Source: Catellatospora sp. KI3
GTDB lineage: Bacteria; Actinomycetota; Actinomycetes; Mycobacteriales; Micromonosporaceae
Direction of reading: 5' to 3'
Length of the DNA: 64,000 nt
Assembly: GCF_029948125.1 (NCBI RefSeq)
Contig: NZ_JASAMB010000009.1
Span: forward strand, 124,001 to 188,000
Under the pieces are notes generated by a model. That model saw only the letters and a program-made list of their open reading frames with translations, had not been told where the DNA came from and ran no database searches. The stretch's first letter is position 1, and every line of letters starts with the position of its first letter. Below are positions 1-64,000 of the stretch, piece after piece. The position numbers and the translations under genes were made by a program.

Positions 1-2
1 AC

Positions 3-473
3 GCCTACCGGACCATGGGCAGCCACTCCGACCAGGCTCTCGACCTGGCGGACGGGTCGTTCATCGCCGTCTTCTCCTGCTACCGGCACCCCGGCGTGAG
101 CCAGCCTCGGAAGCTGGTCTTCGAATCGAAGGAGCCCGGGGCCGACGGTTTCGAGATCCCGCTGGCGCACCACGGTGTCGTCGTGTTCTCCGTCGCCACG
201 AATCGACTGCTCAGGCACAGGATCGTGCTGGACGCGGCCGGCCCGGTGCCCGACAACCAGTGGCTGGGCGTGACCTTCCGTACGTCGAAGACCTTCGTGC
301 GGTTCCGGGACGGGGACGCGTACCTCCCGGACGGTGCGCGCCTTCTGCTGGCCGATGAGGAGCAGCGGGCCGAGTTCTACCGACTGCGGCGCCGGGAGAA
401 CCAGGAGACGGACTTCGCCTACCCCCTCCTGACGTACACGGTCAGCGGGAGTGATCTGGTGCCGCCCGTCTGA
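3..473 (+). CDS. 2OG-Fe(II) oxygenase-like protein (AlkB-like), 5' end cut by window
   Basis: The reading frame is open to the window edge, so the ATG at 15 is probably internal and only the C-terminal part is visible. An HxD pair (HSD, codons 24-32) is followed about 60 residues later by a second His (RHRIVL) and then by an Arg in WLGVTFRTSKTF. This is the HxD...H...R order of the jelly-roll Fe(II)/2-oxoglutarate dioxygenases, and the flanking text (FSCYRHPG, VVFSVATN, WLGVTFR) recalls AlkB-like members. It would then be an oxidative demethylase or hydroxylase; the substrate cannot be deduced. The family call is from remembered motifs and moderately sure. Confidence 0.55.
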   Translation, partial: AYRTMGSHSDQALDLADGSFIAVFSCYRHPGVSQPRKLVFESKEPGADGFEIPLAHHGVVVFSVATNRLLRHRIVLDAAGPVPDNQWLGVTFRTSKTFVRFRDGDAYLPDGARLLLADEEQRAEFYRLRRRENQETDFAYPLLTYTVSGSDLVPPV

Positions 474-487
474 CGACTGCGGGGAGC

Positions 488-1019
488 GTGGTCAGTAGGG
501 TCCGCAGCGTGGCGGTGGAACTTGACGGGGTACGGGAAGTGGCGGCGCGGATCGCCGGTGAGTTGACCGCCGCCGGGGCCGTGGCGGTGGTGCTGGTCGG
601 CAGTGTGGCGCGCGGTGACGCCCGGCCGACCTCGGACGTCGACCTGGTGGCGGTGGGCGAGGGGCCGGAGTACCGGTTGTCGGTCCGCGACGGGCGGCAG
701 CCCCCGCGCCGCGGCGGTGATGCGCGGCCTGCTCGCGGTGCGGCTGGCCACGATCCTGGCGGTGCACCACCGCCTCCTCTACGACACCGAGAACCGGCTG
801 TGGGATCTGGTTGCCGAGGCCGAGGGGCCGCAGTGGTCGGCCGCGCAGGACCTGGCCCTCGGCGTCACCCCGGGCACCGGCGGGGCGGCGGACCGGGCCG
901 CCCTCGACCTCTATGCCGCGACCGCGCGGCGTACGCGGGAGCTGCTCGACGCGGAGCAGTCGGCGGTCGTGCGGCTGGCGCTGGAGACGGCGGGAATCCG
1001 GCAGCTTCCGTTGACATAA
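488..1019 (+). pseudogene. Nucleotidyltransferase-domain protein, internally deleted and frameshifted
   Basis: The first part (from GTG 488 to about 690) encodes the minimal nucleotidyltransferase fold: GSVARGD followed by SDVDLVAVG, i.e. the GS-x(n)-DxD signature. From about 705 to the TAA at 1019 a different frame encodes the family's helical C-terminal part (AAAVMRGLLAVRLATILAVHHRLLYDTENRLWD is split out of frame). Family members of this type usually have some 60-80 more residues between these two parts, so an internal deletion plus frame change near 690-710 is inferred. No intact product of family length is possible. The upstream frame would run on to 1090 as nonsense. Confidence 0.6.
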
Positions 1020-1041
1020 TCTTAGATATAGCATTCGATCT

Positions 1042-1431
1042 ATGCGAAAGATTGCTCTCTTCTTTGCCGCTATTGCCGCGACGGTGCTGATGGGCGCCAC
1101 TCCGGCCGCGGCCGCGACCGGCTGGACCTTCCACAGCGGCGGGTACGACGACGACGTCTTCTTCCAGACGCCGTGCATGGACAAGGGCGCGCAGCTGCTG
1201 GCGGCCGGCACCATCGCCGACTACCAGTGCCGGGTCAACTCCGGCAACGGCTACTGGGACCTGTTCGTCGTCAGCGGCACGTGGACCTACCGCAGCGCCC
1301 ACTACAACAACGACGTCTTCGGCACCGCCTGCGCCAACGCCGGTCAGGCGCTGATCGCCAACGGCACCATCACCACGTACCAGTGCCGCTTCGACAACAC
1401 CAACTACGTCAAGCTCTGGGTCATCGTCTAA
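1042..1431 (+). CDS. Small secreted protein with two tandem Cys-paired repeats
   Basis: 129 residues. Residues 1-25 form a classical Sec signal peptide (MRK, hydrophobic core, TPAAAA). The mature part consists of two homologous units of about 50 residues, each beginning with WT(F/Y).S..Y..DVF, carrying one Cys in a .C...G.Q/A. segment and a second in (Y)QCR, and ending in a short beta-like tail (WDLFVV, KLWVIV). One disulfide per unit is likely. There is no obvious Shine-Dalgarno sequence; AT-rich sequence with TTGACA at 1011 and TAGATA at 1023 lies directly upstream. I do not recognise a named family; an extracellular binding or inhibitor role would be a guess. Confidence 0.8.
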   Translation: MRKIALFFAAIAATVLMGATPAAAATGWTFHSGGYDDDVFFQTPCMDKGAQLLAAGTIADYQCRVNSGNGYWDLFVVSGTWTYRSAHYNNDVFGTACANAGQALIANGTITTYQCRFDNTNYVKLWVIV

Positions 1432-1445
1432 CCCTCGCCGGAGTT

Positions 1446-1492
1446 GGGAAGGGACCCTTCTACATCGGATTCCGATAAGAAGGGTCCCTTCC
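1446..1492. terminator. Bidirectional terminator hairpin
   Basis: Arms GGAAGGGACCCTTCT (1447-1461) and AGAAGGGTCCCTTCC (1478-1492) are exact reverse complements with a 16-nt loop. It sits between the convergent ends of the secreted-protein gene and the NRPS operon, so it probably serves both. Confidence 0.75.
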
Positions 1493-1501
1493 TTGCGCGG
1501 G

Positions 1502-4500
1502 CTAGGCGCGCCGGCGGTCGGCGGCGGCCTGGACCTCGTCGAGGGTGTCGGCGATGTCGGCGCCGGCCACCGCGTCGGGCAGGTCGTCCTCCATCCGGCG
1601 CAGCGGGCGGTAGGCCAGCCCGAGCAGGCCCCAGACCGCCAGCAGCAGGCCGCAGCCGACCAGGATGAGCCCGTTGCCGCGGCCGTCGCCCACGCCGACG
1701 ATCCGGCCGACGGTGCCGGCCAGCGCCCCGCCGGGTGCCAGCAGCGGCTGGACCGCCTCGGCCAGCGGCGGTGCGGTGAGGAACGCCAGCGGTGTCATCG
1801 CCACCGCGAGCATCTGGTTGGTCGCCAGCACCCGCCCCTGCAGGTCCAGCCCTACCTTGACCTGGATGATGGACAGCCAGTGGGCGTTGAGGACGCTCAG
1901 CGAGGCGTACCAGATGAGGCTGCCCACGGCCGCGACGGCCAGGGTCGGCCGCACTCCGACCAGCAGCGCGCCGAGGCCGACGCCGGAGACGAAGCCGACC
2001 ATGCCGAGGGCGCGGCGCCGGGAGCCGCCCCACAGCACCATCGCCAGCGCGCCGAGGCCCGCGCCGAGGCCGCTGCACGCGGTCACGACGCTGACGCCGG
2101 TGGCGCCGCCGAAGGCGTACACCGTGGGCACGGTGACGGCGAGCGCCAGCATGGCGAGGTAGTTCTCGACGATGAAGAAGCCGATCATGACCATGAGTGG
2201 TCGCCGCCGGACCAGATACCGCCAGCCGCCCGCGATCGCCCTGGTGAAGGTCTCCTCCTGGCGCCGGAACAGCCGGTCCGGCAGCCGCACCGCCAGCAGC
2301 GTCAGCAGGCCTGCCAGCAGCGACAGCACGTCCACCGCCACGACGCCCGGCAGCCCCACCGCGATGATCAGAGCCCCGCCGGCCAGCGGGGCGATCAGCT
2401 GCCCGAGGCCCGGCCCGAGGTTGGCCAGCGCGTTCGCCTGGCCCAGGTACGGCTTGGGCACCAGCTGCGCCACCGCTGCCAGGTACGCGGGCCGGTGGAA
2501 CGCGGTCACCGCCGACAGCAGCCCGACCAGGACCCCGACCCCGGCGATGCTGAGCCGGCCCACGGCCAGCAGTCCGACCATCGCGGTCATGATCAGCGCC
2601 CCGGCGCCGTTGCACGCCAGCATGATGCGCCGCCGGTCGATCCGGTCGGCGACGGCGCCGCCCAGCGGCAGCAGCAGGATCGCGGGCAGCAGCGCCAGCA
2701 TGGTGACCAGCGCGTAGTCGGCGACCCGGCCGCTGGTCCGGTACGCCCACACGCCCAGCGCGAACGAGCTGAGCGCCGCGCCGATGAGCGACACCGACTG
2801 CCCGGCCGCCATCAGGTAGAACTCGCGCAGGTCGCGGCGGGCCGCTTTACCGGTGACCCCGTCGGCGGTACGCGGCCGCGGCAGCCGCCCGGCCCGCCAG
2901 TCCGCCGCCGCCGCGGCGACCCGGTCGGCCAGCCACGACGCCTGGTGCTTGAGGAAGTAGTGCCCGGCGCGGGGCACCACGGCCAGCTCGACCCGGTCGG
3001 CGAACGCGCCCCACTCGGCGTACCGCTCCTCGTAGAGCTCGGTCGACCGGTCCCGGGCGCCGATGACGCACAGCACCGGGGCGCGCAGCCGCCGCCGGTC
3101 GGGGCGGGTCAGCTCGTGGGTGAACCACGACTGCGCCTGGTCCACGTCGTGGCGCAGCCCGCGCAGGATCACGTCGGCGTCCAGGCCCTCGTCGTCGTCC
3201 AGGCCCCCGAGCGTACGCAGGAAGTCGCGGTAGGCCCGGTCGGAGGTCCAGAAGGTCGCCGAGAAGCGGCGGTGCAGCCAGGCCGACACGCGTCCGGGCA
3301 GCCGGGCGGCGGGGAAGCTGCCGCCGACGACCAGGCCGACGACCTCGCGGCCGTCGGACTCCAGGCGCAGCGCCAGCTCGGTCGCCGCCGCCGAACCCAC
3401 GCAGTGGCCGTAGACGAGCACCGGTCCGGCGGGCAGCTCGGCCGTGATCCGGTCGATCAGGTCCGGCAGCGGCAGCTGCGGCTCCTCTGGGCGGGCCGGG
3501 TCGTGTCCGGGCAGCTCCACGGCCAGCACCGCCGCGCCGGGCAGCCGCTGCGCGAGTTCGGTCGCGAACGGACCGTACGCGGCCGCCGAGCCGCCGCCAT
3601 ACGGCACGCACAGCACGGTCAGGGTGGCCGCGGCCGGACCCGCCAGGCGGTGCAGCAGCCCGTCGGGCGGGCCGCCGCCGTCCAGGTGCGCGGCCAGCTC
3701 GCGGACGGTCGGCCGGGTGAACAGGTCGATGACGCGCAGCTGCGGGTCGATGGCGCGTACGGCCCGCACCGCCTTGAACGAGTCGCCGCCCAGGGCGAAG
3801 AAGTCGTCGTCGATGCCGAGGTCGTCGCATTCGAGCACCTGCGCCCAGGCTGCGGCGACAAGCTGCTGCATGGGCGTGGACGGCGCGACGCGGCCGGCGG
3901 CCGAGGGCGGCGCCGGTTCGGGCAGCGCGGCCCGGTCCACCTTGCCGTTGGGAGTCAGCGGCAGCGCCGCCAGCGGCGTGATGGTGGCGGGCACCATGTA
4001 GTCGGGCAGCCGGTCCCGCAGCGCGGCCCGTACCGCCGTCTGGTCCGCCTCCGCCGGGGTGATCCAGGCGGCCAGGCGCCGGGTGTGCGCCTGGCCCACG
4101 GGCAGCACCACGGCCTCGGCGACGCCGTCGACCTCCCGCAGCGCGGTGGCGACCTCGTTCAGCTCGACCCGGAAGCCCCGGATCTTCACCTGGTCGTCGA
4201 CCCGGCCGAGGATGTCGACCAGCCCCGACGCGTTGACCCGGACCCGGTCGCCGGAGCGGTACCAGCCGTCGGTGAAGCGGTCGTCGGTGTGGTTCAGGTA
4301 GCCCCGGGCCACGCTCGGCCCGCCGATGCGCAGCTCGCCGGGGACTCCGGTGGGCACGTCGCGCCCGGCCGGGTCGGTCACCCGGCAGCGCACGTCGTTC
4401 AGGGGTAGGCCGATCGGCACGATGCCGTGCCGCCGCTCGGCGGGCACCTGCGCCACCGGGCAGGCGAACACGGACACCGTCGTCTCGGTCGGTCCGTAGT

Positions 4501-6772
4501 GGACCTGCACCTCCAGGTCCGGCCGGGCCCGCTCCACCCGCTCCACCAGGTCCCACGGGACCGGCTCGCCCGCCAGGACGAGCAGCCGCCGGGGCAGCAG
4601 CCCGGCGAGGTCGCCGTGCGCGGCGAGCAGCTCCAGGTGGCTGGGGACCATCTTGATCGCCTCGACCGGGTGCGCGGCCAGGTACAGGGCGAACGCCTGC
4701 GGGTCGGTCGCGGTCTCGCGGTCGACCAGGTGCGCGGTCGCGCCGGTGGTCAGCGCGCCGAGCAGGTTGGTCAGGCCGAGGTCGGCGGCGTGCGTGGACA
4801 CCAGGGCGTACGACCCGGGCCGCCCGATCCGGTCCGCGACCGCGCTCAGGTAGTGGGTGATGTGCCGGTGCTCGACGGCGACACCCTTCGGGTGCCCGGT
4901 CGACCCCGAGGTGAAGATGAGGTACGCGAGCTGCTCCATCGCCACCGGCACGGCCGCGGCGGGCTCGCCGGCCACGTCGGCGACCACGATCGCGTGGCGC
5001 CCCGGCACCCGCCCGGCGTGCTCCGGCTCGGTCAGCACGAACCGCGCTCCGGCCTTGTCCAGGATCCCGGCGAGCCTGCCGTCCGGGTAGCCCGGATCCA
5101 CCGGCAGGTACACCGCGCCCGCCTTGAGCACGCCGAGCATCGCCACCGGCAGGCTCACGCCGCGCTCGGTGAGCACCGCGACCGGCTCCTCCGGCCGTAC
5201 CCCGGCGGCCAGCAGCCGCCCGGCGACCACGGCCGCCCGGTGCTCCAGTTCGGCGTAGTCGAGCGTCCCGTCGGCGGCCACCACGGCGACCGCCTGCGGG
5301 CTGCTCACCGCGTGAGTGGAGATCAGCTCGTGCAGCGGCCGGTCGAGGGGGTGGTCCGCCGCCGGGCCGTCCGGTCCGGTGGTGAGGTCCGCCTCCAGCG
5401 GCAGGTCGCCCACCGGCCGGTCCGGGTCGGCCACGAGCCCCACCAGGAGGGTATGGAACCAGCCCGCCAGCCGGTGCGCCGTACCCTCGTCGAACAGGTC
5501 GGCGCGGTAGAGCAGGCCGCCCCGGTAGCCGCCCCCCGCGGTCCGGGACAGGGCCAGGTTGAGGTCGTACTTGGTGGTGCGGATCGGCAGTTCCACGTCG
5601 GTGGCGCCGGGGAGCAGCGGCGGCGGGGATGCCGTGTCCAGCACGTTGAGCAGCACCTGGAAGATCGGGGTGGTGGCCAGGTTCCGCTCCGGCTGCAGCC
5701 GGTCCACGATCCGTTCGAACGGCGTCTCGGCGTGCCCGAACGCGTCCAGCGCCCGCTCGCGTACCCGGGCCAGCAGTCGGCGGCCGGTCGGGTCGCCCGA
5801 CAGGTCGGCGCGCAGCACCAGCGTGCCGATGAAGCAGCCGATCATCGGCTCCAGGCTGGGGTGGTGGCGGCCCGCGTGCGGCACGCCGACGGCGACGTCG
5901 TCGGTGCCGCAGACCCGGGCCAGCATCGCCTGCCAGGCGGCCAGCAGCACCATGAACGGGGTCGCCGCGGTCGCGGCGGCCAGCTCGCCGATCCGCCGCG
6001 CCAGCTCGGCGGGCAGCTCCACCGGGATCTGCCCGGCGGTCCAGTCGGCCACGGCGGGCCGGGTCCGGTCCACCGGCAGGTCCAGCACCGGTTCCAGGCC
6101 GGACAGCTGCCCGGCCCACCAGTCCAGCTCCGCCTCGGGCGCCGGGCGTCCGGCCTGCCAGCGGGCGAAGTCGGCGTACTGCAGCGCGGGTGCGGCCGGG
6201 GCGGTGGTGCCGGTGGTGCGGTGGGCGTACAGGGCGCCCAGCTCGGCCAGCATCAGGTCGGCCGACCACGCGTCGCAGGCGATGTGGTGCACGACCAGCA
6301 GCAGCACGTGCTCGTCCGGGGCCGACCGGAAGACCGCCGCGCGCAGCGGCGGGTCGGTGTCCAGCCGGAACAGCCGGTTGCGGCAGGCGAGCAGCTGCTC
6401 GGTCAGCCCGGCCGGGTCGGTGTCGACGACCTCGACCGGCACCCGGTCCGGGTCGCCGAGCAGCGCGAACGGTTCGCCGTCGCGGTCGACGAAGGTGGTC
6501 CGCAGCACGTGGTGGCGGGTGGCCAGGTCGCGTACCGCCGCCGCGAGCGCGTCGGTGTCCAGCGGCCCGCGCAGCCGTACGGCGGCGGTCACGTGGTAGG
6601 CGGGGCTGTCGGGTTCGAGCTGGTGCAGGAACCACAGCCGGGCCTGGGCCCGCGACAGCGGCGCGGGCTGGTCCGGGTCGCCGACGGGGATGCCCGCCGG
6701 GGCCGCGATGGTGCGCCGGGCCTGGGCCAGGCGGGAGCTGAGCAGACTCTGCCTGCTGTCGGTGACGGTCAC
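1502..6772 (-). CDS. NRPS terminal module fused to MFS exporter (C-A-PCP-TE-MFS)
   Basis: 1756 residues. The GTG at 6772 is chosen because it overlaps the preceding stop as GTGA. Domain order: condensation (about 40-450, HHIACDAW near 162), adenylation (about 475-950, FTSGSTGHPKG near 617, YGPTETT, DDQVKIRGF, NGKVDRA), carrier protein (GGDSF near 996), thioesterase (PYGGGSAAAY, GHCVG near 1122), then from about 1314 to the end a membrane protein with some ten to twelve hydrophobic segments and the MFS loop GGAVADRIDRRR. The frame is continuous across the TE-MFS junction. Pocket residues aligned to GrsA PheA read D-L-T-K-V-A-H-V-S-K, close to Asp codes, so Asp-like selectivity is inferred. It should load and add the last residue, release the tetrapeptide, and export it at the membrane. 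Confidence 0.9.
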   Translation of the reverse strand: MTVTDSRQSLLSSRLAQARRTIAAPAGIPVGDPDQPAPLSRAQARLWFLHQLEPDSPAYHVTAAVRLRGPLDTDALAAAVRDLATRHHVLRTTFVDRDGEPFALLGDPDRVPVEVVDTDPAGLTEQLLACRNRLFRLDTDPPLRAAVFRSAPDEHVLLLVVHHIACDAWSADLMLAELGALYAHRTTGTTAPAAPALQYADFARWQAGRPAPEAELDWWAGQLSGLEPVLDLPVDRTRPAVADWTAGQIPVELPAELARRIGELAAATAATPFMVLLAAWQAMLARVCGTDDVAVGVPHAGRHHPSLEPMIGCFIGTLVLRADLSGDPTGRRLLARVRERALDAFGHAETPFERIVDRLQPERNLATTPIFQVLLNVLDTASPPPLLPGATDVELPIRTTKYDLNLALSRTAGGGYRGGLLYRADLFDEGTAHRLAGWFHTLLVGLVADPDRPVGDLPLEADLTTGPDGPAADHPLDRPLHELISTHAVSSPQAVAVVAADGTLDYAELEHRAAVVAGRLLAAGVRPEEPVAVLTERGVSLPVAMLGVLKAGAVYLPVDPGYPDGRLAGILDKAGARFVLTEPEHAGRVPGRHAIVVADVAGEPAAAVPVAMEQLAYLIFTSGSTGHPKGVAVEHRHITHYLSAVADRIGRPGSYALVSTHAADLGLTNLLGALTTGATAHLVDRETATDPQAFALYLAAHPVEAIKMVPSHLELLAAHGDLAGLLPRRLLVLAGEPVPWDLVERVERARPDLEVQVHYGPTETTVSVFACPVAQVPAERRHGIVPIGLPLNDVRCRVTDPAGRDVPTGVPGELRIGGPSVARGYLNHTDDRFTDGWYRSGDRVRVNASGLVDILGRVDDQVKIRGFRVELNEVATALREVDGVAEAVVLPVGQAHTRRLAAWITPAEADQTAVRAALRDRLPDYMVPATITPLAALPLTPNGKVDRAALPEPAPPSAAGRVAPSTPMQQLVAAAWAQVLECDDLGIDDDFFALGGDSFKAVRAVRAIDPQLRVIDLFTRPTVRELAAHLDGGGPPDGLLHRLAGPAAATLTVLCVPYGGGSAAAYGPFATELAQRLPGAAVLAVELPGHDPARPEEPQLPLPDLIDRITAELPAGPVLVYGHCVGSAAATELALRLESDGREVVGLVVGGSFPAARLPGRVSAWLHRRFSATFWTSDRAYRDFLRTLGGLDDDEGLDADVILRGLRHDVDQAQSWFTHELTRPDRRRLRAPVLCVIGARDRSTELYEERYAEWGAFADRVELAVVPRAGHYFLKHQASWLADRVAAAAADWRAGRLPRPRTADGVTGKAARRDLREFYLMAAGQSVSLIGAALSSFALGVWAYRTSGRVADYALVTMLALLPAILLLPLGGAVADRIDRRRIMLACNGAGALIMTAMVGLLAVGRLSIAGVGVLVGLLSAVTAFHRPAYLAAVAQLVPKPYLGQANALANLGPGLGQLIAPLAGGALIIAVGLPGVVAVDVLSLLAGLLTLLAVRLPDRLFRRQEETFTRAIAGGWRYLVRRRPLMVMIGFFIVENYLAMLALAVTVPTVYAFGGATGVSVVTACSGLGAGLGALAMVLWGGSRRRALGMVGFVSGVGLGALLVGVRPTLAVAAVGSLIWYASLSVLNAHWLSIIQVKVGLDLQGRVLATNQMLAVAMTPLAFLTAPPLAEAVQPLLAPGGALAGTVGRIVGVGDGRGNGLILVGCGLLLAVWGLLGLAYRPLRRMEDDLPDAVAGADIADTLDEVQAAADRRRA

Positions 6773-9700
6773 TGCTCCACCTCCGCCAGGATCAGCGCCT
6801 CCAGCGCGGCCGCGAACCCGGCCAGCACCGGCTGCTCGAACAGCAGCCGTACCGGCACCGGCAGCTCCAGCGCCTCGCGCAGCCGCCCGGCGACCAGCGT
6901 CGCCGCCAGCGAGTGCCCGCCCAGGGCGAAGAAGTCGTCGTGCACCGACAGCCCGTCGCGGCGCAGCACCGCACCCCACACGTCGGCGACCAGCTCCTCG
7001 GCCTCGGTCCGCGGGGCGACGTGCGCGTGCTCGGCCGCCCGCGGTTCGGGCAGCGCCCGGCGGTCGAGCTTGCCGGAGGCGTTGACCGGCAGCGCGTCCA
7101 GCAGCGCCCAGCGGCGCGGCACCATGTGGTCGGGCAGCGTCGCGTGCAGCAGCGTCTCCAGCTCCGACGTCGACACGGCCGCACCCGGCTGCGGCACCAC
7201 GTACCCGGCCAGGTGCGCGTCGCCGCCCGTGCCCAGGACCGTCGCGGCGGCCTGCGCCACGCCCGGCAGGGTCCGCAGCTGGGCCTCGATCTCGCCCAGC
7301 TCGACGCGGTGGCCGCGCACCTTCACCTGGCCGTCGTCGCGGCCGACGAAGTCCAGCAGCCCGTCGGCGCGCCAGCGCACCAGGTCACCGGTGCGGTAGC
7401 AGCGTTCCTCCGGCCGTACCGGGTCGGCGACGAAGGCGGCCCCGGTCAGGTCCGGCCGGTCGCGGTAGCCGCGGGCCACCCCGGCGCCGCCGATCCACAG
7501 CTCGCCGACGGTGCCGGGCAGGGCGAGGCGCCCGGCGGCGTCCATCACGTACACCCGCTCCCCGGCCATCGGCGCTCCGATCGGGACGGTCGCGCCCACG
7601 GGCTCGGCCATGCGGTACATGGTCGAGGTCACGGCGGTCTCGGTCGGGCCGTAGCCGTTCCAGGCCTGGCCGGTGCGGGCGATCAGCTCGCGGGCCAGTC
7701 CGGGGTCGACGGCCTCGCCGATGGCGACCAGGCGCACCGCCGGGGCCTGCCAGCCGGCCGCGACCAGCATCCGGAACGTGGTCGGCGTGCCCGTCATGAC
7801 GGTGACCCCGGCCTCGGCGATCCGCCGCGCCACCAGGTGCCCGTCGACGGCGTCGCAGCGCTGCACCAGCGCCAGCCGCAGGCCGTTGCTCAGCGCCACC
7901 CACAGCTCCAGCCCGGCCACGTCGAACGACAGCGCGGTCAGGCCCAGCATCACGTCGTCGGCGGTGACCGGCACCAGTTCGCAGTTGGCCGCCACGTACG
8001 CGGCGAGGTTGCCGTGGGTCAGCTCCACGCCCTTGGGGCGGCCGGTCGAGCCGGAGGTGTAGAGCACGTACACCAGGTCGTCCGGGCCGACAGCGGGCAG
8101 TGGGACGGGCTCGGCCGCCAGCGCGTCGGCCAGGTCGAGCAGCACCGCGCCGGTGCCCTCGGCCAGCTCGGCGGCCAGTGCCCAGGTGTCGGCCGTGGCC
8201 AGCACCACGCCCGCGCCCGCGTCGGTGAGCTGGTGGCGCAGCCGGGCCACCGGCTGGTCGGGCTCCAGCGGCACGTACGCCGACCCGGCCCGCATCACCC
8301 CGACCAGCGCGGCGGGCAGGTGCCGGTGCCGGGGCAGGCACAGCCCGACGGGGGCGCCGTTCCCGGCGCCGCGCGACAGCAGCGCCGCCGCGATCGCCGC
8401 CGAGTCGCGGTCCAGCTCGCCGTAGGTCAGCGTGCCGTCGACGGCGTCGACGGCGATAGCCTGCGGCCGGTCCGCGGCCTGCGCCAGCACCGCGTCCAGC
8501 ACGGTGGCGGGCGCGTCGGCCGGCAGCCGCGGCCCGGTGCCCCGGGCGATCAGCTCGGCCCGTTCGGCCGGGTCGAGCAGGTCCAGCTCGGACAGCCGGA
8601 GGTCCGGTGTGGACACGATGCCGTCCAGCAGCCGCTCGAACCAGCGGGCCCACCGCCGCACGGTGGCCGGATCGAGCAGGTCCGCCCGGTAGCTGAGGAA
8701 GCCGTGGTAGTCCTCGGCCCGGCCGGTCAGCGACAGGCTCAGGTCGAACTTGTTGGAGTCCAGCGGCGACTCCAGGCGGGTCACCGCCACGCCCGGCAGC
8801 GTCGGCTCGCGCAGCGGGGTGTCCAGCAGGAACAGCATCGACTGGATGACCGGGGTGGTGACGGTGGTGCGCTGCGGCGCGATGGCCTCCACCACCCGCT
8901 CGAACGGCGCGTCGGCGTGGGCCAGCGCGTCCAGGGCGGTGTCGCGTACCCGGGCCAGCAGCTCGCGGCCGGTCGGGTCGCCGGCCAGGTCGGTACGCAT
9001 GACCAGCGTGTTGAGGAAGCAGCCGACCACGGCCTCGATGTCGCGGTGGCGCCGCCCCGACTGGGGCACCCCGACCGCGACGTCCTGGCTGCCGCACAGC
9101 CGGCCCAGCAGCGCCTGCCAGGCCGCCAGCAGCACCATGAACGGCGTGGCGCCCGCGGCCCGCGCGGTCTCCCGCAGCCGCCCGGTGAGCTCCGGCGACA
9201 GGGTCAGCGGCACGTAGCCGCCGGTCCAGTCGGCCACCGGCGGGTACGGGCGGTCCGTCGGCAGCGCCAGCACCGGCTCCAGCCCGGCCAGGCGGCGCAC
9301 CCACCAGCCGGTGGCCTCCGGATCGGCGGGCAGCTGCTGCTCCCACTCGGTGACGTCGGCGTACTGCAGGCGCGGCGGCGCGAGCGCCTCACCCCGGCCG
9401 AGCCGGGCGGCGTAGCAGGCGGCTAGCTCGTCCAGGATGAGGTCCTGCGACCAGGCGTCGGTGGCTATGTGGTGCACGGTCAGCGCCAGCACGTGCTCCT
9501 GCCCGCCGAGCGCCAGCAGCAGCGCGCGCAGCGGCGGCTCCCGGTCGAGCCGGAACGGGCGGCGCACCTCCGCCGCGATCGCCGCGTCCAGCCCGGCCGG
9601 GGTGACGTCGACGCGGGTCAGCGGCACCCGGTCGGCGGGTCCGGCCACGGCGACCGGGTCGTCACCGGTGTGGGCGATGACGCTGCGCAGCACCTCGTGC

Positions 9701-9975
9701 CGCTGTACGACCTCGCGCAGCGAAGCCAGCAGCGCGTCGGCGTCCAGCGGGCCGGACAGGCGCAGCACGTGCGGCACGTGGTAGATGGCCGGGTTCTGCT
9801 CGAACTGGCTGTTGAACCACAGGCGGCGCTGCGCCGCCGACAGCGGCTGCGGCGCCAGCGGGTCGCGGCGGGCGGGGATGGCCGAGCCGGGTTCGGCGCG
9901 TACGGCGGTCCGCGCAGCGGCGACCCGCCGCTCCAGCAGGGTACGCATGGTGTCGTCGGTCGTGGTCATGGTCAC
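6769..9975 (-). CDS. NRPS elongation module (C-A-PCP)
   Basis: 1068 residues. GTG 9975 overlaps the upstream stop as GTGA; an ATG two codons in is the alternative start. The condensation domain (about 40-470) carries HHIATDAW near 167. The adenylation domain (about 490-990) has YTSGSTGRPKG near 640, YGPTETA, YRTGDLVR, DDGQVKVRGHRVE and SGKLDRRALP. The carrier Ser lies in GGHSL near 1018. Pocket residues read D-V-L-T-V-I-G-V-T-K, which I cannot match to a known substrate. There is no epimerase, methyltransferase or other tailoring insert. The C-terminal helix after the carrier may dock onto the next C domain. It adds the third residue of the peptide. Confidence 0.9.
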   Translation of the reverse strand: MTMTTTDDTMRTLLERRVAAARTAVRAEPGSAIPARRDPLAPQPLSAAQRRLWFNSQFEQNPAIYHVPHVLRLSGPLDADALLASLREVVQRHEVLRSVIAHTGDDPVAVAGPADRVPLTRVDVTPAGLDAAIAAEVRRPFRLDREPPLRALLLALGGQEHVLALTVHHIATDAWSQDLILDELAACYAARLGRGEALAPPRLQYADVTEWEQQLPADPEATGWWVRRLAGLEPVLALPTDRPYPPVADWTGGYVPLTLSPELTGRLRETARAAGATPFMVLLAAWQALLGRLCGSQDVAVGVPQSGRRHRDIEAVVGCFLNTLVMRTDLAGDPTGRELLARVRDTALDALAHADAPFERVVEAIAPQRTTVTTPVIQSMLFLLDTPLREPTLPGVAVTRLESPLDSNKFDLSLSLTGRAEDYHGFLSYRADLLDPATVRRWARWFERLLDGIVSTPDLRLSELDLLDPAERAELIARGTGPRLPADAPATVLDAVLAQAADRPQAIAVDAVDGTLTYGELDRDSAAIAAALLSRGAGNGAPVGLCLPRHRHLPAALVGVMRAGSAYVPLEPDQPVARLRHQLTDAGAGVVLATADTWALAAELAEGTGAVLLDLADALAAEPVPLPAVGPDDLVYVLYTSGSTGRPKGVELTHGNLAAYVAANCELVPVTADDVMLGLTALSFDVAGLELWVALSNGLRLALVQRCDAVDGHLVARRIAEAGVTVMTGTPTTFRMLVAAGWQAPAVRLVAIGEAVDPGLARELIARTGQAWNGYGPTETAVTSTMYRMAEPVGATVPIGAPMAGERVYVMDAAGRLALPGTVGELWIGGAGVARGYRDRPDLTGAAFVADPVRPEERCYRTGDLVRWRADGLLDFVGRDDGQVKVRGHRVELGEIEAQLRTLPGVAQAAATVLGTGGDAHLAGYVVPQPGAAVSTSELETLLHATLPDHMVPRRWALLDALPVNASGKLDRRALPEPRAAEHAHVAPRTEAEELVADVWGAVLRRDGLSVHDDFFALGGHSLAATLVAGRLREALELPVPVRLLFEQPVLAGFAAALEALILAEVEQ

Positions 9976-12900
9976 TCCCCCCGGCGGCCGGACTCGGCCG
10001 TGATCTCGGCGATGACAAGGTCTTCGAGCTGCCGGGCGAAGTCCGACAGCACCGGGTGTTCGAACAGCAGCCGCACCGGCACCGCGCAGCCGAGCCCCTC
10101 GCGCAGCCGGCCGACGACCCGGGTCGCGGCCAGCGAGTGGCCGCCCAGGCCGAAGAAGCTGTCGTCGGCGCCGATGTCCGCGGCCGTCAGCGTCTGCGCC
10201 CAGGCCTCGGCGACGAGCTGCTCCATTGCCGACCGCGGCGGGGTGTGCGGCCGGTCGGCCCCGGGCTGCGGCAGCGCGGCCAGGTCCACCTTGCCGCTGG
10301 GCATGACCGGGAACGCGTCGAGCACCACCCAGCGGTGCGGCACCAGGTACTCGGGCAGCCGGGTCCGCAGGTGGGCGGCGGCCTCGTCGCCCGTGACCGC
10401 GCTCCGGCCGACCACGTACCCGACCAGGTGCGCCTCGGCGCCGTGGCCGTGCGCGACGACGACGGCGTGCGCCACCTGCGGATGGTCGCGCAGCACCGAC
10501 TCGATCTCGCCCAGCTCCACCCGGTAGCCCCGGATCTTCAGCTGGTGGTCGCGGCGGCCGCAGAAGGCCAGCTCACCGTCGGCGCGCAGGCGCACCAGGT
10601 CGCCGGTGCGGTAGCAGCGGCCGCCGGGGGAGTGCGGGTCGGGCACGAACGCGGCGGCGGTCAGCTCCGGGCGGCGGTGGTAGCCCAGCGCGGGTCCGGC
10701 GCCGCCGATCCACAGCTCCCCGGCCGCGCCGGGCGGGGCGAGGCGGCCCAGCGGATCCATCACGTAGAGGCGCTCGCCGGGCATGGCGTGCCCGATCGGG
10801 ACGGTCTCGGCGACGTCCAGCACCCGGTACGCGGCCGACAGCACGGTCGCCTCGGTGGGGCCGTACGCGTTCCACAGCTCGCCCACCCGGCCCAGCAGGT
10901 CCCGGGCCAGGGCGGGGTCCAGGGTCTCGCCGCCGCTCCAGATCCGCAGGTCGGCCTTGCCGGTCCAGCCCGACGCCAGCAGCGTGCGCAGCATCGTGGG
11001 CGGCACGTTCATCGCGGTGACCCCGTGCGCGTGGATGCGTTCGGCCAGGCGGTGCCCGTCCACGGCGGCGTCGCGTTCGACCACGACGACGCAGGCGCCC
11101 GAGGACAGGCTGGACCACATCTCGGCGCAGGAGGTGTCGAAGCTGAGCGTGGCGACCGCGAGCATGCGGTCGCCGGGGCCGATGCCCGGCACGCGGCCGA
11201 GTGAGGCGGCCAGCGACGCCAGGCCCCGCTGCGCCACCGCCACGCCCTTGGGCGTCCCGGTCGAGCCGGAGGTGTAGAGCAGGTACGTCAGGTCGTCGCC
11301 GCCGACCGGGTCGAGTTCGACCGGTCCGGCCGAGGGGGCGGTGTCCAGGTCGAGCGGCCTGGTCCCGGCCACGGTCGCGGCGGTCTCGGCGGTGGCCGTA
11401 CGGCACAGCACCACCCTGGCCCCGCCGTCGGCGGCCAGCCAGGCCAGCCGCTCGGCGGGCAGTTCGGGCTCCAGCGGCAGGTACGCCGCGCCCGCCCGCC
11501 ACACCCCGAGCAGGGTCGAGGGCAGCCGGTGGTCGCGGGGCAGGCAGACGCCGACCACGTCGCCCCGGCCGACGCCCGCGCCGCGCAGCACCCCGGCGAT
11601 CTCGGTCGACAGGTCCCACAGCTGCTGGAACGTCAGCTGCCCGGCCGCACCGACCGCGGCCGTGTCCCCGGGGCGCGCGGCGACGTGCGCGGCGATCGCG
11701 TCCACGACGGTCGGCGCCGCGTCCAGCGCGGGCCCGACGGCCACGCGCAGCAGCTCGGCCTGCTCGGCGTCGGTGACCAGCGGCAGCCGCGCCAGGGGCC
11801 GGTCGGGGTCGCCGGGCAGTCCGGCGAGCACCAGCAGCAGCCGGTCGGCGAACACGGCGGCGGCGTCGGGGTCGAGCAGTTCGAGGTCGTACTCGACTTG
11901 CAGTTCGACGCCGTCGACGGTCTCGTTGACGAACACCGTCAGCGGGTTCTGGGCGGCGCCGCAGCCGAGTTCGCCGAGCAGGTCGACGGCGACCGGGCCG
12001 GAGCGGGCGCGTACCGGCATGCCGGACGGCTGCGCCGAGAGCACCACCGGGGTGATCATCGCACCGCGCGACTGGGTGCCGATCGCGTGGAACAGGTCGT
12101 CGGTGGACGGTCGCGGCAGGTCCAGGGCGCGGGCGGTGGTCGCGGCGGCGGTGCCGAGGGCGTCGCGCAGGCTCGCGCAGCCGTCCAGCCGCAGCCGTAC
12201 CGGCAGCACGTCGACCAGCGGTCCGAAGACCCGGTCGAGTTCGGGCTCGGCGCGCCGCGCCGCGACCGCGCCCACGAGCACGTCGGCGCGCGCGGTGAGC
12301 CCGGCCAGCAGCAGCCCCAGGCCGGTGAGGTACGCGGTGAAGGCGCTCGTCCCGCAGTCCGTGCTCAGCTCGGTGAGCCCGGCGACCAGCGCGGGCGGCA
12401 GCGGCCGGGTCAGCCGCCCGCCCTGGAACCCGCCCTTGCCGGTGAACAGGTCGCTCGGCGGGGTGGCCCCGGCCAGCTCCCGTCCCCACTGCTCGGCGGC
12501 CTGCCCGGCTCGGGTGTCCGGCCGCAGCGCGACGTCGCCGACCTGCACCCCGGGCGCCTCGGCGGACCCGGGCCGGCCCAGCTCGGCGGCGAGGTCGGTG
12601 AGCAGCACCCCCACCGACCAGCCGTCGCAGGCGAGGTGGTCGCTGACCGCGACCAGCTCGGCCGTGCCGGCGCCGTGCCGGATCAGCTCGACCCGCAGCA
12701 GGGGCACTGGCGCGGCCAGGTCGAACGCGTGCCGGGCCGCGGCCTCGGCGATCCCGGCGGCGCGGTGGTCGCGCTGGTCGGCGGGCAGGTCGCGCAGGTC
12801 GTGCTCGGTCACCGGCACGTCCGTGTACGCCCCGACGACCGCGACCGGCTCCCCGTCCTGCTCGACCACCCGGCTGCGCAGCACCTCGTGCCGCGACACC

Positions 12901-14789
12901 AGCGCGCCCAGCGCCCGGCGCAGCTCGTCGGCGGTCACCGGGCCGGTCAGCCGGGCCCGGAACGCCACCGTGGTCACCTGCGGCACGCCGCTGATCTGCC
13001 GCAGCGTCCACAGCTCCCGCTGGGTGGGCGTCAGCGGGTAGCGGCCGGTCCCGGCGTGCCGGGTCAGGCCGGGTCGGGACGGCTCGGCCGCACCCGCGGC
13101 GACCAGGGCGGTCAGTGCCGCCGCCGTCGGTTCGGCGAGGAACGCGGCCAGCGGTACGGCGGTGCCGAACTCGCGGCCGACCAGCGCGCACAGCCGTGCC
13201 GCGGTCAGCGAGTGCCCGCCGAGGTCGCCGAAGCGGTCGAGCACGCCGACCGGGGGCAGGCCGAGCACGTCGCCGACGAGCGCCGCGACCGCCGCCTCGG
13301 CAGGGGTGCGCGGGGCGAGGTAGGGCACGGTGGTGTCCCGCCGTGCGGCGACCTCCGGCAGCGCCGCCTTGTCGATCTTGCCGTTCGGGTTGAGCGGCAG
13401 CCGCTCGGCGCACCGGAACCGGGTCGGCACCAGGTGCTCGGGCACCCGCTCGGCCAGCCAGGCGCGCAGCTCCCGCTCGTCGAGGGCGTCGGCCTCGACG
13501 TGGGCCTCCAGGAAGGCGGCGCCGTCGGCGTCGGTGCGGGCGAGCACGCAGGCGCGGCGTACCGCCGGGTGGCGCACCAGCACCGCCTCGACCTCGCCGG
13601 GCTCGACCCGGTAGCCGCGGACCTTGACCTGGTCGTCGGCCCGCCCCGCGAAGCGCAGCACGTCGCCGTCGCGGCGGACGAGGTCGCCCGAGCGGTAGAC
13701 GCGGCCGCCGTCGGGCTCGACCGTGAAGGCCGTCGACACCCGGCCGAGGTAGCCGCGGGCCACCACCGGGCCGCCGATCCACAGCTCACCCAGCTCGCCG
13801 TCGGGGACCGGGCGGCCGTCGGGGTCGCGCACGGTCAGCACGGCGCCCGCGACCGCGCGCCCGAGCGACGGCTCGCCCGCCTCCTCGCGGGGCACGTCGG
13901 CGATGGCGCAGGTGGTGGTGCACTCGGTCGGACCGTAGAGGTTGCGTACCCGGGCCACGCCCGGGTTGGCGTAGATCCGGTCGACCAGCGCCCGGGTCAG
14001 CGGCTCGCCCCCGGCGAACACCGCGCGCACGCCGTGGGGCAGCGGCTGGCGCAGCAGCGCGGCCAGCGCGGACGGTACGCCGTACACGGTGGTGACCTCG
14101 TCGCGGGCGGGCAGGGCGGGCAGGGCCAGCAGGTTGTCGGCCAGGATGACCGTGCCGCCCGCGATCAGCGGCAGGAACAGCTGGCTGATCGACGGGTCGA
14201 AGCAGACGGAGGCGGTGGCCAGCATGCCGCGCAGGTCCTCGGCGGGGTACGCCGCCTGCTCCCAGCGCAGCAGGTTCATGGTCTGCCGGTGCTCGACCAC
14301 GACGCCCTTGGGCCGGCCGGTGGAGCCGGAGGTGTAGATGACGTACGCGGCGTCCGCCGGGGTGCCGGTGTCGGCCGTCGGGGTGTCGGGCTGCGCGGTG
14401 TCGGGCTGCGCGGCGTCGAGGACGAGCGCGGCGGCGCCGAGGCCGTCGACGGCGGGCTGAGCGGCCCGGGTGGTGAGGACCAGGGACATGCCCGTGTCGG
14501 CGGCGATGAAGGCCAGCCGCTCGGCGGGGTAGGCCGGATCCAGCGGCACGTACGCCGCGCCGCTCTTCAGCACGCCCAGCAGGGCGGGCAGCAGGTGCTC
14601 GTCGCGGGGCACGCACACGCCGACCAGTGCGCCGGGTCCGGCGCCGGCCTGGCGCAACCGGGCGGCCACGCGGTCGGCGTGGGCGTCGAGTTCGCCGTAC
14701 GACGTGCGCACCCTCCCGGCTATCACCGCCACCCGGTCCGGTCCACGCCGGACCTGTTGTTCGAATGCGACGTGGATCCGTTCCGTCAT
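9972..14789 (-). CDS. NRPS loading and first elongation modules (A-PCP-C-A-PCP)
   Basis: 1605 residues from the ATG at 14789 (MTERIHVAFEQQV), preceded by GGGGAG at SD distance; an upstream in-frame GTG at 14978 lacks homology-like sequence. Order: adenylation 1 (about 10-500, YTSGSTGRPKG near 151, NGKIDKA), carrier 1 (GGHSL near 526), condensation (about 590-1030, DHLACDGW near 720; the first His of HHxxxDG is Asp but the catalytic second His is kept), adenylation 2 (YTSGSTGTPKG near 1173, SGKVDLA), carrier 2 (GGHSL near 1552). Pocket readings are D-P-S-Y-F-G-L-T-T-K and D-T-A-N-W-G-A-V-L-K, both unassigned. Starting with A means an unacylated first amino acid. It is first in the operon. Confidence 0.9.
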   Translation of the reverse strand: MTERIHVAFEQQVRRGPDRVAVIAGRVRTSYGELDAHADRVAARLRQAGAGPGALVGVCVPRDEHLLPALLGVLKSGAAYVPLDPAYPAERLAFIAADTGMSLVLTTRAAQPAVDGLGAAALVLDAAQPDTAQPDTPTADTGTPADAAYVIYTSGSTGRPKGVVVEHRQTMNLLRWEQAAYPAEDLRGMLATASVCFDPSISQLFLPLIAGGTVILADNLLALPALPARDEVTTVYGVPSALAALLRQPLPHGVRAVFAGGEPLTRALVDRIYANPGVARVRNLYGPTECTTTCAIADVPREEAGEPSLGRAVAGAVLTVRDPDGRPVPDGELGELWIGGPVVARGYLGRVSTAFTVEPDGGRVYRSGDLVRRDGDVLRFAGRADDQVKVRGYRVEPGEVEAVLVRHPAVRRACVLARTDADGAAFLEAHVEADALDERELRAWLAERVPEHLVPTRFRCAERLPLNPNGKIDKAALPEVAARRDTTVPYLAPRTPAEAAVAALVGDVLGLPPVGVLDRFGDLGGHSLTAARLCALVGREFGTAVPLAAFLAEPTAAALTALVAAGAAEPSRPGLTRHAGTGRYPLTPTQRELWTLRQISGVPQVTTVAFRARLTGPVTADELRRALGALVSRHEVLRSRVVEQDGEPVAVVGAYTDVPVTEHDLRDLPADQRDHRAAGIAEAAARHAFDLAAPVPLLRVELIRHGAGTAELVAVSDHLACDGWSVGVLLTDLAAELGRPGSAEAPGVQVGDVALRPDTRAGQAAEQWGRELAGATPPSDLFTGKGGFQGGRLTRPLPPALVAGLTELSTDCGTSAFTAYLTGLGLLLAGLTARADVLVGAVAARRAEPELDRVFGPLVDVLPVRLRLDGCASLRDALGTAAATTARALDLPRPSTDDLFHAIGTQSRGAMITPVVLSAQPSGMPVRARSGPVAVDLLGELGCGAAQNPLTVFVNETVDGVELQVEYDLELLDPDAAAVFADRLLLVLAGLPGDPDRPLARLPLVTDAEQAELLRVAVGPALDAAPTVVDAIAAHVAARPGDTAAVGAAGQLTFQQLWDLSTEIAGVLRGAGVGRGDVVGVCLPRDHRLPSTLLGVWRAGAAYLPLEPELPAERLAWLAADGGARVVLCRTATAETAATVAGTRPLDLDTAPSAGPVELDPVGGDDLTYLLYTSGSTGTPKGVAVAQRGLASLAASLGRVPGIGPGDRMLAVATLSFDTSCAEMWSSLSSGACVVVVERDAAVDGHRLAERIHAHGVTAMNVPPTMLRTLLASGWTGKADLRIWSGGETLDPALARDLLGRVGELWNAYGPTEATVLSAAYRVLDVAETVPIGHAMPGERLYVMDPLGRLAPPGAAGELWIGGAGPALGYHRRPELTAAAFVPDPHSPGGRCYRTGDLVRLRADGELAFCGRRDHQLKIRGYRVELGEIESVLRDHPQVAHAVVVAHGHGAEAHLVGYVVGRSAVTGDEAAAHLRTRLPEYLVPHRWVVLDAFPVMPSGKVDLAALPQPGADRPHTPPRSAMEQLVAEAWAQTLTAADIGADDSFFGLGGHSLAATRVVGRLREGLGCAVPVRLLFEHPVLSDFARQLEDLVIAEITAESGRRGE

Positions 14790-15161
14790 GCAGAATCTCC
14801 CCAGCTCACGGCATGCCTGACCGCCCTCCGGTAGGAGGCACGCATCGGCGCATGCGCATCTGACAGTGGCGAAGCGTACCTGCGTTCCGCCAGTCGTCCG
14901 AACATCTTTCGCGTCTGCTCCGGATAGGACGAACGGCCAATGGAGAATGCCCGCATGTCTACCTGGACCGTTTCGCACAAACGTACGAATATGCCTGTCT
15001 GAACTGGCAAGACGTTCGGCCCGCGCGCCGGGGGTGCGTTACCGGTGGGTGCGCCGACGTCCGGCATCGGAACAGGCCCACCGCTGGAGATCGCGCCATC
15101 CGATCACGACCCGCTACAGGCGTACTACAGCTCTGCTACGGCGTCCGCGACCGGACCGCGG
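14790..15161. other. Divergent promoter region of the NRPS operon and DUF1232 gene
   Basis: 372 bases without a convincing gene; frames here lack family resemblance. It must hold the NRPS operon promoter (minus strand) and probably that of the DUF1232 gene. The only symmetric element seen is a short CCTCC-ggta-GGAGG dyad near 14826. No recognisable regulator operator stands out. Confidence 0.5.
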
Positions 15162-15596
15162 ATGATCTATCGTTGGGCGGTGGCGATGAGGCAGTGGCTG
15201 GTGGGGCTCGGGGTCGGGTTCGCCCTGCTGCTGCTGTCCTGGGCCCTGCTGATCCTCGCGGCCCGCCTGCTGCCCCCGGGCATCGCCCGGGACCTGGCCG
15301 CGTTCATCCCGGACTGCGTCACGACCGTGCGCCGCCTGCGCAAAGACCCGCGCGTCCCGCGCCGCGCCAAGATCGCCATCATCGCGGCCGGGATCTGGGT
15401 CGCCAGCCCGATCGACCTGATCCCGGAGTTCCTGCCGGTCATCGGCCCGCTCGACGACATCATCGTGGTCGCCCTGGCGCTGCGCTACGCCGGCCGCCAG
15501 GTGCCCCGCGACGTGCTCCTGGCCGCCTGGCCCGGCGACCCCCGCCTGATGGAGCGCCTGCTCGGCGCCCCTCGCGAGCTGCCCCCTGAGCCGTAG
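15162..15596 (+). CDS. DUF1232 (YkvA-like) membrane protein
   Basis: 144 residues from ATG 15162; ATG 15186 (MRQWLVGL), with GGGCGGTGG before it, is an equally good start. One N-terminal membrane segment is followed by the DUF1232 core, recognisable by KIAIIAAGIWVASPIDLIPE and LDDIIVVALALRY, which forms a second membrane-associated hairpin. Function of the family is unknown in detail. It is divergent from the NRPS operon with no evident functional link. Confidence 0.8.
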   Translation: MIYRWAVAMRQWLVGLGVGFALLLLSWALLILAARLLPPGIARDLAAFIPDCVTTVRRLRKDPRVPRRAKIAIIAAGIWVASPIDLIPEFLPVIGPLDDIIVVALALRYAGRQVPRDVLLAAWPGDPRLMERLLGAPRELPPEP

Positions 15597-15691
15597 CCGC
15601 CACCTGCCGGCGTGCGGCTTCCGGCATGATGGGCCGGAACGCGGCAGTGGACCTGGGGAGCTGACCAGATGCGTGCACGGGCGGACCGTCC

Positions 15692-16498
15692 ATGGGTGTG
15701 ATCACCGCGATCCACCGCTACCCGGTGAAGAGCGCCTGGGGCGAATCGCTCGCCGAGGGCGAGGTCGAACCCGGCGGCCTGCGCGCCGACCGGCGGTGGG
15801 CCTGCCTGGACCAGGCCGACGGGACCGTGGTCAGCCTCAAGCACCCGCGCCGCTGGTCGGGCATGCTCGCGGTCCGGGCCGCCGTCGCCGCCGACGGCCG
15901 GACCGTCGTGCGCGTCGCCGGGCAGGACCACCTCGCCGGGACGGCCGGGGCCGACCGGGCCCTGAGCGAGTGCCTGGGTCGGCCGGTGCGGCTGAGCCGG
16001 GAGCTGCCCGCCGACGCCCGGCTGCACCGCCTGCTGCCGGACGAGGCGGGCATGGTGCCCGACTGGCTCGCCGCCGACGCCGGGCAGGAGCTGGTCACCG
16101 GGGTCGCGGGCGGCAGCGACGGCCGGTTCGTCGACTTCGGCGCGGTCCACCTGGTCACCACCGGCGCGCTGGCCCGCCTGGCCGCCGAGGTCGGCCACGG
16201 CGTCGATCCGCTGCGGTTCCGGCCGAACGTGGTGCTGGACGCGCCCGCCGACCCGGAGCCGGGCACCGAGCTGCGCGCGGGCGAGGTGGTGCTGCGGGTG
16301 CGCTTCGCGACGCCGCGGTGCGTCGTGCCCGCGGTCGACGCCGCCGGCGGCCCCGTCGACCGCGCGCTGCTGGCCGCCCTGGCCAGGCACCACCGGGCCG
16401 AGCTGCCGGGGATCGGCCGCGCCGCCTGCTTCGGCGTGTACGCCGACGTGGTGGTCCCCGGCCGAATCGGTGTCGGCCAGCGGCTGTCTGCCGGTTGA
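15692..16498 (+). CDS. MOSC domain-containing protein
   Basis: 268 residues. The N-terminal beta-barrel part (MGVITAIHRYPVKSAWGE) and the C-terminal MOSC domain (RFRPNVVLDA near 180, FATPRCVVPAVD near 210, with the family Cys) match MOSC proteins, which handle sulfur for molybdenum cofactor-linked reactions such as mARC/YiiM-like N-hydroxylamine reduction. The last codons (RIGVGQRLSAG and stop) lie inside a 66-bp tandem duplication that repeats the gene end downstream. The preceding gene ends 95 bp upstream; no operon is evident. Confidence 0.85.
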   Translation: MGVITAIHRYPVKSAWGESLAEGEVEPGGLRADRRWACLDQADGTVVSLKHPRRWSGMLAVRAAVAADGRTVVRVAGQDHLAGTAGADRALSECLGRPVRLSRELPADARLHRLLPDEAGMVPDWLAADAGQELVTGVAGGSDGRFVDFGAVHLVTTGALARLAAEVGHGVDPLRFRPNVVLDAPADPEPGTELRAGEVVLRVRFATPRCVVPAVDAAGGPVDRALLAALARHHRAELPGIGRAACFGVYADVVVPGRIGVGQRLSAG

Positions 16499-16592
16499 CC
16501 TCGTCTGACCGGTGGCCGCGCGCGATCGGGAATCGGTGTCGGCCAGCGGCTGTCCGCCGGGTGACCCTCGCCTGACCGGTGGCCGCGATCGG
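16465..16592 (+). repeat. 66-bp tandem duplication over the MOSC gene 3' end
   Basis: The segment 16465-16530 starting AATCGGTGTCGGCCAGCGGC is repeated, with a few substitutions and a short deletion, at 16531-16592. The first copy contains the final codons and the TGA of the MOSC gene; the second copy is a non-coding relic of the same gene end. It suggests slippage or unequal recombination that preserved the reading frame of the upstream copy. Confidence 0.85.
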
Positions 16593-16830
16593 GAAGGGGT
16601 GCTCGTCCGCGGCTCACACCGCACCGGTTGTGCGTACACCATATGAGGTGTGAGGCCGCGCGGAGAACGTCTTGGCGGCGGCGTCGGCTGTGTCGCTAAT
16701 GCGCCGAAGTGGACGGTTCGCCGTCCGGATCGCCGACGTGGATTCGGATCCGGGTGATCGAAAGACTTGCGTTCTTGGCCGGATGGTGAAATTTTCCTTT
16801 GCACTGAACCACTCTTGTGGAGGAAATCTC

Positions 16831-18456
16831 ATGCGGAGGAGAATCACCGCTGCGGCGGTGACCACGGCGCTGCTCGGGGCGCTGCTGCTGCCTGGAGGCG
16901 CGCAGGCCGACCCGGTCGCCGAAGGAGCGTCCGCGCAGGGCGCCGCAGACTGCGTGGTCAACCCGGCGCTGCCCAAGCGCCAGTTCCGGGCGATGTGGAT
17001 CGCCAGCGTCGTCAACATCGACTGGCCGGGCGCGCCGGGCCGCAATGAGGAGACGCTCAAGGCCGAGTACCGGGCCTGGCTCGACCTGGCGCAGCGGCTC
17101 AACCACAACGCCGTCATCGTGCAGGTCCGCCCGACCGCCGACGCGTTCTGGCCGTCGCCGTACGAGCCGTGGTCGGAGTGGCTGACCGGCGCCCGCGACG
17201 GCAACGGCCCCGGCTGGGACCCGCTGGCGTTCCTGGTGTCCGAGGCGCACGCGCGCAACCTGGAGTTCCACGCCTGGTTCAATCCGTACCGGGTGTCCAT
17301 GCCGCAGGGCGCCGGGGCCGACCCGAACCTGCTCGCGCCCAACCACCCGGTGCGCCAGCACCCCGAGTGGGCGCTGGCCTACCCGGTCAACGCGGCGGGC
17401 AGCCGCCTCTACTACAACCCCGGCATCCCGGCGGTACGGGCGTTCGTGCAGGACGCCATCATGGACGCGGTCGACAGGTACGACATCGACGGCGTCCACT
17501 TCGACGACTACTTCTACCCGTACCCGGCCGCCGGCCAGGACTTCCCCGACGCGGCCACCTTCGCCGAGTACGGCGCGGACTTCGCGAGCAAGGCCGACTG
17601 GCGCCGCCACAACATCGACGTGCTCATCCAGGAGCTGAGCGGCCGCATCAAGGCCAGCAAGCCGTGGGTGAAGTTCGGGGTGAGCCCGTTCGGCATCTGG
17701 CGCAACAAGGCCAGCGACCCGCTGGGCTCGGAGACCAACGGCACCCAGTCCTACGACGCCAACTTCGCCGACACCCGCAAGTGGGTCAAGGAGGGCTGGC
17801 TGGACTACATCGTGCCGCAGGTCTACTGGAGCATGGGCTTCGCCGTGGCCGACTACGCCAAGCTGGTGCCGTGGTGGTCCGACGTCGTCACCGGCACCGA
17901 CACGCAGCTCTACATCGGGCAGGCCGACTACAAGATCAACCTGGCCGGGCAGCCCGCCGCGTGGTTCGACCCGTACGAGATGAGCAAGCACATCACGTTC
18001 AACCGGGACTACAACGTCGCCGGGAGCGTGCACTTCTCCGCCAAGGACGTCAAGGCCAACCGGCTCGGCGCCACCGACATCGTCGCCGCCGAGCAGTACA
18101 GCAGGCCGGCGCTCGTACCCGCGATGTCGCACCTGCCCGCCGAGCCGCTGATGTTCCCGGTCGTCACCTCGGCCGTGCGCCAGGCCGGCGGCATCGACCT
18201 GGCCTGGCGGCCGATCGCCGACGACCTCGGCCCGTTCGGCAAGGCCGCCTCCTACGCGGTCTACCGCTTCGACGGGTTCCAGCCGCGCCTGGGCGCCTGC
18301 GACCTCGCCGACGCCAGCCACCTGGTCACCACCACCCGCGGCACGTCGTTCACCGACACCACCGCGGTCCCCGGGCAGCGTTACACCTACTACGTCACCT
18401 CGGTCGACCGGCTCTGGAACGAGAGCCCGGCCAGCCCGCCGCGCCTGGTCCCCTGA
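16831..18456 (+). CDS. Secreted GHL10 (DUF187) glycoside hydrolase-like protein with FN3-like tail
   Basis: 541 residues from ATG 16831, set by TGGAGGA eleven bases upstream. A signal peptide spans residues 1-28 (MRRRITAAAV...GGAQA). Residues about 50-390 form the GHL10/DUF187 TIM barrel: RAMWIASVVNIDWP, VQVRPTADAFWPS, EFHAWFNPYRV, DGVHFDDYFYPYP, KFGVSPFGIWRN and VPQVYWSMGF are typical. The remainder is a fibronectin III-like module (VDLAWRPI..., YTYYVTSVDRLWNESPAS). The family is thought to act on envelope or extracellular polysaccharide; the substrate is uncertain. It is monocistronic, followed by a strong hairpin. Confidence 0.85.
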   Translation: MRRRITAAAVTTALLGALLLPGGAQADPVAEGASAQGAADCVVNPALPKRQFRAMWIASVVNIDWPGAPGRNEETLKAEYRAWLDLAQRLNHNAVIVQVRPTADAFWPSPYEPWSEWLTGARDGNGPGWDPLAFLVSEAHARNLEFHAWFNPYRVSMPQGAGADPNLLAPNHPVRQHPEWALAYPVNAAGSRLYYNPGIPAVRAFVQDAIMDAVDRYDIDGVHFDDYFYPYPAAGQDFPDAATFAEYGADFASKADWRRHNIDVLIQELSGRIKASKPWVKFGVSPFGIWRNKASDPLGSETNGTQSYDANFADTRKWVKEGWLDYIVPQVYWSMGFAVADYAKLVPWWSDVVTGTDTQLYIGQADYKINLAGQPAAWFDPYEMSKHITFNRDYNVAGSVHFSAKDVKANRLGATDIVAAEQYSRPALVPAMSHLPAEPLMFPVVTSAVRQAGGIDLAWRPIADDLGPFGKAASYAVYRFDGFQPRLGACDLADASHLVTTTRGTSFTDTTAVPGQRYTYYVTSVDRLWNESPASPPRLVP

Positions 18457-18464
18457 CCCGGAAA

Positions 18465-18497
18465 CCGGGCACGCCCGCAGCCTGCGGGCGTGCCCGG
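18465..18497. terminator. Terminator hairpin
   Basis: CCGGGCACGCCCGCAG (18465-18480) and its exact reverse complement (18482-18497), nine bases after the GHL10 stop. A few inner pairs must open to make the loop. Intrinsic terminator of the GHL10 gene. Confidence 0.7.
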
Positions 18498-18545
18498 CAC
18501 GCTTTGAACGCGACATATCCGGGCAACGCGGGTAGCTTGCTGGAC

Positions 18546-19211
18546 ATGGAGAGTGCTACCACCGTCGACCGAGCCGTCACCTCGCGCGGAGAGCTGGTGC
18601 TCCGGGAGAGCGACGGACACTACGAGGTGATCAGCAACGGCGTGTTCCTCATGGATACCCGGGCCGGGCAGTCCGAGCGCCTGCTGGTGCGGGCCGCGCT
18701 GGACACCGCCCCGGACGGCGCCAGGCTGCTCATCGGCGGCCTCGGCGTCGGCTTCTCCCTCGCCGAGGCGGCCGCCTCGGCCCGGCCCGCCCACATCACG
18801 GTGGCCGAGATCGAACCGACGCTGGTCGCGTGGCACCGCGGGCCGCTCGCCCGGTTCAGCGCCGGGGCCATGGACGATCCCCGGGTACGGGTCGTCACCG
18901 CCGACCTGACCGCGTGGCTGCGCACCAGCGCCGAGACCTTCGACGCCATCTGCCTGGACATCGACAACGGCCCCGACTGGACCGTGTTCGACGGCAACGC
19001 CGCCCTGTACACCGACGACGGCCTCGAACTGCTCCGCCGGCACCTCACCCCGGCCGGGGTCCTCGCCGTGTGGAGCGCGGGCGAGTCGCCCGCCTTCGCC
19101 CGGCGCCTCGACGCCGCCGTCGGCCCGGTCCGGACCCTGCGCGTGCCGGTCCCGCGCGGCGAGCCCGACATCGTCTACCTGGCCTGGCCGCGCGGGACGG
19201 AGCCGCGCTGA
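18546..19211 (+). CDS. Spermidine synthase-fold SAM-dependent methyltransferase-like protein
   Basis: 221 residues from ATG 18546. The Rossmann core is visible: a beta strand with glycine loop (RLLIGGLGVGFSLAEAA near 65), an acidic strand end (ITVAEIEPTLVAWHR), a second DP-containing strand (DPRVRVVTADLTAWL) and FDAICLDIDNGPDW. The pattern is that of spermidine synthase-like proteins, but polyamine-binding residues are not obvious, so the substrate is open. A preceding TTG (LLDME) is an alternative start. The gene stands alone between two terminators. Confidence 0.7.
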   Translation: MESATTVDRAVTSRGELVLRESDGHYEVISNGVFLMDTRAGQSERLLVRAALDTAPDGARLLIGGLGVGFSLAEAAASARPAHITVAEIEPTLVAWHRGPLARFSAGAMDDPRVRVVTADLTAWLRTSAETFDAICLDIDNGPDWTVFDGNAALYTDDGLELLRRHLTPAGVLAVWSAGESPAFARRLDAAVGPVRTLRVPVPRGEPDIVYLAWPRGTEPR

Positions 19212-19224
19212 GCGCGGTCCGCCG

Positions 19225-19398
19225 TCACATGGGCGGCGGCGGCACCGGCGGGATCGGCGACGGGCTCGGCGCGGGCGGCTGCGGCGGCGCGGGCACCGGC
19301 GGGACCGGCGGCTGCGGCGGCTCCGGCATGGGCACCGGCGGCTGTACGGGATCCATCGGGTCGGTCATCTTCGCCTCCAGCGGTTCGATGCCAGCCAT
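19225..19398 (-). CDS. Short proline-rich ORF (57 aa), coding status uncertain
   Basis: It begins MAGIEPLEAKMTDPMD and continues as almost pure P/V/M/Q repeats to the stop (PPVPAPPQPPAPSPSPIPP type). The composition resembles proline-rich linkers of actinomycete wall proteins, yet there is no signal peptide or anchor. It lies just downstream of the SDR gene on the same strand (41-bp gap). It may be a GC-skew artefact. Confidence 0.3.
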   Translation of the reverse strand: MAGIEPLEAKMTDPMDPVQPPVPMPEPPQPPVPPVPAPPQPPAPSPSPIPPVPPPPM

Positions 19399-19439
19399 GT
19401 ACCCGCGGCGGCACCGCCGTCAAACAGCCGTTCGAGGGC

Positions 19440-20321
19440 TCAGGCGCCCGGCTCGGCCGCCCCGGTCCGCGCCGCCGACCGCAGGCGGCGCTCGGCGATC
19501 CGGCCGAGGGCCGCGAACAGCGCCACCACCACCCGGTCGAACAGCCGGTCCGGCAGCAGCCAGCGGGCGAACACCGCCGCCTTCGCGCCGCGCCCGACCG
19601 CGTAGCGGGTACGCGGCCGCCGGACGGTCGCGGCCCTGAGGATCGCCGTGGCGACCACTTCGGGCGGCGAGATGTGGTCCGGCTCGGCCGACAGCGCCGC
19701 CGCGTACCGCCGGGCGGGTCCGGCGTAGGCGCCCCCACCCGAGACGGCCAGCAACAGCTCGCCCGCCACCTGCGGGAACTCGGTCGCGATCCCACCGGGC
19801 TGGATCAGCACCACGTCGACGCCCAGCGGCGCGACCTCCACCCGCAGGCAGTCGCTCAGCCCCTCCAGCGCGTACTTGGTCGAGTGGTACCAGCCGCCCA
19901 GCGGCTGGTACAGCCGTGCCCCGACGGAGGAGACGTTGATGATCCGGCCGCCGCCCCGCACCCGCATCTGGGGCAGGACCAGCTGGCACAGCCGCGCCGC
20001 GCCGAACACGTTCACCTCGAACTGCCGCCGCGCCTCGACCAGCGGCACGTCCTCCAGCGCGCCGAACGAGCCGTAACCGGCGTTGTTCACCAGGACGTCG
20101 ACCCGCCCGCACTCCAGCACGACCCGGTCCACCAGCGCGATCACGGCGGCGTCGTCGGTCACGTCGACGGCGGCCGTACGCACGCCCAGCGCCGCCAGCG
20201 GCGCCATCCGGTCCAGCCGGCGGGCCACCGCGTACACGGTGAAGTCGTGCTCGTGCAGCGACCGCGCGGCCGCCGCGCCGATCCCGGCGGAGGCTCCGGT
20301 CACGATGGCGACCCGGTTCAT
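19440..20321 (-). CDS. SDR family NAD(P)-dependent oxidoreductase
   Basis: 293 residues. Classical short-chain dehydrogenase: TGASAGIG cofactor loop at 9-16, NNAG near 85, catalytic Ser in NVSSVG and YHSTK (Tyr/Lys) near 150-155, then VLIQPGGIATEF. A C-terminal extension of about 60 residues beyond the usual 240 has a hydrophobic stretch (VVVALFAALG). The TnpB element ends only about 15 bp upstream of the ATG, so the native promoter has probably been displaced or replaced. Substrate unknown. Confidence 0.85.
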   Translation of the reverse strand: MNRVAIVTGASAGIGAAAARSLHEHDFTVYAVARRLDRMAPLAALGVRTAAVDVTDDAAVIALVDRVVLECGRVDVLVNNAGYGSFGALEDVPLVEARRQFEVNVFGAARLCQLVLPQMRVRGGGRIINVSSVGARLYQPLGGWYHSTKYALEGLSDCLRVEVAPLGVDVVLIQPGGIATEFPQVAGELLLAVSGGGAYAGPARRYAAALSAEPDHISPPEVVATAILRAATVRRPRTRYAVGRGAKAAVFARWLLPDRLFDRVVVALFAALGRIAERRLRSAARTGAAEPGA

Positions 20322-20334
20322 CAGATTCCTTCCG

Positions 20335-21699
20335 TGGATACTCCGGCGTTCAGGCCGGGGAGGAAACGGAGCCCCTGTGGAGCAGGACAGGCAGAGCCGG
20401 TCCGCGGCCAGGGCGGACCGGTGTCCGCCCGCACCTCGACCTGAGGTCGGCCGTCTGTCCTGTTAGGATGTTCGGTGTGACCGGGGCGGTGAAGCGGGCG
20501 TTCAAGTTCCGCTTCTACCCGACCGAGGCGCAGGCCGCGCAGTTGTCGCGGACGTTCGGGTGCGTCCGGCTGGTCTACAACCTGGCCTTGGCCGCCCGGA
20601 CCGAGGCGTGGACCCTGCGCCGGGAACGGATCAACTACAACGCGACCTCGGCCCTGCTCACCGTGTGGAAGAAGACCGACGAACTGGCGTTTCTCAACGA
20701 GGTCTCGTCCGTGCCGCTGCAGCAGGCGCTGCGGCACCTGCAGACCGCGTTCACCAACTTCTGGGCCAGACGCGCCAAGTATCCGAGGTTCAAGTCCAGG
20801 AAGCGTTCGCGCCGGTCGGCGGAGTACACCGCCAGCGCGTTCCGTTGGCGCGACGGCACGCTGACCCTGGCCAAGATGACCGAACCTCTCGATGTCGTGT
20901 GGTCGCGGCCGCTGCCGCAGGGCTGTACGCCCTCGACGGTGACCGTGTCGTGCGATGCGGCCGGACGCTGGTTCGTGTCCCTGCTCTGCGACGACGTCAT
21001 CGCCCCGACCCCCGCCTGCGGCGCGGTCGGGATCGACGCCGGCCTGGACAGCCTGCTCACCCTGTCCACCGGCGAGAAGATCACCAACCCCCGGCACGAA
21101 CGCGCCGACCGCAAGCGGCTCGCCTGCGCGCAGAGGAACCTGGCCCGTAAGCAGAAGGGCTCGGCCAACCGGGCCAAAGCCCGGATCAAACTCGCCCGCG
21201 TCCACGCCCGCATCACCGACCGCAGACATGACCACCTGCACAAACTGACGACTCGGCTCGTTCGTGAGACTCAAACGATCGTGATCGAGGACCTCGCCGT
21301 GCGCAACATGGTCAAGAACCACCGCCTGGCCCGCGCGATCTCGGACGCGGCCTGGCGGCAGCTGCGCACCATGCTGGAGTACAAGACGGCCTGGCACGGC
21401 CGCACCCTGGTCGTCGTGGACCGCTGGTTCCCCTCGACCCGGCTGTGCTCGACCTGCGGCGCACTCGCGCAGCGGATGCCGCTGGGCGTACGGACGTGGA
21501 CGTGCCGCTGCGGCAGCGTCCACGACCGTGACGTCAACGCAGCACGCAACATCCTGGCCGCCGGACTGGCGGTGACAGCCTGCGGAGACGATGTAAGACC
21601 TCAACGAGAATCCTCTCGGACGGGGCAGTCGTCGGCGAAACAGGAACACCCGAGGGCGACCAAGGGAATCCCCGTCCGCTAGGGCAGGGAGGATGTCAA
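20335..21699 (+). mobile_element. Solo TnpB element (IS605/IS1341-like), no TnpA
   Basis: The left end is inferred near 20335-20370 from hairpin-forming sequence (CTCCGGCG...GCCGGGGAGG). The right end is inferred near 21699, after an imperfect hairpin CCCCGTCC-GCTA-GGGCAGGG (21670-21689) followed by AGGATGTCAA, the kind of 3' end seen in actinobacterial TnpB elements. No target duplication is expected and none was seen. It lies between the SDR promoter side and a lipoprotein gene. Exact ends need alignment to related copies. Confidence 0.65.
20468..21682 (+). CDS. tnpB: TnpB (IS200/IS605 OrfB) RNA-guided nuclease
   Basis: 404 residues. The N-terminus VKRAFKFRFYPTEAQ is the usual OrfB helix-turn-helix start. 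The RuvC-like site is complete: Asp190 in GIDAGLDS, Glu274 in VIEDLAVRNM, and HDRDVNAARN near 352-361. The zinc finger is Cys-x2-Cys (CSTCG) paired with Cys-x-Cys (WTCRCG). TnpB proteins cut DNA guided by an omega-RNA made from the gene's 3' end, promoting retention of the element. The tail after the last motif is longer than minimal and overlaps the presumed RNA scaffold. No TnpA lies nearby, so mobility would need a trans-acting transposase. Confidence 0.9.
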   Translation: MFGVTGAVKRAFKFRFYPTEAQAAQLSRTFGCVRLVYNLALAARTEAWTLRRERINYNATSALLTVWKKTDELAFLNEVSSVPLQQALRHLQTAFTNFWARRAKYPRFKSRKRSRRSAEYTASAFRWRDGTLTLAKMTEPLDVVWSRPLPQGCTPSTVTVSCDAAGRWFVSLLCDDVIAPTPACGAVGIDAGLDSLLTLSTGEKITNPRHERADRKRLACAQRNLARKQKGSANRAKARIKLARVHARITDRRHDHLHKLTTRLVRETQTIVIEDLAVRNMVKNHRLARAISDAAWRQLRTMLEYKTAWHGRTLVVVDRWFPSTRLCSTCGALAQRMPLGVRTWTCRCGSVHDRDVNAARNILAAGLAVTACGDDVRPQRESSRTGQSSAKQEHPRATKGIPVR

Positions 21700-21870
21700 G
21701 TGACTCCACTCGCGCGAGGTGACGACGCGGTGATCTTTGGACCACGGCCGTACGGCGTCAAGAGGTCTGACGGCTTTCCGCTTCCACGGCGGGCGCCGAT
21801 CGGCCGCACCCACCGTCGGATCTCCGACTTGAGCTGGGCAGAGTCGCTCGATCAACTTACCGTGTCGGCC

Positions 21871-22713
21871 ATGACCCCCTCACCGCCGCTCCACGCGGAT
21901 CCGCGCGACGCCGCCCGGACGCGTACCCGCCACCAGGCTCCTCGGGCCTCCGCCGTGCTGACGCTGGCCGGGGTCCTCACGCTGGCCCTGCTCGGCACGG
22001 CCGCCTGCGGCGGAAAGAAGGACGACCCGCAGACCGGCGCCACCGCGAGCACCGAGGTCAGCACCGCGCCCAGCGCGAGCACCGCGCCGAGCACCCCGGC
22101 GTCGGCCAGCCCGGCGCCGCAGCCGACGTCCGGTGGCGACAAGCCGCCGTCGTTCCCGACCTCGGCCAAGGACTACGGCCTGGCCACCCTGGCCGCCTTC
22201 GCCAGCGGCAGCAAGTCCAGACTCGACCTGTACGCCAACCAGGCGGCGGTCGCCCAGTTCATGGGCCACGGCAAGCCCGACAGCCAGTGGACCAACCTCG
22301 CCTGCGAAGCCGTCGGCGACGGCCAGACCGCCTGCGACTACCGCAACGCCCACGGCGACGACGCCCGGCTGACGATGATGAACACGCAGCTCGGCCACCC
22401 GACCGCCACCACCGACGTGTTCCTCAACCGCACCCAGTACGCCAGCGCCGCCAACCAGTACGTCACCGACTTCATGGCAGCCTGGCAGGACGGCAACAAG
22501 CAGCGGATGACCCGCTACTCCAACTCCGCCGTCGCGGGTGCGTTCCTCGGCAAGACCCCGCCCACCGGCACGCAGGTCAACGCCGTCCAGTCCGGCAGCA
22601 AGTGGACCGTCGAGGTGACCGGCCTGCCGCTGGGCTCGGGCAACTGGACGTTCACCGTCGACGGCGGCAAGCTCGGCGGCGGCAACGCGATCACCGCCGG
22701 CAAGGCCGACTGA
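21871..22713 (+). CDS. Putative lipoprotein with Ser/Pro/Thr-rich linker
   Basis: 280 residues from ATG 21871. Residues 1-30 are hydrophilic with several Arg, followed by a hydrophobic segment and a lipobox-like LGTAACGG, so the mature protein would be lipidated at this Cys. A low-complexity linker (ASTEVSTAPSASTAPS...) of about 50 residues precedes a globular part with two similar halves: each has an A..F..(A/D)..GNK/SR......YSN..AVA.F(L/M)G pattern, followed in the first half by an ACDYRNAHGD segment. It is not a family I recognise. The TnpB element abuts its upstream region. Confidence 0.75.
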   Translation: MTPSPPLHADPRDAARTRTRHQAPRASAVLTLAGVLTLALLGTAACGGKKDDPQTGATASTEVSTAPSASTAPSTPASASPAPQPTSGGDKPPSFPTSAKDYGLATLAAFASGSKSRLDLYANQAAVAQFMGHGKPDSQWTNLACEAVGDGQTACDYRNAHGDDARLTMMNTQLGHPTATTDVFLNRTQYASAANQYVTDFMAAWQDGNKQRMTRYSNSAVAGAFLGKTPPTGTQVNAVQSGSKWTVEVTGLPLGSGNWTFTVDGGKLGGGNAITAGKAD

Positions 22714-22718
22714 TCTGA

Positions 22719-22761
22719 TCGGACATCCGCTGCCCGGAACACGCGGGCAGCGGATGTCCGA
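22719..22761. terminator. 18-bp perfect stem terminator
   Basis: TCGGACATCCGCTGCCCG (22719-22736) pairs perfectly with 22744-22761 across a 7-nt loop, starting 6 bases after the lipoprotein stop. It lies about 50 bp before the MFS gene, so that gene should have its own promoter. Confidence 0.8.
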
Positions 22762-22807
22762 CACCGCTGGTAGCGTCGGACCGCCCCCGACACAGTGGAC
22801 GGTGATC

Positions 22808-23998
22808 ATGCCCGCGGCGCCCGCCGACCACCGGTCGCTGCGGCGCGCCCGGATCGCGGTCAGCCTCCAGTTCGCCCTGTACGGCACCATCCTCGGCACC
22901 TGGACCGCCCGCATCCCCGCGATCAAGCAGCACCTCGGGCTCACCGACGGGCAGCTCAGCCTCGGCCTGCTCGCCTTCGCCGCCGGGGCCATCCTCGGCA
23001 TGCAGGCCGCCGGACGCCTCGTCGACCGCCTCGGCAGCGCCCGCCTGCTGCTGCCGGTCGTGCTCGCCGACGGACTGCTGCTGGTCGCACCCGCCCTCGC
23101 CGGGAACCTGGCCGTCCTCGTCGGGTGCCTGCTCGCCTTCGGCACCGCCCACGGGCTGCTGAACATCACCATGAACGCGGCGGCGGTGCGGACCCAGCGG
23201 GCCTGGCAGGCGCCCATCATGTCGTCGTTCCACGCCGTGTACAGCGTCGGCGGGTTCCTCGGCGCGGCCGTCGGCGGCCTGTGCGCGTACGCGGGACTGG
23301 GCGCGGCCGCCACCTTCGCCGCCGTCACCGGCCTGGTCGTGGTCACCGCCGTCCCGACCGCCCGCTGGGGGCTCGCCCCGGACGCGCCGGAGGCCCAGCC
23401 GCCGGCCGACCGCCGCGCGGCCCCGCTGCCGGGCGTGACGCTGCTCGGCGTGCTCGTCTTCTGCTGCCTGGTGGGGGAGGGCGCCGCCGCCGACTGGAGC
23501 ACCGTCTACCTGCGGGACAGCCTCGGCAGCACCCCGGGCTTCGCCGCCGCCGCGTACGCCGCCTTCTCGATCATGATGATGGCCGGGCGGCTCGTCGGCG
23601 ACCGCCTGACCCGGACCCTCGGCCCGGTCCGGCTGGTGCGCGCCAGCGGCCTGCTGGCCGCCGCCGGGCTCGGCGCGGCGCTGCTGGCCGGGCATCCGGT
23701 CGCGGCGGTGGCCGGATTCGGGTGCCTGGGCGCCGGTCTGGCGTGCATCGCGCCGCAGGTGTTCTCGGCGGCGGGCAGCCAGGACCCGGCCCGGGCCGGG
23801 CAGGCGATCGCCCGCGTGGCCAGCCTCGGCTTCCTCGGCTTCGTGGTCGGCCCGCTCGTGATCGGAGCGGCGGCCGAGGTGACCGGCCTGCCCGCCGCGC
23901 TGTCCGTCCCGGCGGTCCTGGCCCTGTTCGTCGCGGCCTCCGCAGGCGCCCTACGCCCCCGCCCAGCGACCCCCGCGCCATCCCCAGCCGCAGGCTGA
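22808..23998 (+). CDS. MFS transporter (YbjJ-like)
   Basis: 396 residues from ATG 22808. About twelve hydrophobic segments are visible; the beginning LQFALYGTILGTWTARIPAIK, the loop AAGRLVDRLGSARLL and the segment IMSSFHAVYSVGGFLGA are typical of the YbjJ-like MFS subgroup, whose substrates are unknown. An earlier in-frame ATG at 22754 falls within the upstream terminator stem and is unlikely. Single gene. Confidence 0.8.
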   Translation: MPAAPADHRSLRRARIAVSLQFALYGTILGTWTARIPAIKQHLGLTDGQLSLGLLAFAAGAILGMQAAGRLVDRLGSARLLLPVVLADGLLLVAPALAGNLAVLVGCLLAFGTAHGLLNITMNAAAVRTQRAWQAPIMSSFHAVYSVGGFLGAAVGGLCAYAGLGAAATFAAVTGLVVVTAVPTARWGLAPDAPEAQPPADRRAAPLPGVTLLGVLVFCCLVGEGAAADWSTVYLRDSLGSTPGFAAAAYAAFSIMMMAGRLVGDRLTRTLGPVRLVRASGLLAAAGLGAALLAGHPVAAVAGFGCLGAGLACIAPQVFSAAGSQDPARAGQAIARVASLGFLGFVVGPLVIGAAAEVTGLPAALSVPAVLALFVAASAGALRPRPATPAPSPAAG

Positions 23999-24035
23999 CC
24001 CACACCCCCGCGCCGGGCCGCGTCCCGGGGGCTTG

Positions 24036-24099
24036 CTGCAGTTTCGGGGAAAGTGCGCGAATCTTGGGCGCGATTCCGGCAGTTTCCCCGAAACTGCAG
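24036..24099. repeat. 64-bp palindromic repeat, copy A
   Basis: The arms start CTGCAGTTTCGGGGAAA on each strand and continue to GAATC, 28 nt each, around an 8-nt centre. Located 38 bp after the MFS stop. Member of a four-copy family in this window. Confidence 0.85.
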
Positions 24100-24224
24100 C
24101 CACGGTCGGCCGCCGCCGCGGCAGCAGCGGCGGCGGCGGCGGCAGGGGGCCGGGTCACGGCGCTGCAACAATCCTGCAAACGGTCATTCATTGACTTCGG
24201 TTGGCTCGCGCTGCACCGTAGTGG

Positions 24225-24242
24225 TTGGAATGCGCTTTCCAA
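24225..24242. promoter_or_regulatory. LacI-family-like operator dyad
   Basis: TTGGAATGCGCTTTCCAA is an 18-bp dyad with one mismatched pair around a central GCGC, the format of LacI-family sugar repressor sites. It lies about 308 bp upstream of the pectate lyase start, plausibly near its promoter. No LacI gene is in the window. Confidence 0.45.
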
Positions 24243-24549
24243 GCGGCGGCGGGACCGGGCGACCCGCTGCGTACCACCGGGGCGCGCACGGGCGCGGGCA
24301 GTCCGATCGCGCCTGACCGGGCAGCTCCGGTGCGCCCGGCGGCCCCACGGCTCCAGCGGTTCGAGCTGGACGCGACTGCCGGCGGCATCGGCCGCCGGAC
24401 CGCGCCGCGACGACCGACCCGATTCAGATCGAGCACAGCATCCACGCCAGAGGTGGTGGGTGGCCGCACCGGGCGACCGGTCAGGGTCCCGACCGCCTGC
24501 TCGGCGACCCCTGACGACGGCAGCAACCGAACCCGAAGGCGAGACCAGC

Positions 24550-26121
24550 ATGAACCGAAAAGTCCTATGGCGACTGGCCGCGACCGTGGCCACCACGACG
24601 GTCGCCGCCGCGGTCGGCGTGGCCCTGTCCGTGCCGCAGGCCTCGGCCGCGACCGGTGGCGTCACCGGCTTCGCGACCCAGAACGGCGGTACCACCGGCG
24701 GCGCGGGCGGCGCGACCGTGCGGGCGACCTCCGGCACCGCGATCCACACCGCGCTGTGCACCCGGGCCAGCAGCAGCACCCCGATCATCATCCAGGTCGA
24801 GGGGACCATCAACCACGGCAACACCACCAAGGTGTCCGGGTCCAGCTGCAACACGGCCGCCGACAAGATCGAGCTCAAGGAGATCAGCAACGTCACGATC
24901 ATCGGGGTCGGCGGCGGCGCGATCTTCGACCAGCTGGGCATCCACATCCGTGACTCGAACAACATCATCATCCAGAACGTGACGGTCCGGAACGTCAAGA
25001 AGTCCGGCTCGCCCCTGTCCAACGGCGGCGACGCCATCGGCATGGAGAGCACCGTCCGCAACGTCTGGGTCGACCACGTCAACCTCCAGGCGTCGGGCGG
25101 CGAGGCCGAGGGCTACGACGGCCTGTTCGACATGAAGGACGACACCAGGTACGTGACGCTGTCCTACAGCACCCTGACCAACTCCGGCCGCGGCGGCCTC
25201 ATCGGCTCCAGTGAGACCGACACCGGCAACGGGTTCATCACGTTCCACCACAACCTGTACCAGAACATCGACTCGCGTACGCCGCTGCTGCGCGGGGGCA
25301 TCGCCCACATCTACAACAACTACTACGTCAGCCTGAACGAGTCCGGCATCAACTCCCGGGCCGGGGCAAAGGCGAAGGTCGACAACAACTACTTCAAGAA
25401 CTCCATCGACGTGCTGGGCACGTTCTACACCGACGCGGCCGGGTACTGGCAGGTCAGCGGCAACATCTTCGACAACGTGACCTGGTCGGCGCACGACAGC
25501 GACCACAACCCGGCCGGGCCGAACCCGGTCTCCAACACCACCGTCAGCATCCCGTACGCCTACACCCTCGACCCGGCCAGCTGCGTGCCCAGCGTTGTCG
25601 CCGCCACCGCCGGTGCGAACAAGGGGCTGCAGGTCTCCAACGGCAGCTGCGTTCCGACCTCGCCGACGGCCGGACCGAGCAGCAGCCCGTCGCCGCGCCC
25701 GAGTGCCAGCACCTCGCCGACCAGCTCGCCGTCGCCGACCCCGAGCCAGCCCAGCGGCACGAACCTGAGCCTCAGCGGGGACTCCGACGGCTCCAGCAAG
25801 GCCAGCGGCACCAGCTACGGCAACGTCCGCGACGGCAGCATGACCACCTACTGGTCGCCGGCCGGCACCACCGGATCCATCTCGATCAAGTGGAGCACGG
25901 CCACCCGGGTAGCAAAGATCAACATCCGTGAGGCCTCGGGCGCGGTGGGCCTCATCGGCAACTGGCGGGTCATCAACGCCGACACCGGTGCCGTCCTGGC
26001 CACCGGTAACCGGGCGGGTGTCGTCAGCTTCACCGCGACCTCGCTGAAGAAGATCACCTTCGAGATCACCAGCGCGAGCGGCACCCCCAAGGTCGCCGAG
26101 TACGAGACGTACGCCAGCTGA
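24550..26121 (+). CDS. Secreted polysaccharide lyase family 1 pectate lyase with C-terminal discoidin-like module
   Basis: 523 residues; ATG 24550. A signal peptide spans residues 1-34 (ends ASA). The catalytic right-handed beta-helix (about 35-360) shows PL1 motifs: VRNVWVDHVNLQAS and DGLFDMKDDTRYVTLSYS (Ca-binding acids), then SRTPLLRGG with the catalytic Arg. A Pro/Ser linker (PSSSPSPRPSAS...) about 40 long leads to a 125-residue beta-sandwich like F5/8 type C/CBM modules (NVRDGSMTTYWSPAG). It cleaves polygalacturonate by beta-elimination outside the cell. A dyad at 24225 may mediate sugar control. Single gene with a strong terminator. Confidence 0.9.
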   Translation: MNRKVLWRLAATVATTTVAAAVGVALSVPQASAATGGVTGFATQNGGTTGGAGGATVRATSGTAIHTALCTRASSSTPIIIQVEGTINHGNTTKVSGSSCNTAADKIELKEISNVTIIGVGGGAIFDQLGIHIRDSNNIIIQNVTVRNVKKSGSPLSNGGDAIGMESTVRNVWVDHVNLQASGGEAEGYDGLFDMKDDTRYVTLSYSTLTNSGRGGLIGSSETDTGNGFITFHHNLYQNIDSRTPLLRGGIAHIYNNYYVSLNESGINSRAGAKAKVDNNYFKNSIDVLGTFYTDAAGYWQVSGNIFDNVTWSAHDSDHNPAGPNPVSNTTVSIPYAYTLDPASCVPSVVAATAGANKGLQVSNGSCVPTSPTAGPSSSPSPRPSASTSPTSSPSPTPSQPSGTNLSLSGDSDGSSKASGTSYGNVRDGSMTTYWSPAGTTGSISIKWSTATRVAKINIREASGAVGLIGNWRVINADTGAVLATGNRAGVVSFTATSLKKITFEITSASGTPKVAEYETYAS

Positions 26122-26134
26122 TCAGCACAGCCCG

Positions 26135-26170
26135 CACCGCGCCGCGGCCCTCACCGGCCGCGGCGCGGTG
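26135..26170. terminator. Bidirectional terminator hairpin
   Basis: CACCGCGCCGCGGCC (26135-26149) and GGCCGCGGCGCGGTG (26156-26170), a perfect 15-bp stem with a 6-nt loop, starting 13 bases after the pectate lyase stop and lying before the convergent GGDEF gene end. Confidence 0.8.
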
Positions 26171-26309
26171 ACCGATGAGCCAGCACGCCGGCCGGTGGTA
26201 TGCCTCCGGCCGCACAGCATCCGGGTCCGCACCGTCACCGCCGGCGGGATCAGCCGCAACACCGTCTTCACCAGCTCCGGAGTCCTGTCCCGGTACCGAC
26301 CGCGCGTGC

Positions 26310-28442
26310 TCACCGGCTCGGGCCCGCCTGGCTGAGGCCCGCACCCGGTTCGGCAGCCTCATCGACCAGGCCGAGCAGCGCGTCCACGACCGCCGGGTCG
26401 AACCGCGTACCCCGGCCCCGGGCCAGCTCGCTCCTGGCCTCGGACTCGCTCAGCGCGGCGGCGGGCGGCCGGCCCGCGCACAGGATCGCCCAGGCGTCGC
26501 ACACGGCGATGATCCGCGCGCCGACCGGGATGTCCGTGCCGGCCAGGCCGAGCGGGAAGCCCGTACCGTCGAAGTTCTCGTGGTGGGCCGCGACCAGCGG
26601 CGCGAGATCCGGCCGGTCCGCCAGCTCGACCAGCAGGCGGGCGCCCTCCTGCGGGTGGCGGCGCACCTCCTGCGCCGAGGGCGCGACCGCCGGGGAGGCG
26701 ACCTTGCCGACGTCGTGCAGCCGGGCCGCGGCGGCCGTGCGGCGCTGCGTCGCCGCGTCCAGCCCCAGCCGTACGGCCGTACGGATCGCCCACGCCGCCA
26801 CCGTCGCCCCGTGCGCGGGCTCGCCCGCCGCCGCGTCGATCCGGTCGGCCAGCCATACCAGCCCCGGTGGCAGCTCCGCCACCGGATCAGGCCTCGTGGG
26901 CGCCAGCCCCGAACCCACGACCCGGTCCCGCCCCAGCGCCTTCGCCCGGTACAGCGCCTGATCCGCCGCCTCGACCAGCTTCGCCACCTCGACCGGCCCC
27001 GCCTCGGCGGCGGCCACCCCGAACGACGCGGTCAGCAGGATCCGGGCGGAGCTGCCCCGTACCGTCACCGGTGTCCGGCAGAGCCCGGCCCGGATCCGTT
27101 CGGCCAGGTCGACCGCGGCCTGCCCGTCGGTGCCCGGCAGCAGGCAGGCGAACTCCTCGCCGCCATACCGGCAGATCAGGTCACCGCCGCGGACCGACCG
27201 CCGCAGCAACCGCGCCACCTCGGCCAGCACCGCGTCCCCCGTGGCATGCCCGTACGTGTCGTTGACCTCCTTGAAGTGGTCCAGGTCGAGCAGGATCACG
27301 CTCAACGGGGTGCCGTGCCGCTGCGCCGAGTCGGCCTCCACCACCAGCATCTCCTCGAAGTACCGCCGGTTGTACAGGTCGGTCAGCGAGTCGGTGACCG
27401 CCTCGCTGCGCAGCCGCTCGGCCACCCGCGAGCGCTCCCGCGACGCCCCGACCTGCCGCACCAGCAGCCCCACCAGCACCAGCAGCGTCACGCCCAGGGT
27501 CACCCGGGACAGCTCGCCGACCACGATCAGATCGGCCAGGGCGACCCCGCAGACGGTCACCACGGCCACCATCACCGGCACGAACGACAGGTCCGGCTCG
27601 ACCGTGGGCCGCTCGTCGGACTCCGCCGAGCGGCCGGCGACCACGGCGGCTATGCACAGCAGCACCGCCTCGGCCTGCCAGCCCATGTTCAACCAGCCCG
27701 CCGACTTGTACTCGTGCGCCAAGGTCAGGTACGCGTACGACGCGTCGGTCAGCGCCGCGATCCCGAAAGCCGCCCCGGCGATCACCATGGACCGGGGCGC
27801 CCGCTGCGGGCCGCTCAGCACCACCGCCGCCAGCACGCTGACCAGGGTCACCGACAGCACCGGGTAGATGAACGCGGTGATCGCCGAGGCGTCCCAGCTC
27901 TGCGGCATCAGCGGCCCCAGCAGCAGCTGCCAGCCGAGCGCGGCCCCGCCCGCCGCCACCAGCAGCGCGTCGATCATCCGGCGGGTCTGCCGCAGCAGAC
28001 CCGCCCCCAGCCCGACCACGATGGCCGGCACCGCCAGCAGGTACGAGATGAAGTAGCCGATGTCGGCCGGCGACGGGACCGGCACCTGGCCGGATTTCCG
28101 GTAGGCGTAGTAGGCCCAGGTGGACTCGCCGGCGAACCACAGCAGGTTCGAGCACGCCAGCAGGGTCCAGGCGGTGTGGACCCGGTGGCTGGTGCGGCGG
28201 GCGGCGTAGAAGCTCAGGGCGGCGGCGGCGCCGATGGGTACGAGATACACGACGTTGCCGACGAAAAGGGACGCGGATCGCGAATCCTGGGTGAAGAACA
28301 CCAGCGAGGCGTAGAACACCAGCCAGGCGATGCCGAGGAGCACAGTCGTCAGCACGACCCGGTCGGGAGCGGCTCCCTTCAACCGGGTCGGCCCGATCCT
28401 CTCCCTCAGCCTCGTGGCGACCTCCGGCCCTGCCCACTGCAC
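26310..28442 (-). CDS. Membrane GGDEF diguanylate cyclase with C-terminal HD-GYP-like domain
   Basis: 710 residues, GTG start at 28442. Roughly nine to ten membrane segments occupy residues about 30-345. The GGDEF domain (about 360-520) has SLTDLYNRRYFEE, LDLDHFKEVND and an intact GGEEF, with RGGD five residues before it, so the inhibitory I-site is present. An HD domain follows (RLHDVGKVASP) with HHENFDGTGFP, where GYP is replaced by GFP. It could thus both make and degrade cyclic dinucleotide. Whether the HD-GYP part is active is open. It is monocistronic, convergent with the pectate lyase. Confidence 0.9.
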   Translation of the reverse strand: MQWAGPEVATRLRERIGPTRLKGAAPDRVVLTTVLLGIAWLVFYASLVFFTQDSRSASLFVGNVVYLVPIGAAAALSFYAARRTSHRVHTAWTLLACSNLLWFAGESTWAYYAYRKSGQVPVPSPADIGYFISYLLAVPAIVVGLGAGLLRQTRRMIDALLVAAGGAALGWQLLLGPLMPQSWDASAITAFIYPVLSVTLVSVLAAVVLSGPQRAPRSMVIAGAAFGIAALTDASYAYLTLAHEYKSAGWLNMGWQAEAVLLCIAAVVAGRSAESDERPTVEPDLSFVPVMVAVVTVCGVALADLIVVGELSRVTLGVTLLVLVGLLVRQVGASRERSRVAERLRSEAVTDSLTDLYNRRYFEEMLVVEADSAQRHGTPLSVILLDLDHFKEVNDTYGHATGDAVLAEVARLLRRSVRGGDLICRYGGEEFACLLPGTDGQAAVDLAERIRAGLCRTPVTVRGSSARILLTASFGVAAAEAGPVEVAKLVEAADQALYRAKALGRDRVVGSGLAPTRPDPVAELPPGLVWLADRIDAAAGEPAHGATVAAWAIRTAVRLGLDAATQRRTAAAARLHDVGKVASPAVAPSAQEVRRHPQEGARLLVELADRPDLAPLVAAHHENFDGTGFPLGLAGTDIPVGARIIAVCDAWAILCAGRPPAAALSESEARSELARGRGTRFDPAVVDALLGLVDEAAEPGAGLSQAGPSR

Positions 28443-28578
28443 GTCCGTACCAAGTCTCGCGCGCCGAGCCCCGGTCCGAGAACGAACCGCGGGGACCAGA
28501 GCGGCGGCGGATCGTCGCCGCGTGCGTGCGATAACGCGAGCGGGCTCCGGTGGTGCCTGAGGACCCGGGCCCCGGCCC

Positions 28579-29043
28579 CTACCCCCGGTCAGCCGGGTCG
28601 GCCGACGGCGGCGTGCTGCGGGCGGGGATCGAGGCCGAGACCAGCAGCGCCAGTGCCCAGCAGCTGACGGCGCTCCAGGTGACCAGCGCGCTGGTCTCGC
28701 CGCCCGCTGACTCGGTGAACTCGGCCACCAGCGCGATCACGGCGATGACCAGTGCGAAGCCGCCGAGGAACCCGGCGGGGAGCCGGTGGCCGTGGCGCCA
28801 GGCGGCATGGGCGGCGTAGGCGAGCAGCGCGGCGACGGCCAGGGTGAAGACCACCAGCAGAACGGCCGTGACCAGGCCCGCGCCGCTCAGCGCCATGTCG
28901 TTCCGGCCGAACACGTCGCCCGAGGTGATCAGCAGCATGAGCACCGCCGCCGTCGCGGCCGCGCCGACCGCGCACAACCAGGCCGCGACCAGGCGGGCCG
29001 CCTGCGGCCGGGTGGCCTGCGGCATTCCCGGGGGTTCAGACAT
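28579..29043 (-). CDS. Four-helix integral membrane protein of unknown function
   Basis: 154 residues from ATG 29043 (MSEPPGMPQATRPQ). Four hydrophobic segments (LVAAWLCAVGAAATAAVLMLL, LVTAVLLVVFTLAVAALLAYAA as cut here into parts, FLGGFALVIAVIALVAEF, LVTWSAVSCWALALLVSA), and hydrophilic ends. No family motif recognised. It precedes the GGDEF gene on the same strand with a 136-bp gap, so co-transcription is possible. Confidence 0.7.
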   Translation of the reverse strand: MSEPPGMPQATRPQAARLVAAWLCAVGAAATAAVLMLLITSGDVFGRNDMALSGAGLVTAVLLVVFTLAVAALLAYAAHAAWRHGHRLPAGFLGGFALVIAVIALVAEFTESAGGETSALVTWSAVSCWALALLVSASIPARSTPPSADPADRG

Positions 29044-29349
29044 GGCGCCAGCGTACCCACGCTGTCGATGGCGGTCGATGAGGTCGCCGCCGGGGCCGTG
29101 GGTCGGATGGGCCCATGCCGTCTGATCAGAGGGGTCGAAGCGTCCGGACCCGCCGTCGGTCACCGAGACGGGGGCGATCGTATGGCTTGCCCGTTCAGAG
29201 GATGGAGGGTTTCTTAACAGTTCTTTCACGAGTCCGCAACAGACACCGGCGGTCGGCATCCTGACTGCGTGACAGGTACCTCGCGGGGGACTGTGGAGTA
29301 CACGCCGTCACCCGGCGTGATCATCCATCAACCATGAAAGCGAGCGCCT
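29044..29349. other. Divergent intergenic region
   Basis: 306 bases between the membrane-protein gene (minus) and the HAF-repeat gene (plus). An AT-richer patch with CTTAACAG and TTCTTTCACG near 29213-29230 is the likely promoter area. A small ACGCCG-tcac-CCGGCGT hairpin lies near 29302. No ORF is credible. Confidence 0.45.
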
Positions 29350-30360
29350 GTGAGGACACTCCGGCGGACCCTGTCCGCGGCGGCGGCCGCAACCGTGCTG
29401 TCCGTGTCGATGCTGCCCGCCCCTGCGGCGGCGAGCGGCGGGGCGGCGAGCGGCGGCCTGCACGCCGTCGACCTCGGCACGCTCACCGGCACCTGCTGCA
29501 GCATCGCATCAGACATCAACGACCAGGGCATCGTGGTCGGGGCGAGCCAGGTCGGCACCGGCGAGAACCCGCCGGAGCGGGCGTTCCGGTGGCGCAGCGG
29601 CACCATGACCGACCTCGGCACGCTGGGCGGCCCGAGCGCCTCCGCGCAGGCGGTCAACAACAACGGCTGGATCGTCGGGTACAGCATGCTCGCCGACGGG
29701 GTCACCACGCACGCGTTCCTGTGGCGTCCCGGCCAGGGCATGACCGATCTCGGTTCGCTGGGCGCCGACAGCGTCGCCGTCGACGTCAACGACTCCGGCG
29801 TGGTCGTCGGCTACTACGTCGACGACGCACAGCTGCACGGCTTCCGCTGGGCCAACGGCGTGCTGGCCGAGATCACCACCACATCCGGTCTGCCGTTCGT
29901 CCCGTCGGGGATCAACCGCTACGGCATGGTCTCCGGCACCGCCGAGGACCAGCCCGCGACGTGGAAAGCGGGTGCGGTGCGCCTCTACGGGCTCACCGGC
30001 GCCGAGGGCACCGCGGTCAACGACGGCGGCGACGTCGCCGCCGTCACGGGAGCCCCCTACTACGTGCCGTTCGTGTGGCGCGCCAGCGACATGAACGAGC
30101 CGCTGTTCACGCCCGCCGGCACCCTGTCCGCCGGGACAACCGACATCAACGAGGCACGCCACGTCGTCGGGTGGCGGCAGGACGCGGCCGGGGTCCGCGC
30201 CGTGTTCTGGTCGCCGACGGGGACCCCGCACCTGCTGCCGGGCCTGGTCCCGGGGGCGCAGTCGCGGGCGTACGCGGTCAACAAGTACGGGCAGGCCGTC
30301 GGCCAGGGCAACCTCAGCACCACCACCGGCGAGTACCACGCCGTGCTCTGGACGCACTGA
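29350..30360 (+). CDS. Secreted HAF-repeat protein
   Basis: 336 residues, GTG start. A signal peptide spans residues 1-28 (ends AAA). The mature part has at least six repeats of about 45 residues, with units such as DLGTLGG, AFRWRSG/AFLWRPG, VNNNGWIVGYS and DVNDSGVVVGYY, the signature of extracellular HAF repeats that probably build a beta-propeller. No catalytic residues can be named. CC at residues near 50 could pair internally. It stands alone, with a plain 168-bp gap to the next gene. Confidence 0.8.
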   Translation: MRTLRRTLSAAAAATVLSVSMLPAPAAASGGAASGGLHAVDLGTLTGTCCSIASDINDQGIVVGASQVGTGENPPERAFRWRSGTMTDLGTLGGPSASAQAVNNNGWIVGYSMLADGVTTHAFLWRPGQGMTDLGSLGADSVAVDVNDSGVVVGYYVDDAQLHGFRWANGVLAEITTTSGLPFVPSGINRYGMVSGTAEDQPATWKAGAVRLYGLTGAEGTAVNDGGDVAAVTGAPYYVPFVWRASDMNEPLFTPAGTLSAGTTDINEARHVVGWRQDAAGVRAVFWSPTGTPHLLPGLVPGAQSRAYAVNKYGQAVGQGNLSTTTGEYHAVLWTH

Positions 30361-30528
30361 CCACGGTGGCCGGCGCCCCTGCCAGGGACGTCGGCCACCT
30401 CCGTCCGCCGCGTCCCGCGCGACTACCGGTTCAGGCGATCTCCCGGACCGCGATTCCGCTCGCCGGGTGCCGGCCATCCGGTTCGTACCGAATCCCGGCA
30501 CGCTCTGTGATCATGATTGGATGTCGTG

Positions 30529-31068
30529 ATGCGCGGAGAACGTGTCGGAGCGATGATCGGTTCCATCGGCGGCCTTGTCTTCATTCTGATCAACGCCGGG
30601 CAGCTGTCCGCACCGGTGGACACGGTGGTGCGGATCGTCGGTGTGCTGGGCTTCGTCGCCGTGGTGTGGTTCGCGGTGATCCGGCCCTCAGGTGCGCGAG
30701 GCCCGGCCGAAGCGCCGTCGCGGCGGGCGATCCGGATCTACGGCACCTCGGTCACCGCGATGGTGCTCGGCATCTTCGTCGGGGCCAACGTCATCAACAA
30801 CGTCCTGCACCAGCCCGTGCTGACCCTGCCGTGGGTGGTGCTGCTGGTGGGCGCGCACTTCCTGCCGTTCGCCGGGGCCTTCCACGCGCCCGTGTTCGCC
30901 CGCCTGGGCTGGACCATGATCGGCCTGGCGGTCGCCGGAGGCGTTCTGGCGCTGACCGTCGACGATGCGGCTTCGGCGTGGACCGGAGTGCTGGCCGGCA
31001 TCTGCCTGCTCGCGTTCAGTGCGGCCGGGTCGCAGCAGGCCCCAGCACGGGCTGAGCCGGCTCACTGA
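30529..31068 (+). CDS. Five-segment membrane protein of unknown function
   Basis: 179 residues from ATG 30529; GTG 30526 is an alternative. Hydrophobic segments at about 7-25, 33-52, 75-95, 105-125 and 130-165. Residues VGANVINNVL and HFLPFAGAFHAPVFARLGW are reminiscent of small DUF-type actinobacterial membrane proteins but I cannot name one. Short Ala/Pro tail. No operon partner. Confidence 0.7.
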   Translation: MRGERVGAMIGSIGGLVFILINAGQLSAPVDTVVRIVGVLGFVAVVWFAVIRPSGARGPAEAPSRRAIRIYGTSVTAMVLGIFVGANVINNVLHQPVLTLPWVVLLVGAHFLPFAGAFHAPVFARLGWTMIGLAVAGGVLALTVDDAASAWTGVLAGICLLAFSAAGSQQAPARAEPAH

Positions 31069-31311
31069 CGGCGGCAGCGGCTCGGTTCCGAACATGCCGA
31101 TTCCGCCTGGTGCAATCCGCCACCGCCGCGGTCGCCGAGGTCAGGTGTGCGTGGTCTGGCAAGGCGAGTGTCAGCGGCGAGTGGGCGGGCCGGTCGACGA
31201 TCTGTCCCCAGCGGTCTGGAGCCGGCAGTGGCCAGCGGTTTCACCGTGACCATGATCGTACGTTCGGGGGGCCGGCCATGACCGGACGTGGGTATCGCCC
31301 CGGTCTTGGGC

Positions 31312-31330
31312 GTTCACTATTTTAGTGAAC
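31312..31330. promoter_or_regulatory. Operator-like palindrome across the start codon
   Basis: GTTCACTA-ttt-TAGTGAAC, perfect 8-bp arms. It overlaps the GTG start at 31325 of the next gene, in otherwise very GC-rich DNA. The position fits an autoregulatory operator or a promoter of a leaderless transcript. Confidence 0.5.
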
Positions 31331-32068
31331 GTGACGGCGCCACCGCGGATATCTGCTGAGGAGATGGCTGATGCGATCCATGCGATCGTGCGGCGGCGCG
31401 ACGACGTCGACGACCCGCACCGGGAAGCGCTGACTCAGGACCCGCTGGAAGTTCTGTCCTATCTGCGAAAATACTCGGCTGGGATGCCGCAGTGGGTGCG
31501 CGAGGCCGACGTCGTCGACGGGTTGAAGCTGCGGGTGTGGCTGTGGTGGTTGTGCGAGGAGCACGAGGACTGGCTGCTGGCGCGCAGCGAGCAGTTCGGG
31601 GTGTCGAGGGCTGCGGTCGGCGAGGTGTTCGGCATCGGCAGCAGTCAGGGCGTGGCCAGCCGCATCAAGCGCAAGCGTGAGCTGATCCGCGGCGGGACCG
31701 CTCAGCAGGAGCAGCGGGTGCCGTTGGAGCCGGCGCAGCAGCTGCTCGCGGCGATGATGCCCGGCGCGGATCCGCGTCAGCCGTGGCTTGATCGGCGTCG
31801 CGGCGAGGTCGACGCGCTGTCGCAGATCATCAGCGAGGGCCAGCGGCTGCTGCCCGACGATGAGGAGGAGCTCCACCTGGACCTCATTGCGGTCGGTGAG
31901 AACGTCCGCGACGGGGTGTATACGCCGGGTGCGTTCGTGCAGTTGGCCGTGGCTGCGGGTGAGCTGGCGGCGGTGGCGGCGGTGCAGGCGCTGCCGCCCG
32001 ATGACGCCCTGCGGCAGGCGCTGCGGCGCGTCGACGTGCTGTACGAGGGTTGGCGGCGGCTGCCTTGA
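31325..32068 (+). CDS. Putative DNA-binding protein of unknown family
   Basis: 247 residues from GTG 31325; GTG 31331 is an alternative. The N-terminal half is highly charged and has a helix-turn-helix-like stretch near 92-118 (FGVSRAAVGEVFGIGSSQ followed by IKRKRELI). The C-terminal 100 residues are helical and acidic, with DDEEELHLDLIAVGENV. There is no membrane segment or signal. A perfect dyad covers the start codon, suggesting self-control. I do not recognise the family. Confidence 0.6.
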   Translation: MNVTAPPRISAEEMADAIHAIVRRRDDVDDPHREALTQDPLEVLSYLRKYSAGMPQWVREADVVDGLKLRVWLWWLCEEHEDWLLARSEQFGVSRAAVGEVFGIGSSQGVASRIKRKRELIRGGTAQQEQRVPLEPAQQLLAAMMPGADPRQPWLDRRRGEVDALSQIISEGQRLLPDDEEELHLDLIAVGENVRDGVYTPGAFVQLAVAAGELAAVAAVQALPPDDALRQALRRVDVLYEGWRRLP

Positions 32069-32112
32069 CGACCCGCGGCAGCAGCGGTCGGCGCGGCCTT
32101 GATACTCGGCGG

Positions 32113-32622
32113 GTGACGACCTCGCCGCCCAGCCCCACCCAGCCGATGGAGTCCCGCAACGCGGTGCTCGCGGCCTATCTCGACTACTTCCGTGCGACCG
32201 TACTCGCCAAGGCTGCCCAGTTGCCGCCCGACGAGCTGCGGCGCAGCCGTCTGGCCTCCGGCTGGACCCCGTTGGAGCTGCTGAAGCACCTGCGCTGGGT
32301 GGAGCTGCGCTGGATCGAGTGGGGCTTCGAGGGCCGTACCTTCGAGGACCCCTGGGGCGACTGGCGTGACGAGCGCTGGCATGTCGACCCGGACGAGTCG
32401 GTGGCGGAGGTCGTCGCCGCGCTGCGCGCGCAGGGCGAGCACACCCGCGAGGTCATCCTGGCCGCCGACCTTGCCCAGGTGGGGCCGCCCGGCCCGCGCT
32501 GGGAGAACGCCGAGCCGCCGACGCTGGAGCGCGTCCTGCTGCACCTGCTGCAGGAGTACGCCCGCCACGCCGGGCACCTCGACATCGTCGCCGAGCTGGC
32601 CGCGGCCGACCGCCCGGCGTAG
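32113..32622 (+). CDS. DinB/DUF664 family protein
   Basis: 169 residues from GTG 32113; ATG 32146 (MESRNAVLAAYLDYF) is an alternative. It is a four-helix bundle of DinB type: HLRWVELRWIEWGFEG near 60 and LLHLLQEYARHAGHLDIVAEL near 145 supply the metal-binding His residues. Such proteins in actinomycetes are often mycothiol-linked transferases or isomerases; the substrate is unknown. It starts 44 bp after the preceding gene and may be co-transcribed. Confidence 0.75.
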   Translation: MTTSPPSPTQPMESRNAVLAAYLDYFRATVLAKAAQLPPDELRRSRLASGWTPLELLKHLRWVELRWIEWGFEGRTFEDPWGDWRDERWHVDPDESVAEVVAALRAQGEHTREVILAADLAQVGPPGPRWENAEPPTLERVLLHLLQEYARHAGHLDIVAELAAADRPA

Positions 32623-32698
32623 CGCCCGCGAGCATTTGTCCGATCTGGCGTGAGCCCGCCAACCTGTGGGCCACGCCACTTCGCTATAGGCAAGCTTC

Positions 32699-32727
32699 TT
32701 TACTGTTAACTGTCTTTCTTGTATGTT
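32699..32727 (+). promoter_or_regulatory. Candidate promoter of the chitinase gene
   Basis: TTTACT (32699-32704), 17-nt spacer, TATGTT (32722-32727), in a short AT-rich patch about 60 bp before the ATG at 32787. No canonical DasR site was seen here. Confidence 0.4.
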
Positions 32728-32786
32728 CACGGAAACGCCCCTGTCCCGTTCGTCGATGTCTCGTTCCCCCCAAAGGAAGGTCGACA

Positions 32787-34700
32787 ATGCGTTTCCGGCA
32801 CAAGCTCGTCGCGGTGGCCTCGGCCGCGGCGACCGTCGCCGCCGCGGTCGTCATGACGGCCAGCCCCGCCTCGGCGGCGAACCTGCTCAGCAACCCCGGC
32901 TTCGAGTCCGGCTCCCTGTCGCCGTGGACCTGCAGCGCCGGCCTCGGCTCTGTCGTGTCCACGCCGGTCCACTCCGGAACCAAGGCGCTGCAGGCCGCGC
33001 CCAGCGCGTCCGACAACGCCCAGTGCAAGCAGACGGTATCGGTGCAGCCCAGCACCACCTACACCGCGACCGCGTGGGTACGCGGCGGCGGCGGCTACGT
33101 CTACCTCGGCATCACCGGCGGCACCTCCACGTGGAACCCGAACGCGGCGTCGAACTGGGTGCAGCTGTCGGTCAGCTACACCACCGGCGCCTCGCAGACC
33201 TCGCTCGAGGTGTACGTCAACGGCTGGTACGGCCTGGCCGCGTACAACGTCGACGACGTGTCGGTGGACGGCCCCGGCGGCACCGGTGTGCCCGGCACCC
33301 CCGGCACCCCGTCTGTCGGCACCGTCACCAACACCTCGATCGCCCTGTCCTGGGCCGCCGCGAGCGGCACGGTCACCGGCTACCGGGTGTACGAGGGCAG
33401 CACCGTCGTCGCGACCGTGACCGGCACCTCGGCCACGATCAGCAGCCTGGGCACGTGCACCAGCCACAGCTACACCGTGGCGGCGTACAACGGCTCGGGC
33501 GAGTCGGCCAAGTCCGGCGCCGCCTCGGCGACCACCACCGGCTGCACCAGCGGCGTTCCGTCCGTGCCCGGCAACTTCCGGGTCACCGGCACCACCGCGT
33601 CGAGCATCTCGCTGGCGTGGAACGCCTCCACCGGCACCGTGACCGGCTACCGCGTGTACGAGGGCACCACGGTCCGCGCGACCGTCACCGGCACCACGGC
33701 GACGATCAGCGGCCTGGCCGCCTGCGGCAGCCACACCTACACCGTGGCCGCGTACAACGGCTCGGGCGAGTCGGCGAAGTCGGCCTCGGCCGCCGGCACC
33801 ACCACCGGCTGCCCGACCGGCACCGCGATGGCCGCGCCGTACTACTACAACGGCTGGGGCAGCCCGCCCAACATCGCCACCGTCATGAGCGCGACCGGCG
33901 TCAAGCAGTTCACGATGGCGTTCATGCTCTCCGGCGGCGGCTGCGTGCCGATGTGGGACAGCTCGCGTCCGCTGACCGGCGGCGTGGACCAGGCCACCAT
34001 CAACACGATCCGCGCCAACGGCGGTGACGTCGAGATCTCCTTCGGCGGCTGGCAGGGCAACAAGCTCGGCCCGAACTGCTCCTCGGCCTCGGCCCTGGCC
34101 GGTGCCTACCAGCAGGTCATCAACGCGTACAACCTGAAGTACCTCGACGTCGACATCGAGAACACCGACGAGTTCGAGAGCGAGGTCGTGCAGGACCGGA
34201 TCCTGGGCGCCCTGAAGATCGTCAAGCAGAACAACCCCGGCATCAAGACGATCCTCACCTTCGGCACCACGACCACCGGCCCGTCCTACTGGGGCACCCG
34301 CCTGATCAACCAGGCGGCCGCCACCGGCGCCAACGTCGACGTGTTCACGATCATGCCGTTCGACTTCGGCGGTGGCGCGGACATGGCCGCGAGCACCATC
34401 AGCGCCGCGACCGGCCTGAAGAACGCGCTGAAGACGGCGTTCGGCTGGACCGACGCGCAGGCGTACGCCCACGTCGGCATCTCGGGCATGAACGGGTACT
34501 CCGACCAGTCGGAGATCACCACCACCGCGCAGTGGACCAGCATCCGCAACTGGGCCAACACCAACCACATCGCGCGCCTGGCCTTCTGGTCGGTCAACCG
34601 CGACCGTGGCTGCGCGGGCGGCGGTCTGCAGGAGTCGTGCTCGGGCATCGCCCAGTCCGACTGGGCCTTCACCGCCATCACGGCCGGCTTCACCGGCTGA
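32787..34700 (+). CDS. Secreted GH18 chitinase with CBM and two FN3 domains
   Basis: 637 residues; GGAAGG precedes the ATG. Signal peptide 1-31 (ASPASA). Residues about 32-165 form a carbohydrate-binding beta-sandwich (NLLSNPGFESGSLSPW). Two fibronectin III domains (about 170-255 and 262-347) are nearly identical (TGYRVYEG.TV.ATVTGT, YTVAAYNGSGESAKS), a recent duplication. The GH18 barrel (about 350-637) has ISFGGWQG and YLDVDIE with Glu458 as the general acid, and GLQESCSGIAQSDWAF at the end. It hydrolyses chitin outside the cell. It has its own candidate promoter and a perfect terminator. Confidence 0.93.
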   Translation: MRFRHKLVAVASAAATVAAAVVMTASPASAANLLSNPGFESGSLSPWTCSAGLGSVVSTPVHSGTKALQAAPSASDNAQCKQTVSVQPSTTYTATAWVRGGGGYVYLGITGGTSTWNPNAASNWVQLSVSYTTGASQTSLEVYVNGWYGLAAYNVDDVSVDGPGGTGVPGTPGTPSVGTVTNTSIALSWAAASGTVTGYRVYEGSTVVATVTGTSATISSLGTCTSHSYTVAAYNGSGESAKSGAASATTTGCTSGVPSVPGNFRVTGTTASSISLAWNASTGTVTGYRVYEGTTVRATVTGTTATISGLAACGSHTYTVAAYNGSGESAKSASAAGTTTGCPTGTAMAAPYYYNGWGSPPNIATVMSATGVKQFTMAFMLSGGGCVPMWDSSRPLTGGVDQATINTIRANGGDVEISFGGWQGNKLGPNCSSASALAGAYQQVINAYNLKYLDVDIENTDEFESEVVQDRILGALKIVKQNNPGIKTILTFGTTTTGPSYWGTRLINQAAATGANVDVFTIMPFDFGGGADMAASTISAATGLKNALKTAFGWTDAQAYAHVGISGMNGYSDQSEITTTAQWTSIRNWANTNHIARLAFWSVNRDRGCAGGGLQESCSGIAQSDWAFTAITAGFTG

Positions 34701-34717
34701 TTCCAGCTGTGCGTAAT

Positions 34718-34754
34718 GGGAAGGGCCGCCCCGGCACGCGGGGCGGCCCTTCCC
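34718..34754. terminator. Terminator hairpin of the chitinase gene
   Basis: GGGAAGGGCCGCCCC (34718-34732) and GGGGCGGCCCTTCCC (34740-34754), perfect 15-bp stem and 7-nt loop, 17 bases after the stop. Confidence 0.85.
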
Positions 34755-35051
34755 TGTCTCGCCCCGACCCGACCCCTCACCTCCTCCGCGCCCGCCCTGC
34801 CCCCCACTGCCATAGGCGCTGGCCTATCACGTCTATTTCGATCGAGCCGCATCCGATGCGATAGGCCACCGTCTGTGGAAGGCGTCGGCGGCGGGCGCCC
34901 GGGGCGTCGTCCCTGTCGGGCGGGCATGCTCGGTGGGCCGGCTCGGCGGTAGGCCCATCCCCGACAGTCGCAAGGCCGACGGGCCGTGGCGCGCCGCCGT
35001 CGTACGCCCGCATCGTGAGGGCACTTCGCCCACCGATACGAGGAGATGACG
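34755..35051. other. Intergenic region upstream of the protease gene
   Basis: No gene. TGGCCTATC (34820-34828) and GATAGGCCA (34860-34868) form a 9-bp inverted pair 31 bases apart, a possible operator or hairpin. GAGGAG at 35040-35045 is the protease ribosome site. Confidence 0.4.
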
Positions 35052-36347
35052 ATGGCTCGATGGAAGCGGCCGGCGTTCGGGGCCGCCGCGCTGGTCCTGG
35101 CCATTGCGGTGCTGCCGCCCGGCGCCGCGACGGCGGCCCGGCAGGCCGAAGCGGCAGCGGCGGCGGCCGCCGCCGCGGCGGATCCGTTCGCCGAGGAGGC
35201 GGTCGGGTTCGCCAAGGAGCGCGGCATCAGCGAGACCGAAGCCCGACAGCGGCTGGCTTGGCAGCTGGTCGCGCCGGACCTGGACGAGCGGCTGGCCCGC
35301 GAGCTCGGCACCCGCTACGGCAACGTGTGGATCGACGTGCGCGACGGCGACCGGGTCAAGGCCGGGGTGACCGGAGAGGTCGACGACCAGGTGCGGGGCG
35401 TCGTGAAGGCGGCCGCGGCGGCGGTGGGCCTCACCGACGGGTACGACGTCGTCGCGGTCAAGCGGTCGGCGGCCAAGCTCGCGGCCGACAACGACTGGCT
35501 GGCCGAGCAGGTCATCCGCACCAACCCGGGCGCGGAGGCGCCGCTGAGCGTGGGCGTCCGTACCGACCTCAACGCGCTGATGCTGCACATCCCGCGTACG
35601 GGCACGCTCACGGCGGCGCAGAAGGATCTGATCACGACGGCGCAGGCCCGGCTCGGCGCCGGACTGGTCCTGGGCACCTCCAACGGGGCGTTCAAGCCGT
35701 TCGCGTGCGACGTGCCGTACTGCGACAAGCCGCTGCGCGGCGGGGTGAAGATCAACCACCCGTCGACCTGGTGCACCGCCGGGTTCATCGCGCAGAGCAA
35801 GGTGGACAGCGTCAAGTACGTCGTCACCGCCGGGCACTGCACGGCCGAGCACACCGGCACCTGGAGCAGCAAGAACACGGCGCTCACGGCGACCGACATC
35901 GGGCCGGTGCACCGCACGTTCCTCGACACGTACATCGGGGACATGGCGATCATCCGGATCAGCGACTCGTCGGCGACCGGCTGGAATCCGCAGCCGTGGG
36001 TGCTGGTCACGTTCAGCTTCCAGACCACCGAGAACACGACGTACCACATCGCGTCGGACAAGACGAGCGTCGTCGGGATGCGCATCTGCACCACCGGTGC
36101 GGCCACCCGGGTCACCAACTGCTCCCACGTGGAGGAACTCGGCCTGACCGCGAGCGTCGACGGGCTGACCATGCGCAACCTGGGCCTGACCGAGAACTGC
36201 GCCAAACCCGGTGACAGCGGCGCGCCCATGTTCGCCAGCCACGTCGGCTACGGCATCCTGATCGGCGGCGACGAGGACGACTGCGAGGTCATCTACCAGG
36301 GCATCCGCGCCGCCGAACGCGAACTGAACGTCAACATCCTGCACTGA
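35052..36347 (+). CDS. Secreted trypsin-like (S1 family) serine protease with propeptide
   Basis: 431 residues from ATG 35052, six bases after GAGGAG; ATG 35046 abuts that site and is less likely. A signal peptide and an alanine run (about 1-45) are followed by a propeptide of about 170 residues. The protease domain has His262 in TAGHC, Asp297 in YIGDMAIIRI and Ser389 in PGDSGAP, a complete triad, plus Cys pairs typical of disulfides. It is chymotrypsin-fold, related to streptogrisin-like proteases but with a divergent N-terminal part. Extracellular protein degradation is likely. Repeat copy B follows 20 bp after the stop. Confidence 0.88.
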   Translation: MARWKRPAFGAAALVLAIAVLPPGAATAARQAEAAAAAAAAAADPFAEEAVGFAKERGISETEARQRLAWQLVAPDLDERLARELGTRYGNVWIDVRDGDRVKAGVTGEVDDQVRGVVKAAAAAVGLTDGYDVVAVKRSAAKLAADNDWLAEQVIRTNPGAEAPLSVGVRTDLNALMLHIPRTGTLTAAQKDLITTAQARLGAGLVLGTSNGAFKPFACDVPYCDKPLRGGVKINHPSTWCTAGFIAQSKVDSVKYVVTAGHCTAEHTGTWSSKNTALTATDIGPVHRTFLDTYIGDMAIIRISDSSATGWNPQPWVLVTFSFQTTENTTYHIASDKTSVVGMRICTTGAATRVTNCSHVEELGLTASVDGLTMRNLGLTENCAKPGDSGAPMFASHVGYGILIGGDEDDCEVIYQGIRAAERELNVNILH

Positions 36348-36366
36348 CCCGCGCCCGCCGGGCTGC

Positions 36367-36430
36367 GTGCGGTTTCGGGGAAAGTGCTCGAATCGAAGCC
36401 ATGATTCCCGCACTTTCCCCGAAACCGCAC
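36367..36430. repeat. 64-bp palindromic repeat, copy B
   Basis: Two 28-nt arms beginning GTGCGGTTTCGGGGAAAGTG, differing at only two positions, around GAAGCCAT. It fills the gap between the convergent protease and TetR genes. Relative to the other copies it carries paired changes in both arms. Confidence 0.9.
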
Positions 36431-36434
36431 CGCG

Positions 36435-36998
36435 TCACGCGGTGGTGATGCCCGCGAGCATCGTGTGGATGGCGGGGGTGGGGTCGAAGGCGGGGTCGGG
36501 GCAGGCGAGTTGGATGGCGACCAGGCCGTCGACCAGGGCGAGCAGGCTCAGGTAGTCGGTGCGGGGATCGGGGGAGCCGAGCCGGGCGACCCAGGGGACG
36601 CCCCAGCCGGCCAGCCGGTCGCGCGCGGCGCCGATCTTCTCCTGTAGTTCGGGCTGAAACGCCGCCTCGTGGAAGACCGCGTGCCGGGCCAGGGTCAGGT
36701 GCCGCGCGGGTCCGGTGAGCTGGTGCACCATCGCCGCGATGAGCTGCGCGAACTCTGCGGTGGAGGTGGGTGGGGCGGTGCGCTCGGCGACCAGCTGCTG
36801 CCATACCTGCGTCTCGATCTCGACGAGGCGGTCGAGCACCGCGCCGACCAGGGCGTCGCGGGTGCGGTACCCGTTGGAGGTCGATCCTTCGGGCAGGCCC
36901 GCCTGCGCGTCGACGGCGCGGTGGGTCAGCGCCCGCAGCCCGCGCGTGCCGAGCACCGCGATGGCGGCGTCGAGGATCTGCTGCCTGCGATCGGACAT
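36435..36998 (-). CDS. TetR family transcriptional regulator
   Basis: 187 residues from ATG 36998. N-terminal HTH: RRQQILDAAIAVLGTRGLRALTHRAVDAQAGLPEGSTSNGYRT is the TetR pattern (its parts lie at residues 4-46). The C-terminal ligand domain is helical and family-specific. It is divergent from the FAD monooxygenase gene and shares a 56-bp promoter gap containing two 14-bp operator units, so it very likely represses both genes; the inducer may be the monooxygenase substrate. Confidence 0.9.
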   Translation of the reverse strand: MSDRRQQILDAAIAVLGTRGLRALTHRAVDAQAGLPEGSTSNGYRTRDALVGAVLDRLVEIETQVWQQLVAERTAPPTSTAEFAQLIAAMVHQLTGPARHLTLARHAVFHEAAFQPELQEKIGAARDRLAGWGVPWVARLGSPDPRTDYLSLLALVDGLVAIQLACPDPAFDPTPAIHTMLAGITTA

Positions 36999-37007
36999 GA
37001 GAGGAAC

Positions 37008-37042
37008 ACTACACCTGTAGTCAGGTGCACTACAGGTGTAGT
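37008..37042. promoter_or_regulatory. Twin TetR operator
   Basis: ACTACACCTGTAGT (37008-37021) and ACTACAGGTGTAGT (37029-37042). Each is nearly palindromic and they are exact reverse complements of each other, with 7 bases between. They lie in the gap between the divergent tetR and monooxygenase genes. Confidence 0.85.
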
Positions 37043-37053
37043 ACGTTGCGGGT

Positions 37054-38115
37054 ATGACGAGAACAGCAGCCGTCGTGGGCGGCGGCATCGGCGGTCTGAC
37101 CACCGCGATCGGCCTGCTCGCCGCAGGCTGGCAGGTCACCGTGTACGAGCGCGGCCAGGCCCTGCCCCCGACCGGCACCGGCCTGGGCATCTGGCCGTCC
37201 GCGCTGCGCGCCCTCGACGCCCTCGGCGTCGGCGCAGCCGTGCGCGCCGTGGGCCGCCCGCAGGGCGACGGCGCGATCCGGCGGCCCGACGGGCGGCCCA
37301 TCGTGCCCCTGGACATGGACCGGATCCGGGCCAAGCACGGGGAACCGGTGCACCTGGTGCCCCGCCCCGCCCTGCTGCGCGCCCTGCACGACGCGCTGCC
37401 GACCGGCACCGTCCGCTTCGGCAGCCCCGTCGAGGACATCACCGCCCTGCGTGCCGACCACGACGTCGTGATCGGCGCCGACGGCATCGGCAGCCGCGTA
37501 CGCGCCGCGCTGCTCGGCGACCGGCACGGCCTGCGCTACGCGGGGGCCACCGTCTGGCGCGGCACCGCCGACCTCGACATCTCCACCGGAGGCGAGACCT
37601 GGGGCAGCGGCGCCCGCTTCGGCGTCACCCCGCAGGGCCCCGGCCGCACCAACTGGTACGCGGTGCTGACCGTGCCCGAGAACCACCGCTTCTCGCGGCC
37701 CGACGCCGACGAACTGCGCCGCCACTTCGGCGACTGGCACGACCCGATCCCCGCCGTGCTCGACCGGTACGCCACCTCGGACGTCATCCGGCACGACCTG
37801 TACCACCTCGCGCCCGCGCTGCCGTCGTACGTGCTCGGCAACGTGGCGCTGCTCGGCGACGCCGCCCACGCGATGACACCCGACCTCGGCCAGGGCGCCT
37901 GCCAGGCGATCATCGACGGCGCCGCGCTGGCGGAGTGCCTGAGCGGCGCGGAGGTGGCCGACGGTCTGCTGGCCTACGACCGGCTCCGGCGTCGGCCGAC
38001 CCAGCGCATGGCCGCCGCCTCGCTCATGGTCAACCGCCTGGCCCAGGCTCGCCGCTGGCACTTCGTCCGCGATACCGCCATGCGCCTGGCCCTGTCGTTC
38101 GGACCGCCCGCCTGA
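37054..38115 (+). CDS. FAD-dependent monooxygenase
   Basis: 353 residues. The Rossmann FAD loop GGGIGGLTTAIGL at residues 8-20 with the ribose-binding Glu (YERG) and the second FAD motif GDAAHAMTPDLGQGACQAI near 268 define the aromatic-hydroxylase/salicylate-hydroxylase-like group. DG motif: VIGADGIGSRVR near 142. It would hydroxylate or epoxidise a small (often aromatic) compound with NAD(P)H and O2. Control by the adjacent TetR protein is inferred from the operator pair upstream. Confidence 0.88.
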   Translation: MTRTAAVVGGGIGGLTTAIGLLAAGWQVTVYERGQALPPTGTGLGIWPSALRALDALGVGAAVRAVGRPQGDGAIRRPDGRPIVPLDMDRIRAKHGEPVHLVPRPALLRALHDALPTGTVRFGSPVEDITALRADHDVVIGADGIGSRVRAALLGDRHGLRYAGATVWRGTADLDISTGGETWGSGARFGVTPQGPGRTNWYAVLTVPENHRFSRPDADELRRHFGDWHDPIPAVLDRYATSDVIRHDLYHLAPALPSYVLGNVALLGDAAHAMTPDLGQGACQAIIDGAALAECLSGAEVADGLLAYDRLRRRPTQRMAAASLMVNRLAQARRWHFVRDTAMRLALSFGPPA

Positions 38116-38128
38116 ACCGCGGCGAGGA

Positions 38129-38506
38129 TCAGTCGTCGCGCGAGTCGTAGGCCTGGTGGCTGCGCTCGATGTCCGGGTTGTGCTCGACCGCCCACTCGGC
38201 CAGCGCCACAGCCGGTCCGACCAGCGTGCGGCCCGTCGGCGTGAGCTCGTACTCGACCCGGGGCGGGACCTCGGCGAAGACCGTCCGCCCGACCAGGCCG
38301 TCGCGCTCCAGGTGGCGCAGGGTCAGGGTGAGCATCCGCTGCGAGATGCCGGGGACGCGCTGCAGCAGCTCGGTGAAGCGCATGCGCCGCCCGTGCAGCG
38401 TGGCGACCACGAGCAGAGTCCATTTGTCGCCGATGCGGTCGAGGATGCCGCGGACGGCCCTTCCGCCGTCGCCGCGGATCAGGCAGACCTTCTCGTACTC
38501 CGACAT
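38129..38506 (-). CDS. HxlR family transcriptional regulator
   Basis: 125 residues from ATG 38506. The winged helix is typical: ILDRIGDKWTLLVVATL, RMRFTELLQRVPGISQRMLTLTLRHLERDGLV, YELTPTGRTL. A Cys near residue 7 (KVCLIRG) could be a redox sensor as in other HxlR proteins. It is divergent from the DoxX-like gene, the commonest arrangement for this regulator, and converges with the FAD monooxygenase. Confidence 0.9.
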   Translation of the reverse strand: MSEYEKVCLIRGDGGRAVRGILDRIGDKWTLLVVATLHGRRMRFTELLQRVPGISQRMLTLTLRHLERDGLVGRTVFAEVPPRVEYELTPTGRTLVGPAVALAEWAVEHNPDIERSHQAYDSRDD

Positions 38507-38610
38507 GGCGCTCCTGGTCGAGGTCAGGCACACGGATGTGCCTTTTGTAAGCCTCCCGATGGTGACCCATCATGGTGCCACTCACCACTCGTTACCGTTG
38601 GAGATGCGCC

Positions 38611-38973
38611 ATGGTCATCGCGTACTGGATCGTCGCCGGGCTGCTCGCGCTGTTCTACCTCTATGCCGGCGGCAAGAAGGTCACGCAGCGCAAGGAGCGG
38701 CTCGCGCCGATGATGGGCTGGGTCGACACGGTGCCGATGCCGGCGGTCCGGCTCATCGGCGCCGTGGAGATCCTCGGCGCGGTCGGGCTGATCCTGCCGC
38801 CGCTGACCGGCATCGCACCGGTGCTGGCGCCGGCGGCGGCGGTCGGATTCGTGGTGCTGCAGCTGCTCGCGGGCGCGCTGCACCTGTCGCGGGGCGAGGT
38901 CAAGGAGACCGGCCTGAACGCCGCCCTGATCATCCTCGCCGCCGCCGCTGCCTGGCTGGCCACCGCGCTCTGA
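38611..38973 (+). CDS. DoxX-like membrane protein
   Basis: 120 residues from ATG 38611. Four membrane segments, with GLLALFYLYAGGKKVTQ in the first loop and VRLIGAVEILGAVGLILP in the second, as in DoxX/DUF4345-like proteins linked to thiol or quinone stress. The 104-bp gap to hxlR contains a GATGG-tgac-CCATC dyad (38558-38571), a candidate HxlR site. Confidence 0.8.
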   Translation: MVIAYWIVAGLLALFYLYAGGKKVTQRKERLAPMMGWVDTVPMPAVRLIGAVEILGAVGLILPPLTGIAPVLAPAAAVGFVVLQLLAGALHLSRGEVKETGLNAALIILAAAAAWLATAL

Positions 38974-39560
38974 CCTCAACACGTTCGCGCGGGTGCTCGG
39001 CATCGGGCCCGGCGACCTCGCGGCGCTGCTCGGTCTCGACCCGGTGGAGGAACTGGAGTATCCGTGGAGGGTTCAGCCCCCGGCCGAGCTCGCCGAACTG
39101 GCCTGGGCGGCCCGCCGCCTCTGCGACGAGCAGTTGGACCAGGCAAGGGAGTACGCTCCTGCCTGCCCGCCTCGACCCGACCGCGGAACTGCTCGCCGTG
39201 TCGGCCCAGCGGCGTGGGCTGGCTGTGGCGCAGTACGCCGGTCTTCGTCAAGCAGCCCCGGGAAAAGGACCTGCACGCCGGGGTGTCCGCCTGCCCGACC
39301 GCCTCCCCGCCGACACCGCGGTGCTGGTCAGCGACATCGTGACGTTCCTGGTGGAGTACCGGCTGTTCGTCCTCGACGCGACCGTCCACGCCGCGAGCCG
39401 CTACGCCGTCAACGGGCGGCTCGACCATGCGCCGCTGGACGCCTGCCCGCACCGCGACGCGGTGCTCGACTTCGCCTCGCGACTGCTCGCCGACTGCGCC
39501 GGCACCCTGCCCGGACCCTGCGGCCGGATCTCAACCCCGCCGGAGATGTCGATGCCACGG
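38974..39560 (+). pseudogene. Relic of an ATP-grasp (R2K/DUF4343-like) protein
   Basis: Homology-like text is spread over three frames. The first frame gives FARVLGIGPGDLAALLGLD and LAWAARRLCDEQLD (about 38980-39150); a second gives GWLWRSTPVFVKQPREKDLHAGV (about 39220-39290, read in two pieces); a third gives TAVLVSDIVTFLVEYRLFVLD and SRYAVNGRLD (about 39310-39430). FVKxPxxK followed by a VLVSDIVxFxxEYRxFV segment is the pattern I know from R2K/DUF4343 ATP-grasp proteins. At least two frameshifts and no intact C-terminus. Family assignment is tentative. Confidence 0.5.
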
Positions 39561-39722
39561 GGCATGCCCTTTCGTTCGGCCGGTCTGGTGCCAGTCGAGG
39601 CCGGCGGCTGCGGTCAGGGCTCGGCGGCCAGGGCGACAGCCCTCGTCGCATCGGCGGCGATCACCAGATGATTACGGGGCAGCGCGGTGGCTGAGTCAAC
39701 ACGAACACACCCCTGGGGTTGT

Positions 39723-39746
39723 GGCCACACCCCATGGGGTGTGGCC
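39723..39746. terminator. 24-bp perfect palindrome, probable terminator
   Basis: GGCCACACCCCA followed directly by its reverse complement, 20 bases downstream of the minus-strand stop at 39767. A weaker ACCCC-TGGGGT dyad sits immediately before it (about 39708-39719). Confidence 0.6.
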
Positions 39747-39766
39747 CGCGACGACGAGGTGGCCGG

Positions 39767-40528
39767 TCAGGCGGCCGGGCGGGCTCGTCCCGTCGCCGCC
39801 GTTCGATGCGACGTGTCGTCGGGCACCAGGCCGAGCTGCCGGTACAGGTGCAGGTTGTCCCAGTTCCACCAGGCTTCGCGGACCTTGCCGTCCTCGAACC
39901 GGAAAATGGACATACCCGACATCGTGCACTCGCGGCCGGTCGCCGCCACGCCGTGGAACTCGCCGTGGTGCACCCCGGCCCAGCTCCACCGGGTCGCGAC
40001 CTCGTCGCCCTCGGCCACCTGGCTCTCGACGCTGAACCGGCAGTCGAACCCCCGCCGGTACCCCTCGACCTGCGCGCGCAGCGCGTCGAGTCCGACGGTC
40101 TCGCCGGCGCCGACCGCGCTGCCCTCCCCGGCCGGGTCGTGGCCGAGGTAGTCCGGCGCGAACAGCTCCGGCAGCAGGTCCAGCCGCCCCTGCGAGGCGA
40201 TCAGGTCGAAGAACACCCGCGCGTTCATCTTGTTCAGCTGCTCGTCGCGGATGACGTCGAGGTTGGTGAAGGTCGGCGGCTGCCCGCACAGCGCGGTCAT
40301 CTCCTGGAAGACCCGCTCGGTCTCGGGCAGTCGCGAGTTGCGCATCGCCTCCTCGTACGAGGGGAACTCGATGATCTCCAGGTAGTGGTCGGCGTCGTCG
40401 CGGTCGCGGCCGATGAGCGTGTGGGTGGCGGTGCGCCGGCCGGCGGTCTGCTCCAGCCACGTGTCCATCAGGCGGTTGAGATCGTCAAGGCGCTCGGTAC
40501 GGCAGTCGATGATCTGAACGAACGGCAT
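39767..40528 (-). CDS. Two-domain protein: ABM-like domain plus SnoaL-like domain
   Basis: 253 residues from ATG 40528. Residues 1-105 (MPFVQIIDCRTERLDDLNRLM, HYLEIIEFPSYEEAM) resemble antibiotic biosynthesis monooxygenase/dimeric alpha-beta barrel domains. Residues about 108-245 form a SnoaL-like fold: ARVFFDLIASQGRLDLLPELFAPDYLGHDP (in parts), VATRWSWAGVHHGEF, MSIFRFEDGKVREAWWNWDNLHLYRQLG. SnoaL-like proteins are cyclases or hydrolases, or binders with unknown ligand. The gene is isolated from any polyketide genes, so a metabolic role cannot be fixed. Confidence 0.75.
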   Translation of the reverse strand: MPFVQIIDCRTERLDDLNRLMDTWLEQTAGRRTATHTLIGRDRDDADHYLEIIEFPSYEEAMRNSRLPETERVFQEMTALCGQPPTFTNLDVIRDEQLNKMNARVFFDLIASQGRLDLLPELFAPDYLGHDPAGEGSAVGAGETVGLDALRAQVEGYRRGFDCRFSVESQVAEGDEVATRWSWAGVHHGEFHGVAATGRECTMSGMSIFRFEDGKVREAWWNWDNLHLYRQLGLVPDDTSHRTAATGRARPAA

Positions 40529-40635
40529 GGCGGACCTCCCTGCTCCAGGCCGCGCCGACGGCCGACGCGCGGCCTCCGTCCAGCGTATTCCGGTGCGGGC
40601 GGCCGCGCGGACGGGAACCGGGCGGCCGCCGACGG

Positions 40636-41232
40636 TCACGCCTGCGACGGGCTCCAGCGCGGGTCGCGGCCGGCGAAGCCGAGCGCCCGGTCGAACTCGG
40701 GGGCGTCGGCGGGCACGTCCACGACCGGCCCGAACAGGCCGACGCGCATCTCGGTGTACTCCGGCCGGGTCGTCGCCTCGGTGAACGCGAAGACGGCGCC
40801 GGAGCTGGCCGGGTCGCAGCTGAACTGCTGGCCGGTGGCGCGGGCCAGGTCCCAGCCGTGCAGGACCAGCTCGTCGAGGGCGGCCACGCCCATCATCTCG
40901 GCGGGCAGCGTCTGCCCGCCCGCCTGGGTCATGCCCTGCCACGCGGCGGGGTCGCTCCAGGCGGCGACCATCTCGTCGAGGCGCTGGGGCAGGATCTCGC
41001 GCCAGGCGGGGTCGAGCGTGTCGGCCGAGCCGGAACCGCGCTTGGAGTCGGCGCCGCCGGGCGGCGTGGCCTTCTCCGCGGCCAGCTTGAACGCGATCGT
41101 CAGCCCCATGATGTGGTCGAGCAGCGCCGCGACCGGGAACTCGGGGCAGGGCGTCGGGTTGGCCATGAGCTCCGGGGTGACGCCGTCGAGCAGCCGCACG
41201 ACCTCGTAGGCGGCGGGTTTCATATCGATCAT
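40636..41232 (-). CDS. TIGR03086 family (mycothiol-dependent maleylpyruvate isomerase-like) protein
   Basis: 198 residues from ATG 41232 (MIDMKPAAYEVVRLLDGV). NPTPCPEFPVAALLDHIMG (residues 26-44) is the hallmark of TIGR03086/MDMPI N-terminal domains, where DHI provides a metal His; ELVLHGWDLARATGQ near 123 supplies the second His. The helical bundle is DinB-like. Such proteins probably use mycothiol; the reaction is unknown. It lies upstream of the SnoaL-like gene on the same strand, 107 bp apart. Confidence 0.8.
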   Translation of the reverse strand: MIDMKPAAYEVVRLLDGVTPELMANPTPCPEFPVAALLDHIMGLTIAFKLAAEKATPPGGADSKRGSGSADTLDPAWREILPQRLDEMVAAWSDPAAWQGMTQAGGQTLPAEMMGVAALDELVLHGWDLARATGQQFSCDPASSGAVFAFTEATTRPEYTEMRVGLFGPVVDVPADAPEFDRALGFAGRDPRWSPSQA

Positions 41233-41472
41233 CGGCAAGATCCTTCGTCCAAAGTGGAGTTGGTCGCCGCACACGATACAGGTGCGGTCCGGCACGGGCG
41301 GGCCGTCCGCGCCGGTGCCCGTCGGCTCCCGGGGGAACGGGCGGCCGGCCGGACGGATATTGCGCCGGGGGGGCGGGCATGGAGTGGGCAGGGCGGCGGA
41401 AAGCGGGGCTGGTCGACCGGCCAGGCAGGCGATCGGTCCTGCCGGGGCGGCTGGTGAGGGTACTGTGGTGTC

Positions 41473-42099
41473 GTGCCTGGAACACGCTCACCGGCACAAG
41501 ATGTGGCCCGTGCCGAGGCTGCCCGAGACGAGCTCGACGAGCTCGGACTCAAGTACTTCATGGACGTGCGCGCCACGGCGCGGCGCATGCTGGAGCATCT
41601 GGACCGGGGCAGCCGCACCGCCTTCGCGGCCGCCGTGGCCCGGCGGCTGTTCGCCGAGTCCGCGCTGCCCGAGCAGGAGCATCCGGACGTGCTCTTCTGG
41701 CGGCCCGTGCTGGACGCGGTCGACGACGGCCTGGCCGGAGGGCTGGACGCGACCGGCCGCGTGGCCGAGGGGCTGGGCCGGTTCTACCTGAGCCCGGCCT
41801 ACACCGTCCGGCCGCACGACGATCCGATGAACCGCGACGACAACCGGATCATGGCCGCGTGCTACACCGCCGAGTGCTACCTGCACGGCTCGATGGAGTT
41901 CGCGACCTGGGCCGGGTGGCGCGGCTTCGACACCGCCGCGATCCACGCGGCCAGCGACCCGATGTGGCCCCGGCGCCGCCCGCCCGAGATCACGCCGTAC
42001 GCGTGGGAGCTGGCGCACCCGAGCGTGCAGGCCGAACTGGACCAGCAGCTCGCCGACCTGGAACAGCTGGCCGACGGGGACCGGTCGTCCGAGCGCTGA
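41473..42099 (+). CDS. Hypothetical soluble protein
   Basis: 208 residues, GTG start. It is mostly helical; RNDDNRIMA-like segment (MNRDDNRIMAACYTAECYLHGSMEFATW, seen in parts at about 125-152) and PRRRPPEITPYAWELAHPSVQAEL near 178 look conserved but I cannot assign a family. It has an acidic N-terminal helix (AEAARDELDELGLKYFMDV) and no membrane segment or signal. It ends 130 bp from the convergent ABC gene. Coding confidence is from length, codon bias and reasonable composition. Confidence 0.65.
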   Translation: MPGTRSPAQDVARAEAARDELDELGLKYFMDVRATARRMLEHLDRGSRTAFAAAVARRLFAESALPEQEHPDVLFWRPVLDAVDDGLAGGLDATGRVAEGLGRFYLSPAYTVRPHDDPMNRDDNRIMAACYTAECYLHGSMEFATWAGWRGFDTAAIHAASDPMWPRRRPPEITPYAWELAHPSVQAELDQQLADLEQLADGDRSSER

Positions 42100-42228
42100 G
42101 ACCGGTGGCAGCTCACGCCTCAGTCACCGCGGAAGCGGATCGATCCGGTCCTGGCGGCCACCGTCGGCCTCGACCCCGAGGTGGCGGCGCGGCAGTTGCG
42201 CCAGCCGAGGCCGAGAGGCCCGCGCCCG

Positions 42229-44025
42229 CTACGAGGCGAGCGCCGCATAGCGGCCGCCGACCTCGAGCAGGGTGCGGTGCGAACCTGATTCGAGGATCCG
42301 CCCGTGGTCGACCACGGCGATCTGGTCGGCGTCGCGGACGGTGGACATGCGGTGCGCGATCGTGATGGTCGTACGCCCCCGGGCCAGCTCGTCCAGCGCC
42401 CGCTGGACCGCGCGCTCGGTCTCGGTGTCCAGGGCGCTGGTCGCCTCGTCCAGCACCAGGACGCGCGGGTCGCGCAGCAGCGTCCGGGCGATCGCGAGGC
42501 GCTGCTTCTCGCCGCCGGAGAACCGGTGCCCGCGCGAGCCGACGACGGTGTCGTACCCGTCGGGCAGGGCGGCGATCAGGTCGTGGATCTGCGCGGCGCG
42601 GGCGGCCTGCTCCAGTTCGGCGTCGGTGGCCGACGGCCGGGCGTAACGCAGGTTCTCCCGGATCGTGGTGTGCAGCAGGTAGGTCTCCTGGCTGACCACG
42701 CCGACGATCGCCGCGAGGTCGGTCAGGCGCAGGTCGCGCAGGTCGATGCCGTCGACGGTGATCCGTCCCGCGTCCGGGTCGTGCAGCCGGGCGATCAGCG
42801 CCGCCAGCGTGCTCTTGCCCGAGCCGGTCTCGCCGACCAGCGCCAGCGAGGTGCCCGCCGGGACGTCGAGGCTGACTCCGGCGACGGCGGCGGTGCCGCT
42901 GCCCGGGTACGCGTAGGTGACGTCCTCCAGGCGCAGGTGGCCCCGGATCCTCGCCGGGTCGACCCGGACCGGGTGCGGCGGGTCGGCGACCTCCACCGGC
43001 AGGTCCAGGTACTCGAAGATGCGCGCGAACAGGGCCAGCGAGCTGGTCAGCGAGACGCCGACGTTGAGCAGGCCCATCAGCGGGCGGAACAGGTTGCCCT
43101 GCAGCGCGGTGAACGCGACCAGGGTGCCGATGCTCAGCGTGCCGGCGGTGCCGGGCAGCCCGGCGCCGAGGTAGATCAGCGCGGGGATGGCGGCGAAGAT
43201 GATGCTCATCGAGGCCATCCGCCAGCGTCCGGCCAGTTCGGAGCGCAGCTCCAGGTCGATGAGCCGCTCGGAGGAGGCGGTGAAGCGGTCGACCAGCGCG
43301 GCGCCGGTGCCCAGGGTCTTGCTGAGCTGCACGCCGCTGATGGACAGGCCCTCGTCGATGGTGACGTTGAGGTCGGCCAGTTCGCGCTGGCGCTGCGCGG
43401 TGATGGCCTGGCGCATGCGGGCCACGCGGCGGGTCAGGTAGATCGCCGGGGGCAGCACGAGCAGCGAGACCAGTGACAGCCGCCAGGACAGGGCGACCAT
43501 GGCAACGGCCGTGGCGACGGTGGTGGTGAGGTTCGAGGCGATAGAGGTCGCGGTGGAGGTGACGACGGACTGCATGCCGCCGATGTCGTTGGTGATGCGC
43601 GACTGCACCTCGCCGGTGCGGGTGCGGGTGAAGAACGCGATCGACTGCCGGTGCAGGTGGGCGAAGACCTCGGTGCGCAGGCGGTGCATGATCTGCTGGC
43701 CGACGGTGGTGGAGATCCACGTCTGTACGACGCCGAGCGCCGAGGTCAGCGCGGCCACCGCGACCATGCCCAGCACGAGCCAGGCCAGCAGGGTCAGGTC
43801 ACGCTGCGGCAGCGCGACGTCGATGGTCTCGCGCAGCAGGAACGGCGACGCCATGGCGATCACCGACGAGATCACGATGATCGCGGTGACGATGGCGAGC
43901 TGCGCGCGGTGGGCGGTGAACAGGGTGCCGATCCGGCGCAGCGAGACCTGGCGGGCCTGCGCCTTCTCCTCGGCGGTGACGGTGCGCGGGCCGCCGCGGC
44001 CGCGTTCGAAGGATGGGCGTTCCAA
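42229..44025 (-). CDS. ABC exporter (fused permease/ATPase)
   Basis: 598 residues. The start is TTG 44025, nine bases after AAAGGAG. The transmembrane domain (about 30-335) has six segments; the nucleotide-binding domain (about 350-590) has Walker A GETGSGKST near 397, Q-loop VSQETYLLH, signature SGGEKQR near 503, Walker B VLVLDEATSALD and the H-loop AHRMS. It works as a homodimer or with a partner. It is divergent from a MarR gene, an arrangement typical of drug efflux systems, so multidrug or lipid export is likely. Confidence 0.92.
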   Translation of the reverse strand: MERPSFERGRGGPRTVTAEEKAQARQVSLRRIGTLFTAHRAQLAIVTAIIVISSVIAMASPFLLRETIDVALPQRDLTLLAWLVLGMVAVAALTSALGVVQTWISTTVGQQIMHRLRTEVFAHLHRQSIAFFTRTRTGEVQSRITNDIGGMQSVVTSTATSIASNLTTTVATAVAMVALSWRLSLVSLLVLPPAIYLTRRVARMRQAITAQRQRELADLNVTIDEGLSISGVQLSKTLGTGAALVDRFTASSERLIDLELRSELAGRWRMASMSIIFAAIPALIYLGAGLPGTAGTLSIGTLVAFTALQGNLFRPLMGLLNVGVSLTSSLALFARIFEYLDLPVEVADPPHPVRVDPARIRGHLRLEDVTYAYPGSGTAAVAGVSLDVPAGTSLALVGETGSGKSTLAALIARLHDPDAGRITVDGIDLRDLRLTDLAAIVGVVSQETYLLHTTIRENLRYARPSATDAELEQAARAAQIHDLIAALPDGYDTVVGSRGHRFSGGEKQRLAIARTLLRDPRVLVLDEATSALDTETERAVQRALDELARGRTTITIAHRMSTVRDADQIAVVDHGRILESGSHRTLLEVGGRYAALAS

Positions 44026-44050
44026 GGGTGGCTCCTTTGGTGAGGGATGC

Positions 44051-44063
44051 TGAGGTTACCTCA
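44051..44063. promoter_or_regulatory. Candidate MarR operator
   Basis: TGAGGTTACCTCA, perfect dyad around a central T, followed by a half site TGAGGTAGC at 44067. Lies between the divergent ABC and marR genes. Confidence 0.55.
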
Positions 44064-44102
44064 ACATGAGGTAGCAACAGCAACCCCTGGTACGGTATTC
44101 CC

Positions 44103-44519
44103 GTGCACGAACACGACGAGTCCAGCCTTCCTGAGGCGTTCTGGGGGGTCGCGCGCCAGTTGCGCCATCTGACCAAGGACGCCCTCGCGCCGTGGCAGGT
44201 CAGCCCGTCGCAGGCACGGGCGCTCGGCGTGCTCGGCAAGGAGGACGCGCTGCGGCTCAACGTGCTGGCCGAGCAGCTGCGGATCGCCCCCCGCTCGGTC
44301 ACCGAGGTCGTCGACGACCTGGAGGCGCGCGGCCTGGTCGAGCGGCGCGCCGACCCCGCCGACCGGCGCGCGACCCTGGTCGCGCTGACCGGACCGGGGC
44401 GCGAGACCGTCGCGGCGATCGGGGCCGCCCGCCGCGCCGAGGCCGACCGCTTCTTCGGCACCCTCAGCCCCGCCGACCGCGCCCACCTGATCCGCATCCT
44501 GAAGCAGCTCGCCACCTGA
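44103..44519 (+). CDS. MarR family transcriptional regulator
   Basis: 138 residues, GTG start. The winged helix is clear: LNVLAEQLRIAPRSVTEVVDDLEARGLVERRADPADRRATLV (in pieces at residues 60-100), with DxRxxxV wing. It probably represses the divergent ABC exporter and itself through the dyad at 44051, released by a small ligand. The adenosine deaminase gene converges on it with a 33-bp gap. Confidence 0.9.
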   Translation: MHEHDESSLPEAFWGVARQLRHLTKDALAPWQVSPSQARALGVLGKEDALRLNVLAEQLRIAPRSVTEVVDDLEARGLVERRADPADRRATLVALTGPGRETVAAIGAARRAEADRFFGTLSPADRAHLIRILKQLAT

Positions 44520-44552
44520 CCGGAGAGACCGACCCGGGCCAGGGCGTCGACC

Positions 44553-45506
44553 TCACCGCCAGTCGTCGACGGCGGCGAGCAGCCGGGCTTTGCGGTCGGC
44601 GGGGGCCGCCGAGGCCGTGATCGAGTGGCGGGCCAGCGCGGCCAGATCCTCGTCGGTCAGGGCCAGGTGCTCGCGGGCCAGCGCGTACTGGCCGCTCAGG
44701 TCGTGGCCGAACAGCAGCGGGTCGTCGGTGCCCAGCGCCACCGGCACCCCCGCCGCCAGCAGCGACCGCAGCGGCAGCCCCGCCAGCTCCGCCACGCCCA
44801 GCGGCGGGTACGACGTCGGGCAGATCTCCAGCGCCACACCCCGTTCGGCCAGCAGCTCCACCGTGGCCGGATCGGCGTGGGCGGTCAGGCCGTGCCCGAC
44901 CCGGGCCGCGCCCAGCTGCTCGACGCAGGCCCGCACATGCCAGGCGCCCTCGAAGAAGCCGCCGTGCGGCACCGCGATCAGCCCCGCCTCGGCCGCGACC
45001 CGGAATGCCGGCACGAAGTCCTCGACCCGCCCCCGCCGCTCGTCGTTGGACAGGCCGAACCCGACCACGCCCCGACCGGCGTACCGGGCGGCGAGCTCCG
45101 CCATGCGCACCGCCTGCTCCGGCGGCCCGGCCCAGCTCGCGACCAGGATGACCCCGACCTGGTCGCCTGCCGCCGCCAGCACCGTCTCCACCACCGCCTC
45201 GTAGCCGCCCAGCCGGTCGGCATAGGACGACGGGTCGACCTGCAGCTCGGTCCACCCGGCCCCGCACGCGGCGTCGTCCGCGGCGGCCTCGGCCACCACC
45301 CGGGCGACGTCCTCGGCCGTACGCAGCACCGCCCGCGCCAGGTCGTACCGGGACTGGAACGCCTCCCAGCCGTGCGCCCCCGCCGGGATCGCGTCCGGCA
45401 CCGGCAGCCCCGCCCGCGCCGCGAGCTCGGCCAGCGTCGCCGGGCGCATGGACCCGGTCAGGTGCAGGTGCAGGTTCGCCTTCGGCAGCGTGGTCAGGTC
45501 GCGCAC
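44553..45506 (-). CDS. add: Adenosine deaminase family protein
   Basis: 317 residues, GTG 45506. Metal and catalytic motifs are present: HLHLTGSM (residues 14-21), HGGFFEG near 175, VGHGLTAHADP near 208 and ALGTDDPLLFG near 262. It deaminates adenosine, or a related 6-aminopurine, to the hypoxanthine form. Length is at the short end of the family. LSNDERRG in place of the more usual LAGDE shows it belongs to the actinobacterial adenosine deaminase-like branch, so the exact substrate may differ. Confidence 0.88.
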   Translation of the reverse strand: MRDLTTLPKANLHLHLTGSMRPATLAELAARAGLPVPDAIPAGAHGWEAFQSRYDLARAVLRTAEDVARVVAEAAADDAACGAGWTELQVDPSSYADRLGGYEAVVETVLAAAGDQVGVILVASWAGPPEQAVRMAELAARYAGRGVVGFGLSNDERRGRVEDFVPAFRVAAEAGLIAVPHGGFFEGAWHVRACVEQLGAARVGHGLTAHADPATVELLAERGVALEICPTSYPPLGVAELAGLPLRSLLAAGVPVALGTDDPLLFGHDLSGQYALAREHLALTDEDLAALARHSITASAAPADRKARLLAAVDDWR

Positions 45507-45677
45507 AACGGCCAGGCTACCGCCGCGGCCCGCCTGCCGACCCGACCTGCTCCGCCCCGTGTCGGCCGCCGGTCGGCCCCGCCCCAGGTCAGAGCCGGTC
45601 TCCGCCGGCCGCCCGACCTGGTGGTGCGCGGTTTGCGGCGGCCAGGTGGCGGGTAGGACTCCGGCGAGGAGGTGACC

Positions 45678-45992
45678 GTGGCGGACCGGATCGTCACCCA
45701 TACGACCGTCGTGGCGGACGGCGTCTGCCGGGTCAGCCTGGCGGGCGAGATCGACATGTCCGTCACGGACGAGGTCACCGACTGGCTGCGTACCGCGATC
45801 GACACCTCGGGCTGCCGCCGGGTCGAACTCGACCTGGCCCAGACGCTGTTCCTGGACTCGACCGGCATCACCGCGCTGCTGCGGACGCGCCACTACGCCG
45901 ACCAGCAGGGCGTCGTCTTCAAATGCGTCGACCCCGCCCCGTTCGTGCGGCGGATCTTCGAGGTCACCGGGGTGGCCGAGCACCTGACCTGA
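45678..45992 (+). CDS. STAS-domain anti-sigma factor antagonist
   Basis: 104 residues from GTG 45678, six bases after GAGGAG; GTG 45672 is directly adjacent to that site and less likely. CRVSLAGEIDMSVTDEV and FLDSTGITALLRTR are the SpoIIAA-type motifs, with the phosphorylatable Ser in DSTG. It would bind an RsbW-type anti-sigma kinase when unphosphorylated. No kinase or sigma gene is adjacent, so its partner is elsewhere. Confidence 0.88.
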   Translation: MADRIVTHTTVVADGVCRVSLAGEIDMSVTDEVTDWLRTAIDTSGCRRVELDLAQTLFLDSTGITALLRTRHYADQQGVVFKCVDPAPFVRRIFEVTGVAEHLT

Positions 45993-46065
45993 GCCGCCGG
46001 TCCGCGGACCGGGCGGCGCCGCACCACACCGCCGGGCGGTCCGGTCGCTGCGGCACAATGCGCCC

Positions 46066-46977
46066 ATGATCGAGTATCGGGTGAGCTTCGACGCCGACGT
46101 GACCTTCGCCAACGGTGGCGGGCTGCAGGTGCAGGAGTTCCGGCTGGACATCCCGTCCGACTCCGTCACCGACGCCGAGGTGGCCGCCCTGCTGGTACGG
46201 CACCTCGGGCTGCTCATGGTCGACCGGGTGGACCTGCGCGGCGTCGAGATCCTGGCCGAACCGCACAAGGGCTCCCGCGGCGGCCCGTCCGAGCCGGCCG
46301 CCCCGGCCGGTGCGCCCACCCGGCTGGTCGAGCTGAACCACGTGCTCAGCGAGGGCGTCGTCACGTACCCGGGCCTGCCCGGTCCGCGCCTGTCCGACCA
46401 CCTGAGCCGCGCCGACTCGCGCTCGCACTACGCCCCCGGCACCGAGTTCGTCATCGGCCGCGTCGACATGGTGACCAACACCGGCACCTACGTCGACAGC
46501 CCCTTCCACCGGTACGCCGACGGCCCCGACCTGGCCGACCTGCCGCTGTCCCGCTTCGCCGACCTGCCCGTCGTCGTGGCCCGGGTGACCGGGTCCGCCG
46601 AGCGCGGCATCGGCCCGCTGGCCTTCGCGCCGCTGGACGTCGCGGGCAGGGCGGTGCTCCTCCACACCGGCTGGGACCGCCACTTCGGCACCGACGCGTA
46701 CGGCGTCGACGCCCCGTACCTCACCCGTGCCGCCGCCGAGCACCTGATCGCGGCCGGTGCGGCGCTGGTCGGCATCGACTCGGTCAACATCGACGAGATC
46801 GTCCCGGCGGGGGAGCGGCCCGTGCACTCGCTGCTGCTCGGAGCGGGCATCCCGATCGTGGAGCACCTGACCGGGCTGGACCGGCTCCCGGTCACCGGCG
46901 CGCGCCTGCACGCGGCCCCGCTGCGCTTCCGGGGGCTGGGCACCTTCTCCGTCCGCGCGTACGCCCTCATCCCCTGA
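46066..46977 (+). CDS. Cyclase (KynB-like) family protein with N-terminal extension
   Basis: 303 residues. Residues 1-75 are a separate small domain (IEYRVSFDADVTFANGGG, LLVRHLGLLMVDRVDLRGVEIL). Residues about 87-300 form the cyclase/arylformamidase fold: LVELNHVLSEGVVTYPGLPGP, then NTGTYVDSPFHRY. In KynB the latter is HxGTHxDxPxH; here two of the metal-binding His are Asn and Tyr, while Asp and the last His remain. DSVNIDE near 245 and PIVEHLTGLDRL are kept. Hydrolysis of an amide or lactone is possible but metal use must differ. Single gene with terminator. Confidence 0.8.
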   Translation: MIEYRVSFDADVTFANGGGLQVQEFRLDIPSDSVTDAEVAALLVRHLGLLMVDRVDLRGVEILAEPHKGSRGGPSEPAAPAGAPTRLVELNHVLSEGVVTYPGLPGPRLSDHLSRADSRSHYAPGTEFVIGRVDMVTNTGTYVDSPFHRYADGPDLADLPLSRFADLPVVVARVTGSAERGIGPLAFAPLDVAGRAVLLHTGWDRHFGTDAYGVDAPYLTRAAAEHLIAAGAALVGIDSVNIDEIVPAGERPVHSLLLGAGIPIVEHLTGLDRLPVTGARLHAAPLRFRGLGTFSVRAYALIP

Positions 46978-46989
46978 CAGACGCAAGGA

Positions 46990-47029
46990 AGGGCCCCTTC
47001 TCATCGCTTTCCGCAGTGGAAGGGGCCCT
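46990..47029. terminator. Bidirectional terminator
   Basis: AGGGCCCCTTC (46990-47000) and GAAGGGGCCCT (47019-47029), perfect 11-bp arms, between convergent cyclase and GH43 genes. Confidence 0.7.
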
Positions 47030-47045
47030 GCTTAACCCGCGCGGT

Positions 47046-48635
47046 TCACGGGTGGGTGCGGTAGGCGGCGTGGTCGAAGTCGGCGGGGTGGCCACGGCCG
47101 GTGAGGTCCCAGACCCAGAGGCCGACGAAGGCGCCGGTGAAGCCCAGCGCGCCGAGCTGGTCGCCGTCGAACTCGACGGCGTGCTCGTCGGACAGGACCG
47201 TGGCGTCCAGCGGCTCGCCGAAGGGGCGCCAGCCGTCAGGACCCCCGAAGCGGAACGACAGCTCGCCGTCGCGGATGTCCAGACCCAGGTGCACCGGCCC
47301 GGCGGCGGGCGCGGCCACCGCCGGGTGCACGGTCAGCACGCCCCGGTCCCGGGTGGCCGCGCGCAGCACCCGGGCCCCGGTGTCGTCGGCGGTGAGGTGG
47401 AGCAGGTGCCAGTTGCGGCTGTTGTAGTACGCCGTGATGCCCGCGAGGTGCTGGAAGGCGGTCGGTTCGAAGTCGGCCACGGCTTCGAAGGAGCAGCGCG
47501 GCTGGGTGACCCGGCGGGCGACCAGGCTCTGCCCGGTACGGCTCTGCGGCGAGCGGCCGCCCCGGATGCGCAGGTGCGACGGGCGGTCGGTCAGCGACAG
47601 CCAGCCCGGATCGGCGGGCCGCCGCAGCGTCGACCACTGCGGACCGAGTCCTGCCTGGTCGAACTCGTCGACCTCGGACTCGTCCGAGAGTCCTGTGTGG
47701 TCGGGCGGCAGCAGGCTGGGGGCGTGCAGTGACGGCAGGCCGTCCACGACGGTCGGCCAGCCGTCCTCGGTCCAGCTCACCGCCGTGATCGCGGTCTCGC
47801 GGCCGAGGACGCACGGGCCCTGCCGCCCCTCGGGGCGGGCCACGAGGTAGGCGAGGTACCAGTCGCCGTCACCGGCCCGTACCAGGCTGCCGTGCCCTGC
47901 TTTCTGCAGTGGCCAGTCGGGCCGGTGCCTGGCGGTCAGCAGCGGACCGCCCGGGTCGCGCTCGTAGGGGCCCGCCAGCTCGCGCGACCGGCAGACGCTC
48001 ACCTGGTGGTCGTAGCCGGTGCCGCCGTCGGCGGTCAGCAGGTAGTACCAGCCGCCGTGCCGGTACAGGTTGGGGCCCTCGATCCACCCGGCACCCGGCG
48101 GCAGCTGGATGCGGACCGGCTCGCCGGTCAGGCGCCGGGTGGCCCGGTCGTAGCGGACGGCCTCCAGCCCGGCGCTGCCGCCGTACCCGGGGCGCCAGTC
48201 ATGGACCAGGTTGAGCAGCCAGCTCGTGTCGCCGTCGTGGTGCAGCGAGGCGTCGAACCCCCGCGCGTGCAGCAGCACCGGATCCGACCACGGCCCCGTG
48301 ATCGACGCCGCGGTGACCAGGTAGTTCGGGCAGTCCGTGAACCCGCCCGAGTACGTCGAGACGTTGCTGTAGACGAGGTGGAACAGCCCGTCGACGTGGG
48401 TGAGGTTGGGTGCCCACACGCCGCCGGAGTCCGGGCAGCCGGCCAGGTCCAGCAGCCGCGCCGTGTCCAGGACGCCGCCCAGCGGGGTCCAGTTCGCCAG
48501 GTCCCGCGAGTGGTGCACGCGTACGCCCGGATACCACTCGAAGGTCGACGTGGCCAGGTAGAAGTCGTCGCCGACGCGCACGATGGACGGGTCTGGGTGC
48601 GAGCCGGGCAGCACCGGATTGGGGATCTGCGGCAC
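47046..48635 (-). CDS. Glycoside hydrolase family 43 (beta-xylosidase-like)
   Basis: 529 residues, GTG 48635. The five-bladed propeller (about 5-310) shows PVLPGSHPDPSIV with the catalytic base Asp, FDASLHHDGD with the pKa-modulating Asp, and GAGWIEGPNLY with the catalytic Glu. The C-terminal beta-sandwich (about 340-525) has NSRNWHLLHLT and VEFDGDQLGALGFTGAFVGLWVWDL, as in XynB-type beta-xylosidases/arabinofuranosidases. No signal peptide, so it acts on imported xylo-oligosaccharides. A LacI-type box lies 14 bp upstream of the start, consistent with sugar-controlled repression. Confidence 0.93.
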   Translation of the reverse strand: MPQIPNPVLPGSHPDPSIVRVGDDFYLATSTFEWYPGVRVHHSRDLANWTPLGGVLDTARLLDLAGCPDSGGVWAPNLTHVDGLFHLVYSNVSTYSGGFTDCPNYLVTAASITGPWSDPVLLHARGFDASLHHDGDTSWLLNLVHDWRPGYGGSAGLEAVRYDRATRRLTGEPVRIQLPPGAGWIEGPNLYRHGGWYYLLTADGGTGYDHQVSVCRSRELAGPYERDPGGPLLTARHRPDWPLQKAGHGSLVRAGDGDWYLAYLVARPEGRQGPCVLGRETAITAVSWTEDGWPTVVDGLPSLHAPSLLPPDHTGLSDESEVDEFDQAGLGPQWSTLRRPADPGWLSLTDRPSHLRIRGGRSPQSRTGQSLVARRVTQPRCSFEAVADFEPTAFQHLAGITAYYNSRNWHLLHLTADDTGARVLRAATRDRGVLTVHPAVAAPAAGPVHLGLDIRDGELSFRFGGPDGWRPFGEPLDATVLSDEHAVEFDGDQLGALGFTGAFVGLWVWDLTGRGHPADFDHAAYRTHP

Positions 48636-48648
48636 CGGATGAGACTAA

Positions 48649-48662
48649 TGGGAGCGCTCCGA
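48649..48662. promoter_or_regulatory. CebR/LacI-type operator
   Basis: TGGGAGCGCTCCGA, one base off the perfect dyad TGGGAGCGCTCCCA known for the cellobiose/xylose repressors of actinomycetes. It sits 14 bp upstream of the GH43 start, where a bound repressor would block transcription. Confidence 0.75.
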
Positions 48663-49082
48663 CGCCGCGCGCCCGCGCCTTGACGAGGCGGCAGTCTCGG
48701 GGAAGGCGCAGGAAAGAGCGCCGAGATTCCTGCACTCTCCCCGAAACTGCACGCACACACGGGTTTAAGAGGAGGGCCGCGCGGGTATCCCGGGCGCGGC
48801 AGCCGACTTCTCCCCACGCAGCGTGGGAGCCCGCCGTTAACCGCAGTCCGAGGGGCATCCGGACGCGGTCACCCTGCGGAGTAACCGGCTGTCCGGGCTC
48901 GGTCGGTGGCGCACGGTAGCGGCCGGCGTCGAGCGCAAGCCCAGTCGCCGCGCCCCCGGCGGCTGGGCTTCGGCCGTCCCCGCAGGACGCCGACGCGCAG
49001 GTCACGCCCGGGTTAGCCTGGATACGGTGGCGGAGCAGCGCCGTCCGGCCACCTCAGGCAAGGCCGGAAGGAGGCCGCCAGC
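48663..49082. other. Intergenic region between GH43 and USP genes
   Basis: 420 bases with no credible ORF. Contains repeat copy C, a CCCACGC-a-GCGTGGG dyad (48813-48827) and a likely USP promoter area near its right end; otherwise nothing recognised. Confidence 0.5.
48689..48752. repeat. 64-bp palindromic repeat, copy C (degenerate)
   Basis: Right arm (reading the other strand) starts GTGCAGTTTCGGGGAGAGTG; the left arm has drifted at several positions (GGCAGTCTCGGGGAAGGCGC). Same 64-bp length as the other copies. Confidence 0.8.
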
Positions 49083-49922
49083 ATGCAGACCCTGGAGCGC
49101 CCGATCACCGTCGGCATCGACGGGACCACGACGTCCCAGCCCGCGATCGACTGGGCGGCCGACACCGCGCTGCGGCACGACCTGCCGCTGAAGCTCGTCT
49201 ACGTGATCGACTCGCCCGGTCCCCGGGTGGGCTACGACTACATCTCCCGCGAGCTCGACGAGGCCGGAGCCGACGCGGCCACCCGCGCCCGCGACGCCGC
49301 CCTGGCCGGCCACCCCGGCCTGACCGTGCAGACGGCCACGGTCAACGACGACAGCACCCACGCGCTGATCAACGAATCCGACCACGCCAGCATGATCGTG
49401 GTCGGCAGCCGGGGGCACAGCGGCTTCTACGACATGGTCATCGGCTCGACCAGCCTGCATACCGCGATGCACGCGCACTGCCCCGTCGCGGTGATCCGGC
49501 CGCGCACCGACGACCCCGCCAACCCGGCGCGCGGCCGGGTCGTGGTGGGCGTCAGCTCGTCGCCGTACGCGGTGCACGCGCTCGGCCTTGCGTTCGAGGA
49601 GGCGGCGCTGCGCGGGGTCGGGCTGACCGCCGTACACGTGCGGCCACGCCACGGCGACGCGGCCAAGGACGAGGCCGCGCTGGCCGCCATGTTCGACCCG
49701 TGGACCAAGCGCTATCCGGCCGTGGACGTGGACCGGGTCGACCTGGACGGCGACCCCGCCAAGGTGCTGACGCAGTTCTCCAACGGCGCCGAACTGCTGG
49801 TCTCCGGCTGCCGGGGGCACGGCGGCGTCGCCGGGCTGCTGCGCGGGTCGACCAGCCAGGCGATGCTGCACCACGCGGGCTGCCCGGTCCTGGTCGTACA
49901 CGACCACGACCCCGTCGGCTGA
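49083..49922 (+). CDS. Tandem universal stress protein
   Basis: 279 residues containing two USP domains. Each has the ATP-binding glycine motif: GSRGHSGFYDMVIGSTS near 117 (G-2x-G-9x-GS/T) and GCRGHGGVAGLLRGSTS near 248. PVAVIRPR and CPVLVVHDHD end the two domains. Such proteins are common in actinomycetes under hypoxic or redox stress. The next gene pair (two-component system) starts 78 bp later on the same strand, which suggests a possible link but not proof of an operon. Confidence 0.9.
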   Translation: MQTLERPITVGIDGTTTSQPAIDWAADTALRHDLPLKLVYVIDSPGPRVGYDYISRELDEAGADAATRARDAALAGHPGLTVQTATVNDDSTHALINESDHASMIVVGSRGHSGFYDMVIGSTSLHTAMHAHCPVAVIRPRTDDPANPARGRVVVGVSSSPYAVHALGLAFEEAALRGVGLTAVHVRPRHGDAAKDEAALAAMFDPWTKRYPAVDVDRVDLDGDPAKVLTQFSNGAELLVSGCRGHGGVAGLLRGSTSQAMLHHAGCPVLVVHDHDPVG

Positions 49923-49999
49923 GAAGGTAGGGCTGGGCATACCCCGGAACTATGCGCAGCGGGCTGGGGCCGTGCCGCCGCCGTCGATAGCGTGGTCAC

Positions 50000-51313
50000 G
50001 TGCCTGTTGATCAATATCTGCTGCCGGCGCTGCGGCGCCGCCGCTACCTGCGCTCCGCCTGGCCCTGGCGGGCCGCGGCCTACCTCGCCACCACCGTCGC
50101 CGTCGCCGCCGTCGTGGCACCGGGCGTGCTGCTGACCGCCCTGACCTGGATCGCCACCGGCCGCCGCCTGGTCGACGGGGCGCCCCTGCGCGGCATCGAC
50201 ATCGCCGCGCCACTGGTCTGCACCGTCCTGGCCGTGCTGATCGCGCCGCTGCTGTCGGTCCCGCTGGCGGTCGCCGAGCGGTGGCGGCTGGGCATGGTCG
50301 ACGACCGCCCGGTCGCCTCGGCGCACCGGCCCGCCGCCGACCCGCTCGCCTGGCTGCGCCTGCGCTACACCGAGGCGGCCACCTGGCGGGAGACGCTGTA
50401 CGCGGTGCTGCTCGGCAGCCTCGTGCCGCTCGTCTACGGCGCGGTCGCGCTGCTGCTGCTCATCGAGGCGGCTTTCCTGACCGGCCCGTTCCTCATCCCG
50501 CAGGGCGCGGGGCCGATCGCGCTGGGCACCACCACCGTGCACACCCCGCAGCAGGCGGTGCCGTACGCGCTGCTGGCCCTGGCTTTGCTGCCGGTGGTGC
50601 CGTACCTGCTGGGCCTGCTCGCCGCCGGGCAGGCCGCGCTGGCCCGGGCGCTGCTCGGCGCCGCGCCCGGCGACGCCACCGCGCTGCGCGAGGTGGCCCG
50701 CTCCCGCGCCCGCCTGATGACCGCGTACGAGGCCGAGCGCCGCCGCATCGAACGCGACCTGCACGACGGCGTGCAGCACCGGCTCACCAGCCTCACCCTG
50801 CAGCTGTCCCTGGCCCGCCTGGACACCGCCGACGACTCGCCCGCCGCCGCGCCGCTCACCCGCGCCCACGAGCAGGCCAAGGAGCTGATGACCGTACTGC
50901 GCGACCTGATCCACGGCATCGCCCCGCAGACCCTGCGCGACCTGGGGCTGCCCGCCGCCCTGCGGGAACTGGCCGACCGCTCGCCGCTGCCGGTCGCGGT
51001 GACCGTCGCCGCCGTCGCCGCCGGCCGCCTGCCCGACCTGGTCGAGAGCACCGCCTACTTCGCCGCGTCGGAGGCGCTGGCCAACACCGCCAAGCACGCC
51101 GGGGCCACCCGGGCCGACGTGGTGGTGACCCGCACCGGCGACCTGCTGGTGCTGGAGGTGCGCGACGACGGCCGGGGCGGCGCCGACCCCGCCCGGGGCA
51201 GCGGCCTGTCCGGCCTGGCCGACCGTGTCGCCACGGTACGCGGGCGGCTGCTGCTGGCCAGCCCCGCCGGCGGACCTACCCTGGTCCGCGTGGAGCTGCC
51301 TTGCACGCCGTGA
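50000..51313 (+). CDS. NarL-type sensor histidine kinase
   Basis: 437 residues, GTG start. Hydrophobic segments at about 25-50, 70-95, 130-160 and 185-215 form a membrane sensor without a recognisable extracellular domain. The HisKA_3 helix has RRRIERDLHDGVQHRL with the phospho-acceptor His near 254; HATPase motifs EALANTAKHAGA and DDGRGG, GLSGLADRV follow. It overlaps the response regulator gene by GTGA (51310-51313), so the pair is translationally coupled. Signal unknown. Confidence 0.9.
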   Translation: MPVDQYLLPALRRRRYLRSAWPWRAAAYLATTVAVAAVVAPGVLLTALTWIATGRRLVDGAPLRGIDIAAPLVCTVLAVLIAPLLSVPLAVAERWRLGMVDDRPVASAHRPAADPLAWLRLRYTEAATWRETLYAVLLGSLVPLVYGAVALLLLIEAAFLTGPFLIPQGAGPIALGTTTVHTPQQAVPYALLALALLPVVPYLLGLLAAGQAALARALLGAAPGDATALREVARSRARLMTAYEAERRRIERDLHDGVQHRLTSLTLQLSLARLDTADDSPAAAPLTRAHEQAKELMTVLRDLIHGIAPQTLRDLGLPAALRELADRSPLPVAVTVAAVAAGRLPDLVESTAYFAASEALANTAKHAGATRADVVVTRTGDLLVLEVRDDGRGGADPARGSGLSGLADRVATVRGRLLLASPAGGPTLVRVELPCTP

Positions 51314-51960
51314 CCCGGGTCGTCCTCGCCGAGGACGGGGTGCTCCTGCGCGAGGGCCTGACCGGCGTGCTGGCCCGGTTCGGGTTCGAGGTGGCGGCGG
51401 CGGTCGGGGACGCCGACAGCCTGCTGCGGGCCGTCGCCGAGCACCGGCCCGACCTGGTGGTGACCGACATCCGGATGCCGCCCGGCCAGTCCGACGAGGG
51501 GCTGCGCGCGGCGGCGGAGCTGCGGTCGCGGCAGCCCGGACTGCCCGTGGTGGTCCTCAGCCAGCACGTCCAGCCCGAGTACGCCGAAGCCCTCCTCGAC
51601 AGCGGCGACGGCCGGGCCGTCGGCTACCTGCTCAAGGACCGCGTCGCCGACCTGGCCGACTTCGTCGCCGCGCTGCGCACCGTGGTCGGAGGCGGCACCG
51701 TCATCGACCCGGAGGTGGTCCGGCGGCTGATGCGCCGGCCGCGCGACCCGCTGGCCACGCTGTCGGCCCGCGAGCGCGAGGTGCTGGCGCTGGTGGCCGA
51801 GGGCAACTCGAACGCGGCCATCGCCCGGCGCCTGTTCGTGACCGAGGCGGCCGTCGGCAAGCACATCGGCAGCATCCTGGCCAAACTCGACCTGCCGCAG
51901 ACCGACGACACCAACCGCCGCGTGCTGGCGGTGCTGGCCTACCTGCGCGCGGGCGGCTGA
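51310..51960 (+). CDS. LuxR-family response regulator
   Basis: 216 residues, GTG at the overlap with the kinase gene. The receiver domain (1-120) has the acidic pair AED, the phospho-Asp in LVVTDIRMPP and Lys in YLLKDRV. The LuxR HTH (about 150-210): TLSAREREVLALVAEGNSNAAIARRLFV (in parts) and VGKHIGSILAKLDL. It would activate genes in response to the membrane kinase. Its last 22 bases overlap the convergent DUF5996 gene. Confidence 0.92.
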   Translation: MTRVVLAEDGVLLREGLTGVLARFGFEVAAAVGDADSLLRAVAEHRPDLVVTDIRMPPGQSDEGLRAAAELRSRQPGLPVVVLSQHVQPEYAEALLDSGDGRAVGYLLKDRVADLADFVAALRTVVGGGTVIDPEVVRRLMRRPRDPLATLSAREREVLALVAEGNSNAAIARRLFVTEAAVGKHIGSILAKLDLPQTDDTNRRVLAVLAYLRAGG

Positions 51961-52856
51961 GCCCACTCCAGCTCCGCCCGGTCCCACCCGGCCAGGTCGG
52001 CGGCCGACTCGTAGGTGTGCTGGCAGAACTCCAGCAGCACCGCGTCCGGGTCGTCGGCCTGCGCCACGGCCTCGTACGGCAGCGCGAACTCGCCGAGCTG
52101 GCCGTCGTAGTGGGCACCGGGCGGGACCCGGTCGCGGAAGCCGGGCGGCTCCGGGTAGGCGTACGCGTAGAAGAGGCCCTGCCCGCCGCCGCCCGGCCAG
52201 TAGCCGCAGCTGCTCACCTCGTGGCTGTAGGCCTCGTGGCTGACCCGGTCGGGGCAGTTGGGCACCCCGCCCGGGTGCAGCGGCGCGGGCCGCCCCGAGA
52301 ACCGGGTCACCGCCAGGTCGAACGCGCCCCAGAAGAAGTGCACCGGGCTGACCTTGCCGATGAAGCGGGCCCGGAACGCGGTCATCACCCGGTGCGTCTG
52401 CACCAGCGACAGCCAGAACGCGTGCGCGAACTCCGGATCGTAGGCGCAGTGCTGCCGGTCGTCGGCGAACGGCACCACCTCCGGCAGCTCCACCGGCCGT
52501 CCCATCAGGTCGACGCCGATCTCCAGCTCGGCCAGCCGGGCCAGCACGTCGGCGTAGAAGTCGGCGACCGACCGGTCGCGCAGGTCCACTTCGGCGGCGC
52601 GCCCGTCGGTGGTGCGCACGTCCAGCACGTGCCGCCGGAAGTCGAAGACCATTTCCACCCCGATGGCGCCGTACGGCATGAGCGACGTGGTCAGGCCACG
52701 GCTGTCGACGTACAGCGGCACCTGCCACCAGTGGTTGACCATCGGCTCCAGCGCCAGCCGCACCTTGCCCACGATCTGCGTCCACAGCTGCAGCGTGTCG
52801 CGGGTGTCGGCCCACCGGTCCAGCGGCAGCGCCGGCCACGCGCCGCGCGAGGTCAC
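51939..52856 (-). CDS. DUF5996 family protein
   Basis: 305 residues, GTG 52856. Starts WPALPLDRWADTRDTLQLWTQIVGKVRLAL (in parts) and has NHWWQVPLYVDSRGLTT, MPYGAIGVEMVFDF, PVHFFWGAFDLAVTRFSGR and FYAYAYPEPPGF, characteristic of DUF5996. No catalytic function is known. It overlaps the methyltransferase gene upstream by GTGA (52853-52856), so the two are co-translated. Its 3' end overlaps the response regulator gene by 22 bp. Confidence 0.85.
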   Translation of the reverse strand: MTSRGAWPALPLDRWADTRDTLQLWTQIVGKVRLALEPMVNHWWQVPLYVDSRGLTTSLMPYGAIGVEMVFDFRRHVLDVRTTDGRAAEVDLRDRSVADFYADVLARLAELEIGVDLMGRPVELPEVVPFADDRQHCAYDPEFAHAFWLSLVQTHRVMTAFRARFIGKVSPVHFFWGAFDLAVTRFSGRPAPLHPGGVPNCPDRVSHEAYSHEVSSCGYWPGGGGQGLFYAYAYPEPPGFRDRVPPGAHYDGQLGEFALPYEAVAQADDPDAVLLEFCQHTYESAADLAGWDRAELEWAQPPARR

Positions 52857-53551
52857 AGCCTGCTCCGTCCCCGCGCGCCCAGGTCGCCCTCCAGGCGGTA
52901 CACGCAGATCTGCTCCAGCTCGGCGTCGACGAACGCCTGCGCGCTCGGCGCCCGGTAGCAGGCGAGCCGGGTCAGCCCCTCGGGCGGCAGGTGGCCCCGG
53001 TCCGGGTCGCCGAGCAGCACCTGCGCGCCCCCGGCCGCGGCCCGCTGCAGGAATCCGAGCATCCGCTCGGCCACCTGCGACTGGTAGAGCACGTCCCCGG
53101 CGAGCACGACGTCGGCGTCGGTGCCGCCGTCGAGCAGGTCGCCGAGCCGGCCCGTGACGGTGGCGCGGTTGGCACGGGCGTTGTGCGCGATCGCGGTGAT
53201 CGCGTACGGGTCGACGTCGTTGGCCTCGACCTCAACCGCCCCGGCCAGCGCCGCCGCGATCGCGGCCAGCCCCGAACCCGACGCGAGGTCGAGCACCTTG
53301 CGCCCGGCCACCACCTCCGGCCTGTCCAGCAGGTACCGGGCCAGCGCCTGCCCGCCCGCCCACGCCGACGCCCAGTACGGCGCCGTCAGCCTGCTCCCGG
53401 CCTCGGCCTCCATCCGCGCCCACCACACGATCGAGTCGACCGCGGTGTACAGCCGTATCTCGGGCACCAGCGGCACCGAGGTCAGCTGCAGCCGATCCAG
53501 CCCTTCGGCGCTGGGAGCGCGCAGTTCCCGTTCCAGGTCGATGACTCCCAT
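52853..53551 (-). CDS. Class I SAM-dependent methyltransferase
   Basis: 232 residues from ATG 53551; a GTG at 53569 is an alternative. The SAM site is VLDLASGSGLAAIAAALAGA near 90, with VEANDVDPYAITAI next and VLAGDVLYQSQVAERML (D-V-L-Y in place of NPPY). The sequence YWASAWAGGQALARYLLD before the SAM site is typical of ETFB-lysine/nicotinamide N-methyltransferase-like proteins. The target is probably a protein lysine or small amine. It is upstream of DUF5996 in a two-gene unit. Confidence 0.85.
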   Translation of the reverse strand: MGVIDLERELRAPSAEGLDRLQLTSVPLVPEIRLYTAVDSIVWWARMEAEAGSRLTAPYWASAWAGGQALARYLLDRPEVVAGRKVLDLASGSGLAAIAAALAGAVEVEANDVDPYAITAIAHNARANRATVTGRLGDLLDGGTDADVVLAGDVLYQSQVAERMLGFLQRAAAGGAQVLLGDPDRGHLPPEGLTRLACYRAPSAQAFVDAELEQICVYRLEGDLGARGRSRL

Positions 53552-53727
53552 TCGGCTTCTCACGTACACAGGATGCCCCTTCCGGGCGGGAAATCACCGC
53601 AGACCACGGTTTCGGAAGCCACAAAAAGCCACGCGATCACTCCGACCGGGGTTAGGGTCAGGTGCACGTGGGGCGGGGGTCGCGCCGCGACACAGGCACA
53701 CCGCCTCACCGCTGAAGGAGAAAGAGT

Positions 53728-53931
53728 ATGCCAACGGGCACCGTGAAGTGGTTCAACGGCGAAAAGGGCTTCGGCTTCATCGAGCAGGACGGTGGCGGAC
53801 CTGACGTCTTCGTGCACTACTCGGCGATCACCGGCAGCGGGTACCGCGAGCTGCAGGAGGGGCAGAAGGTGGACTTCGAGGTGACGCAGGGTCAGAAGGG
53901 ACCGCAGGCGGCCAACGTACGTCCGCTCTGA
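53728..53931 (+). CDS. CspA-family cold shock protein
   Basis: 67 residues, the standard CSP size. RNP1 is KGFGFIEQ and RNP2 is VFVHYSAI, with the start [17 protein letters not shown] shared by actinobacterial CSPs. It binds single-stranded nucleic acid as an RNA chaperone. AAGGAGAAAG precedes the ATG at 7 bases. It has its own leader of about 100 bases and a near-perfect terminator. Confidence 0.95.
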
Positions 53932-53983
53932 AGACCGTGACGGCCGTCCACCAGACGGCCTTCCATGCTGGATCGCACAGGAC

Positions 53984-54019
53984 GAGAACGGGTTGGACCC
54001 TCGGGTCCAGCCCGTTCTC
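53984..54019. terminator. Terminator hairpin of the cold shock gene
   Basis: GAGAACGGGTTGGACCC (53984-54000) and GGGTCCAGCCCGTTCTC (54003-54019): 17 pairs with a single G-U, minimal loop. Confidence 0.75.
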
Positions 54020-54075
54020 GCTGCTCCGGTGGCGGTAGAATCGATCTTCAGGACTACGCGAGGACGGTTGGTGAG

Positions 54076-54477
54076 ATGCAGCCGATGACGCCGATGTACC
54101 GCGACGAGCAGGATCTGAGCCACGACATGCGGACCGCGTGCGTGCACGCCTGCAACACCTGCGCCGAGGTGTGCAACGCCTGCGCCGACGCCTGCCTGGG
54201 CGAGCCCGAGGTCGCCGACCTGGTCCGCTGTATCCGGACCAACCTCGACTGCGCCGACATGTGCGCCACCGCCGCCGAGGTGCTGGACCGCTTCCGCGGC
54301 GACCACCCGGAGCTGGTCCGGGCCGTGCTGGACGCCTGCGCGATCGTGACGGCCGCCTGCGCCGACGAGTGCCGCGAGAACGCCGACCGGTACGCCCACT
54401 GCAAGGCCGCCGCCGACGCCTGCGACCAGGCCACCGCCGCCTGCACCGCCATGCTCCGCGAACCGGCCCTGCTCTGA
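54076..54477 (+). CDS. Four-helix bundle copper-binding protein (DUF326/Csp)
   Basis: 133 residues from ATG 54076. Cysteines recur in helical spacing: CVHACNTCAEVCNACADACL (residues about 20-39), CIRTNLDCADMC, ACADECRENADRYAHCKAAAD and ACDQATAACTAM (in pieces). This is the DUF326/Csp pattern in which Cys line the core of a four-helix bundle and store Cu(I). No signal peptide, so a cytosolic Csp3-like type. GGTGAG precedes the start closely. It is bounded by terminators. Confidence 0.88.
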   Translation: MQPMTPMYRDEQDLSHDMRTACVHACNTCAEVCNACADACLGEPEVADLVRCIRTNLDCADMCATAAEVLDRFRGDHPELVRAVLDACAIVTAACADECRENADRYAHCKAAADACDQATAACTAMLREPALL

Positions 54478-54487
54478 CCCGACCACG

Positions 54488-54524
54488 CGGAAGGGGCGCC
54501 CCAGCGTGTGGAGCGCCCCTTCCG
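54488..54524. terminator. Bidirectional terminator
   Basis: CGGAAGGGGCGC (54488-54499) and GCGCCCCTTCCG (54513-54524), perfect 12-bp arms, between convergent Csp and lon genes. Confidence 0.75.
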
Positions 54525-54534
54525 TACCGCCCGG

Positions 54535-56871
<2,337 letters not shown>

Positions 56872-56894
56872 TATCAGACACCTGCCATTCGCTA

Positions 56895-56915
56895 CTTGAG
56901 TCTGCTCGGCTCAAG
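56895..56915. promoter_or_regulatory. HAIR element (HspR operator) of lon
   Basis: CTTGAGT-7 nt-GCTCAAG; the consensus is CTTGAGT-N7-ACTCAAG, so one base differs. Located 24 bp upstream of the lon ATG. HspR represses dnaK, clpB and lon in streptomycetes and releases on heat shock. Confidence 0.85.
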
Positions 56916-57002
56916 TCCAGCGCCCCGCCCCTTGTTCCACCCTCCCCACCCAATGTGACCCACGCCACTTCGTCGCCCGCCCCGCCCCCGGCGCCATGAT
57001 CG

Positions 57003-57066
57003 CTGCAGTTTCGGGGAAACTGCAGGTAAGCGGGCCAGGATTCCAACACTTTCCCCAAAACTGCAC
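57003..57066. repeat. 64-bp palindromic repeat, copy D
   Basis: The left arm starts CTGCAGTTTCGGGGAAACTG, the right arm (other strand) GTGCAGTTTTGGGGAAAGTG. Inside the 357-base gap upstream of lon, which otherwise holds only the HAIR site and no ORF that I can support. Confidence 0.85.
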
Positions 57067-57228
57067 CCGCTCCAACGCCCTCGGCGAGGGTTGCCCCGTC
57101 CGCACCCCTTCGCGCTGGGCACCGCGGTGGCTGCCGCAGGGTGGGCGGTGCCCGTCCTCGTCGGGATCGGATACGCCATCGCCGGTCGGTGAGGGCGGCG
57201 GGTCAGCGTCGCCGCCGTGCCTCTGCGA

Positions 57229-57711
57229 TCAGCAGTGGCCGACCGGGATGTAGCGGTCCGGCTCGCCGGAGCCGTCCGTGCTCGTGTCGGCGGCAGGCTC
57301 CACGACGGCCGTTGCCGCCGACTGCGGGGTCGAGGGCTGCGGCGTGGGCGTGCGGTAGGCGAGCCAGTGTCCGGCCATCGCGGTGATCACGGGCATCACC
57401 AGGTACGACGACGCGACGTCGGCGAAGTAGACGTCCAGCCCGATGTTGAACGCCCCGGCGGCGTACAGCACCAGGTCCAGTGCCACGCAGACGGCCGCCC
57501 AGACGGCTCCGGCCAGCGCCGCCGTGACCGGTGTCAGCGTGGGGCGGTGGAACAGGTAGCGGATGGTGCAGCCGAGTACCGCGGCGACGAGGACGGTCAG
57601 TTTGATCGACTCGTAGAGCGCCTCGTGCTTGCCCTCGGCGGGCAGCAGGATCAGCGAGATGGCCACCAGGGCGGCCCACACCGCGCATCCGTAGACGACG
57701 ACGCGCTTCAT
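57229..57711 (-). CDS. Small integral membrane protein, unknown function
   Basis: 160 residues. Four hydrophobic segments: about 4-24, 38-52, 64-88 and 98-118, then a polar Pro/Thr/Ser tail (RTPTPQPSTPQSAATAVVEP) of about 45 residues. The third segment has CVALDLVLYAAGAFNIGLDVYFADV. No motif assigns a family. No operon partner; lon follows on the same strand 358 bp away. Confidence 0.75.
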   Translation of the reverse strand: MKRVVVYGCAVWAALVAISLILLPAEGKHEALYESIKLTVLVAAVLGCTIRYLFHRPTLTPVTAALAGAVWAAVCVALDLVLYAAGAFNIGLDVYFADVASSYLVMPVITAMAGHWLAYRTPTPQPSTPQSAATAVVEPAADTSTDGSGEPDRYIPVGHC

Positions 57712-58139
57712 GTCTGACCCCTTTCGAGTATTACATCCGGTTCAGTCGGTACAACTGGAAATGTTCCGTGCAGGCACGGTCAGCCTGCTGACTTGCGTCC
57801 GGGCGGGGAATCGCGGAAGCGCCGGTGCGCAGTGTTCTGCGCCAAAGCCGTGATCATTGGGCGCGGCTGGCCCGGTGATCGCCACCTGCGGTCGAAATGT
57901 GGGTTCGGCCGATGAGCGGTGCAGGATTCTGCCCGCTGGTGGCGATCTTCTGGCTGGTTCCGGTCCTTGATCGCCGTCCGAGGTAACAACCTAGGCGTGT
58001 AGTCGCCGTTCCGACCACTGACGCCGATCAAGGAGGGGGGTGCAAGGGTTGTGACCGCTGGTGGCAATCTTCGTCAGCCGTCAGCTGAGCTGTCAGCGAA
58101 TCTCTTGCGGAGAGAGGTCTGTAATGCAAAGCTGACTGT
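57712..58139. other. 428-base structured intergenic region
   Basis: No convincing gene. CCGCTGGTGGC(G/A)ATC occurs at 57933-57947 and 58055-58069, and on the other strand with one change at 57877-57891. TCCTTGATCGCCGTC (57964-57978) and GACGCCGATCAAGGA (58020-58034) are near-perfect inverted arms. Could encode an RNA or be a decayed repeat element. Confidence 0.5.
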
Positions 58140-58874
58140 ATGACAAACGAATCCGTCCCCCAGGCGGACTCCCCGCGCGAGCTGCTCGCGGTCGTGCGTG
58201 ACCTGACCAGCCAGGTCCGGGCCGCCCAGCGGGGCACCTGGTTCCCGCTGCTGGTCCTCGCGGTGGTCACCCTCGCCGCGATCCCCGTCTACCGCTTCGC
58301 CCCCTACCTCGACCTGCTCGACCGCTGCCAGTCGCGCCCCGGCCACGTGGTCTGCCCCGGGCCGAACCCGGCCGAGCTGCTGTACTGGACCGTGGCCCTG
58401 CTGCTCGCCTACGCCCTGATCGCGGCCTTCTACGTCAGGCAGTCCCGGCGCCGCGGCGTCGGCACCACGATCCGCCCGTACGTGCTCACCGGCGTCGCCC
58501 TGGCCGTGCTGGCCACGGCCGTCTCGGTCTGGCTGACGCTCTACCCGCTGCTGCCCGTCCCCGCCGACCCCTTCGCCGCCCCGCAGGTCGAGATCGTCCA
58601 CGCCGGACCCGAGGTGTGGCTGCTCAACGCGCTCGGCAGCCCCACCGCCGTCATCGGGTTGGCACTGCTGGTGCTCGCGTGGGTGGAACGGTACCGGGCG
58701 CTGCTGGCGTACAGCGTGGGTTATCTGGTGCTCGTGGTGGCCGTCGGCAGCCGGATCATCCACTCGGACTCGCGGTGGTACTTCCTACCTGACCTGCTCG
58801 TGGCGGCCCTGGTGCTGCTGCTGGGCGCGGCCGTCTTCGCGAGGTTCCGGCCGACCGCGCAGGCGGCGGCGTGA
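58140..58874 (+). CDS. Integral membrane protein co-encoded with an HTH regulator
   Basis: 244 residues. Soluble N-terminus (about 1-32, coiled LLAVVRDLTSQVRAAQ) and five to six membrane segments (FPLLVLAVVTLAAIPVY, LLYWTVALLLAYALIAAFYV, VLTGVALAVLATAVSVWLTL, VIGLALLVLAWVERYRALLA, YSVGYLVLVVAVGS, LLVAALVLLLGAAVFA). No family recognised. It overlaps the next gene by GTGA, the arrangement seen for membrane protein/winged-helix pairs in actinomycetes. Confidence 0.8.
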   Translation: MTNESVPQADSPRELLAVVRDLTSQVRAAQRGTWFPLLVLAVVTLAAIPVYRFAPYLDLLDRCQSRPGHVVCPGPNPAELLYWTVALLLAYALIAAFYVRQSRRRGVGTTIRPYVLTGVALAVLATAVSVWLTLYPLLPVPADPFAAPQVEIVHAGPEVWLLNALGSPTAVIGLALLVLAWVERYRALLAYSVGYLVLVVAVGSRIIHSDSRWYFLPDLLVAALVLLLGAAVFARFRPTAQAAA

Positions 58875-59212
58875 CGACCGGGGGGCATCCCACCAACGGC
58901 CTGGACGACGTCGTGCACCAGCGCGTCCGCCTGGGCATCCTGGCCGTCGCCCACCAGGCCCGCCAGGTCGAGTTCGGCTTCCTGCGCGACACTCTGCAGC
59001 TCACCGCCGGCAACCTCGGCCAGCACCTGACCGTGCTGGAGAAGGCGGGCCTGATCGAGATCGAGAAGGGGTACGAGGGCAAGCGCCCCCGCACCTGGGT
59101 CACCCTCACCGCCGCCGGCCAGACCGCCCTGCGCGACGAGATCACCCACCTCAAGCAACTGATCCACCAGCTCGAACACCCCACCCCCGCCGACCTGCCC
59201 CACCCGGCCTAG
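58871..59212 (+). CDS. Winged-helix transcriptional regulator
   Basis: 113 residues, GTG start in the GTGA overlap. DDVVHQRVRLGILAVAHQA, FGFLRDTLQLTAGNLGQHLTVLEKAG (in parts) and GYEGKRPRTWVTLTAAGQTAL are typical of the small ArsR/PadR-like winged-helix group with a basic wing. No metal-binding Cys. It is translationally coupled to the membrane protein, which probably modulates it or is its target. A perfect palindrome lies 9 bp after its stop. Confidence 0.88.
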   Translation: MTTGGHPTNGLDDVVHQRVRLGILAVAHQARQVEFGFLRDTLQLTAGNLGQHLTVLEKAGLIEIEKGYEGKRPRTWVTLTAAGQTALRDEITHLKQLIHQLEHPTPADLPHPA

Positions 59213-59220
59213 CCGTGGCG

Positions 59221-59278
59221 GAGTTGCCGGGCGATCGGGGGTATACGGCGCCGTATACCCCCGATCGCCCGGCAACTC
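59221..59278. terminator. 58-bp perfect palindrome between convergent genes
   Basis: The 29-base arm starting GAGTTGCCGGGCGATCGGGG is followed without any spacer by its exact reverse complement. It fills most of the 79-bp gap between the winged-helix gene and thrS. As RNA it would fold to a near 29-bp hairpin, so a bidirectional terminator is likely, but its length and perfection are unusual. Confidence 0.7.
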
Positions 59279-59291
59279 GGACCCCGCGTCC

Positions 59292-60533
59292 TCAGACGGG
59301 GAGGAGGTCGGGGGAGTGGGCGGCGACGGCGGCGCCGATCAGGTCGAGGGCTTCGGCGAGGGGGCGGGCGGGCAGTCCCCGGCCGTCGCGCAGGCGCAGC
59401 GACACCTCGCCCGACGCGGCCTCCCGCGCCCCGACCACCGCCAGGTACGGCACCTTGCGCTGCGCGCCCAGCCGGATCCGGTTGCCCAGCGACCCGTCCA
59501 GCAGCAGTTCGGCGCGCAGCCCCGCGCGCATCGCGGCGTCGCGCAGCCGCCGTGCCGCCTCGTCCTGGTCGGGCCCGATCGGCACCACGGCCAGCTGCAC
59601 CGGGGCGTACCAGGCCGGGAACGCGCCCTGGTGCACCTCGATCAGGTGCGCCAGCAGCCGCTCCAGGCTGCCCACGATGCTGCGGTGCACCATCACCGGC
59701 CGGGCCCGCTCACCGTCGCGGTCGACGTAGGACAGGTCGAACCGCTCCGGCTGGGCGAAGTCGACCTGGATGGTGGACAGCGACCACTCGCGCCCGGCGA
59801 TGTCCCGTACCTGGATATCGATCTTGGGTCCGTAGAACGCCGCCTCGCCCGGCACCTCCTCGAACGCGATCCCGGCCCGGACCAGCGCCTGGCGCAGCAG
59901 GTCCTCGGCCAGGTCCCAGTCGGCGGGCGCGCCGAGGTACGCGGGGCCCTGGCCGCGCAGTGACAGCCGGAACGAGTGGGCGGCGAAGCCGAGCGCCCGG
60001 TGTGCCGCCAGGATCATCGACAGGATCGCGGCGACCTCGTCGCCGACCTGGTCGAGGGCGCAGAAGACGTGCGCGTCGTTGAGCGAGATCGCCCGGACCC
60101 GGCCCAGCCCGCCGACGACGCCGGAGCGCTCGGCGCGGTACATGCCGCCGATCTCGGCCACGCGCAGCGGCAGCTCCCGGTACGACCGGCCGCGGGCGCC
60201 GAACACCATCGCGTGGTGCGGGCACAGGCTCGGCCGCAGCATCAGCTGCTCGGCCTCGGGCTGCCCGGCCTCGGCCAGGGCCGGGAACATGTCGTCGGCG
60301 AACTTGGCCAGGTGCCCCGACCTTCGGTACATCTCCCGTTTGGCCATCGGCGGGGAGTAGACGTGCTGGTATCCGGCCAGCCGCTCGACCTCGCGGATGT
60401 AGGACTCGATGGCGTGGCGGGCGGCGGCGCCGTTGGGCAGCCAGATCGGCAGCCCGGCTCCGACGAGCGGATCGGAGTGGTAGAGCTCGAGTTCGCGGCC
60501 GAGCTTGCGGTGGTCGGCCAGTGCCTGGGACAT
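59292..60533 (-). CDS. thrS: Threonyl-tRNA synthetase lacking TGS and editing domains
   Basis: 413 residues from ATG 60533 with GAGGAG before it. It begins directly with the catalytic-core text (LGRELELYHSDPLVGAGLPIWLPNG), so the N-terminal TGS and editing (SAD) domains of full-length ThrRS (about 640 residues) are absent. The zinc site is kept: Cys in LMLRPSLCPHH, His in NDAHVFC and His in VHRSIVGSLERL. The anticodon-binding domain fills the last 110 residues (QLAVVPIG). Probably a second, specialised ThrRS; it charges tRNA-Thr without proofreading. An upstream Thr leader peptide suggests induction when charged tRNA-Thr is scarce. Confidence 0.9.
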   Translation of the reverse strand: MSQALADHRKLGRELELYHSDPLVGAGLPIWLPNGAAARHAIESYIREVERLAGYQHVYSPPMAKREMYRRSGHLAKFADDMFPALAEAGQPEAEQLMLRPSLCPHHAMVFGARGRSYRELPLRVAEIGGMYRAERSGVVGGLGRVRAISLNDAHVFCALDQVGDEVAAILSMILAAHRALGFAAHSFRLSLRGQGPAYLGAPADWDLAEDLLRQALVRAGIAFEEVPGEAAFYGPKIDIQVRDIAGREWSLSTIQVDFAQPERFDLSYVDRDGERARPVMVHRSIVGSLERLLAHLIEVHQGAFPAWYAPVQLAVVPIGPDQDEAARRLRDAAMRAGLRAELLLDGSLGNRIRLGAQRKVPYLAVVGAREAASGEVSLRLRDGRGLPARPLAEALDLIGAAVAAHSPDLLPV

Positions 60534-60582
60534 CGCGGCATCTCCTCGGGTACGTGTCGGCGGGCACACGTCCGGGGAGACA

Positions 60583-60616
60583 CGTCGGCCCCGGGGCGGG
60601 TGCCCCGGGGCCGACG
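60583..60616 (-). terminator. Attenuator-like hairpin in the thrS leader
   Basis: CCCCGGGGCCGACG (60603-60616) and CGTCGGCCCCGGGG (60583-60596), a perfect 14-bp stem with 6-nt loop, 20 nt after the leader-peptide stop and 50 nt before thrS. There is no U tract, so it may act as terminator or on translation. Confidence 0.6.
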
Positions 60617-60635
60617 GATGACTGGTTTCAGCAGG

Positions 60636-60692
60636 TCAACACGCGGTCACGCCGGGGTGTCCCGGCGTCGTCGTGCTGAGCTGACTGTGCAT
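60636..60692 (-). CDS. thrS leader peptide (18 aa, three consecutive Thr codons)
   Basis: MHSQLSTTTPGHPGVTAC then TGA. The three ACG codons at 60674-60666 run straight into a small hairpin (ACGCCGGG-acac-CCCGGCGT, 60668-60649). A promoter-like TTGCGC/TATGCT pair places the transcript start at the ATG, so the peptide would be leaderless; no Shine-Dalgarno is visible. Codon content, size and position fit a ribosome-mediated attenuator that senses Thr-tRNA. Translation is inferred, not shown. Confidence 0.6.
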   Translation of the reverse strand: MHSQLSTTTPGHPGVTAC

Positions 60693-60699
60693 GGGAGAA

Positions 60700-60727
60700 A
60701 GCATACGCAGGCCCGGACGCGGCGCAA
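60700..60727 (-). promoter_or_regulatory. Candidate thrS promoter
   Basis: On the minus strand TTGCGC (60727-60722), 16-nt spacer, TATGCT (60705-60700); predicted start is about 60692, the A of the leader-peptide ATG. Confidence 0.5.
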
Positions 60728-60775
60728 CCGCATTCGCGCGGAGTAGATTCGCGGCAGGCAGATCGGGGGTACGTC

Positions 60776-61165
60776 ATGGGTCCTGGCTACGAGTCGGCAC
60801 TCGACCGGCAGATCCGCGAAGCGCAGGAGCGCGGCGAGTTCGACGATCTGCCCGGGGCGGGCAAGCCGCTGCCCGGCGCGGGGGAGGTGCTGCCGGACGA
60901 CTGGTGGCTGCGCGACCTGGCCCGCCGGGAGAACCTGGCCGGGGCGCTGCCGGCGACCCTGCTGCTGCGCCGCGACATCGAGGACCTGCCCGACAAGGTG
61001 GCGAAGAAGCTGAGCGAGTCGGCGGTCCGCGCGATGGTCGCCGAGATCAACACCCGGGTGGTCAAGGCCAACCGCGGCCTGCTGGCCGGGCCCGCGGTGA
61101 CGCTGCGGCTGCTGGACGCCGACGAGGTGGTACGCGACTGGAAGGCCAGGCGCCGTACCGCCTAG
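60776..61165 (+). CDS. DUF1992 (DnaJ homologue C28-like) protein
   Basis: 129 residues. ALDRQIREAQERGEFDDLPGAGKPLP (residues 8-33, in parts) is the signature of DUF1992, a short domain also found in DNAJC28. DDWWLRDLARRENL and VAEINTRVVKANRG follow as usual. Function unknown. Its TAG stop shares the 4-bp palindrome CTAG (61162-61165) with the convergent arcA stop. Divergent from thrS. Confidence 0.9.
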   Translation: MGPGYESALDRQIREAQERGEFDDLPGAGKPLPGAGEVLPDDWWLRDLARRENLAGALPATLLLRRDIEDLPDKVAKKLSESAVRAMVAEINTRVVKANRGLLAGPAVTLRLLDADEVVRDWKARRRTA

Positions 61166-62433
61166 GGGTCGCGCAGCAGCGGGCAGGTCATGCAGTGGCC
61201 GCCGCCGCGGCCCTTGCCGACCTCGAACCCGTCGATCTCGACGACCTCGATGCCGGCCTCACGGTACTTGCGGTTGCTGTTGATGTTCTTCGAGTACGCG
61301 ATGACCACGCCCGGCGACACCGCCACCACGTTGTTGGCGCAGTCCCACTGCTCGCGCTCCTGCTGCGGCTCGTCCCCGCCGGTGGTCACCACGCGCAGGT
61401 CCCGCTCCGGCAGGCCGATCGCGTCGGCGACCGCGCCAAGGAACGTCTTCTCCGGCGTGACCTCCAGCGTGCCGGCCCGGTCGCCGGGCCGCAGGCTGTA
61501 CGCGGTGGTGCTGTCGATGACCTTCGGGTAGACGGTGACGGTGTCGCGGTCCATGAACGTGAACACCACGTCCAGGTGCATGAACTGGCGCTGCCGGGCC
61601 AGCCGTACCGCGATCACCCGGTCGGCGGCCTGCTTCTCGAACAGCCGCCGGGCCAGGATCTCGGCCATCTGCGCGGTGGTGCGCTCGCTGATGCCGACCA
61701 GCACGGTCCGGTTGCCCACCGGCATCACGTCGCCGCCCTCCAGCGACGCCCGCCCGAACGACTGGATGTCGAACTGGTCGTGCTCCTCGGCGTTGGCCGC
61801 GTCCGGGTACCAGAAGGTGATCCCGGCCTGCCGGAACATCGGGTGGAACCGGTACACGGTGCCGAGGTTGACCGTCTCGGCCTGCCGCGAGGGCCAGAAC
61901 ATCGGGTTCAGCGACACCCCGTCGTAGATCCAGCAGGAGGTGTCGCGGGTGAACAGGTGGTTGGGCAGCGGCGGCAGGATGAACGACGAGTCGACCGTGG
62001 TCGACACGGTCAGCGACGACCCGGCCAGGTCGGTGTCGGCGAACTCGATCAACTCGGCCCGGGTCACCCCGCCGGTCAGGTGCGTGGCCAGGGTGCGGTC
62101 GTCCATGTTCGCCAGCGCGCGCTGCACCGCCTCCACCATCGACGGCCCCACCGTGTACGGGCTGACGGTGTGCTCGATGACCCACTGCCGCGCGCCCGGC
62201 TGCCCCAGCGCCTCGGTGAGCAGGTCGTGCAGCAGGAACACCTCCACGCCCCGCCCGCGCAGCTCGGCCACGAACTGGTCGTGCTCGGCCTGCGCCTGCT
62301 CGACCCACAGCACGTCGTCGAAGAGCAGCTCGCTCCGGTTGGACGGGGTGAGCCGGCGCAGCGCCAGGTCAGGGCGGTGCACCAGCACCTTCCGCAGGGT
62401 GCCGACCTCTGAGTGGACCCCGAATCCGCGCAT
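61162..62433 (-). CDS. arcA: Arginine deiminase
   Basis: 423 residues from ATG 62433. Guanidine-group modifying fold: VHRPDLALRRLTPSN at the start, LPNHLFTRDTSCWI, RASLEGGDVMPVGN, QFMHLDVVFTFMD (catalytic His) and GRGGGHCMTCPLLRDP with the nucleophile Cys414. It converts arginine to citrulline and ammonia. No arcB/arcC follow, so the classical arginine fermentation operon is absent and a role in acid stress or nitrogen recycling is inferred. Ends in the shared CTAG with the DUF1992 gene. Confidence 0.95.
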   Translation of the reverse strand: MRGFGVHSEVGTLRKVLVHRPDLALRRLTPSNRSELLFDDVLWVEQAQAEHDQFVAELRGRGVEVFLLHDLLTEALGQPGARQWVIEHTVSPYTVGPSMVEAVQRALANMDDRTLATHLTGGVTRAELIEFADTDLAGSSLTVSTTVDSSFILPPLPNHLFTRDTSCWIYDGVSLNPMFWPSRQAETVNLGTVYRFHPMFRQAGITFWYPDAANAEEHDQFDIQSFGRASLEGGDVMPVGNRTVLVGISERTTAQMAEILARRLFEKQAADRVIAVRLARQRQFMHLDVVFTFMDRDTVTVYPKVIDSTTAYSLRPGDRAGTLEVTPEKTFLGAVADAIGLPERDLRVVTTGGDEPQQEREQWDCANNVVAVSPGVVIAYSKNINSNRKYREAGIEVVEIDGFEVGKGRGGGHCMTCPLLRDP

Positions 62434-62535
62434 CGTGCCTCGCTCTCGAGGGCAGGCCGGGCCCTCCTCGCCGCTGCCCCGAATGTAACGTGCGGTTACG
62501 AGCGATTTTCGCGATTTGGTACAGAATTCCGAGCC

Positions 62536-64000
62536 TCACACCTTGGGCACGATCGGCAGGCGGTTCAGCCCGGGCTTGGCGCTCGGCGGCGGGGACATCG
62601 GCCGCGGGCTCATCGGCACCGCCGGGTCGCCCACCGGGGCCGGGCTCGGCGAAGTGCTGGCCGACGGCGAGGGGGACGGCTGCGGGTCGGGCAGGATGCC
62701 GGTCTCGCCGTACCGGAAGGCCAGGTCGGGCAGGTCGCCGCCGACCAGGCTGTTCAGCTGCAGCCAGCGCATCGTGGTGCCGGAGGCGTCCACCACCCCC
62801 GGGGTGGACTTCCGGTCGCCGTCCCAGTCGCCGACCAGCGGCACCGTGTAGACGCCGCCGAAGCCGAGGTGGATCTCGGCGGTCGTCGCGGTCAGCGAGT
62901 TGACCAGGTAGTAGTCGTGCCGCTCGCCGTCGTTGTCGACCGTGCCCGGGGTGTACGTCCCGTTGCCGTCCCAGTCGCCCACGACCGGCGTCTTGCCCGC
63001 GTCCCCGACCGTCACCTTCACCTCGGTCTTCGGGTCGGTCAGCGAGTTGGTGAACTTCCAGTCGTGCCGCTTGCCGTCGGCGTCGGCGGTGCCGGGCGTG
63101 AACGTGCCGTTGCCGTCCCAGTCGCCGACCAGCGGCACGTCCTCGACGTCGCCGAACCCGACGTGCACGTCGGCCGGGCCGGGCCGGAACCCGTTGGCCA
63201 GGTAGTAGTCGTGCCGCTTGCCCTCGCTGTCGACCGTGCCCGGCGTCCAGGTGCGGTTGCCGTCCCAGTCGCCGACGATCGGGGCCTTCTCCACGTCGCC
63301 GTACTCGAAATCCAGGTCCGGGGTGAGCAGCGGGTCGGTGCCGCCGGTCGCGACCGGCGCGGTGCCCCGCTGGTTGGTCAGCCGCCAGCGCCAGTGCTCG
63401 CCCGCCGGGGTGACCAGGCCCGCGGTCATCGTCCCGTCGCCGTCCCAGTCGCCGACCACCAGCTTCGGCATCGGCCCGAGCGGATTGCTGGCCAGCGCCG
63501 CCAGGTCCGACAGCGAGCCGTTGAACACGTTCTGGTCGCCGGGCAGCTTGCCGTGGTTGGCGTACTGCCACAGGGTCCAGTGGTCCCAGCCCGCCGGCAG
63601 CCCCATGACCTTGTCGGTGTAGCTGGAGACGAACAGGTAGTGCCGCCCGAACGAGGTGCTCCTACCCGTGCACGGGTTCCACCAGTTCGGGTTGGTGTAG
63701 ATCATCGTGGCGCTGCCGGTGCGCTCGCGTACCCGCTCGGTGAAGTCGCGGATCCACTTGACCAGCTCGCTCTTGCTCCGGCCCCAGCACGGGTGGTCGG
63801 CCACGTACTTGCCGTCCCACTTGTACGGCCACTCGATGTCCAGCATCGGCGGCAGCGTCCGCCCGTCGTTGGTGTACTGCGCCCGGTCCAGGAAGTAGTC
63901 GGCCTGGGTGCGGCCGCCGCTGCGGTCGGGCCGGGCGAAGTGGTACGCCCCGAAGTACACCCCGTTGCGCTTGGCCCCGCTCAGGTTCTTGCGGTACTGG
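62536..64000 (-). CDS. GH25 lysozyme with VCBS/FG-GAP-like repeats, 5' end beyond the window
   Basis: The frame is open to the right edge, so the N-terminus (signal peptide and the first catalytic Asp) is missing. YFGAYHFARPD, PPMLDIEWPYKWDG with the catalytic Asp/Glu pair, ATMIYTNPNWW and DHWTLWQYANHGKLPG identify the GH25 muramidase barrel. Five repeats of about 50 residues follow, each with (V/I)VGDWDG(N/D)G or NR-type calcium-loop signatures and TPGTVD. A Pro/Ser-rich tail (DPQPSPSPSASTSPSPAP) ends the protein. It hydrolyses peptidoglycan outside the cell. Confidence 0.88.
   Translation of the reverse strand, partial: QYRKNLSGAKRNGVYFGAYHFARPDRSGGRTQADYFLDRAQYTNDGRTLPPMLDIEWPYKWDGKYVADHPCWGRSKSELVKWIRDFTERVRERTGSATMIYTNPNWWNPCTGRSTSFGRHYLFVSSYTDKVMGLPAGWDHWTLWQYANHGKLPGDQNVFNGSLSDLAALASNPLGPMPKLVVGDWDGDGTMTAGLVTPAGEHWRWRLTNQRGTAPVATGGTDPLLTPDLDFEYGDVEKAPIVGDWDGNRTWTPGTVDSEGKRHDYYLANGFRPGPADVHVGFGDVEDVPLVGDWDGNGTFTPGTADADGKRHDWKFTNSLTDPKTEVKVTVGDAGKTPVVGDWDGNGTYTPGTVDNDGERHDYYLVNSLTATTAEIHLGFGGVYTVPLVGDWDGDRKSTPGVVDASGTTMRWLQLNSLVGGDLPDLAFRYGETGILPDPQPSPSPSASTSPSPAPVGDPAVPMSPRPMSPPPSAKPGLNRLPIVPKV

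What the first reader, a model, noticed from the sequence alone, without database searches (positions are those of the whole stretch)
24036..57066. A family of four exactly 64-bp palindromic intergenic repeats
Copies lie at 24036-24099, 36367-36430, 48689-48752 and 57003-57066. Each has two 28-nt arms with consensus S-TGCAGTTTCGGGGAAAGTGC followed by NGGAATC, and an 8-nt centre. All are intergenic, next to gene ends or starts. Copy B differs from the others at arm positions 1 and 5 in both arms together, i.e. compensatory changes, which argues for selection on pairing or for recent copying as a unit. I know of no described actinomycete repeat with this sequence. It could be a REP-like element mobilised by a RAYT transposase, a nucleoid-protein or replication-related site, or a transcription terminator.
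Basis: seen in the sequence. Interest (0 to 1): 0.8.

Follow-up and report, generated by a model that had tools for sequence, protein, structure and literature searches.

The report
REP-like hairpin repeats of Catellatospora
A 64-base hairpin-forming repeat lies mostly just after gene ends, more than 150 times in the genome of this soil actinomycete; it is built like the REP/REPIN repeats of other bacteria but lacks their tag and their known transposase, so what copies it and what it does are open questions.

Summary
The window's genome has 154 strict inverted pairs and 525 arm hits with up to one mismatch; reversed controls are 0. The pair occurs in 11 of 11 Catellatospora genomes (3 to 154 copies), in 0 of 139 other genomes of the family, and in 1 of 396 genomes of the phylum, the window's own. 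Arms lie exactly 41 bp apart in 168 of 172 pairs under 60 bp. In 800 kb, copies lie near stop codons: 23 convergent, 23 tandem, 5 divergent, 1 inside a called gene. The arms covary as one long hairpin, while stem positions 18 and 23 stay G/C without pairing. In sister species a copy is nearly intact or gone.

The build matches REP doublets (REPINs), but tags and RAYT/Y1 transposase were tested and not met; target duplications and a T-run are also missing. I read it as an untagged, RAYT-less REP-doublet family acting as a hairpin at mRNA 3' ends; function and mobiliser are inferred. Other palindrome families with recurrent spacing share the intergenic space.

The parts
24036..24099 (.). Copy A of the 64-bp palindromic doublet; tandem gap, 37 bp downstream of the stop of a called MFS gene (22802-23998 +), 450 bp before a pectate-lyase-like gene (24550-26121 +)
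   Evidence: Pfam; RNA fold
36367..36430 (.). Copy B; convergent gap between a trypsin-like gene (35046-36347 +, 19 bp) and a TetR-type regulator (36435-36998 -, 4 bp); carries two compensated outer-pair changes
48689..48752. Copy C, the most degenerate of the four (4 mismatches over both 19-mers); divergent gap between a GH43 gene (47046-48635 -) and a universal-stress-protein gene (49083-49922 +)
57003..57066 (.). Copy D; tandem gap between a called gene without Pfam match (57229-57711 -, stop 162 bp away) and the Lon protease gene (54535-56871 -, start 131 bp away)

Best explanation
A genus-wide family of REP doublets (REPIN-like architecture): two inverted ~19-bp near-palindromes, 41 bp apart, that together make one long, imperfect hairpin. 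SHOWN: copy number, fixed spacing, placement near stop codons, covariation of the long stem, near-intact-or-absent presence at orthologous loci, slower divergence of arms than of centre and flanks, more own-only copies than in two sister species. INFERRED: that copies spread as a unit by an unidentified mobiliser that is not a Y1/RAYT enzyme (or is no longer encoded), and that copies after stop codons are kept because the hairpin acts at mRNA 3' ends (a barrier to 3'-to-5' RNases and/or a bidirectional transcript end between convergent genes). The two G/C stem positions that do not pair are proposed to keep the palindrome imperfect.
For: 154 strict pairs, control 0; genus-only as sampled. Offset 41 in 168 of 172 inverted pairs under 60 bp (3 at 40, 1 at 37). 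In 800 kb: 23 convergent, 23 tandem, 5 divergent, 1 inside a called gene; convergent gaps are 16.5% of placeable intergenic bp, p 1.7e-6; divergent 33.2%, depleted, p 1.5e-4. In 400 kb each, G008 has 7 convergent, 8 tandem, 0 divergent and G007 4, 3, 0. 21 of 22 tandem copies are nearer the upstream stop than the next start. Stem covariation: arms without position 18, 2883 of 3024 Watson-Crick cells against 2853 (sd 3.7) column-shuffled; repeated in 55 own-genome copies (932 of 990 against 921, 0 of 500 shuffles) and 83 other-species copies (1433 of 1494 against 1421, 0 of 500). 28 orthologous pairs: arm 3.1/42 and centre 5.3/22 differences, 50-bp flank identity 0.56 against 0.49 random; 1532 non-orthologous pairs: 4.7/42 and 8.9/22. 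Third codon positions differ by 13.5 and 15.1%. Orthologous gaps of G008 and G009 hold 0-3 or at least 15 arm mismatches of 38, with one intermediate (8), in 51 gaps. Own-only copies: 9 of 27 testable in both sisters; G008-only 1 of 14, G009-only 1 of 14. Centres of own-genome copies are alike (7.5/22 differences, shuffled 15.3), in low-copy species much less (12.2, shuffled 14.7).
Against: No transcript data. No T-run. Mutual exclusion with other hairpins, which a 3'-end function would predict, is clear only in the pooled, non-independent count of four genomes (convergent 14 of 42 against 129 of 195; tandem 3 of 39 against 128 of 568) and weak when length-matched in the own genome (convergent 0.455 against 0.616, 8.6% of draws as low; tandem 0.095 against 0.268, 4.6%). 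Sister gaps that lack the element hold another strong hairpin in only 9 of 27 (3 of 13 in G009, 6 of 14 in G008, two of the latter being the same gap), no more than gaps in general. The arm constraint is modest: arms differ by 7.4% while alignable intergenic sequence in long blocks differs by 9.9-11.4%; both figures are conditioned on being recognisable. In 5 of 28 orthologous pairs the reverse complement fits better, so some may be inversions or independent insertions. Mobility has no direct proof: no clean empty site in 8 inspected, no clear target duplication, no parent element; own-only copies do not carry the presumed master centre clearly more often (5 of 9 against 7 of 18). Single stem changes outnumber compensated ones (134 to 16). 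Template-switch correction could keep a palindrome self-complementary without selection.
Confidence: 0.45

Rival explanations
1. Purely selfish miniature elements with no host function, seen near gene ends only because insertions elsewhere are removed.
For: Copy number ranges from 3 to 154 in one genus; 9 own-only copies against 1 and 1 in sisters; a 3'-intergenic bias is what selection against promoter and gene insertions would leave; most sister gaps without the element have no other strong hairpin (18 of 27); arm constraint is modest against alignable intergenic sequence.
Against: Copies seem not to decay gradually: nearly intact or absent at orthologous loci; arms change more slowly than centre and flanks. 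One search looked for degenerate remains and found one in 51 gaps of G008 and G009.
Confidence: 0.25
2. Double-stranded DNA site: a protein (or gyrase, as proposed for E. coli REPs) binds the two 19-bp dyads, 41 bp (about four helical turns) apart, and organises the chromosome or absorbs supercoils between convergent genes.
For: The arm sequence, including the GGG between the half-sites, is conserved as strongly as the paired bases; spacing is fixed; position 18 stays G/C without pairing; direct arrays also have 40-42 bp steps; origin-proximal bias.
Against: The long stem covaries, the mini-palindromes do not; the direct arrays look like tandem duplications of unit plus spacer; the positional bias is shared by an unrelated family; copy number 3 to 154 within the genus is odd for a chromosome-organising site.
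Confidence: 0.2
3. Ordinary intrinsic (Rho-independent) bidirectional terminators.
For: Stable hairpins after stop codons, enriched between convergent genes.
Against: No T-run: 1.07 T per 12 nt (n 68) against 2.24 (n 169) for the other hairpins; farther from the stop than other hairpins (tandem median 43.5 against 17 bp); a terminator would need neither a fixed sequence nor a fixed length.
Confidence: 0.07
4. Classical RAYT-mobilised REPINs.
For: Doublet architecture, fixed spacing, variable centre, compensatory changes, as in the passages of PMC3116915 seen.
Against: No Y1_Tnp match in the three richest genomes, all rated 100 for completeness; no GTAG/GGAG/CGTC tag at a fixed place.
Confidence: 0.03

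Closest known systems
REPINs / REP doublets (PMC3116915; passages seen)
   Same: Inverted pair of short conserved sequences; preferred spacing; less conserved spacer whose length matters; unit predicted to fold as a hairpin with compensatory changes; extragenic; many copies.
   Different: No RAYT/Y1 gene in the copy-rich genomes; no GTAG/GGAG head; actinomycete host; bias to gene ends (REPINs of SBW25 are described as randomly distributed in extragenic space); sequence differs.
CGTC-tagged REPs (PMC3733652; abstract and passages seen)
   Same: No dedicated transposase known; mostly head-to-head dimers; mainly between convergent and unidirectional genes; unlike halves often preferred without obvious reason (compare the preferred mispair 23:42 here).
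   Different: No CGTC tag here; the phyla listed for CGTC repeats do not include Actinobacteria, and that word stem has 0 occurrences in its main text.
BIMEs / REPs of E. coli
   Same: Inverted REPs near gene ends, with proposed roles in mRNA stability and gyrase binding (passages of PMC3733652, PMC12306157, PMC2817692 seen).
   Different: Sequence, tags and clustering differ (partly recalled).
MITEs
   Same: Short, fixed length, inverted repeats, copy-number differences (general knowledge, recalled).
   Different: No clear target duplication; no convincing parent element with widely spaced arms in the 2.06 Mb read.

Membership tests
REPIN (REP doublet with RAYT) | Two inverted REPs at a fixed distance, unit forms one hairpin | tested here: met
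   Offset 41 in 168 of 172 pairs under 60 bp; stem covariation; folds
REPIN (REP doublet with RAYT) | Each REP is itself an imperfect palindrome | tested here: inconclusive
   The sequence is a near-palindrome but the mini-stems show no covariation
REPIN (REP doublet with RAYT) | GTAG/GGAG head next to the palindrome | tested here: not met
   GTAG in 14 of 336 flanks (0.042, expected 0.045), GGAG 32 of 336 (0.095, expected 0.102), no fixed position
REPIN (REP doublet with RAYT) | A RAYT (Y1 tyrosine transposase) in the genome, flanked by the REPs | tested here: not met
   PF01797: 0 matches in G000, G008, G009; matches in 6 of 11 genus genomes, none of these three. Whether those 6 genomes' genes are flanked by arms was not tested
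REPIN (REP doublet with RAYT) | Extragenic, tens to hundreds of copies | tested here: met
   51 of 52 intergenic in 800 kb; 154 strict pairs in the own genome, 3 to 148 in congeners
CGTC-tagged REP | CGTC tag at one end | tested here: not met
   CGTC in 70 of 336 flanks (0.208, expected 0.178), spread over positions
Intrinsic terminator | Hairpin after a gene end | tested here: met
Intrinsic terminator | T-run directly after the hairpin | tested here: not met
   1.07 T in 12 nt, n 68, against 2.24, n 169
Intrinsic terminator | Stops RNA polymerase | not testable with these tools
   needs a transcription assay or Term-seq
MITE of a DDE transposon | Target-site duplication | tested here: not met
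   Direct flank repeats of 2, 3, 4, 5, 6, 8 nt at nine boundary shifts: no strong excess; largest are 2 nt at shift -1 (48 of 168, expected 32) and 3 nt at shift +3 (10 of 168, expected 4.5), with orthologous copies counted apart
Known RNA family | Match to an Rfam model at gathering score | tested here: not met
   0 matches in the whole window

The most novel reading that the evidence does not exclude
Catellatospora carries a guild of sequence-unrelated palindromic repeat families with recurrent spacing (this one at 41 bp, others at 45, 43 and 41 bp) that settle in the same intergenic space and in some loci take each other's place between sister species at ~91% identity, none with a known mobiliser. 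This would mean an undescribed, non-HUH mechanism that makes and moves ~60-bp hairpins, and a genus whose transcript ends are partly built from interchangeable mobile hairpins.
Probability: 0.18. Interest if true: 0.78.

Novelty: new variant of a known kind. Interest (0 to 1): 0.5.

Why it matters
REP doublets are described mainly from Proteobacteria and explained by RAYT transposases; for the CGTC class, which seems to lack a dedicated transposase, what moves the repeats and why dimers are often unlike is left open in print (PMC3733652, passages). The same two questions appear here in an actinomycete with a natural experiment: sister species at ~91% identity with copies present or absent at the same gap. 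That makes mobiliser and 3'-end function testable by strain comparison and Term-seq.

Tried and rejected
RAYT mobilisation: rejected for the copy-rich genomes. Origin-proximal bias as evidence for a chromosome-organising site: not specific, an unrelated family shows the same. Direct arrays as proof of protein phasing: dropped, they look like tandem duplications of unit plus spacer. A hidden direction of the element: an EM search did not beat a null with shuffled halves (LL -4835; 15 nulls, mean -4848, sd 15.8, max -4827). Target duplications: none clear. Replacement by other palindromes as a rule: tested and not borne out; 9 of 27 sister gaps. Parent element with widely spaced arms: in 2.06 Mb one inverted pair of lone arms 0.3-6 kb apart, 5.4 kb, both with 4 mismatches, the level at which reversed sequence also gives hits. 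GATC flanks: no overall excess (49 of 336, expected 0.158) but a cluster at -6 to -8 (33 of 336), unexplained. Rfam: nothing. Literature: searches and for four arm strings in full texts (0 papers) found no report of this repeat in the held library, which lacks most subscription papers. REP candidates as such have been predicted in Actinomycetota (three species in a table of PMC12306157, passage seen).

Mistakes: one search used a wrong spacer (18 instead of 22) and found 0; one search repeated the search correctly. One search used a wrong gap for the second palindrome family and its 0 is not evidence; one search corrected it, on 61 genomes. One search ended in an error after printing its tables (the slid control did not run); one search failed on an N; one search replaced it with 167 of 168 copies.

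Limits: gene calls are my own. Elements were found by arm mismatch thresholds, so degenerate copies can be missed. Pooled counts mix orthologues of sister species; the pooled set of 168 (of 169, one identical window dropped) holds 4 reverse-complement duplicates. Only 28, 27 and 28 of the 52 copies in the 800 kb could be tested in G008, G009 and G007, of which 400 kb each was fetched; one search left out 1, 3 and 4 of these gaps by length. Searches with exact patterns miss diverged relatives. The G007 control list of 65 arm hits was merged to 58 sites (arms under 200 bp apart).
Full report
What was checked. The window is 64 kb of an unnamed 8.2-Mb genome, G000.

Copy number and range. The 15-base arm core with up to one mismatch occurs 258 + 267 times in G000 and 0 times reversed. 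The strict pair occurs 154 times in G000, 148 in G008, 90 in G009, and 44, 43, 36, 33, 22, 16, 4 and 3 times in the other eight congeners; 0 of 139 genomes of other genera in the family have it. Of 396 genomes spread over the phylum only the window's own has it. These searches demand exact arms, so diverged relatives would be missed.

Anatomy. I read 800 kb of G000, 400 kb each of G008, G007 and G009, the window and 70 named loci. Inverted arms under 60 bp apart have an offset of 41 in 168 of 172 cases (40 in three, 37 in one); eight more combinations at 78 to 144 bp were seen once each. Lone units are few: 5 of 108 in the 800 kb of G000, 1 of 31 in G008, 2 of 32 in G009, 5 of 21 in G007, with 2, 1, 4 and 3 units in the reversed controls. 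Symmetrised consensus: TGCAGTTTCGGGGAAASTGC, then GGAATC and a GGCC centre, mirrored. Each arm is itself a near-palindrome. No hidden direction was found.

Pairing. Against column shuffles the arm pairs (without position 18) form more Watson-Crick pairs than expected in the pooled 168 copies (2883 of 3024 against 2853, sd 3.7), in the 55 own-genome copies and in 83 copies of other species (0 of 500 shuffles each). Compensated double changes number 16 against 3.3 expected, beside 134 single changes. Two positions behave differently: 18:47 stays G or C on both sides but pairs no more than chance (z 0.4), and 23:42 pairs LESS than chance (54 against 81, z -4.4; -2.9 and -2.7 in the two subsets). 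The mini-palindromes inside the arms do not covary. So the structure that evolution tracks is the long hairpin or cruciform, with built-in defects. Template-switch correction could also produce covariation; I cannot separate it from selection.

Location. Of 52 copies in 800 kb, 23 lie between convergent genes, 23 between tandem genes, 5 between divergent genes and 1 inside a called gene; in 400 kb each, G008 has 7, 8, 0, 0 and G007 4, 3, 0, 0. Placeable intergenic sequence in the 800 kb is 16.5, 50.3 and 33.2% (convergent p 1.7e-6, divergent p 1.5e-4). In tandem gaps 21 of 22 copies are nearer the stop of the upstream gene (median 43.5 bp) than the next start (median 139.5 bp). They have no T-run: 1.07 T in 12 nt against 2.24 for other hairpins.

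Evolution. G000, G008 and G009 are about 91% identical to one another and 83% to G007. Copies of G000 are shared at the same place with G008 in 14 of 28 testable cases, with G009 in 14 of 27, with G007 in 2 of 28; conversely 14 of 15 G008 and 14 of 15 G009 copies are found in G000. At orthologous gaps of G008 and G009 the element is nearly intact (0 to 3 mismatches of 38) or at background level (15 or more), with one intermediate (8) among 51 gaps. In 28 orthologous pairs the arms differ by 3.1 of 42, the centres by 5.3 of 22, and 50-bp flanks have identity 0.56 (random 0.49); non-orthologous pairs differ by 4.7 and 8.9. In 5 of the 28 the reverse complement fits better, so a few may be inversions or independent insertions. 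Third codon positions differ by 13.5 and 15.1%, alignable intergenic sequence in long blocks by 9.9 and 11.4%; against the latter the arm constraint is modest. Nine of 27 copies testable in both sisters are unique to G000, against 1 of 14 in each sister, which suggests recent gains in the window's lineage; these nine do not clearly carry the presumed master centre more often (5 of 9 against 7 of 18).

Other palindromes in the same space. A de novo scan finds strong inverted repeats in 66 of 91 convergent, 72 of 236 tandem and 10 of 125 divergent gaps of the 800 kb (shuffled 1, 1, 0); 48 of the 164 repeats are the present element. Some of the rest are families with a recurrent offset: 45 bp in 30 of 31 inverted pairs, 43 bp in 4 of 5, 41 bp in 5 of 7; two further candidates are weaker (51 bp in 1 of 2; 27 bp the commonest of many). 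The 45-bp family has 58 strict pairs in G000 and none in 60 other family genomes sampled, G001 and G007 among them, but occurs in G008 and G009. The arm of the 41-bp one occurs in 11 of 11 congeners and in 4 of 139 genomes of two other genera. Do they replace the present element? In alignments of eight own-only sites a different palindrome can be seen in a sister at some (for example C1:26120, where G009 and G008 each have another), but counted over all gaps lacking the element, another strong hairpin is present in 3 of 13 in G009, 6 of 14 in G008 (two are one gap) and 11 of 26 in G007. Gaps with the element hold another hairpin less often than gaps without (convergent 14 of 42 against 129 of 195, tandem 3 of 39 against 128 of 568, four genomes pooled); length-matched in G000 alone the effect is weak. 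So the idea that one hairpin per gene end is needed is allowed, not shown.

Mobiliser. Y1_Tnp (PF01797) gives 0 matches in G000, G008 and G009, and also none in G001 and G010; the other six congeners have matches. No GTAG, GGAG or CGTC tag is enriched at a fixed place next to the arms. No clear target duplications. No convincing pair of widely spaced lone arms in the 2.06 Mb read.

Known relatives. In the passages I saw, REPINs are REP doublets with preferred spacing, variable spacer and compensatory changes, tied to RAYTs (PMC3116915); CGTC REPs seem to lack a dedicated transposase, form mainly head-to-head dimers, often of unlike halves, and REPs lie mainly between convergent and unidirectional genes; untagged REP-like families are mentioned for M. 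tuberculosis and D. radiodurans among others (PMC3733652); RAYT genes were described as always flanked by two inverted REPs (PMC2817692). A 2025 survey tabulates REP candidates in three Actinomycetota, none of them Micromonosporaceae (PMC12306157, passage). I file the element as REP-doublet-like, not as a REPIN or a CGTC REP, because tag and transposase were tested and not met.

Verdict. Real, genus-specific as sampled, REPIN-like in build, without the known engine, sitting at gene ends. The most likely job is at the mRNA 3' end as a hairpin; that step is inferred, and a purely selfish repeat is not excluded. It is a new variant of a known kind, with an open question worth a Term-seq run and a strain comparison.

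Noticed in passing
G000:C1 (L018-L057), e.g. C1:78366-78459, 110830-110907, 275721-275804; also G008, G009: A second palindrome family (arm GACGCTGGCCTATC, offset 45 in 30 of 31 inverted pairs; 20 convergent, 9 tandem, 2 divergent in 800 kb); 58 strict pairs in G000, 0 of 60 other family genomes sampled.
   Followed up: partly
G000:C1:10536-10617 and congeners: A third palindrome (arm TTGATCATGAACTTATGG, offset 41 in 5 of 7 pairs); its arm is in 11 of 11 congeners and 4 of 139 genomes of two other genera, with the same origin-proximal bias in G007 as the present element.
   Followed up: partly
G000:C1:290733-290796: A copy of the present element lies inside the loop of the third palindrome family: nested palindromes.
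   Followed up: no
2-4 nt outside the 64-bp elements: GATC clusters at -6 to -8 from the arm (33 of 336 flanks) without overall excess; some other palindromes also begin and end with GATC.
   Followed up: no
G000:C1:389805, 791724 (second family) and 207745 (a GTTGCCGGGCAA-type palindrome): The 8-mer AATCTTGG, almost confined to centres of the present element (27 of 31 intergenic hits in 800 kb), also sits in the centre of two copies of the second family and of one GTTGCC-type palindrome.
   Followed up: no
L188:2061-2204 (G001:C30), L189:1714-1773 (G007), G007:C1:2519855-2520000: Direct arrays of two to four arm units at 40-42 bp steps, apparently tandem duplications of unit plus spacer.
   Followed up: partly
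G000:C1:51099-51162: One copy falls inside a called gene on the minus strand, yet G009 and C. tritici have it at the same place; either a wrong gene call or an intragenic copy.
   Followed up: no
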